A DNA stretch of 26,085 bases from a virus: the IMG/VR virus record IMGVR_UViG_3300037808_000652, positions 1-26,085 of that record; one strand, 5' to 3'. Both the position numbers and the translations under genes were made by a program. Shown here in pieces: positions 1 through 26,085 of the stretch (the first letter of the stretch is position 1; each line of letters opens with the position of its first letter). Below the pieces are notes generated by a model. It did not search any database. It worked only from the letters and a program-made list of their open reading frames with translations, and was not told where the DNA came from.

Positions 1-123
1 AAAAAAACAATTTACGGCGTAACAATTTTAGGAAGTTTTTTAACAGATGAGAACAGGGCTTTCGACCACGACTTAAATGTTTATTCGATCGCTCAAACCA
101 TAACTTTTCACTTTAACGATTAG
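1..123 (+). CDS. C-terminal end of a probable tail terminator/completion protein (partial)
   Basis: The window opens inside a reading frame whose last 40 codons end at TAG 121-123. The visible peptide contains TILGSFLTDENRAFDHDLNVY and finishes ITFHFND. Position directly before the tail tube gene, and a hydrophobic/polar alternating C-terminus, fit the DUF3168-type tail terminator that occupies this place in many siphophages and in gene transfer agents. The identification rests mainly on gene order because most of the protein lies outside the window. Confidence 0.5.
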   Translation, partial: KKTIYGVTILGSFLTDENRAFDHDLNVYSIAQTITFHFND

Positions 124-134
124 GGAGTAGGAAC

Positions 135-572
135 ATGACGGACGCAATAATCGGGCACGGCACAGCGATGCAACTTGAGGATTCGCCGGGGGCAGGAACT
201 TATACAACGATTGCCGAGGTTTTGGCAATCAACGGGCTTTCTTTAGGCGCGGATACAGTAGAAGTAACCAACATGGATTCCACCAATAAATTCCGAGAAT
301 ATATTGGCGGGTTGCGTGATGGCGGCGAAGTTTCTTTTGATATCAATTGGATCATAGGTAATTCCACCCACGATGTTACAACCGGCGTGGCGCAGGATTG
401 GAACGATTCAGAACATACCACGCGGAATTTTAAAGTTATCTGGCCGGATGCCGGTGCAACCGTGTGGACTTTTTCAGGAATTTTCACAAATTTTGGCATC
501 GGTGATCCGTTTGACGGTGCCATGACTGCAAGCGTTACTATCAAAGTAACGGGACAGCCAACCTTTGCATAA
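135..572 (+). CDS. Major tail tube protein
   Basis: A 145-residue protein whose copies would stack as hexamers around the tape measure to form the tail tube. The N-terminal stretch with an AINGLSLGADTVEVTNMDS motif, the central FREYIGGLRDGGEVSFDINW and the C-terminal FDGAMTASVTIKVTGQP are typical of lambda gpV/TP901-1-like tail tube proteins: a Gly-rich beta structure, a conserved 'T.MDS...E...G..DGG' signature, and 'VTIKVTG' near the end. The ATG at 135 follows a purine-rich GGGAGTAGGA ribosome site. It sits 11 bases after the previous stop and 9 bases before the chaperone gene, so it belongs to the late tail operon. No CCCTAAC element precedes it, unlike the early genes. Confidence 0.85.
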   Translation: MTDAIIGHGTAMQLEDSPGAGTYTTIAEVLAINGLSLGADTVEVTNMDSTNKFREYIGGLRDGGEVSFDINWIIGNSTHDVTTGVAQDWNDSEHTTRNFKVIWPDAGATVWTFSGIFTNFGIGDPFDGAMTASVTIKVTGQPTFA

Positions 573-581
573 CGAGGAAAA

Positions 582-932
582 ATGAACAAGGAAAAGGGCG
601 AAGTTGTAATTAAGTATTCCGGCGAGGATTACAAATTAAAGTACACAACCAATTCGCTTTGTGAGTTGGAAGATGAAACAGGAATGACCGTGCCGGAGAT
701 TATGGCTTATTTTTCTGGCGAGGCGAAATTAGGATTGAAGATGTTGCGGGCGGTTTTGTGGGCGGGATTGCTAGAACACCATGCAACCGATTCAGTCACC
801 GTGCAGATGGCCGGAAAGATGATAGACGAACTCACATCCAATGTTGTCTTGGAGTCCGTGCAAAGTGCGCTCATCGCTTCATTTCCAGAGCCGGACGGAT
901 CAAAAAAAAAGACGATGAAAGCGGAGAAATAG
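582..932 (+). CDS. Tail assembly chaperone, short (G-like) product
   Basis: A 116-residue protein resembling the GTA gp10/phage tail assembly chaperone family (residues 8-30 KGEVVIKYSGEDYKLKYTT-type opening, then LCELEDETGMTVPEIM, then an acidic-amphipathic region). Such proteins coat the tape measure protein while the tube polymerises. The gene lies between tail tube and tape measure, the standard position. Near its end, codons 108-110 form the heptamer A-AAA-AAG (905-911), where a fraction of ribosomes should slip -1 into a second frame that continues to 1243. The normal stop is TAG at 930-932. Start ATG 582 follows ACGAGGAAAA. Confidence 0.85.
   Translation: MNKEKGEVVIKYSGEDYKLKYTTNSLCELEDETGMTVPEIMAYFSGEAKLGLKMLRAVLWAGLLEHHATDSVTVQMAGKMIDELTSNVVLESVQSALIASFPEPDGSKKKTMKAEK
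905..911 (+). promoter_or_regulatory. -1 programmed ribosomal frameshift site A-AAA-AAG
   Basis: The seven bases read X-XXY-YYZ in the frame of the upstream chaperone gene (codons AAA, AAA, AAG), inside a run of nine A residues. This is one of the most efficient -1 slippery heptamers known in bacteria. The -1 frame is open from here to 1243 but has no start codon near the junction, so slippage is the simplest way to express it. Tail chaperone frameshifting is conserved across long-tailed phages (lambda G/GT). Confidence 0.85.
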
Positions 933-1243
933 AATGGCAAAAACTTCTCGCAGAATCCGCGCAAGCGGGCGTTTATCCAGAGCGATTTTGGAAAATGACT
1001 TTGCGGGAAGTTTTTATCGTTTTAAAGGGTTTCAACTGGCAACGCACAGAACAATATAAATTATTCGGATGGGCCGCTTGGCATAACGCGGCAATGCAAC
1101 GAGCCACAAAAATGCCAAAGCTGGAAGAAGTAATTGGCAAAAGAAAATCCACACCAAAAATCCAATCACCGGAACAACAAAAAATGATGGCGAGAAATAT
1201 TACCGCCGCATTTGGGGCCGCTAAATGTCAGACACGAAAGTAG
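911..1243 (+). CDS. Frameshifted (T-like) extension of the tail assembly chaperone
   Basis: This is the -1 frame domain, about 110 residues, that would be joined to residues 1-110 of the upstream chaperone as join(582..911,911..1243), giving a fusion of about 220 residues. The visible sequence EIEWQKLLAESAQAGVYPERFWKMTLREVFIVLKG matches the second tail chaperone type (the gp10.1/TAC family pattern 'W..LL......G..P..FW.MT..E'). In lambda-like phages the T part binds tape measure and tube subunits. The frame ends at TGA-free TAG 1241-1243, overlapping the tape measure start by 19 bases. The reading frame stays open upstream of the slip site, but that part only mirrors the other gene. Confidence 0.8.
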   Translation, partial: DDESGEIEWQKLLAESAQAGVYPERFWKMTLREVFIVLKGFNWQRTEQYKLFGWAAWHNAAMQRATKMPKLEEVIGKRKSTPKIQSPEQQKMMARNITAAFGAAKCQTRK

Positions 1244-3102
1244 GGACTCTTAAAGCCCTTTTTAGTTTAGATTCCACAAAGTTTGATCGTGGAATGAAAA
1301 ACATTCAGAAAAGTACCAAGAAAACGGAAGCCGGTTTAAATAAGTTGAAGGGGGTTTTGGTCGGTGCCTTTTCAGTGGTGGCCGTTAAAAGTTTCATTCA
1401 ATCCACGCTTACCGCCGCAGATTCCATAGGTAAATTCGCAGACAGGGCAGGAATAGCCACAGATCGACTTCAAACAATGAAGTTCGCATTTGATTTGGCT
1501 GGTGTTGGCGCGGAAGGCGTTAACAAGGCCATGATTACATTCGGGAAGCGATTAGGTAAAGCCCGCCAGGGTATCGGTGCGCTTGCCGGTGGACTTAAAG
1601 GCGGCCAAGAAGAATTATTGAATACCCTTTTGCGTACCAAGGACATGAACCAAGCCCTTGACGTTATGTTTACGGCGATGGGGAACGCTAAAAATCAGGC
1701 CGAAAAATTATCAATTGCTGATGCGGCTTTCGGAATGGCCGGTTTAAGAATGACCGCCGCATTTCGTGATGGTTCGGCGGCTTTCTTTGAGGCCGAGCAA
1801 CGAGCGCGGGATTTGGGTTTGGTTATTGACGAGAAATTGATCAGAAACGCGGAACAGTTAAACGATGAAATGTTGGTTGCCGTTGGCGTTATTGGAATCC
1901 AGATGAAGGCCGCATTTTTAGAAATCGCACCCGCCCTAACAAAAATTGTAGGCCATTTTATCGAATGGAATCAGCAGTTAAAGGATTTTAACAAGCCATC
2001 CACCTTAAACGGGTTCGCGCAAATTATAAAAATGGCCGGGGCTGGCGGATTCAGCTTGTTTGAAAGTTTAGGTGGCGCGGCTGACAACGAAACGATAAGG
2101 AAATGGGCCAAAAAACAAAAGGAACAACTATTTAAGCAGTTGAAAACCGGGCAGGATAAATTTACCGAAAAAAATCCCAAAAAAATGAAGATGGGGAAGC
2201 GTGGCGGGCCAGTTACCCCACCCCCTGCAATAATAGAAGAAGCGATTGAGCAGGGGGCAACACCCGATTCACTTAAAGATATAGGGGGGAATTTTTTCGG
2301 TGGCGCGTTTGGCGGGAATAGTATTGGCGAGGTCGATGATTTTAGCGGAAAAGAAGCCCAACTCAAAAGGATTTTAGACACATCCAAGCAATATATTCGT
2401 GGGCTGGAAATGCAAAACAAAATTGAGCGATTACGGCTTTCAGGTCAGAAAGAGTTAGCCGATGAAATGGAACGCGAGATTACGTTAAGAAAAATGGCCG
2501 GGGATTTTACCGCGCAAATAACGGATAAAGACCGAGAGCGTTTGCGATCCGCGCAGACGGAACAGAAGCGGTTAAACGAGCTAATGGAAAAGCAAAACCG
2601 CATAGCCGAGATAGGGGAAAGCGTTTTTGATAATTTTGGCGATGGCGTAATTCGGGTAATGCAAGAAGGCGGAAGCGCGATTGATGCCATGAAGGATTCA
2701 GCGATTGCCGCCCTATTCGATATCCAGCGAGAAATATTCAAATTAGCATTTAATCCGCTTAAAGAAATGGCGGTAAAGGGTGCCACAAGCGCGTTAAGCG
2801 GAATGATCCCCGGCTTTGCTCACGGTGGCGGGTTTACGGTGCCGGGGGGTGGTGGTACGGATTCAACGCCGGTTTCCTTTATGGCAACGCCGGGGGAAAA
2901 AGTTTCTATTTCCACGCCCGGGCAAAACGGTGGCGGTGAGGGTGGCGGCGGAAGTTTGGTTATACACCAGAATATTTCAACCGGCGTAGCTCAAACGGTA
3001 CGCGCTGAATTAATGGCTATGTTGCCTACAATAATTGAAAGAACAAAAAAAGGCGTGCTGGATGCCAAATTACGCGGTGGACAATTTGCGGGGGCGTTTT
3101 AA
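1225..3102 (+). CDS. Tape measure protein
   Basis: At 625 residues this is the longest protein of the tail-shaft set and sits directly after the chaperone genes, as tape measures do. Residues 1-60 (KALFSLDSTKFDRGMKNIQK...) match the usual N-terminal 'D...F..G......' tape measure opening. A hydrophobic/Gly-rich stretch lies near residues 40-60, charged helical segments near 380-470 look coiled-coil, and the C-terminus is Gly-rich (AHGGGFTVPGGGGTD, MATPGEKVSIS), a common tape measure ending. At roughly 1.5 angstrom per residue the predicted tail is short, around 90 nm; this is inference from length only. The start overlaps the chaperone extension by 19 bases, allowing translational coupling. 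Confidence 0.88.
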   Translation: MSDTKVGTLKALFSLDSTKFDRGMKNIQKSTKKTEAGLNKLKGVLVGAFSVVAVKSFIQSTLTAADSIGKFADRAGIATDRLQTMKFAFDLAGVGAEGVNKAMITFGKRLGKARQGIGALAGGLKGGQEELLNTLLRTKDMNQALDVMFTAMGNAKNQAEKLSIADAAFGMAGLRMTAAFRDGSAAFFEAEQRARDLGLVIDEKLIRNAEQLNDEMLVAVGVIGIQMKAAFLEIAPALTKIVGHFIEWNQQLKDFNKPSTLNGFAQIIKMAGAGGFSLFESLGGAADNETIRKWAKKQKEQLFKQLKTGQDKFTEKNPKKMKMGKRGGPVTPPPAIIEEAIEQGATPDSLKDIGGNFFGGAFGGNSIGEVDDFSGKEAQLKRILDTSKQYIRGLEMQNKIERLRLSGQKELADEMEREITLRKMAGDFTAQITDKDRERLRSAQTEQKRLNELMEKQNRIAEIGESVFDNFGDGVIRVMQEGGSAIDAMKDSAIAALFDIQREIFKLAFNPLKEMAVKGATSALSGMIPGFAHGGGFTVPGGGGTDSTPVSFMATPGEKVSISTPGQNGGGEGGGGSLVIHQNISTGVAQTVRAELMAMLPTIIERTKKGVLDAKLRGGQFAGAF

Positions 3103-3723
3103 ATGAGTATCACCTACCCGTTAGCAATACCCACAACGCCGGGATACACAAGCGTAAGGATTGCGGCGATGGCGGCGGTTGCGGTTAGCACATCTCCTTT
3201 TACATTCCAAGAACAGGCGCAAAAGCATCAGGGGCAGAAATGGCAAGTGGAAATTCAATTGCCGCCAATGGTTCGAGCCGATGCCGAGGAATGGATTGGA
3301 TTTTTATTAAGTCTAAATGGCCGTGAAGGAACATTTTTGGTGGGCGATCCGCTTGGTGGAACCCCGCGTGGTATCGCAACAGGCACGCCAGTAATCAACG
3401 GGGGAAGCCAAACAGGAAATAGCCTTGTAACCGATGGATGGACAGCGGGCCAAACCGGAATATTGAAGCGCGGGGATTGGATAAATTGGGGGAGTGGTTC
3501 TACTACGGCCCTGCACAAAATTTTAACGGACGCGAATAGCGATGGAAGCGGTAACGCAACTTTTGATATCTGGCCCGCCATTCGAACAAGTCCATCGGAC
3601 AACGACACAATTACTTTGACCGATTGCAAAGGTGTATTCCGCCTACCTTCAAACGAAATGGCGTGGACAGCAGATAACGCGCACCATTACGGGCTTGCGG
3701 TAGCCGGTATGGAGGCATTTTAA
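3103..3723 (+). CDS. Distal-tail-type minor tail protein
   Basis: A 206-residue protein beginning immediately after the tape measure stop (TAA then ATG). The conserved core around residues 30-85 (SPFTFQEQAQKHQGQKWQVEI...LPPMVRADAEEWIGFLLSLNGREGTFLVGDP), with a FRLPSNEMAW motif near 180, is a pattern I recognise from many proteobacterial siphophage proteins of this position, probably a distal tail or tail-tip adaptor. The central part carries G-S-T rich loops (SGSTTALHKIL). No catalytic motif is seen. It does not carry the DUF2460 signature found in classical GTA gp12. Confidence 0.7.
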   Translation: MSITYPLAIPTTPGYTSVRIAAMAAVAVSTSPFTFQEQAQKHQGQKWQVEIQLPPMVRADAEEWIGFLLSLNGREGTFLVGDPLGGTPRGIATGTPVINGGSQTGNSLVTDGWTAGQTGILKRGDWINWGSGSTTALHKILTDANSDGSGNATFDIWPAIRTSPSDNDTITLTDCKGVFRLPSNEMAWTADNAHHYGLAVAGMEAF

Positions 3724-4302
3724 GTGGCTAGAGATTTAACCAGCGCAGTAAAGGCCGCCGTTATTCTTGGCACAGTTTGGCCTTATTTAATTGTTCGCGT
3801 TGATGTGAATGGTGGCGGTGTTTATGCGTGGTCTGGAATAGGTGATTTAACTTTTGACGATGGCGATGGAAGCCAAACCTATTCAGGGGTTGGATCATTG
3901 GGGGGAATTTCAGTTGCGGAAGAAACAACGGACTTGAAAGCAACCGGATTAAATTTAAGTTTAAGCGGTGTCCCTTCTGCGCTTTTATCAACCGCGCTTG
4001 GATCAATGCGGCAAGGGAAAACGGCGCGTATCCATGTAGGTTTTTATGATACGTCCACAGGCTCATCTATTAGCGATCCTGCCGAGATATTTGCGGGGCA
4101 AGTAGATGTTGCCGCCATCGAGGAAACAGGGGAATCAAGCACTATTACAGTGGGGATTGAAAGCAAATTGGTTGACCTTGATCGAAAGCGTGACCGCCGT
4201 TACACAAAAGAAGATTTGGCAATTGATGATCCTACCGATCGAGGCTTTGACCAAGTTCCATCATTACAGGATAAGGAAATTCTTTTCGGGCGCACAAGAT
4301 GA
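3724..4302 (+). CDS. Minor tail protein (GTA gp13/DUF2163 position)
   Basis: A 192-residue protein starting with GTG at 3724, directly abutting the preceding stop; the frame and spacing leave no better start. Residues 60-110 (GISVAEETTDLKATGLNLSLSGVPSALLSTAL...QGKTARIHVGF) and the end (DLDRKRDRRYTKEDLAIDDPTDRGFDQVPSLQDKEILFGR) are conserved among siphophage tail-hub proteins encoded between a distal tail protein and an NlpC/P60 gene. The likely role is hub or baseplate assembly. The assignment to DUF2163 itself is uncertain; the position is the stronger argument. It overlaps the next gene by four bases (ATGA at 4299). Confidence 0.65.
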   Translation: MARDLTSAVKAAVILGTVWPYLIVRVDVNGGGVYAWSGIGDLTFDDGDGSQTYSGVGSLGGISVAEETTDLKATGLNLSLSGVPSALLSTALGSMRQGKTARIHVGFYDTSTGSSISDPAEIFAGQVDVAAIEETGESSTITVGIESKLVDLDRKRDRRYTKEDLAIDDPTDRGFDQVPSLQDKEILFGRTR

Positions 4303-4739
4303 AGCGAGTTGAAAATTGGAAAAGCAAATTATTCAATTTTATTAAATCCCGACAAAATACGCCGATGGAATGGGGGAAAAGTGATTGTTTCCTGCTGGCT
4401 TTTGATGCTTCCAAAATTATTACAGGGGTTGAACCGGATTTTGGCAAACCTTTTCGGGGAAGATACCGCACGGCGGGCGGGGCATACCGATTGCTAAAAA
4501 AATACGCGGGCGATGGCCTGTTAAAAACTTGCGATGTTGTGGCGGAGAAATTAAATATTCAGGAAAAGCCGGTTAATTACGCGCAGACAGGGGATATTGC
4601 GCTGTTTGAATCCGAATCGGTTATTGGCGGCGTGAGGGAAATAATGGGCGTTGTGCTTGGTTCGGTTTCGGCCTTACAAGGCAAGGATGGGCTGGTATTT
4701 AAAAACACAAACGAGGCGAAAAAAGTATGGAAGATTTAG
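4299..4739 (+). CDS. DUF6950/NlpC-P60-like tail protein
   Basis: A 146-residue protein. The motif W25-G-K-S-D-C30 supplies the presumed catalytic-type Cys of an NlpC/P60-like fold, followed by FRGRYRTAGGAYRLLKKYAG and a C-terminal core GDIALFESES...MGVVLGSVSALQGKDGLVF, the typical DUF6950 pattern. Related tail proteins act at the tail tip, where peptidase activity would help the tube cross the cell wall. A clear His partner is not obvious after 'GGVREIMGVV', so activity is uncertain. It is coupled to the previous gene by an ATGA overlap and overlaps the next by 13 bases. Confidence 0.75.
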   Translation: MKRVENWKSKLFNFIKSRQNTPMEWGKSDCFLLAFDASKIITGVEPDFGKPFRGRYRTAGGAYRLLKKYAGDGLLKTCDVVAEKLNIQEKPVNYAQTGDIALFESESVIGGVREIMGVVLGSVSALQGKDGLVFKNTNEAKKVWKI

Positions 4740-5410
4740 GCGCACAACCTGGACAAGTTGAAATCAAAATGGCGCAAAAGCCGTGGCCGGTTGTTGTTGG
4801 GTGCGAAGTTTTAACGGAAGGATGCGAAAGTTGCCCTTCTTACCATAGTTCAATCGCCAATAAAGGGGTGCGTGGCCACATCTTCGAACATAGTTACAAC
4901 GTGCGCGTAATTGACAATGAGATAACTACCCCCCTTGCGAATCCCGGCCCCACGATTTACCTTGTGGCATTTGGTAGCGACCTTTTCCACGAGGCGGTAA
5001 CAGGTGAAAAGCTACAACAAATTTTTGAGGTAATGAATAAATCCACTCGCCATGTTTTCGAAATAAAAACAAAGCGAGTTGAGCGAATGGTTACGGCCAC
5101 AAAACAATTCGGATTGAAATGGACTGATAATATTTTGGCGGGTATTGGTTTGGAATCCGCGGACTATAAATACCGGATCGACCAGTTGAGAAAATTAGAT
5201 TGTAAGGCGAAATTTATTTCAATGGTTCCACTGTTAGGGCCAATGGGGAAATTAAATTTAAAAGGAATTGGTTGTGTCGGTGTCGCTCCCGAAACATGGG
5301 GCGAGAAAAGGCCATGCAATCCTGAATGGATGGAAAAAATTAAATCACAATGTAAGGCGCAGAAAGTGGAATTTTTAGAACAAGAACCGAATATTTGGAG
5401 CGATCATTAA
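4727..5410 (+). CDS. DUF5131 (phage Gp37/Gp68-like) Cys-motif protein
   Basis: A 227-residue protein with the family-defining cluster C26-X6-C33-X2-C36 (GCEVLTEGCESCPS), then TIYLVAFGSDLFHEAV, VFEIKTKRVERM, NILAGIGLES and FISMVPLLGP, ending with PCNPEWMEKIKSQCKAQKVEFLEQEPNIW. This is the usual order of DUF5131 proteins, which look like radical-SAM-related TIM barrels; the reaction is not established for this copy. The typical family opening 'TWNPVTGC' is changed here to PWPVVVGC, so it is divergent. It lies inside the tail operon, overlapping the peptidase-like gene by 13 bases and touching the tail-tip gene through TAATG. This is odd for an enzyme of nucleic acid or small-molecule metabolism. 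Confidence 0.75.
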   Translation: MEDLGAQPGQVEIKMAQKPWPVVVGCEVLTEGCESCPSYHSSIANKGVRGHIFEHSYNVRVIDNEITTPLANPGPTIYLVAFGSDLFHEAVTGEKLQQIFEVMNKSTRHVFEIKTKRVERMVTATKQFGLKWTDNILAGIGLESADYKYRIDQLRKLDCKAKFISMVPLLGPMGKLNLKGIGCVGVAPETWGEKRPCNPEWMEKIKSQCKAQKVEFLEQEPNIWSDH

Positions 5411-8400
5411 TGGCAGGAGCCGCCGCCGCAGTTGCCGCAACTTCCGCCATCGGAAGTGCCGTTACCACCGCCGTTTTTACGGCGATAGGGACAGGAACAT
5501 TTGCATCCTTAGTGGTTGCTAATGTTATCGGCGCAATTGTATCCATCGGTGTGAGCCTTGCAGTGAGTACCGTTCTTGGCGCAGTTGCGGGGGCGTTAAC
5601 CAGTAAGCCGAAACCGCCAGGATTTTCCGCCGTGGCTCAAATTGCTAGGGAGAGAACCCTCACATTACAGCAACCAATTTCTTCAAGCCGTATTGCTATT
5701 GGCGAAATGAGGCTTGGCGGCGTTTTGACTTTCGCGGAGTCCACCAACGACAACGATAATTTGCACCAAGTTTTAACAATGTCAGGAAATGAATTAAGCG
5801 AATTTATGGAGTTTCAGGTTAACGGTGAGGCCGTGACGGTAACGGACAATATGGTTTCATCCGGCGATTTCGCGGATCAAATAAAAATTTTTACAGGCGT
5901 GGGAAGCACGGCGGGCGATTCTGATTTGAACACCGAATTGATTGCCAACACAACCGAATGGACAGCAAACCATAAGCAGGGTGGTTGCGGGAAAATGTAT
6001 ATAGAATATATTTATAACGAGGATGTTTTTATTGGTAGCTCCCCAAGCGTAACCGCAAGGCTACGAGGTAAAAAACTTTATGATACGCGGGACGCTGGAA
6101 CCCGATACAGCAACAATCCCGCTTTGGCAATTTATGATTACCTTACTAATTCCACTTATGGCTTGGGGGAATCATCCGCGAGAATAAACACAACCACTTT
6201 TGATGCCGCCGCCAATGCGTGTGAAGAAATGATTGCGGTTGATGTTACCAGAACATTCACCGTTGACACGGCAACGGACAAACTAACCCTATCAAGCGTG
6301 GCATCCGGTTTTAAAACTGGCGATATCTGTCAAGTTTCGACCACCACAACTTTGCCTTCGCCGTTTTTAGTTTTAACTGATTACTACGCGATCAAAGTCG
6401 ATTCGGACGAAATACAATTGGCGTTGACATACGATGATGCGCTTGCCGGAACGCAAATTGATATCACCACAACCGGAAGCGGAACCCATACCTTAACCCG
6501 CCAATATAAAGATACGTTCACGGCCACAACAGCCGACATTTTAACTTTACCCGCGCAAATGTTAGGGCTTGCAACGGGTAACGGTGTCGAGGTTTCTAAT
6601 GTTGGCGGAGGATTGCCAGGGGGATTGAGCGGGTCCACTACTTATTACTGGATTCGGTTGACAGACTTAACCGGAAAACTTGCCACCACTTATGCAAATT
6701 CATTGGCGGGAACGGCGATAGATATAACCACAGAGGGAACAGGAACCCATAGTCTCCACCGCACCGAGGAACCGCGCTACACCTGTAACGGGACTTTCGA
6801 CACAAGCCAAAAGCCTAAAGAAATTTTAGAGCAAATGTTGACAGGTTGTCATGGGATGCTGGTTTACCAAACCGGAAAATGGAATTTATATATTGATTAT
6901 CAAACGCCAATAAACACAATCACCGAAAATGATTTGGATGGAAACATTCAGGTTTCGTCATTGATTACGAAGCGGGAATTATTTAATGGCGTGAAAGGTG
7001 TTTTGGCAAGCCAAGATCATAATTTTTTGCCAACCGATTTTCCGGTAATCACAAATTCAACTTATTTGGCAGAAGATGAGAACGAAAGAATTTGGAAGGA
7101 TATTGATTTACCTTTTACAACTTCTGCGGGGATGGCTCAACGAATTGGGAAGATCCAATTGGAACAAGCGCGGCAACAATTAAGCGTTGTTTTGCCGTGT
7201 AAGTTGAGCGCGTTACTCCACCAATGCGGCGATACGGTTTCGGTTGACAATGCGCGGTTCGGGTGGAGTGGTAAAACTTTTCGAGTCGAGGAATGGAAAT
7301 TTGCGACAAGAGGTGGCGAAGTTCCGGCCCTTGGCGTGGATATGTATTTAAGGGAAACCGCAAGCACCGTTTACGATTGGGATAGCGGCGAGGAAACAAG
7401 AGTTGACTTAACACAAAACACAAACTTGCCAACATTTAGAACCGTTGAGCCGCCATCAGGTTTATTGGCGGTTGAGGCACTTTACAACACAACCGATGGC
7501 AGTGGTGTTAAAGCCAAGGCAACCCTAACATGGACAGCCTCGCCGCAAGCGTTCACAACTGGTTATTTGGTGGAGTATAAATTAACAACCGATTCGGAAT
7601 ATACCGAATTGCCAAAAACCGCCGCGCTCACGATTGACATTTTAGATATTTCTCCCGGCATTTATGATTTCCGCGTAAAGGCTTTTAATTTTTTCGGCGT
7701 AAAATCCGAACCGGCCCCATTGACGCAGGAAATTACAGGATTGGGAGCCGTGCCAACAGAACCGCAAAACCTTTCTGTAAGCGCAATTGGTGGGTTGGCT
7801 CTTTTAAGGTGGGACTTGTCACCGGATTTGGATGTGAAGATTGGCGGGCGTATCGAAATTCGCCACGATCAATTAACCACTGGCGCAGACTTGACAACAT
7901 CGGTGACGGTAGGCGAAGCGTTAGGCGGAAGCGAAACCGTTGCCGTGCTACCGTTGAAGGTCGGGACATATTTTGTGCGAATGGTTGATTCGTCCGGCCT
8001 AAAAAGTTCGGCGGCATCTGTTAGCACCAAACAGGCAAGCGTTTCTACTTTTTCAGGGCTTTCTTCTATCTCCGAACATTCAACTTTTGGCGGCACGCAT
8101 AGCGATACTTATGTTGACGGAAGCGCGAATTTAACGCTGACAGGTTCAACAGATATTGACGATTGGGCGGATGTGGACTTGGTGGCTGATTTCGATTTTG
8201 AAGGCGGCACGGCATCGGAAGGAACCTACACCTTTTTAAATTCTTTTGACTTCGCTACGGTTTCAAAAAAGCGGCTCACTTCCGCCATTACCGTTCTAAT
8301 TGTGAACTCGCTGGATATGGTGGACTCAAGATTGGACGATATTGACGATTGGGCGGATGTAGATGGAACGGCGGGTTCGGACGCGGATGCGCGGGTTTAT

Positions 8401-8574
8401 GTGCGCCACACTGACGATGATCCAACCGGTTCGCCAACGTGGACAAGTTGGCAATTATTAGAGTCTGCGGAATTTGAGGCGCGGGCCTTTCAATTTAAAT
8501 GTGTCCTGTCAACTACTGATTCCGCGTACACGATCAAGGTTAGCGAATTAACAATTCATTCAGAGGAAATATAA
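5410..8574 (+). CDS. Tail tip / host specificity protein (J-like)
   Basis: A 1054-residue protein from ATG 5410, which overlaps the previous stop as TAATG and has GGAG nine bases upstream; a TTG at 5395 is possible but less likely. The N-terminal 65 residues are Ala/Val/Gly-rich and hydrophobic, as in tail-tip proteins that contact the tube or membrane. Residues about 75-270 carry the phage-tail_3-like core (RIAIGEMRLGGVLTFAES..., GGCGKMYIEYIYNED). Residues about 280-450 hold two tandem homologous modules ending GTGTHTL/GTGTHSL. The core then resumes (LEQMLTGCHGMLVYQTGKW), followed by two fibronectin-III-like domains (about 690-860) and a beta-rich C-terminus with a repeated DDWADVD motif. 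Confidence 0.85.
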   Translation: MAGAAAAVAATSAIGSAVTTAVFTAIGTGTFASLVVANVIGAIVSIGVSLAVSTVLGAVAGALTSKPKPPGFSAVAQIARERTLTLQQPISSSRIAIGEMRLGGVLTFAESTNDNDNLHQVLTMSGNELSEFMEFQVNGEAVTVTDNMVSSGDFADQIKIFTGVGSTAGDSDLNTELIANTTEWTANHKQGGCGKMYIEYIYNEDVFIGSSPSVTARLRGKKLYDTRDAGTRYSNNPALAIYDYLTNSTYGLGESSARINTTTFDAAANACEEMIAVDVTRTFTVDTATDKLTLSSVASGFKTGDICQVSTTTTLPSPFLVLTDYYAIKVDSDEIQLALTYDDALAGTQIDITTTGSGTHTLTRQYKDTFTATTADILTLPAQMLGLATGNGVEVSNVGGGLPGGLSGSTTYYWIRLTDLTGKLATTYANSLAGTAIDITTEGTGTHSLHRTEEPRYTCNGTFDTSQKPKEILEQMLTGCHGMLVYQTGKWNLYIDYQTPINTITENDLDGNIQVSSLITKRELFNGVKGVLASQDHNFLPTDFPVITNSTYLAEDENERIWKDIDLPFTTSAGMAQRIGKIQLEQARQQLSVVLPCKLSALLHQCGDTVSVDNARFGWSGKTFRVEEWKFATRGGEVPALGVDMYLRETASTVYDWDSGEETRVDLTQNTNLPTFRTVEPPSGLLAVEALYNTTDGSGVKAKATLTWTASPQAFTTGYLVEYKLTTDSEYTELPKTAALTIDILDISPGIYDFRVKAFNFFGVKSEPAPLTQEITGLGAVPTEPQNLSVSAIGGLALLRWDLSPDLDVKIGGRIEIRHDQLTTGADLTTSVTVGEALGGSETVAVLPLKVGTYFVRMVDSSGLKSSAASVSTKQASVSTFSGLSSISEHSTFGGTHSDTYVDGSANLTLTGSTDIDDWADVDLVADFDFEGGTASEGTYTFLNSFDFATVSKKRLTSAITVLIVNSLDMVDSRLDDIDDWADVDGTAGSDADARVYVRHTDDDPTGSPTWTSWQLLESAEFEARAFQFKCVLSTTDSAYTIKVSELTIHSEEI
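8152..8360 (+). repeat. Exact 23-bp direct repeat in the tail-tip gene
   Basis: The same 23 bases occur at 8152-8174 and 8338-8360 and encode the repeated peptide DIDDWADVD, 62 codons apart and in the same frame. It marks an internal duplication or conserved binding loop near the C-terminus of the tail-tip protein. Confidence 0.85.
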
Positions 8575-8894
8575 TGAGCATCGAGCAATTAGAATATAAA
8601 ACCCAAGTCGTGAAACAATTAGATGCCTTTTTAAATGGGGGTTCAACTACCGCCAATAAGAAAAACTTAAACGAAAACCAGCACAAGGCGTTGTCATATT
8701 TAAAAGGTCAAGGAATTTGCCTCTTAGACAAGCCATCTAAAAAAACTGCTGGTTACGATACGTTAGACGAAAACGATAAGGCGGGGAGATATAGATTAAT
8801 CCCTGAACAGGAGTTTGTGGCCCAAAGATTACGCGGAATTTTTAAGACAGAAATTAAGGCACTTTTAAAACAGAAAAAAGCATTAAGGAGCTAG
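8574..8894 (+). CDS. Hypothetical small tail-module protein
   Basis: A 106-residue, Lys-rich, mainly helical protein; I do not recognise its family. Its ATG overlaps the stop of the tail-tip gene as TAATG, so it is translationally coupled to it, and the next gene follows after four bases. Visible features are a polar N-terminus (EQLEYKTQVVKQLDAFLNGG), a central NENQHKALSYLKGQGICLLD and a basic C-terminal helix (RLRGIFKTEIKALLKQKKALRS). Position suggests a fibre-attachment or tail accessory role, but this is inference only. Confidence 0.65.
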   Translation: MSIEQLEYKTQVVKQLDAFLNGGSTTANKKNLNENQHKALSYLKGQGICLLDKPSKKTAGYDTLDENDKAGRYRLIPEQEFVAQRLRGIFKTEIKALLKQKKALRS

Positions 8895-8898
8895 TGTA

Positions 8899-9954
8899 AT
8901 GGCGGAACATGATTATGCGTTAGCCAATGCTGACGGAGCAACATTTAGAGCGGATTTGAACAATGCGCTATCTGCTGTCGTTGGGCAAAACAGTAAGGCC
9001 ACCGCGCCAAGCACCACGTTTGCCTATATGCGTTGGTATGACACAACCGACAATTTGATTAAGGAAAGAAACGCGGGCGATTCCGCATGGATTACCTTAG
9101 GGAAATACGACCAAACCAATGGGAAAATTATTTGGTACGACTTCACCGGCGCGGATATTGCCAGCGCATCCACAACTGATCTTTCGGGGGCTACTGGCAA
9201 AACCGTAACCGTTACCGGAACCGTGACGATCGCGGGACTCGGAACCGTTGACGCTGGATTAATTTACAATTTGCATTTTTCTGACACAGGAACAATTACT
9301 CATAACGGTTCCTCAAATATATTGCCGGGAGGTGTGGATATAACTCGCGCCGCTGGCCATACTGCGCAAGTTTTAAGCTTAGGCTCTGGAAATTGGCGTT
9401 GGTTAAATTACCAAAGAGGGGATGGGTCGGTTGGTAAGCACAGCTTGTGGATTCCGTCAAGAGGGATGGAACCCGCAGAAACAAATGGTTGTGGAGCATG
9501 GACTAAATCAGAAACAACCGCAGGCCGCCCTGATGTTCACGGTATGCCGTTTGATGGTGGCACCGATGAGCATGCACAATTTAGCGTTGCTCTTGGGAGT
9601 TCTTACAATGGCTCTACTATTTCGTTTATTCCGGTATGGGCTGGACTTGATGCGGCGGCAACGTATGGGACGGATACGGTTTCATGGGCTTTGCAAGCAT
9701 TGGCAACTATAGATGATGCGACAATTGATGCGGCATTTGGAACGGCGGTTAATGTTACTGAAACAACTCCCAACACGGTAGAAGATATCAAATACGGGTC
9801 GGAAAGCTCTGCGATTACCATATCAGGCGCGGCGGATTCGGCCCTTACATGGTTCGATATTTATAGGGACGTTTCGGCGGACAGTATGAGCGAGGATGCC
9901 ACGTTAATTGGAATAATTTTATTTGTTACTACAAATGAGGCGGTGGACAGCTAA
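8899..9954 (+). CDS. Tail fibre / receptor-binding protein
   Basis: A 351-residue protein with AAGGAGC before its ATG. The first 70 residues (FRADLNNALSAVVGQNSKATAPSTTFAYMRWYDTTDNLIKERNAGDSAWITLG) are the recurrent N-terminal fibre module seen in marine and alphaproteobacterial phages. Residues 100-175 form a beta-rich repeat-like region (TVTVTGTVTIAGLGTVDAGL) and the rest is a Gly/Ser/Thr/Asp-rich putative receptor-binding head. It has no signal peptide or catalytic motif. It ends in TAATG, overlapping the next gene by one base. The probable role is adsorption. Confidence 0.75.
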   Translation: MAEHDYALANADGATFRADLNNALSAVVGQNSKATAPSTTFAYMRWYDTTDNLIKERNAGDSAWITLGKYDQTNGKIIWYDFTGADIASASTTDLSGATGKTVTVTGTVTIAGLGTVDAGLIYNLHFSDTGTITHNGSSNILPGGVDITRAAGHTAQVLSLGSGNWRWLNYQRGDGSVGKHSLWIPSRGMEPAETNGCGAWTKSETTAGRPDVHGMPFDGGTDEHAQFSVALGSSYNGSTISFIPVWAGLDAAATYGTDTVSWALQALATIDDATIDAAFGTAVNVTETTPNTVEDIKYGSESSAITISGAADSALTWFDIYRDVSADSMSEDATLIGIILFVTTNEAVDS

Positions 9955-10388
9955 TGACAACTTGGGTAAAGATTGACCGGGCTACCGGCAAAGATTTGAA
10001 ATACAAAAAAGCAGATTCGCTTAAACGTGATTTTTCTAAAAAATATGTTTGGATTGAGTTTCAGGAAGGCGCACAACCTATTTATAATCCAGAAACGCAA
10101 AAGATCGTTAAGGCGGTAACACAGCCAGACCTTTCTAATTTGTCTATTGATGTTGACCCTACCGCAAAGCGTATAGAGGGCTGGACTATTGTCGCTCTCG
10201 ACACAGCAGAGCTTGAAATTATTAAGAACAATAAAATCGCAAGAACTGACAATGGTCTTATTAGAGCTTTGGAAGACATTTTGGCGTTGATTGCTCAAGG
10301 CAAACCACTAAACAAAAATAATCTTCCTGCAAGCGCCATAGATAAAGTGAATGAGCGCAGATCATATAGAGGGGGGTTGCCTGTCTAA
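9954..10388 (+). CDS. Hypothetical tail-fibre-associated protein
   Basis: A 144-residue protein coupled by TAATG both to the fibre gene upstream and to the discoidin-like gene downstream. It opens TTWVKIDRATGKDLKYKKADS and has a middle NPETQKIVKAVTQPDLSNLSIDVDPTAKRIEGW, which looks like the fold of small fibre-tip or fibre-assembly proteins that follow fibre genes. The C-terminal third is helical and polar. I do not recognise a named family, and the function is inferred from position. Confidence 0.6.
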   Translation: MTTWVKIDRATGKDLKYKKADSLKRDFSKKYVWIEFQEGAQPIYNPETQKIVKAVTQPDLSNLSIDVDPTAKRIEGWTIVALDTAELEIIKNNKIARTDNGLIRALEDILALIAQGKPLNKNNLPASAIDKVNERRSYRGGLPV

Positions 10389-10906
10389 TGCTTAACTATT
10401 TACAGTCAGGGATTTTATCTGGCGGAGGATGCACTAAAGAAAATGTAGCTATTAATTATGCAACTGGAACCTTGATGACTGCATGGGGTGATAGTAAGCC
10501 GTTGTTAGACACAAACGTGGGGAATGAGTTTGATGGCAACAGCGCTCAAGATAATTTTAATACGGCAGCTAAAACAGCGGGTGCGACAGAATACGCAGCG
10601 GGTAAAGATTGGGGGGCGGGTAACGGTAAGGCTATAGGACAAGTTAAGTTCTATGGAAATACTGTAAATGGTTTCGGTTCAAGTGGTGTCCGTACTTTCA
10701 CATATTATCTTGAAGGTTCCAATGATGATTCTACCTATACGCAGCTTGCAACAGTTGCCATTTTAGACCCCGGCGATAACACAGAACAGACTCTTGAAAG
10801 TGGGGATAAGGTTACAACTTATAGGTATGTCAGGCTAAGGTGTACTTTTACTGTGTTGAATGGGACTTTGTGTGAAATACAATTTTTTGAATGGAAATGC
10901 CCTTAA
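10388..10906 (+). CDS. Discoidin (F5/8 type C)-like carbohydrate-binding tail protein
   Basis: A 172-residue protein. Residues about 75-170 read IGQVKFYGNTVNGFG...FTYYLEGSNDDSTYTQLATV...YRYVRLRCT...EIQFFEW, the order of a galactose-binding/F5-8 type C jelly-roll ('Y.lEgSnDg..wt.La' then 'YRYvRlr' then 'l.Ei.f'). Such domains bind glycans, so this is a plausible receptor-recognition subunit or fibre tip. The gene starts at ATG 10388, sharing a base with the preceding TAA. A gap of 117 bases without a supported gene follows. Confidence 0.7.
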   Translation: MLNYLQSGILSGGGCTKENVAINYATGTLMTAWGDSKPLLDTNVGNEFDGNSAQDNFNTAAKTAGATEYAAGKDWGAGNGKAIGQVKFYGNTVNGFGSSGVRTFTYYLEGSNDDSTYTQLATVAILDPGDNTEQTLESGDKVTTYRYVRLRCTFTVLNGTLCEIQFFEWKCP

Positions 10907-11023
10907 TTAATCATTGGGTTTAACGCTGGCATCTTCGACAAAAGAGCCTAGATTTTTAATGTATGCCACAGTTGATGATGATTTCACACCACAAACTATA
11001 GCTTATCCATAATAGGAGAATAA

Positions 11024-11281
11024 ATGATCCCCCCTGAATACATGGAAATTTTAAAAGGCATCGGCCCTATTGGGATTTTTTGTTTAATCCTTTTTAAATT
11101 GTGGTCGGATTGGGACGTTAAGCGCAAGGGGCAAGATCCAAAGGAAACTACCCGCGCCAATATTGAAGAAATAAAAACGGTAGCCTGCGTCACCCGTAAC
11201 ATAGTTGAAGATGTGCAAAAAGACGCGGAAGCAACCCGCAAAATGTTAACCGATTACTTGATAAGCAAAGGCGGAAAATAA
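11024..11281 (+). CDS. Small single-TM membrane protein (holin-like candidate)
   Basis: An 85-residue protein with one hydrophobic segment at residues 8-24 (ILKGIGPIGIFCLILFKLW), then a charged helical tail (DVKRKGQDPKETTRANIEEIKT...EDVQKDAEATRKML). AGGAGA lies six bases before the ATG. Being last in the late operon, with one TM and a cytoplasmic-type charged tail, fits a class III-like holin or a small phage membrane protein. No endolysin or spanin is adjacent, so lysis function is only a suggestion. Its stop overlaps a second membrane peptide by TAATG. Confidence 0.7.
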   Translation: MIPPEYMEILKGIGPIGIFCLILFKLWSDWDVKRKGQDPKETTRANIEEIKTVACVTRNIVEDVQKDAEATRKMLTDYLISKGGK

Positions 11282-11340
11282 TGATCGAATTTATTATTTG
11301 CGTTGGCGGTCTAGTGTTCTTTTTCCTCCATCGCGTCTAA
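11281..11340 (+). CDS. 19-residue hydrophobic peptide
   Basis: A tiny frame, ATG 11281 to TAA 11340, whose start shares a base with the stop of the preceding membrane protein (TAATG), a pattern used by most coupled gene pairs in this operon. The peptide MIEFIICVGGLVFFFLHRV is almost wholly hydrophobic with a basic C-terminus, i.e. a single TM helix. It could be a companion of the holin-like protein. The same bases also encode, on the other strand, the end of the Cys-rich frame behind the repressor, so only one of the two may be real. Confidence 0.4.
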   Translation: MIEFIICVGGLVFFFLHRV

Positions 11341-11491
11341 ACGGAACCCCTGTTGCGTGGGATTGTTTGCAATGGGCGGATGCCAGGGTGTAGCCGCAGT
11401 CCAAACACTCAACCGGCGCTGGTTTCTTATATTCACATATACGGACAATCTTAGCGCTTACTGCTTGCGTTTTTGGTGTTGGGGATCGCCG
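11294..11491 (-). other. Cys-rich frame reachable from the repressor gene by -1 frameshift
   Basis: On the minus strand, the frame one base back from the repressor frame is open from about 11540 to tandem TAA TAA stops (first stop 11296-11294). It contains no ATG, GTG or TTG before the coding-looking part. After the slip it would add 65 residues, including IVRICEYKKPAPVECLDCGY then AHCKQSHATGVPFRRDGG, with Cys at extension positions 19, 29, 32 and 41 that could bind zinc. The heptamer G-GGG-GGC lies in the correct repressor frame at 11497-11491. Alternatives: an indel or sequencing error in the G6 run, meaning the repressor is really longer, or a decayed separate gene. Confidence 0.45.
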
Positions 11492-11817
11492 CCCCCCAAT
11501 TTTCCCGCGATGGCTCGATCTTGATATTCTTCTAATTTTTTATTTAAACGGTGGATCTCTTTTAGATATTCAACTTCTTTCAATTCTAATTCCTCCACTT
11601 GCTTTGTTGTGGTTGCAAATTCAAGCCCAACAAGCTCATCGAAAGACCACTTTTTGCGGACACAAACATCCGCCAATTTATCCAGCGGGAACTTATTGCG
11701 CTTCACATAATTAGAAATATTGGCGTTGGAAGTTTTGAGCGCCTTAGCAACTTCCACATTGGAAGTAACGCCTAATTTTTCCTTTAACATTCCGAGTATT
11801 TCTATTGCATTGCGCAA
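11458..11817 (-). CDS. CI-type phage repressor (helix-turn-helix)
   Basis: About 119 residues. The N-terminal part NAIEILGMLKEKLGVTSNVEVAKALKTSNANISNYVKRNKFPLDKLADVCVRKKWSFDELVGLE matches the phage CI repressor HTH family (PF07022). A helical segment (VEELELKEVEYLKEIHRLNKKLEEY) follows for oligomerisation. There is no S24 peptidase domain, so RecA-dependent self-cleavage is not expected. The start is unclear: TTG 11817 keeps the first helix; ATG 11790 would cut it; TTG 11868 would place the operator inside the gene. No good ribosome site is seen for any of them. It is transcribed away from the rightward promoter and probably represses it to hold lysogeny. Confidence 0.8.
   Translation of the reverse strand: MRNAIEILGMLKEKLGVTSNVEVAKALKTSNANISNYVKRNKFPLDKLADVCVRKKWSFDELVGLEFATTTKQVEELELKEVEYLKEIHRLNKKLEEYQDRAIAGKLGGGDPQHQKRKQ
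11491..11497 (-). promoter_or_regulatory. Candidate -1 slippery heptamer G-GGG-GGC in the repressor gene
   Basis: In the repressor reading frame the bases fall as G, GGG, GGC, the X-XXY-YYZ layout. Slippage would fuse the repressor to the Cys-rich frame ending at 11294. A run of six G is also a common place for sequence errors. Confidence 0.35.
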
Positions 11818-11850
11818 AATAATATAAGAAGCGAGTGATTGCAAAAAAAA

Positions 11851-11911
11851 GTTACACAGTTGTAACAATTCAGTTGACAGATATTAACAATATGTGTATT
11901 ATTGCTAACAG
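11851..11911. promoter_or_regulatory. Operator region of the lysogeny switch
   Basis: A perfect inverted repeat GTTACACAGTTGTAAC (6-bp arms, 4-bp centre) lies at 11851-11866. TAACAA/TAACAG half-site-like words recur at 11863, 11885 and 11906, spaced 22 and 21 bases, i.e. two helical turns, and a second small palindrome ATATTAACAATAT lies at 11881-11893. These overlap the -35 to -10 region of the rightward promoter, so repressor bound here would block it. The assignment of the CI-type protein to these sites is inference. Confidence 0.6.
11874..11902 (+). promoter_or_regulatory. Strong sigma70-type rightward promoter (PR-like)
   Basis: TTGACA at 11874-11879 and TATTAT at 11897-11902 are separated by exactly 17 bases. 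The predicted start is near 11909, reading into the leader and the recombination/replication genes. It is the best promoter match I found in the window and is buried in the operator repeats. Confidence 0.8.
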
Positions 11912-12140
11912 ATTGTGAATAACCTTTTATTGGAAAAGGATTAAATGTTTAATAAGTTATTACCACTTCTTAGTGTAGGCGTTTCCCCTACAAAGTCAAA
12001 TGTAAAACAAGGATGTGCATTATATAGGAAACCCAATACAGGCCCACAAGCTAGCCGTAATTCAATCTATTCCGCGCCTATCATTATAGAGCGTGGAACC
12101 TTCCAAAGCCTCCACCGGATAATCGGCGGGGGCTTTTCTA
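11909..12140 (+). ncRNA. Short PR leader transcript ending in an intrinsic terminator
   Basis: From the predicted start of the rightward promoter to the hairpin-terminator there are about 230 bases. They hold no convincing large gene and the unit is punctuated like a separate small RNA or an attenuated leader. A 67-codon frame (11945-12148, with AAAAGGA four bases before ATG) lies inside but runs through the terminator hairpin and has no recognisable features. The leader may be the site of early transcription control (termination/antitermination) or encode a small peptide. Confidence 0.45.
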
Positions 12141-12148
12141 ATAACTAA
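11945..12148 (+). CDS. Doubtful 67-residue protein in the PR leader
   Basis: Begins MFNKLLPLLSVGVSPTKS after a plausible AAAAGGA ribosome site, where a Cro-like gene would be expected. It has no HTH pattern and its last dozen codons are the stem of the terminator at 12105-12137, so transcripts that terminate would lack a stop codon. It could be a real leader peptide or chance. Confidence 0.25.
   Translation: MFNKLLPLLSVGVSPTKSNVKQGCALYRKPNTGPQASRNSIYSAPIIIERGTFQSLHRIIGGGFSNN
12105..12138 (+). terminator. Intrinsic terminator after the PR leader
   Basis: AAAGCCTCC (12105-12113) pairs with GGGGGCTTT (12128-12136), continued by CCG/CGG around a GATAAT loop after one mismatch, and is followed by TTTTC. 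Its position about 200 bases into the rightward transcript resembles tR1-type early terminators. Confidence 0.65.
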
Positions 12149-12309
12149 CAAAAAAACAATTTAATAGCCATGAAATTTTACGGAGACAGTTGCCACTTAT
12201 TCATAAAAGTATAGCACATCGCTATAAGGATATTGAAAACAATAGCTAGTTAAGCGCGTGCGGGTAGCGAAAAACACACCGCAAACAGAAACCCTAACAG
12301 GAGAAAAGA
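12141..12309 (+). other. Gap between leader terminator and recT-like gene
   Basis: No gene is supported. It contains a perfect palindrome TATAGC-ACATC-GCTATA at 12210-12226 that could be a protein site, an imperfect hairpin TGCGGGT...ACCGCA around 12260-12284, and then the CCCTAACAGGAGAA element before the ATG at 12310. Confidence 0.5.
12292..12305 (+). repeat. Start-associated element, copy 1 (CCCTAACAGGAGAA)
   Basis: Lies four bases before the ATG of the RecT-like gene. The GGAG is the ribosome site; the CCCTAAC block upstream is shared by ten other copies in the window. Confidence 0.85.
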
Positions 12310-13242
12310 ATGAATCAATTAGTAAAACATTCCCACAACTTTTTACAACCGACCAACTTGGATGAGGCAATTCAATTTGCAGAAAAAATTAGCAATTCCG
12401 CTTTGGTGCCTACCGCGTACAAGGGAAAGCCAGATGATATTTTATGCGCCATTGGCTACGGTGCGGAATTAAACCTTTCCGCCTTCCAGAGTTTGCAAGG
12501 GGTTTTAGTTGTTAATGGTAAAGCCTCTTTATGGGGTGACACCTTAATTGCCATGGCAATAGGCCATTCGGAGTGTGAGGATTTCAAGGAATGGATCGAG
12601 GGTGAGGACGATAAGCGGATTGCCCATTGTGAAATCAAAAGGAAGGGGAAGAAAACCCCGTTCAAAAAATCCTTCTCTATAAAGGATGCGAAACGGGCAA
12701 CCTTATGGAATAAAAAAGGGCCGTGGCGTGATTATCCGATGGTAATGCTACAACAGCGGGCAACCTGTTTTTCTATTCGCCGTGCCTTTGCCGATACCCT
12801 TAAAGGTTTTACGACCATTGAGGAAGTAATTGATATCCCCGGCAACGAAAATGTTATTGATGTTGGGGAGCAGTACCCGCCGCTAGAAGTTGCGTTGACA
12901 GAAGAAACCCCACCCATCACAAAAGAATCCCAAGCCGAGGAAGTTAAGGAGCAGGACGATTTGCCGATTACTTCCGGCACCGAAAAAACAGAGCAGGAAA
13001 AAACCGAGGCAATGGTTGACGAATTTATTGACGATGTAAAGGACAAGTCAAAAGATTTCATTTCCAAAAAACAGCAAACGGAATTTGTGAAACTTGTAAC
13101 CAGTACCGGCCTATCTAAGAAGGCGGCGATTGCGTTACTGAAAACCAACAAAATCAAAAAGAGCGCCGAAATCCCAAAAGACAAATTCGATCACATCAGG
13201 AATGAAGTTGTGCGGATTGGAAAGGAAATGGCGAAAAAGTGA
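12310..13242 (+). CDS. recT: RecT-family single-strand annealing protein
   Basis: A 310-residue protein. Residues 15-170 follow the RecT plan: AEKISNSALVPTAYKGKPDDILCAIGYGAELNLSAFQSLQGVLVVNGKASLWGDTLIAMA, then a polar loop, then KRATLWNKKGPWRDYPMVMLQQRATCFSIRRAFADTLKG. The residues after about 200 are an acidic Glu/Lys linker and a small helical C-terminal domain (FVKLVTSTGLSKKAAIALLKTNKIKKSAEIP). It would anneal ssDNA during phage recombination and replication. A RecE-type exonuclease is not seen next to it; the DUF1064 protein at 18984 or the metallophosphoesterase could supply nuclease activity. It overlaps the following gene by four bases (GTGA). Confidence 0.85.
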   Translation: MNQLVKHSHNFLQPTNLDEAIQFAEKISNSALVPTAYKGKPDDILCAIGYGAELNLSAFQSLQGVLVVNGKASLWGDTLIAMAIGHSECEDFKEWIEGEDDKRIAHCEIKRKGKKTPFKKSFSIKDAKRATLWNKKGPWRDYPMVMLQQRATCFSIRRAFADTLKGFTTIEEVIDIPGNENVIDVGEQYPPLEVALTEETPPITKESQAEEVKEQDDLPITSGTEKTEQEKTEAMVDEFIDDVKDKSKDFISKKQQTEFVKLVTSTGLSKKAAIALLKTNKIKKSAEIPKDKFDHIRNEVVRIGKEMAKK

Positions 13243-13931
13243 ACCAACTCACTACAGAAAAAACGGTTGATGTTGGGGCGGATTTAAAACGCCGCGCCAA
13301 CTTGGTTGTGGCTAACGTGAAATTACTTGTAGTTAAGAATGACGATGATCTTACCAAAGCCGACAAGCTGGTTTCTGAATGGCACTCCCTTTCAAAAGGG
13401 ATAAAGGAATACTGGAAACCGATCAAGAGTAACGCAAAAAGTATTCTGGACGATGCCAAGGGGAAGGAAAGCCAGATGCTAGACCCAATCGCGGAAGGTT
13501 CGAAAGCCGTTGTTGAAAAGATGGCGGCGTATATAAAAGATCGTGACGAAATCCTGCAAGCCGAGATAGACAAAAAGAAGCAAGAAGAAAAAGATGCGGC
13601 GGAATTAGCGGCCTTCGAAATGGCAGAGGAAGGATTACCCGATGAGGCCATTAAATCAATGGAGGAATTGGCGGTAAATCCTGCCCCTGTCCAACTTGCA
13701 CACAAAACAATAAAAACTAAAACCACAATCAAGGACGATTGGGATGTTGAGGTGGTAAACGGGCAGGAAGCCCAAATACCACACGAACATTTAATTCCGG
13801 CAAATGAGGCCATGCGGAAGGCGGTTGCCGCCAATATCAAAAAGCTGGTAGTTGCTAAAAGTGGGAACATTGAGATAGCCGGAATCAGAATTACCAAAAA
13901 AGTCGGCTCAATCAAACGCGCCAGTAAGTAG
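13239..13931 (+). CDS. Coiled-coil recombination-module protein
   Basis: A 230-residue protein starting with GTG at 13239, overlapping the RecT-like stop. Residues 30-140 are long charged helices (SEWHSLSKGIKEYWKPIKSNAKSILDDAKGKESQMLDPIAEGSKAVVEKMAAYIKDRDEILQAEIDKKKQEEK) that look coiled-coil. The C-terminus (NIKKLVVAKSGNIEIAGIRITKKVGS) is a small conserved module common in phage proteins next to recT/bet genes. I do not recognise an enzyme motif. It probably works with the annealase, perhaps as a Gam-like or nuclease-partner protein; this rests on the context. Confidence 0.7.
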   Translation: MNQLTTEKTVDVGADLKRRANLVVANVKLLVVKNDDDLTKADKLVSEWHSLSKGIKEYWKPIKSNAKSILDDAKGKESQMLDPIAEGSKAVVEKMAAYIKDRDEILQAEIDKKKQEEKDAAELAAFEMAEEGLPDEAIKSMEELAVNPAPVQLAHKTIKTKTTIKDDWDVEVVNGQEAQIPHEHLIPANEAMRKAVAANIKKLVVAKSGNIEIAGIRITKKVGSIKRASK

Positions 13932-13945
13932 GCGTATTTTTAAAT

Positions 13946-13959
13946 CCCTAACAGGAGAA
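13946..13959 (+). repeat. Start-associated element, copy 2 (CCCTAACAGGAGAA)
   Basis: Seven bases before the ATG of the DUF669-like gene; identical to copy 1. Confidence 0.85.
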
Positions 13960-13966
13960 TTTTAGA

Positions 13967-14362
13967 ATGAAATTTAAAGAAGATGATTGCAGTGAGGGAA
14001 TGGAACCGCGAACCGAGGGTGTTTATTCCGGTGTCGTGGCGGAAGTGGAAGAAAAGCTAACAAAGAATGACGATGATATGTGGTCGATCAAATTTGAAGA
14101 TGAGGAAGATGGGCAAACCCTTTGTTACGACAACCTAGTTTTCAGCAAAAGCGGCAAGGGAATCGCGTTTACCAAGCTGAAAAACTTGGGCGTGGAAAAG
14201 GTCGATGGTTGTTACGAGTGCGAAAGCCAAGATTTGATCGGCAAAACCGTTCAACTGAATCTGGTTGAGGAAACATACAACAACAAAACCCACCTAACGC
14301 CGGATATTAACGCCGATGGTTTTGGTTATCAGTTGATTGAAAGCGATGATCCCGGCTTTTAA
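13967..14362 (+). CDS. DUF669-like ssDNA-associated protein
   Basis: A 131-residue acidic protein. The pattern EGVYSGVVAEVEEKLTKNDDDMWSIKFE...TLCYDNLVFSKSGKGIAFTKLKNLGVE...CESQDLIGKTVQLNLVEETYNNKTHLTPDI fits the phage DUF669 plan (an OB-like beta domain with 'G.Y...I...E', 'L...LG', 'L.G......L'). Members sit with recT and replication genes and may be single-strand binding proteins. The acidic C-terminus (ESDDPGF) ends in Phe, as in SSB tails that recruit partners. A strong terminator follows, so this closes a transcription segment. Confidence 0.7.
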   Translation: MKFKEDDCSEGMEPRTEGVYSGVVAEVEEKLTKNDDDMWSIKFEDEEDGQTLCYDNLVFSKSGKGIAFTKLKNLGVEKVDGCYECESQDLIGKTVQLNLVEETYNNKTHLTPDINADGFGYQLIESDDPGF

Positions 14363-14385
14363 TTTAGCCAGGGGGAATGTTTAGC

Positions 14386-14416
14386 CCCGCCTCTTAATTG
14401 AGGCGGGTACTTTTTG
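14386..14416 (+). terminator. Intrinsic terminator
   Basis: A perfect 8-bp stem CCCGCCTC/GAGGCGGG around TTAATT (14386-14407), followed by TACTTTTT. It separates the recombination genes from the replication genes, implying either partial read-through, antitermination or a promoter in the short gap. Confidence 0.85.
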
Positions 14417-14440
14417 GGATGGGAATTTTTGGAGTAAAAA

Positions 14441-15124
14441 ATGCTTTGGTTCAAAATGAAAACCGACAATCTTGAAGATCCATTTATATATGACTTGATT
14501 TCGCACCACGGCGCGAATGGCTACATGGTTTATTTCGGCGTAGTCAGTTTAATTTGCCGCGAAAATGGCAAGGAATGTACTGGTAAAGCGGATTTTTCAC
14601 AAACTTATCTTTGCCAGAAGTTGAGGTTGCGTTGGCCTACTGTCGAGCGGGTGTTGGCCTTCTGTCAGGCGGAAGGCAAACTTACGTTCAACAAAGTCGA
14701 AAACAAGTTGGCCTTCGATTTGCCTAAGATCAAGGATATCAGAGACGAGTACAGCAGGAAGTCCGGACACAAGCAGGAGGTTGTCAGGCATAAGAAAGAA
14801 GAAAAAAAGAATACAGATACAGAGCCGAAAAAAGTTGTTTGTGTGAATGGGAAAACAGTGCGGGAAAACTTTGACGAGGATTGGAAAAATTACAGACGGA
14901 AGGAAGGGAACAAGGAAAAGGCGTTTAAGTGCTACCAGAAAAATATCGGATCGGATTTCAATAAACGCGCCAAATTCCACGCACAGGTGATAGCCCAAAA
15001 CGAAACATACCCCGATGGGAAATATTTATTGGGGGCGGAAAAGTTTTTCAGGAATTGGGAAAGTTTAGAATTTGCGGGGAACCCTAGAGTCGCGGATACC
15101 AAATTGAAAGGGCTTGTGCTATGA
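14441..15124 (+). CDS. Phage replication initiator (DUF4373/DnaD-like)
   Basis: A 227-residue protein. The N-terminus WFKMKTDNLEDPFIYDLISHHGANGYMVYFGVVSLICREN is the winged-helix opening of phage replication organiser proteins. The middle (RHKKEEKKNTDTEPKKV) is a basic/polar linker and the C-terminus (FDEDWKNYRRKEGNKEKAFKCYQKN...GKYLLGAEKFFRNWESLE) is a small conserved domain found at the end of many phage replication proteins. It probably binds an origin and loads the downstream primase-helicase, whose ATG it overlaps by four bases (ATGA). No iterated origin repeats are obvious in the gene. GGAG lies six bases before its ATG. Confidence 0.72.
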   Translation: MLWFKMKTDNLEDPFIYDLISHHGANGYMVYFGVVSLICRENGKECTGKADFSQTYLCQKLRLRWPTVERVLAFCQAEGKLTFNKVENKLAFDLPKIKDIRDEYSRKSGHKQEVVRHKKEEKKNTDTEPKKVVCVNGKTVRENFDEDWKNYRRKEGNKEKAFKCYQKNIGSDFNKRAKFHAQVIAQNETYPDGKYLLGAEKFFRNWESLEFAGNPRVADTKLKGLVL

Positions 15125-16806
15125 GCGAAACCTTTTCAAGTTACGGGATTGAAGGTGCGGACAGGCGCACAGGGGAATTTTCAACTGTTTGCCCTGAATG
15201 TAGCGAATCAAGATCGAAGAAAAATATTAAATGTTTAAGCGTGAATGGTGATAAGGGCGTTTGGCATTGTCAACATTGTGGATGGAGTGGCGGTTTATTG
15301 GGCCACACCGACAAAGCCGCCAGTTCCCCGCAGAAGGCACTAAAAGAATACAAGGCCCCAAAGTATTCCCCAAAACCTTTAAGTGAAAAGGCGGTGGTTT
15401 GGTTAGCGGAGCGCGGGATTTCAAGCGATGTATTGGAGCAAAATAAAATAGGAGTACAGAGTGGAGGTATCGCCTTCCCATTCCTAGTGAACGGCGAAGT
15501 TGTAAATATTAAATTCAGAGGTGATAACAAAAAGTTTTGGCAATCAACTGGCGGCCTAAAAACTGTTTATGGATACGATGATATTAGCGAGGATTGCACA
15601 ATCATTGTTGAGGGCGAAATGGATAAGTTGGCCCTGCAGGAAGCCGGTTTTAAAAATTGCGTTTCCGTTCCCGATGGCGCACCGCCAATAGAAGCCAAGA
15701 ATTACAATACGAAATTTGATTTCTTATTACATTGTGAGAACCGTTTTAAGGAAGTTAAGAAATTCATAATCGCCACCGATAACGATGCGCCGGGGAAAAA
15801 ATTACGCGATGAATTAGCCCGCCGCCTTGAGCTATATCGGTGTGAATTGGTTACGTTCCCCGATGATTGTAAGGATGCCAACGATGTATTGATGAAACAT
15901 GGCGCGGAAACCCTGAAAAACTGCATAGAAAAAAGTTATCCATATCCAATCGAGGGAATTGTGCGGCTGGATGAGATTGATATGGAAGATTTTTATGAGA
16001 ATAACAAATTAAGCGGGGTTAGCGTTGGGTGGAACGAGGCCGATAAGCATTTTACCTTATCCGACCAGTGGGGGATGCTTCACATCGTAACAGGCGTGCC
16101 GGGGAGTGGGAAATCCGAATGGATGGATGCTTTAAGCCTTAATTTGGCGCGTGACGAGGGTTGGCGTTGGGGAATATATAGCCCCGAAAACTTCCCGATT
16201 GAAATGCACCTTTCAAAGTTGATGGAGAAGCACGTTGGCCTTCCTTTCCGCGATGGCTTCAAGCGAAAAATGGACATGAAGGATGTAAGGGCGGCAAAAG
16301 AATTTATTGGCGAGCATTATAGCTTTATCGCGCATACCGAGGATGTGATTTCGGTTGATGAATTTATCCAGTTCGGGAAAGTACTTTGCTACCGCCAAGG
16401 AATCCGAGGTTTGATTTGCGACCCTTGGAACGAATTATCAATGGACAGAGAAAACGGCCAAAGCGAAACAGAATTTATCTGCGAAAGTTTAACCAAGCTC
16501 CGCAGATTTGCAAGGGCGCACAACTGCCATGTTTTTGTAGTAGCCCACCCGCAGAAATTACGAAGAACGGAAAGCGGCCAATTCCCCACGCCATCCCTTT
16601 ACGACATTAGCGGATCGGCACATTGGCGAAACAAAGCCGACACCGGAATTGTAATTCACCGGCCAATTAATTTAGACGATCCAGAAGATAACCATGTGGA
16701 GGTACACATTTCCAAAGTGCGGTTCAAGCACCTTGGCGAATTAGGCGTGTTTGAATTGGACTACGAATATTCAACCGGAGTTTATAAAGATCGAATCAGT
16801 ATTTAA
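15121..16806 (+). CDS. Primase-helicase (zinc ribbon, TOPRIM and RecA-like domains)
   Basis: A 561-residue protein built like T7 gp4/Twinkle. A zinc ribbon has C24-X2-C27 and C50-X2-C53 (CPEC...CQHCGW). The TOPRIM domain has VEGEMDKLAL near residue 166 and the acidic DNDAPG near 221, followed by DANDVL. A RecA-like helicase domain has Walker A GVPGSGKS at about 325-332, and a hydrophobic strand LICDPWNEL near 435 fits Walker B. 'VVAHPQKLRR' and 'DISGSAHWRNKADTG' match later helicase motifs. It should prime and unwind DNA at the phage fork. It is translationally coupled to the initiator upstream. Confidence 0.88.
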   Translation: MSETFSSYGIEGADRRTGEFSTVCPECSESRSKKNIKCLSVNGDKGVWHCQHCGWSGGLLGHTDKAASSPQKALKEYKAPKYSPKPLSEKAVVWLAERGISSDVLEQNKIGVQSGGIAFPFLVNGEVVNIKFRGDNKKFWQSTGGLKTVYGYDDISEDCTIIVEGEMDKLALQEAGFKNCVSVPDGAPPIEAKNYNTKFDFLLHCENRFKEVKKFIIATDNDAPGKKLRDELARRLELYRCELVTFPDDCKDANDVLMKHGAETLKNCIEKSYPYPIEGIVRLDEIDMEDFYENNKLSGVSVGWNEADKHFTLSDQWGMLHIVTGVPGSGKSEWMDALSLNLARDEGWRWGIYSPENFPIEMHLSKLMEKHVGLPFRDGFKRKMDMKDVRAAKEFIGEHYSFIAHTEDVISVDEFIQFGKVLCYRQGIRGLICDPWNELSMDRENGQSETEFICESLTKLRRFARAHNCHVFVVAHPQKLRRTESGQFPTPSLYDISGSAHWRNKADTGIVIHRPINLDDPEDNHVEVHISKVRFKHLGELGVFELDYEYSTGVYKDRISI

Positions 16807-16808
16807 TC

Positions 16809-16822
16809 CCCTAACAGGAGAA
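16809..16822 (+). repeat. Start-associated element, copy 3 (CCCTAACAGGAGAA)
   Basis: Five bases before the ATG at 16828; it begins directly after the primase-helicase stop, so the element marks a gene start even inside what could be one operon. Confidence 0.85.
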
Positions 16823-16827
16823 CACCG

Positions 16828-17112
16828 ATGGATACATTTAAACAATTTACAGAATTTGATAAGGGTAATCCCGAAATATTCAAAACTTTTAAATCGTTTG
16901 CGGGCGAATTGTTGGCGGCTGGCAGAAAACAATACAGCGCGAAGGCCATTATTGAGAGGGTGCGATGGGATACCGACATTAAGACGGCGGGGAGTAGTTT
17001 TAAAATTAACAATAATTTCGCCCCATATTACGCGAGGAAGTTGATGCACGATTGCCCCATCTTTAAAGATTTTTTTAAAATCCGCCCAAGCGAAGCGGAT
17101 CAATGGAATTAA
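16828..17112 (+). CDS. Conserved phage hypothetical protein
   Basis: A 94-residue protein; the pattern FKSFAGELLAAGRKQYSAKAIIERVRWDT...FKINNNFAPYYARKLMHDCPIFKDFFKIR recurs in phages and in resident mobile elements, with unknown role. The helix-rich, basic nature and the position after the helicase suggest a DNA-associated accessory function. It carries its own CCCTAACAGGAGAA element, and a hairpin with TTTA follows its stop. Confidence 0.7.
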   Translation: MDTFKQFTEFDKGNPEIFKTFKSFAGELLAAGRKQYSAKAIIERVRWDTDIKTAGSSFKINNNFAPYYARKLMHDCPIFKDFFKIRPSEADQWN

Positions 17113-17117
17113 GAAGT

Positions 17118-17143
17118 AGTCGGCAGTATTGGGCCGACTTTAA
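17118..17143 (+). terminator. Probable weak intrinsic terminator
   Basis: AGTCGGC (17118-17124) and GCCGACT (17133-17139) form a perfect 7-bp stem with loop AGTATTGG, followed by TTAAA. The T tract is short, so termination may be partial. Confidence 0.5.
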
Positions 17144-17432
17144 ACCTAGTTTACGACTCGGAGCGGCGAGGTTCAATGCACTAACTCACGGCAATTATGC
17201 CAAAAAATTCATTGTAACAGTGGACTCCGATTTTTTAATTTGGACTGCAATTATATCAAGTTTTTAAAAATCAAATGCTACAGGCTTCACCCTTGACGGT
17301 AGGGATAATCTATACCTGTCGCGGCGCAGGGTAATAATCGTCAGCCGCACTTATTCGAGTCAAGCCCCACATTAAACGCAAGGTATCTGCGGTGCGCCGG
17401 GGGCATAAACGGCGCAATTCTCCAAAACTGGC

Positions 17433-17459
17433 AGGGGCCAGGGTGATGCCGCCCCTTTT
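17433..17459 (+). terminator. Hairpin with T tract before the coiled-coil gene
   Basis: AGGGGC (17433-17438) pairs with GCCCCT (17451-17456) and is followed by TTTTA. It is a plausible terminator for an RNA made from the preceding gap, placed just before a start-associated element. Confidence 0.5.
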
Positions 17460-17466
17460 ACTTTAA

Positions 17467-17479
17467 CCCTAACAAGAGG
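17467..17479 (+). repeat. Start-associated element, copy 4 (CCCTAACAAGAGG)
   Basis: A variant copy before the ATG at 17488; the ribosome site here is AAGAGG. Confidence 0.75.
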
Positions 17480-17487
17480 TAACGAAC

Positions 17488-17841
17488 ATGAGTGGAACAG
17501 AAGAAAACGAAAACGAGATGGAACACAAAAAAACAGATTGGGAAATCCTGCGGGAGCTACAAAAGGATTTGGATTACCGCAAATTACAACTCCGAAACGA
17601 GGAATTGAAATTTCTAGAAACCCATCCCGACCTTCGGAACGAGGCTTTGATGCGGGAAAAGGATCGGCATAATTTGGAATTTGCCAAGGCGGAGGATTTC
17701 CGCAAGCACACAGAGCAATTCGCCGCCCACACGGTACGAATGGATGCTTATTTTGAAAACGCGCAAAATCAAAGTGAGCGTTTCAACTCCATCATGGATC
17801 GGATAGCAACGGCGATGGAAAAAAGTAACTCGAAAATATAA
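17488..17841 (+). CDS. Hypothetical coiled-coil protein
   Basis: A 117-residue, highly charged protein that is helical over almost its whole length (WEILRELQKDLDYRKLQLRNEELKFLETHPDLRNEALMREKDRHNLEFAKAEDFRKHTEQ), with few hydrophobics and no membrane segment or Cys motif. I do not recognise the family. It leads a run of six small overlapping or close genes down to the integrase. The start is fixed by the AAGAGG site nine bases upstream. Confidence 0.65.
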   Translation: MSGTEENENEMEHKKTDWEILRELQKDLDYRKLQLRNEELKFLETHPDLRNEALMREKDRHNLEFAKAEDFRKHTEQFAAHTVRMDAYFENAQNQSERFNSIMDRIATAMEKSNSKI

Positions 17842-17852
17842 ACCGTAATGAT

Positions 17853-17908
17853 CGCTATTGTTGCACCGTGATAGCGATTGCACGATTGCCTTCACGGGCG
17901 AACGGTGC
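17853..17908 (+). promoter_or_regulatory. Possible H-type pseudoknot before the DUF7220-like start
   Basis: CGCTAT (17853-17858) pairs with ATAGCG (17871-17876). In its loop, GCACCGT (17863-17869) pairs with ACGGTGC (17902-17908), which ends eight bases before the ATG at 17917. Both stems are perfect and interleaved. No other Shine-Dalgarno site is evident, so this RNA could control initiation. Confidence 0.4.
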
Positions 17909-17916
17909 GCCAAATT

Positions 17917-18156
17917 ATGCAAACAAAAAAACAAAGTTTAATTGAGGCGTTTGTGGGAATCGGAATTGGATTTGGCGTGGCCATCGCCGGTCAATACATC
18001 GTTTATCCATATTTCGGCATGGAAACAACCATTGGAGACAACATAAGAATAGCGGGAATATTTACAGTGATTTCGATAATCCGCAGTTACTTTGTGCGGC
18101 GTGGTTTCAACTGGTATCACAATAGACAAATGGAGGCAGAAAATGGCAAGCGGTAA
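17917..18156 (+). CDS. DUF7220-like small membrane protein (two TM)
   Basis: A 79-residue protein. KKQSLIEAFVGIGIGFGVAIAGQYIVYPYFGMETTIGDNIRIAGIFTVISIIRSYFVRRGFNWYH fits a widespread phage family with two hydrophobic segments (about residues 8-30 and 43-60) and the conserved ending RSY.VRR.FN; I believe this is DUF7220. Its function is unknown. ATG 17917 is preferred over an upstream TTG at 17878 because the family begins at this residue. The last 14 bases overlap the next gene. Confidence 0.75.
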   Translation: MQTKKQSLIEAFVGIGIGFGVAIAGQYIVYPYFGMETTIGDNIRIAGIFTVISIIRSYFVRRGFNWYHNRQMEAENGKR

Positions 18157-18304
18157 AAGAATAATTTTACAGGAAGATCAGGTTGTCGTGGATCGGGAAA
18201 AATTAGCCGAAATGGTTATGGAGGCGTTTCAGAAAGGCAAAGAAATTGGGATGCAAGAAGAAGCGGAATTGAGCGCAGTTTTACGAGGGGCTGATTCGCT
18301 TTGA
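18143..18304 (+). CDS. Hypothetical small protein
   Basis: A 53-residue protein from ATG 18143, chosen because GGAGG lies about six bases upstream. It begins ASGKRIILQEDQVVVDREKLAEMVMEAFQKGKE and is acidic and helical. The family is not recognised. Overlaps at both ends (14 bases upstream, TTGA downstream) show it is translated within the operon. Confidence 0.6.
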   Translation: MASGKRIILQEDQVVVDREKLAEMVMEAFQKGKEIGMQEEAELSAVLRGADSL

Positions 18305-18492
18305 AAAAAGTAATAACAATCACACAAGAAAGATTTAACAAGGTGATGAGTGAGATCATAGCCGATTTGAATAACGTAACACCGGAACAGGAACACAAAC
18401 AGAAGGTACGCAATCGGCGGTATCTGGAAAAGGTGTGCTTCGAATCTTGCAAGAGGGAAGGGATTTTATATGAGCCTAATCGACAAGGCTAA
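18301..18492 (+). CDS. Hypothetical small protein, TTG start
   Basis: A 63-residue basic protein starting at TTG 18301, which overlaps the previous stop as TTGA; GAGGGG lies upstream. It opens KKVITITQERFNKVMSEIIADLNN and carries two Cys (KVCFESCKRE). The family is not recognised. It overlaps the following gene by 23 bases. Confidence 0.6.
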   Translation: MKKVITITQERFNKVMSEIIADLNNVTPEQEHKQKVRNRRYLEKVCFESCKREGILYEPNRQG

Positions 18493-18718
18493 AATTAGCA
18501 GGATGTTATTCGATATCAACCACCACTTCGCTAAAAATCCTGCCGTAGTTGTGAAAAAGAAAATGGCCGCGTATCAGGAACGGATTAAATATTATCAAGG
18601 TCGGATGAATTACTACACGCACCGATCAGAAATGGATAACTTGGCCCTTGCCGAATTAGAATTTTGCGAGGCGGAATTAAAGGAATGCCAACGGCAAGTA
18701 ATGGCGGGGGAAATATGA
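18470..18718 (+). CDS. Hypothetical helical protein
   Basis: An 82-residue protein, strongly helical and charged (KKKMAAYQERIKYYQGRMNYYTHRSEMDNLALAELEFCEAELKECQRQV), rich in Tyr, Glu and Lys. GAGGGAAGGG precedes its ATG. Its stop overlaps the next start (ATGA at 18715). No family is recognised. Confidence 0.6.
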   Translation: MSLIDKAKISRMLFDINHHFAKNPAVVVKKKMAAYQERIKYYQGRMNYYTHRSEMDNLALAELEFCEAELKECQRQVMAGEI

Positions 18719-18987
18719 AAACTTTAATTCGCAGGTTTAAACAATACCGATGTGGACACTTTCACGCTCGATATACATTTGCTGGATACCATACCGCTTA
18801 TCGCAATCAATCATCATCGGTATTTGATGTTGTCTATATCAAAGAAAAAGCAGTATGTCCTACTTGCAATAAAAACCTTTTCAGGATTGCGGCCGCTCCC
18901 CCTAAGTTGACAGAATTATTCTTTGCTAATTTTGATGCGTGCACGGCAGAAGATCCCGCAGTTATAGCAAATATTTCCAGCAAATGA
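18715..18987 (+). CDS. Small Cys/His protein (possible zinc binding)
   Basis: A 90-residue protein from ATG 18715 (coupled through ATGA). It has a CGHFHARY segment near residue 13 and a CPTC pair near residues 52-55, a pattern that could hold one zinc ion. The C-terminal half is ordinary. Its stop overlaps the start of the DUF1064 gene by ATGA. The function is unknown. Confidence 0.6.
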   Translation: MKTLIRRFKQYRCGHFHARYTFAGYHTAYRNQSSSVFDVVYIKEKAVCPTCNKNLFRIAAAPPKLTELFFANFDACTAEDPAVIANISSK

Positions 18988-19307
18988 GAAGAAAGCAGTT
19001 ATTCCACCACAGGCACAAATTTAACGCCACAAAAACCACAACCGATGGAATTAAATTTGATAGCAAAAAAGAGGCAAATTATTACATCCAGCTAAAACTG
19101 CGCGTTCGCCAGGGTGAAATAGTTTTTTTTCTGCGCCAAGTTCCATTCGATTTGCCGGGAAATGTCAAGTACCGCGTGGACTTCCAAGAGTTCCACGCCG
19201 ATGGGACTATAAAATTTGTCGATGTAAAGGGGATGCAAACCCCTGATTTTATTATGAAGAAAAAACAGGTGGAAAGCCTGTATCCAGTAGAGATTGAGTT
19301 GGCTTAA
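18984..19307 (+). CDS. DUF1064-family phage nuclease-like protein
   Basis: A 107-residue protein. HKFNATKTTTDGIKFDSKKEANYYIQLKLRVRQGEIVFFLRQVPFDL...YRVDFQEFHADGTIKFVDVKGMQTPDFIMKKKQVESLYPVEIE follows the DUF1064 plan: a conserved 'FDSKKEA' Glu, then a 'DF' and a 'VDVKG' Asp/Lys pair, like the E-D-x-K core of PD-(D/E)XK endonucleases. It may resolve or trim recombination intermediates. ATG 18984 fits the family start better than 18939. Confidence 0.82.
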   Translation: MRRKQLFHHRHKFNATKTTTDGIKFDSKKEANYYIQLKLRVRQGEIVFFLRQVPFDLPGNVKYRVDFQEFHADGTIKFVDVKGMQTPDFIMKKKQVESLYPVEIELA

Positions 19308-19388
19308 ATCACGGCCCATTGTGGGCAAAAGGCGGTTATGGTAGGGTTGTTATTGAAATCTTGGACGTGGGATAGATCGGAGGTTCCC

Positions 19389-20375
19389 ATGTCAGATAGG
19401 ATCATCCAGCGCGGAAAGAAGGGCGTGTTTTATGCGGATACGATGTATATGTCAGTCCACATAAAAGATTGCCTTCGCACAACGGATGAGAAAATAGCCC
19501 GCCGCAGATTGTGGGAAATTAAAATTTCAATCGAGGAAGGAGGTTATCAATTAAGCAGGAAAAAGTTTAGTTACTTTGCCGAACAGGTGATGGAAGATGG
19601 CTTAAACGAGCGCGATGAGGTAAACATGAGAGTTCATATCATGCCGCATTTTGGAGAAACAAAAATGGGTGAACTTGATATTGAAGGTTGGATAAACTCG
19701 CGCCTCGACAAGCCTAAAAGCACGCTACAAAAGGAAATGCGGACACTAGCCAAGGTAATGAGAAAGGCCGACCCAAATTTCCAGATGCCAAAACCGCGCT
19801 TCAAGAACGAAGGCAAGGTTTTCGATGAAAGCCAAATCTTATCGCGTGATGAGGTGGAAATGGTGGTTCGTGATTACGTCCTGCAGGAATATAAAATTCC
19901 CTGTTTGGTTGCCGCTTATTCTACCCTGCGCCTCAAGAATGTAATCGGGTTGAGAAAAAAGGATGTGAATTTTTCCGAGGGATGGATACGGGTTAAACAA
20001 TCCAAAACCGGAAAGCCTGTTTCAATCCCGATTACCGAAACCTTGAAGGGAGTTTTTAGCCAGGTTAAAATTCGCCCCTTACTGGCGGATGATTTATGGT
20101 TCCCCGGCGTGGATGCCAACGCAATCGGTATTCAGGTTTCCAGATCGTTTACGCGTGCGGGGATTGCATGGGCGAGTTTCCATTCCCTGCGCCATTTTGG
20201 TGCGTGCTTTTTAATAGCAAACGGGGTTCCATTGGAGGTAATCAGGATTATAATGGGCCACGCGGATTTTAGATCAACACTTGTTTACGCAAGATTGAAG
20301 GGGGATAAAATTAAGGAAGCGATGGGCGTTTTTGACCGCCTACCACTTCCCCAAAACTTCCCCAAATCGGTATGA
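19389..20375 (+). CDS. int: Tyrosine integrase
   Basis: A 328-residue site-specific recombinase from ATG 19389, with GGAGG six bases upstream (an in-frame start at 19338 would add 17 unlikely residues). The catalytic residues are visible: R181 (STLRLKN), K206 (QSKTGKP), H265-x-x-R268 (FHSLRH), H291 (MGHADF) and Y300 (LVYARL). The N-terminal half (about residues 40-130) is the core-binding/SAM-like part. It would integrate and excise the phage at a host tRNA-Glu gene, whose 3' half lies 35 bases downstream. The last codons overlap an arm-type repeat. No excisionase is recognised. Confidence 0.93.
   Translation: MSDRIIQRGKKGVFYADTMYMSVHIKDCLRTTDEKIARRRLWEIKISIEEGGYQLSRKKFSYFAEQVMEDGLNERDEVNMRVHIMPHFGETKMGELDIEGWINSRLDKPKSTLQKEMRTLAKVMRKADPNFQMPKPRFKNEGKVFDESQILSRDEVEMVVRDYVLQEYKIPCLVAAYSTLRLKNVIGLRKKDVNFSEGWIRVKQSKTGKPVSIPITETLKGVFSQVKIRPLLADDLWFPGVDANAIGIQVSRSFTRAGIAWASFHSLRHFGACFLIANGVPLEVIRIIMGHADFRSTLVYARLKGDKIKEAMGVFDRLPLPQNFPKSV
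20345..20365 (+). repeat. Left arm-type site of attP
   Basis: A 21-bp sequence made of two ACTTCCCCA words spaced 11 bases, identical to 20547-20567 and in the same orientation. It lies inside the final codons of the integrase gene, on the other side of the tRNA-like core, which is the layout of integrase arm-binding sites. Confidence 0.75.
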
Positions 20376-20409
20376 CAGTTTTTTGTCGGTTGCAAACCCT
20401 TATAGAATA

Positions 20410-20453
20410 TAGCCCCAAGGGGAATCGAACCCCTGTTTCCGGCGTGAGAGGCC
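20410..20453 (-). other. attP core: 3' half of a tRNA-Glu(CTC)-like sequence
   Basis: On the minus strand the bases give anticodon stem CTGGC/GCCGG with loop CTCTCAC (anticodon CTC, Glu; plus-strand 20446-20448), then T arm GGGGTTCGATTCCCC and acceptor end TGGGGCT plus A at 20410. There is no matching D arm or 5' acceptor half upstream, so it is not a working tRNA. This is the copy of the host gene's 3' end that lets a phage integrate without destroying the tRNA. The core probably runs from 20410 to about 20453, where the phage sequence departs from a normal tRNA-Glu. Confidence 0.82.
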
Positions 20454-20498
20454 AGCAACACTTAGCATTTCCGCGTTCAAGATTTCAAAAGGGCTTTT

Positions 20499-20518
20499 GT
20501 TTGTAAGAGTTTGTAAGA
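20499..20518 (+). repeat. Tandem 10-bp repeat beside attP
   Basis: GTTTGTAAGA occurs twice head-to-tail (20499-20508 and 20509-20518), between the core and the right arm site. It is a possible binding site for an excision or bending factor. Confidence 0.6.
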
Positions 20519-20546
20519 CCGTCAAAATTCTGCATGGGTGTTTTGG

Positions 20547-20567
20547 ACTTCCCCAAAACTTCCCCAA
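20547..20567 (+). repeat. Right arm-type site of attP
   Basis: Identical to 20345-20365 (21 of 21 bases, same orientation). The core lies between the two copies; this copy precedes the gene to the right. Confidence 0.75.
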
Positions 20568-20580
20568 TTATTAAACGACC

Positions 20581-20590
20581 CCCTAACAGG
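20581..20590 (+). repeat. Start-associated element, copy 5 (shortened)
   Basis: CCCTAACAGG only, ending seven bases before ATG 20598. Confidence 0.65.
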
Positions 20591-20597
20591 TAATTTA

Positions 20598-21794
20598 ATG
20601 CGCGGAACTTTGATTGACGAAGGGTTAAAAGAGTACGCCACAGAGATACAACGCCAGTATATAGATGCGGTAAATGAACACGGATCGGAAAGAAAAGCGG
20701 CCGCCGCACTTGGGAAATCCAAAACAGGTATTCATAACGGCATTGCGCATGCGAAAAAGAACGCCGCCAAGCATGGATACGCCCCCGAAAAAGATTTAAT
20801 CCATCCTGTACCAAACTCCCACTACGCAAAGGGGGTTTCCACCTTATACGATAAAGAGGGCAAGGTTCGCCTTCAATGGGTAAAATCCCAAACCAAGGCG
20901 GAAGATTTACGCGAAACCGCAGAGCAAATTGTTGAGTCTCTTACCATTGAACCGCGCCCCCCTTTACCCACTCCCAAACATACCCTTGCCGACCTTCTAA
21001 CAGTCTATCCAATGGGTGATCCACATATTGGGATGTATTCATGGTTTGCCGAAACCGGCGCGGATTTTGATTGCGATATTGCCGAGCGTGATTTATGCGC
21101 CGCCATTGACAGGTTGACTCTTACCGCAGAGCCTACAGAAAAGGCGCTCATAGCAAACTTGGGCGATTTTTTCCATGCCGATAATCAGCAGGGAGTCACG
21201 GCAAGAAGCGGAAACGCGCTGGATGTGGACACGCGAAAGCAAAGGGTGATGGTGATAGGTGTTCGAATAATGACTTATCTAATTGATGCGGTTTTGAAAC
21301 GCCACAAACAGGTAACGGTGATAAACGAAATCGGAAACCATGATGATGAGTCGGCGTATATTTTATCATTAATTTTGAGCGCACATTATCGGGACGAACC
21401 CCGCGTTGAAATCGACCTCTCCCCGCAAACCTTCCACTTCTACCGCTTCCATAAGGTATTCATCGGCGTAACGCACGGCTACCAGTGTAAGCCCGACAAA
21501 TTAGGGCAAGTAATGGCGGCGGATAGGGCGGTGGAGTGGGGCGAAACCGAACACAGGTATTGGCTTGTTGGCCATGTGCACCACTCATCCAAAAAAGAAG
21601 TGCCAGGATGCGTGATCGAATCATTCAGGACATTGGCGGCGAAAGACGCATGGCACGCGGCGGCTGGTTATCGCTCCGGTAGGGATATGGTACGGATTAC
21701 TTATCATAAAGAATTTGGCGAAGTTGGCAGGGAAATTGTAGGAATCAAACAAATAATATCAATGCACAAAATATTACAAGGGAGCAATAATTGA
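20598..21794 (+). CDS. HTH-metallophosphoesterase fusion
   Basis: A 398-residue protein. Residues about 15-55 form a helix-turn-helix (ERKAAAALGKSKTGIHNGI). A calcineurin-like phosphoesterase domain has the full metal set: D141-x-H143 (GDPHIGM), D190 (NLGDFFHAD), N247-H248 (GNHDDE), H293 (THGY) and H326-x-H328 (GHVHH). It should use two metal ions to hydrolyse phosphoester bonds, probably in DNA, as SbcD-like phage enzymes do; the substrate is unproven. The start at ATG 20598 follows the CCCTAACAGG element; upstream in-frame starts would run through the arm site. It leads a three-gene group ending with the SPFH protein. Confidence 0.82.
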   Translation: MRGTLIDEGLKEYATEIQRQYIDAVNEHGSERKAAAALGKSKTGIHNGIAHAKKNAAKHGYAPEKDLIHPVPNSHYAKGVSTLYDKEGKVRLQWVKSQTKAEDLRETAEQIVESLTIEPRPPLPTPKHTLADLLTVYPMGDPHIGMYSWFAETGADFDCDIAERDLCAAIDRLTLTAEPTEKALIANLGDFFHADNQQGVTARSGNALDVDTRKQRVMVIGVRIMTYLIDAVLKRHKQVTVINEIGNHDDESAYILSLILSAHYRDEPRVEIDLSPQTFHFYRFHKVFIGVTHGYQCKPDKLGQVMAADRAVEWGETEHRYWLVGHVHHSSKKEVPGCVIESFRTLAAKDAWHAAAGYRSGRDMVRITYHKEFGEVGREIVGIKQIISMHKILQGSNN

Positions 21795-22138
21795 TGGGTA
21801 TTGGCGAAATGGGGATGGAACAAAAAGACAAATCGGAATCAGGTGCAACCCGCAATTCAATCCCTTTTTACAGGTTTGATTTATTGGTATTCGCTTTTCT
21901 CGCTGAAATGGCGGCGGTAATGGCCGAGGGCGTACTTTCGCACGGCGAAGAAAACTGGAAAGGCGGCTTTGACAACGAGGGCCGGGATATTGTCAACCAC
22001 ATCTGGAACCACTGGCGGCAATACTTGGATGGCGACCGGACGGAAAGGCACTTGGCTAAAATGGCCATTGGCTTGATGTTCCTTTGGTACTTCGAACGGG
22101 AACGGCAACAGGAGAACGCCGACCATGACATTAAGTGA
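21794..22138 (+). CDS. dATP/dGTP diphosphohydrolase N-terminal-like protein
   Basis: A 114-residue protein; YRFDLLVFAFLAEMAAVMAEGVLSHGEENWKGGF...IVNHIWNHWRQYLDGDRTERHLAKMAIGLMFLWYFE fits the PF18909-type module (all-helical, NTP pyrophosphohydrolase-like) seen in phage nucleotide-pool enzymes. The conserved pattern 'G..NW..G', 'H..RH...Y..G' and 'HLA.A..N..FL' is present with small changes (RHLAKMAIG, lacking the usual N). It has no second domain, so it is shorter than full enzymes and may act as a partner subunit. TGATG couples it to the preceding stop. Confidence 0.7.
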   Translation: MGIGEMGMEQKDKSESGATRNSIPFYRFDLLVFAFLAEMAAVMAEGVLSHGEENWKGGFDNEGRDIVNHIWNHWRQYLDGDRTERHLAKMAIGLMFLWYFERERQQENADHDIK

Positions 22139-22655
22139 AATCGTTGAAGCCCTTTTAAAATTTTTTCCGCGCCTAGAAATCGTGGAACCGGATCAAATTG
22201 GCGTACTGCGCCGGTGCGGGAAAATAAAACGGCAGTTATCCCCCGGCGTTGTATTCTGTTATCCATACTTCGATGAGGTTTTTGTTTGCGTTGCCGCCAA
22301 GCAGATTTTACATATCCAAGAACAGAGTATAAAAACTTTGGATGGTAAAATTTTCGCGGTGAGCGGCGCGGTTTTGTTTATTGTTGAAGATCCCAGCAAG
22401 GCGATTATAGATATTGACGATCTGGACGAATACTTAGGCACGGAATTGGCGGGCAGGATTTCAGATTTTATTAGCTTAAATCAGTCCACAGAAATAAATA
22501 ACGAGAGCTTAAAAAAAAATTTAATGGTTCCGTACTTCCGCCAGAAAATTAGAGATGAATCCGGTATCGTGATTAATAAGGTTTTCGTCCATGATTTAGT
22601 ACCGCATAAAATCATTCGATTAATGAATACAAGTACAAGGGGGGAGGTGGAATAG
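22125..22655 (+). CDS. SPFH/Band 7 (stomatin-prohibitin-like) protein
   Basis: A 176-residue protein. LEIVEPDQIGVLRRCGKIKRQLSPGVVFCYPYFDEVF...QSIKTLDGKIFAVSGAVLFIVEDPSKAI...LAGRISDFISLNQSTEIN is the Band 7 order (a 'V...E.GV...GK....L.PG....P..D' opening, then 'T.DG....V...V...V.D'). Only a weak hydrophobic N-terminus (EIVEALLKF) is seen and the coiled-coil tail of host stomatins is short, so it may bind membranes or host HflK/HflC/FtsH scaffolds peripherally. AACAGGAGAA precedes the ATG, a partial start-associated element. It overlaps the previous gene by 14 bases. Confidence 0.8.
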   Translation: MTLSEIVEALLKFFPRLEIVEPDQIGVLRRCGKIKRQLSPGVVFCYPYFDEVFVCVAAKQILHIQEQSIKTLDGKIFAVSGAVLFIVEDPSKAIIDIDDLDEYLGTELAGRISDFISLNQSTEINNESLKKNLMVPYFRQKIRDESGIVINKVFVHDLVPHKIIRLMNTSTRGEVE

Positions 22656-22685
22656 TCCAGCACAAGGGAAATGGCGAAGCCGTTT

Positions 22686-22714
22686 TTGGATAAAATAGCC
22701 TTGTGAGGTACTAT
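22686..22714 (+). promoter_or_regulatory. Candidate sigma70 promoter for the lipoprotein gene
   Basis: TTGGAT (22686-22691) and TACTAT (22709-22714) are spaced by 17 bases, 32 bases before ATG 22747. With the terminator after the gene this makes a one-gene transcription unit. Confidence 0.55.
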
Positions 22715-22746
22715 ATCGGGGTATTTACAATTTTTCGAGGTTTGCC

Positions 22747-23076
22747 ATGCGATATTTAATAATTTTTATACTTCTTATTCCAGCCTGTGCAACACAAGAG
22801 CATTTGCCAAGAGTTTCGCCGGAATCCGCCGCCACTTTTTCGTGCCAGGGGATTGCTGATGAAATAAAAATTGCTGAAAATCACCTTGCTAATATCGGTG
22901 TTGGATTGGAACCGGAAGGAATGTTTGAGGCTATTTTACTTTCGCCGGTAATGGCACTCGACCACATGGAAGCGAATAAGGCAGAAGAAAATGCGGAATT
23001 AAGAATTGAGGATTTAGAAAAGTTACAGGTGGAAAAAGGTTGCGTGTTAATGGGCGAGAAAACCCCTCAAACCTAA
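22747..23076 (+). CDS. Phage lipoprotein, lysogenic-conversion candidate
   Basis: A 109-residue protein with signal peptide MRYLIIFILLIPAC and a lipobox IPAC with Cys at residue 14, so it should be lipidated and anchored in the envelope. The mature part is polar and helical, with two more Cys (CQG, KGC). I do not recognise a family. An independent promoter and a bidirectional-looking terminator, with no overlap to neighbours, are typical of 'moron' genes expressed from a prophage; superinfection exclusion is one possible job. It is alone here, so a spanin role is less likely. Confidence 0.72.
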   Translation: MRYLIIFILLIPACATQEHLPRVSPESAATFSCQGIADEIKIAENHLANIGVGLEPEGMFEAILLSPVMALDHMEANKAEENAELRIEDLEKLQVEKGCVLMGEKTPQT

Positions 23077-23095
23077 AAAGGAATGAGGGGCTTTT
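23063..23095. terminator. Terminator between convergent genes
   Basis: CCCCTCA (23063-23069) and TGAGGGG (23084-23090) form a perfect 7-bp stem, followed by CTTTTTG on the plus strand and preceded by AAAA (a T run on the minus strand). It serves the lipoprotein gene and could also stop the minus-strand operon. Confidence 0.8.
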
Positions 23096-23105
23096 TGTTA
23101 CACGG

Positions 23106-23447
23106 CTATTTGCCCCCCTTCTCATTCATTACGTCCAAATCTTCCTTCATTACATAAGGCGTGCGTTGCCAAGACCACATGACATAATAAGCCAAATCAT
23201 CTGCCGGATCGGTTCCTGATTCCATTTGGAACCCGACATACTTCTTGGCAATCTCAAAAAGTTTTCCCTCATCCATGCCGCCGCAGTTGTAATATTCCGT
23301 TTCGAATTTTTCGGAGATTTTTAAGGCTTCTTGCAAAACCTTTATCTGCTCGCCCTCATCTGGATTGTTGGCGTTATCATCGCAAAAATCTTGTATGCGC
23401 TGATGCGCCTGACTAATAACAATTTCCAGCGCCTGTTTAACTAACAT
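23106..23447 (-). CDS. Hypothetical protein of the minus-strand accessory operon
   Basis: A 113-residue protein from ATG 23447, chosen because GTGGAG lies seven bases before it. It is acidic and helical (VKQALEIVISQAHQRIQDFCDDNANNPDEGEQIKVLQEALKIS) and ends WSWQRTPYVMKEDLDVMNEKGGK. No family is recognised. It is the last gene of the minus-strand operon and overlaps the Cys-rich small gene by 11 bases. Confidence 0.65.
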   Translation of the reverse strand: MLVKQALEIVISQAHQRIQDFCDDNANNPDEGEQIKVLQEALKISEKFETEYYNCGGMDEGKLFEIAKKYVGFQMESGTDPADDLAYYVMWSWQRTPYVMKEDLDVMNEKGGK

Positions 23448-23556
23448 TTTTCGACTCCACTTTAAAATTTTCCGCACAAACTATGCAGATTTTTATCTCC
23501 CCTTTGATTAGCGGGAAATCGCATTTATCGCAACACTTCACCATATTATTTTCCAT
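23437..23556 (-). CDS. 39-residue zinc-ribbon-like protein
   Basis: A small frame, ATG 23556 to TAA 23437, with GGAGG nine bases upstream of the start. It contains CCDKCDF and CIVCAEN, two C-x2-C knuckles 15 residues apart, a classic zinc ribbon. It overlaps both neighbours by 11 bases, fitting a packed operon. It could bind nucleic acid or protein. Confidence 0.65.
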   Translation of the reverse strand: MENNMVKCCDKCDFPLIKGEIKICIVCAENFKVESKNVS

Positions 23557-23722
23557 CGGCTAAATCCTCCGGCGTAAGTTTAAATTCATATTCCAAAGCC
23601 CGCATTATTAGCATCCGTGCGGCGGTGGCGTGTAGCACGCCCTCCTGTTCCGCGAATCGGTTAATATAATCATCCATTTTTGTACTGGTTAAAATTTGAA
23701 ATTTGATCGGATAATTTACCAT
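23546..23722 (-). CDS. 58-residue ribbon-helix-helix-like protein
   Basis: From ATG 23722 with AAAGGGC upstream. The segment KFQILTSTKMDDYINRFAEQEGVLHATAARMLIMRALEYEF looks like a short beta strand followed by two helices, as in Arc/MetJ-type repressors ('i.v.l....d.i...a...g.s...a...l.r.l'). It could autoregulate the operon or bind the repeated start-associated element. It follows two tandem copies of that element. Confidence 0.6.
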   Translation of the reverse strand: MVNYPIKFQILTSTKMDDYINRFAEQEGVLHATAARMLIMRALEYEFKLTPEDLADGK

Positions 23723-23736
23723 TTACTTTGCCCTTT

Positions 23737-23750
23737 CTCTCATGTTAGGG
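23737..23750 (-). repeat. Start-associated element, copy 6 (variant)
   Basis: CCCTAACATGAGAG on the minus strand, upstream of the ribbon-helix-helix-like gene. Confidence 0.65.
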
Positions 23751-23756
23751 TGAACC

Positions 23757-23772
23757 GTTCTCTTGTTAGGGG
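23757..23772 (-). repeat. Start-associated element, copy 7 (tandem)
   Basis: CCCCTAACAAGAGAAC on the minus strand, only six bases upstream of copy 6; the only tandem pair in the window. Confidence 0.7.
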
Positions 23773-23785
23773 AACTGTTTAAATG

Positions 23786-23824
23786 GCGGGCATGGGGTAA
23801 TCGGAACCCTATGCCCGCTTTTTT
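23786..23824 (+). terminator. Strong plus-strand terminator
   Basis: GCGGGCATGGGGT pairs with ACCCTATGCCCGC through 13 bp including one GU, followed by six T (23819-23824). On the minus strand the stem has a mismatch and no T tract. It lies between minus-strand genes, so its apparent job is to stop antisense (plus) transcription. Confidence 0.8.
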
Positions 23825-23909
23825 ATAAAACCATTGCACCGCAAAGTATGATGTAGCCAAATATAGCGGCGGTTAAAACTTGCAACACATCCCAAAAAGT
23901 AATATTCAC
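23823..23909 (-). CDS. 28-residue membrane peptide
   Basis: GTG 23909 overlaps the stop of the upstream gene as GTGA and has a GGAG-like site (GATGGAG) close by; it ends at TAA 23823. The peptide is almost one TM helix (LQVLTAAIFGYIILCGAMVL). Coupling to the upstream gene and the clean stop before the terminator hairpin argue that it is translated. Confidence 0.5.
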   Translation of the reverse strand: MNITFWDVLQVLTAAIFGYIILCGAMVL

Positions 23910-24298
23910 TCCATCACCTCTTTGGCTAAGAGGTTGTGGTTTACTTCAATGAATCCTTCCGCGTTTGGCGTACCTGTTAAAATCTTATCCGCCAAATTAT
24001 TCCCATCTATTAATAAATTTTTTAATTCCGCCTCTGTTCGGGTTTGCATAATCCGCTTGGACAATTTACATACAATTTCAAATTTTCTAAGCACTGGTAC
24101 TACTCGATATTCTTCCTCATCGTAGCCCTCATCTTCGGCACGCAAGCCCAATTGAATTTCCGTGTTAATATCATCCAGAAATTCGGCAATATCGGCTTGC
24201 GCTTCCTGTTCGGTTTTGTAGCGAATTTTATTTCCATCGCCATCCGTCCAACAATTTATCCATCCATCGCAAATAGTGTAGGTTTGGACTTCAAACAT
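23906..24298 (-). CDS. Conserved acidic hypothetical protein
   Basis: A 130-residue protein beginning FEVQTYTICDGWINCWTDGDGNKIRYKTEQEAQADIAEFLDDI, a pattern found in phages and plasmids of marine proteobacteria, followed by ED-rich EDEGYDEEEYRVVPV. The role is unknown; the N-terminal half looks like a small beta-alpha domain. It is preceded by a consensus start-associated element four bases before ATG. Confidence 0.7.
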   Translation of the reverse strand: MFEVQTYTICDGWINCWTDGDGNKIRYKTEQEAQADIAEFLDDINTEIQLGLRAEDEGYDEEEYRVVPVLRKFEIVCKLSKRIMQTRTEAELKNLLIDGNNLADKILTGTPNAEGFIEVNHNLLAKEVME

Positions 24299-24302
24299 TT
24301 TC

Positions 24303-24318
24303 GTTCTCCTTGTTAGGG
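24303..24318 (-). repeat. Start-associated element, copy 8 (CCCTAACAAGGAGAAC)
   Basis: Consensus copy, four bases before ATG 24298. Confidence 0.9.
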
Positions 24319-24326
24319 GTTGGTTG

Positions 24327-24629
24327 TTACTTGATCCACTGTTTTTCGCGGTAATACTTCGCCGGTTGATATGATTTAATCCGCGTAAAGTTTGATATTT
24401 TTACGTTAGCCAAAAGATGTTTGCGGATTAATCGGTAGTGTATAAAATTGCCATTCGCGGCCACATAATTGTGATACGCTTCCATCGCCTTTTCTTTTTC
24501 ATCGAAACGATCAATCACTTGGAATATTTTTGGCGGTTTTGTTCTATTAATACCCGCCTCAATAGTTTCGTTTTCATATATTGATCGGTTGCATCCTTCG
24601 AGGTTGTATTCATAAAATTCTTGTGGCAT
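24327..24629 (-). CDS. Hypothetical protein
   Basis: A 100-residue basic protein: PQEFYEYNLEGCNRSIYENETIEAGINR then VIDRFDEKEKAMEAYHNYVAANGNFIHYRLIRKHLL. It is Tyr-, Asn- and Lys-rich with no recognised family and no membrane segment. It has its own start-associated element and lies eight bases upstream of the next gene's element. Confidence 0.6.
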   Translation of the reverse strand: MPQEFYEYNLEGCNRSIYENETIEAGINRTKPPKIFQVIDRFDEKEKAMEAYHNYVAANGNFIHYRLIRKHLLANVKISNFTRIKSYQPAKYYREKQWIK

Positions 24630-24633
24630 TTCA

Positions 24634-24650
24634 ATTCTCCGTTGTTAGGG
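24634..24650 (-). repeat. Start-associated element, copy 9 (CCCTAACAACGGAGAAT)
   Basis: A one-base-longer variant, four bases before ATG 24629. Confidence 0.8.
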
Positions 24651-24675
24651 TTTCCCTCTGGTTAAACACTTAATC

Positions 24676-24699
24676 GGAGCCACCCCGCAGGATGGCCCC
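24676..24699 (-). terminator. Intercistronic hairpin without T tract
   Basis: On the minus strand GGGGCCA pairs with TGGCTCC (one GU), between the stop at 24710 and copy 9. No U run follows, so it may be an RNA stability or regulatory hairpin rather than a terminator. Confidence 0.45.
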
Positions 24700-24709
24700 T
24701 GTTAAGGGT

Positions 24710-25192
24710 TTACCAACTTGACGAGTAATAAAGGTCGAGGTCGCAATCCGTTTCAAGGTATTCGCTTAACGCTTGTTCGGTGATTTTAATATCTTCAAAA
24801 TACCAATCGTTAATTTCAGTGTTCCCAAAAAAGAAACCTGATTGCGGAGGCAAAAGGGATTGGATTTTTTCAGGATTGTTTTTATTGCCCAATACAATTT
24901 TGCACAGGTCGCGAAGTTCGGCTAGTTGCTCCCTTGTTACATAGTATTCGCCGCAATTGTCATTCCCCTCTTGCACGTTATCGACAAACCATTTGTGGAT
25001 TTGGTTTGATTTCCGCCATTGAATAATTTTGTATTCGATACCGCTAATTGGAAGCCCAACAGCGGGGGTGCCTTGTTTTTGGTTTAATTCTGTAATCGTC
25101 TGTTTTATTACATTTTGAAATTCAACGTGCTTTGGATCGTAGTCATAAGTTGAAACGTATTGTTTGCCTGTTAAATATTGGTCTAAGCCCAT
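24710..25192 (-). CDS. Conserved phage/bacterial hypothetical protein (MGLDQYL family)
   Basis: A 160-residue protein with the recurrent signature MGLDQYL...IIQWRKSNQIHKWFVDNVQEGNDNCGEYYVTREQLAELRDLCKIVLG...LLPPQSGFFFGNTEINDWYFEDI. This small family is widespread in phages and prophages with unknown function; conserved W-R-K-x-N-x-I-H and GFFFG motifs suggest a ligand pocket. It sits in the middle of the minus-strand operon behind a consensus start-associated element. Confidence 0.78.
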   Translation of the reverse strand: MGLDQYLTGKQYVSTYDYDPKHVEFQNVIKQTITELNQKQGTPAVGLPISGIEYKIIQWRKSNQIHKWFVDNVQEGNDNCGEYYVTREQLAELRDLCKIVLGNKNNPEKIQSLLPPQSGFFFGNTEINDWYFEDIKITEQALSEYLETDCDLDLYYSSSW

Positions 25193-25196
25193 CGTA

Positions 25197-25212
25197 ATTC
25201 TCCTTGTTAGGG
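25197..25212 (-). repeat. Start-associated element, copy 10 (CCCTAACAAGGAGAAT)
   Basis: Consensus copy, four bases before ATG 25192. Confidence 0.9.
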
Positions 25213-25220
25213 GTTAAGGT

Positions 25221-25238
25221 GGGGGCCGTTAAGCCCCC
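25221..25238 (-). terminator. Intercistronic hairpin without T tract
   Basis: GGGGGC/GCCCCC around a six-base loop just after the DUF932 gene's stop and before copy 10. The minus-strand flank (ACCTTAAC) has no U run. Confidence 0.5.
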
Positions 25239-25247
25239 GTTAAAGGT

Positions 25248-26045
25248 TTAAGCGTATATTCCTACTTCCTCGAATACTTCGTGGACTCCGTAAATTGTCC
25301 GTTCCTGATTCGGTGCGGACATTGTTTTAGCTACTTGAGTGAAGGCGTTATATACGCTCCAAGCGTTCCCCTCACCGTGCATTTTTTGGTGTTCGGGGCT
25401 GAAATATTCGCCATGTACTTTCCCGATATCGTTCCAAGCAATTTTGTTCAATTCGGCGGCGGTTACTAAAATATTGTTGAAACAAATTTCGTCTACAAGC
25501 GATTTCTGCATTTTGTTTCCAGCTTCCGTAATTTCTTCGGCTTGGATAACGTAATTCTGCAAACCTTTGTGGACTTCTTCCTCTAGGTCGAGGCCGGTTG
25601 TGTGCTTTCGCCGTGTCTCGGCTCCTAACGCTTCATTGATAACCATTCCATTACTGCAAACGATTACCCAGCAACCCGTGAACATGGTTAAGGCGAATTT
25701 AAAATTGTTGGAATTTTTAAATCCGATCATCGGCTCAACTTGGCCTTCCATTGGCTTGATCTGTTTACCTTTGTGGAACATATCCACCGCAAGGCTTCCG
25801 TAAATTTCAGATCCACTCCCACCCACCAAAAACTTGTCACCTCGTTTGTCATTTTTCGCCAATTGGATTTCGTGGCCTTGTGAGTTGGTAAAAGTTTTCT
25901 CGTCCATTTGACGATCCATTTCGGCTAGTAAATCGCCGTGCTTAACTGGCTTCCATATTGGTCGATCATGTTTTGGAGGGTTGATTTTCATAACATCACC
26001 AATTTGTGCGGGTACTATTTTTTTGTTCTGGTTTGCTGTAAACAT
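25248..26045 (-). CDS. DUF932 phage/plasmid-like protein
   Basis: A 265-residue protein of the DUF932 type. The first 100 residues (HDRPIWKPVKHGDLLAEMDRQM...LAVDMFHKGKQIKPMEGQVEPMIGFKNSNNFKFALTMFTGCWVIVCSNGMVINE) contain the family core 'P.IG..NS.....A...FAG..VFVCSNGM', followed by helices with LNKIAWNDIG and WSVYNAFTQVAKTMSA near the end. These proteins are abundant on phages and plasmids and have no settled function. It is the most upstream minus-strand gene seen. Its element lies five bases before the ATG and a promoter is probably beyond the window edge. Confidence 0.82.
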   Translation of the reverse strand: MFTANQNKKIVPAQIGDVMKINPPKHDRPIWKPVKHGDLLAEMDRQMDEKTFTNSQGHEIQLAKNDKRGDKFLVGGSGSEIYGSLAVDMFHKGKQIKPMEGQVEPMIGFKNSNNFKFALTMFTGCWVIVCSNGMVINEALGAETRRKHTTGLDLEEEVHKGLQNYVIQAEEITEAGNKMQKSLVDEICFNNILVTAAELNKIAWNDIGKVHGEYFSPEHQKMHGEGNAWSVYNAFTQVAKTMSAPNQERTIYGVHEVFEEVGIYA

Positions 26046-26050
26046 TTTTA

Positions 26051-26066
26051 ATTCTCCTTGTTAGGG
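26051..26066 (-). repeat. Start-associated element, copy 11 (CCCTAACAAGGAGAAT)
   Basis: Consensus copy, five bases before ATG 26045. Confidence 0.9.
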
Positions 26067-26085
26067 TAAGTGGTTATTAACAATA

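Follow-up and report, generated by a model that had tools for sequence, protein, structure and literature searches.

Does the short sequence that recurs just ahead of many gene starts in this viral DNA belong to an ordinary ribosome site, or is it an element in its own right? The window considered here is the IMG/VR record IMGVR_UViG_3300037808_000652 (positions 1 to 26,085), both strands of which were analyzed. A first-pass annotation had described an 11-copy, 15-letter start-associated element; the 8-mer CCCTAACA is indeed present at all 11 of the positions and strands then named, but the 15-mer CCCTAACAAGGAGAA has only three exact copies in the record, all on the minus strand, and is thereby ruled out as the unit. 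The conserved unit is CCCTAACA itself, and it is a real, phage-specific element: the 26,085 bases of the record contain 15 copies versus about 0.55 expected from Markov models of order 1 to 3. The heptamer CCCTAAC is likewise found 15 times (2.5 expected from shuffles), and the next letter is an A in every one of these 15 cases.

The letters that follow the 8-mer differ between copies (GGAGAA, AGGAGAA, ACGGAGAA, AGAGGTAA, GGTAA, TGAGAG). When the leaders are compared with each other, the mean pairwise identity is 1.00 within the block, 0.49 in the Shine-Dalgarno (SD) part and 0.26 beyond it, while the 19 nt upstream of the block reach 0.27 against a random background of 0.22. Because conservation falls off from the block to the SD side, it cannot be put down to an ordinary ribosome site, and the earlier suggestion that the upstream block is kept beyond the needs of the SD thus holds. 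The dissimilarity of the flanks, which lie at background, also excludes a recent duplication of longer leaders, and hence duplicated longer cassettes, as the source of the copies.

As had been supposed, the copies are concentrated upstream of gene starts: 10 of the 15 precede a start by no more than 30 nt, compared with a chance expectation of 0.35 (P ~1e-13). Altogether, 11 of the 15 copies are located in the leaders of ten genes, always in the sense orientation, and all ten of these genes start with ATG. On the plus strand, the block is found at 12292-12299 (18 nt before the ATG at 12310 of a RecT-like gene), at 13946-13953 (ATG at 13967, SSB-like gene, in a 35-nt gap), at 16809-16816 (ATG at 16828, phrog_13625 protein, in a 21-nt gap), at 17467-17474 (ATG at 17488; AGAGG follows in place of GGAG) and at 20581-20588 (ATG at 20598, metallophosphoesterase/exonuclease; followed by GGTAA). 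The minus-strand copies lie at 26059-26066, near the record end (ATG at 26045, DUF932 gene), at 25205-25212 (ATG at 25192; a GGGGGC hairpin is present upstream), at 24643-24650 (ATG at 24629; with a stable upstream hairpin) and at 24311-24318 (ATG at 24298, in a 28-nt gap). The remaining two, at 23764-23771 (again with a stable hairpin upstream) and at 23743-23750 (28 nt before the ATG), form a tandem pair before a single gene that starts at 23722, so that 11 copies serve ten genes. A possible 6-codon ORF (MRERAK) is enclosed by this pair on the minus strand (23722-23771), overlaps its second copy, and has its stop codon immediately before the next ATG. Nine copies begin 17-21 nt ahead of the ATG, counted from the first base of the block, and end 9-13 nt before it. 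The exact 8-mer is present within 35 nt before ten starts, and all others have at least two mismatches, nearly all of them at least three, a picture left unchanged by three positions in the start list that are off by a few bases or lack a start codon. The sole start with two mismatches carries CCATAATAGGAGAA before 11024 and belongs to the only tail-side gene with a long gap.

The marked genes comprise those for the RecT-like, SSB-like, phrog_13625, metallophosphoesterase/exonuclease and DUF932 proteins, together with short unknown proteins; on the minus strand, they are mostly short ORFs without known relatives. In the non-structural half of the window, CCCTAACA is present at 10 of the 15 genes that follow a gap of 15 nt or more versus none of the 13 coupled genes (P 2.5e-4), a division that relies on our own gene calls, of which a few small ORFs are uncertain. 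The proposition that genes within overlapping runs lack the element is therefore borne out. Five of the 15 gap genes in this half are without it. The integrase gene, the repressor gene and the gene beside the latter do not carry it. Tail genes had also been described as free of the element; this is correct for their starts but not for their interiors, where four exact copies reside. The segment 21794-22655 contains genes for a dATP/dGTP diphosphohydrolase N-terminal domain and for a Band 7/SPFH-domain protein, as judged by Pfam.

In our view, CCCTAACA is probably a leader element, phage-specific and tied to gene starts, that acts in the manner of the start-associated sequence (SAS) of cluster K mycobacteriophages and is read in the mRNA. 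Its position, its orientation, its exactness and its association with independently initiated cistrons would all point to recognition in the mRNA at the start of translation. The marked cistrons are non-structural ones with an intergenic gap, which have to start translation on their own; in their mRNA, the 8-mer may provide a sequence-specific mark for an RNA-binding factor of the phage or host, or for the initiating ribosome. In this way, replication, recombination and accessory cistrons that are initiated separately could have their translation raised or switched as a group, and this control would not extend to coupled cistrons or to the tail and lysogeny genes.

A regulator acting at the level of RNA is more likely than one acting on DNA. 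The first-pass annotation had entertained a dispersed promoter system, an idea that does not stand: copies are found in gaps of 21 to 35 nt inside operons, promoter-like sites are no more common in the window (27) than in shuffled sequence (27.5), and the copies have no -35/-10 hexamers at a constant distance ahead of them. A promoter would not fit into the 21-, 28- and 35-nt gaps within operons, so that a role at the RNA level, at the start of translation, is most likely.

The SAS of cluster K was described by Pope et al. in 2011 (PMC3203893) as a short asymmetric repeat with the consensus GGGATAGGAGCCC (up to two mismatches being allowed for membership) that is present in 11-19 copies directly before starts, mostly ATG, of non-structural genes with a sizeable upstream gap, that is conserved beyond what pairing with the 16S rRNA requires, and that in some copies is accompanied by a 17-bp inverted repeat upstream (ESAS). 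The likeness in concept that had been noted for the present phage withstands comparison, as did the proviso that the sequences are unrelated. Both systems consist of short asymmetric repeats before the starts of non-structural gap genes, include or adjoin the SD, and are similar in copy number, orientation and conservation beyond SD needs. However, CCCTAACA plus SD is unrelated to GGGATAGGAGCCC, so that the element is no member of the SAS family by sequence; conservation is here confined to a block ahead of an SD that varies, the copies occupy both strands because genes do so, and the host belongs to a different phylum. The confinement of SAS to non-structural genes is paralleled by all start-associated copies here, but not by the four extra ones inside tail genes. 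The gap rule is followed to the extent of the 10 of 15 gap genes and 0 of 13 coupled genes, although several of the gaps are shorter than 50 nt. The ESAS inverted repeat has no counterpart, since the hairpins upstream of some copies differ in sequence and other copies have none.

The four copies inside tail genes are the main fact that a translational reading leaves unexplained. Two of them are on the plus strand and away from any start, inside the tape-measure gene (1934-1941) and inside the tail fibre gene (7523-7530), and two are antisense, on the minus strand, inside the tail gene at 4727-5410 (5232-5239) and inside the tail fibre gene (6560-6567). Only 0.23 copies would be expected in the tail coding sequences, an excess with P ~1e-4 for the 8-mer and 0.025 for the 7-mer. 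Copies without a start keep a DNA-binding reading alive, and the 8-mer could also be read as DNA. The stoperators of cluster A mycobacteriophages are dispersed asymmetric DNA sites, many of them near starts, that act through the repressor. By analogy, a repressor or silencing protein of the phage might bind CCCTAACA as DNA, at sites mostly in leaders but also in tail genes, a possibility that we regard as unlikely, though as the most viable of the competing explanations. It would account for an asymmetric, exact sequence that is dispersed across both halves of the record and for an excess in tail genes on both strands. Stoperators, which are mentioned in PMC3203893, resemble CCCTAACA in being dispersed and asymmetric, whereas here the distance to the SD and the start is nearly fixed, the copies at starts are always in sense orientation, and the repressor control region (11851-11866) has another palindrome, GTTACA-N4-TGTAAC, and no CCCTAACA was detected in it. 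For the same reason, an operator for the CI repressor is unlikely. The palindrome and the one strong promoter of the window (TTGACA-N17-TATTAT at 11874, adjoining the repressor) are situated between the repressor and the rightward genes (11851-11902) and likely represent the lysogeny switch.

Slightly less likely still is a leader that does no more than offer a preferred translation-initiation sequence, unstructured or rich in A/C, with no reader dedicated to it. The block does adjoin the SD, and similar A/C-rich leaders exist in other phages, for instance in the IMG/VR record G089, but the block, unlike the SD, does not vary at all, and at SD-ATG starts of unselected phage loci CCCTAAC was found in only one of 332 cases, so that no such preference is seen there. 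In folding predictions, the block did not make the SD more accessible, as the SD and the block were no more exposed than with random or shuffled blocks; these predictions thus lend no support to a passive unstructured-leader effect. Some copies are preceded by stable hairpins (z down to -5.9), yet these differ in sequence and are missing from several copies. In view of the inconstant hairpins and the lack of a folding effect, we prefer a sequence-specific reader to a passive enhancer.

The core of boxA is CTTTAACA, with which CCCTAACA agrees at six of eight letters. A boxA-like antitermination or Nus-factor RNA site repeated along operons appears improbable nonetheless: some copies are preceded by hairpins, and G089 has both CTTTAACA and CCCTAACA before SDs, but no CTTTAACA precedes any start in the window, several copies lack a hairpin, and the block adjoins the SD of single cistrons instead of being found a single time in a leader. 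Least probable of all is a short common sequence kept at cassette boundaries for module exchange by recombination, since, even though short ORFs with no known relatives make up most of the marked minus-strand genes, the block also stands before core replication genes within operons, and only eight letters are common, with flanks at background. A CsrA-type ACARGGA site was rejected, as it would fit only the AAGGAG copies, its GGA falling into the variable part, and the 3' tail of the 16S rRNA would be too short to pair, in register, with a block upstream of the SD.

The record most likely represents a temperate phage of the Nitrospinota, probably of marine nitrite-oxidizing Nitrospina, a view suggested by its attachment site, its integrase and the relatives of its primase/helicase. 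The attP core (20410-20450, minus strand), just past the integrase gene, is identical to the 3' half of a Nitrospinaceae tRNA-Glu(CTC), and this 41-mer recurs in 35 stretches of the genome collection, nearly all of them from metagenome-assembled genomes of Nitrospina or other Nitrospinota. A 54%-identical integrase adjoins the same tRNA on contig L157, and the primase/helicase has relatives with 44-48% identity in Nitrospinota genomes versus at most ~35% in GenBank phages. The literature searched contains no paper that names a Nitrospina phage. The element is not a translation signal of the host, as CCCTAAC precedes none of 71 host starts and the block is rare in host DNA (CCCTAACA three times in 394 kb of Nitrospinota DNA; three matches to CCCTAACANGGAGAA in 77 Nitrospinota genomes).

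The nearest relative found, IMG/VR record 3300031167_000001 (G001; L092/L215/L216), keeps the order of RecT, exonuclease and primase, and its exonuclease, primase and integrase are 70%, 42% and 41% identical to those of the present phage. For the first-pass annotation, relatives that retained GGAG without CCCTAAC would have counted against the element, and G001 is such a case: its entire record contains no CCCTAACANGRGA, and its listed gene leaders carry no block. The element is therefore confined to a lineage, and we read its absence from G001 as such a restriction, comparable to that of SAS among mycobacteriophages, rather than as a lack of function. IMG/VR searches with the primase, DUF932, RecT and tail fibre proteins retrieved no relatives, and DUF932 had no match in phage or plasmid collections. 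IMG/VR scans yielded 86 stretches with the 15-mer plus ATG and 83 with the 14-mer plus ATG, mostly as single copies; they were run without a control, and no enrichment is claimed.

SAS has been without an explanation since 2011; in the literature searched, it is described in mycobacteriophages and mentioned once for an enteric phage. The present virus, which appears to be a temperate phage of important marine nitrite oxidizers, provides an independent SAS-like instance in a host of another phylum. Because its invariant block is cleanly set apart from the variable SD, the two can be changed separately, which makes the question testable. The enteric case is Citrobacter phage Mordin (PMC4611695, KT363872), in which a 26-bp SAS-like repeat precedes the starts of small non-structural genes, eight of which were named; at least 16 leaders with CCTAAACTGGAG can be counted in its segment 8700-15600 (L299). 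The Mordin consensus CCTAAACTGGAGAAT has CCTAA in common with CCCTAACA, at the same offset from GGAGAA, but the Mordin leader is conserved over a greater length, its SD is invariant at most starts, and the intergenic gaps are larger. The two phages are likened by the leader repeat alone, no homology having been seen.

The IMG/VR records G089 and L293 have the CCCTAACA block at several starts, and the likeness among this phage, Mordin, G089 and L293 may reflect either convergence or descent. It is conceivable, though rather doubtful, that a dedicated phage-encoded factor (an RNA-binding protein or small RNA) switches the cistron regulon during infection of Nitrospina and that the CCTAA core upstream of GGAG represents a convergent control layer in these unrelated phages. 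Three further loci (L065, L073, L030) were rejected as carriers of the same element, as they contain GTTAGGGnnnCCCTAAC palindromes that have letters in common with it but not the layout. These dense GTTAGGG-NNN-CCCTAAC palindromes, many of which stand before an SD and ATG, possibly constitute an operator or stoperator system. G089 (L300-L301), a virus record of 115.7 kb, contains numerous repeated leaders, among them CGTAACCCAACCCTAACAGGAGAACGAAAGATG and GTAACTTTAACAAGGAG. In L293 (4680-5090), two leaders consist of a duplicated promoter-like sequence, a hairpin, and then CCCTAACA with an SD; the stems of these hairpins differ in sequence, while their pairing and the layout are kept.
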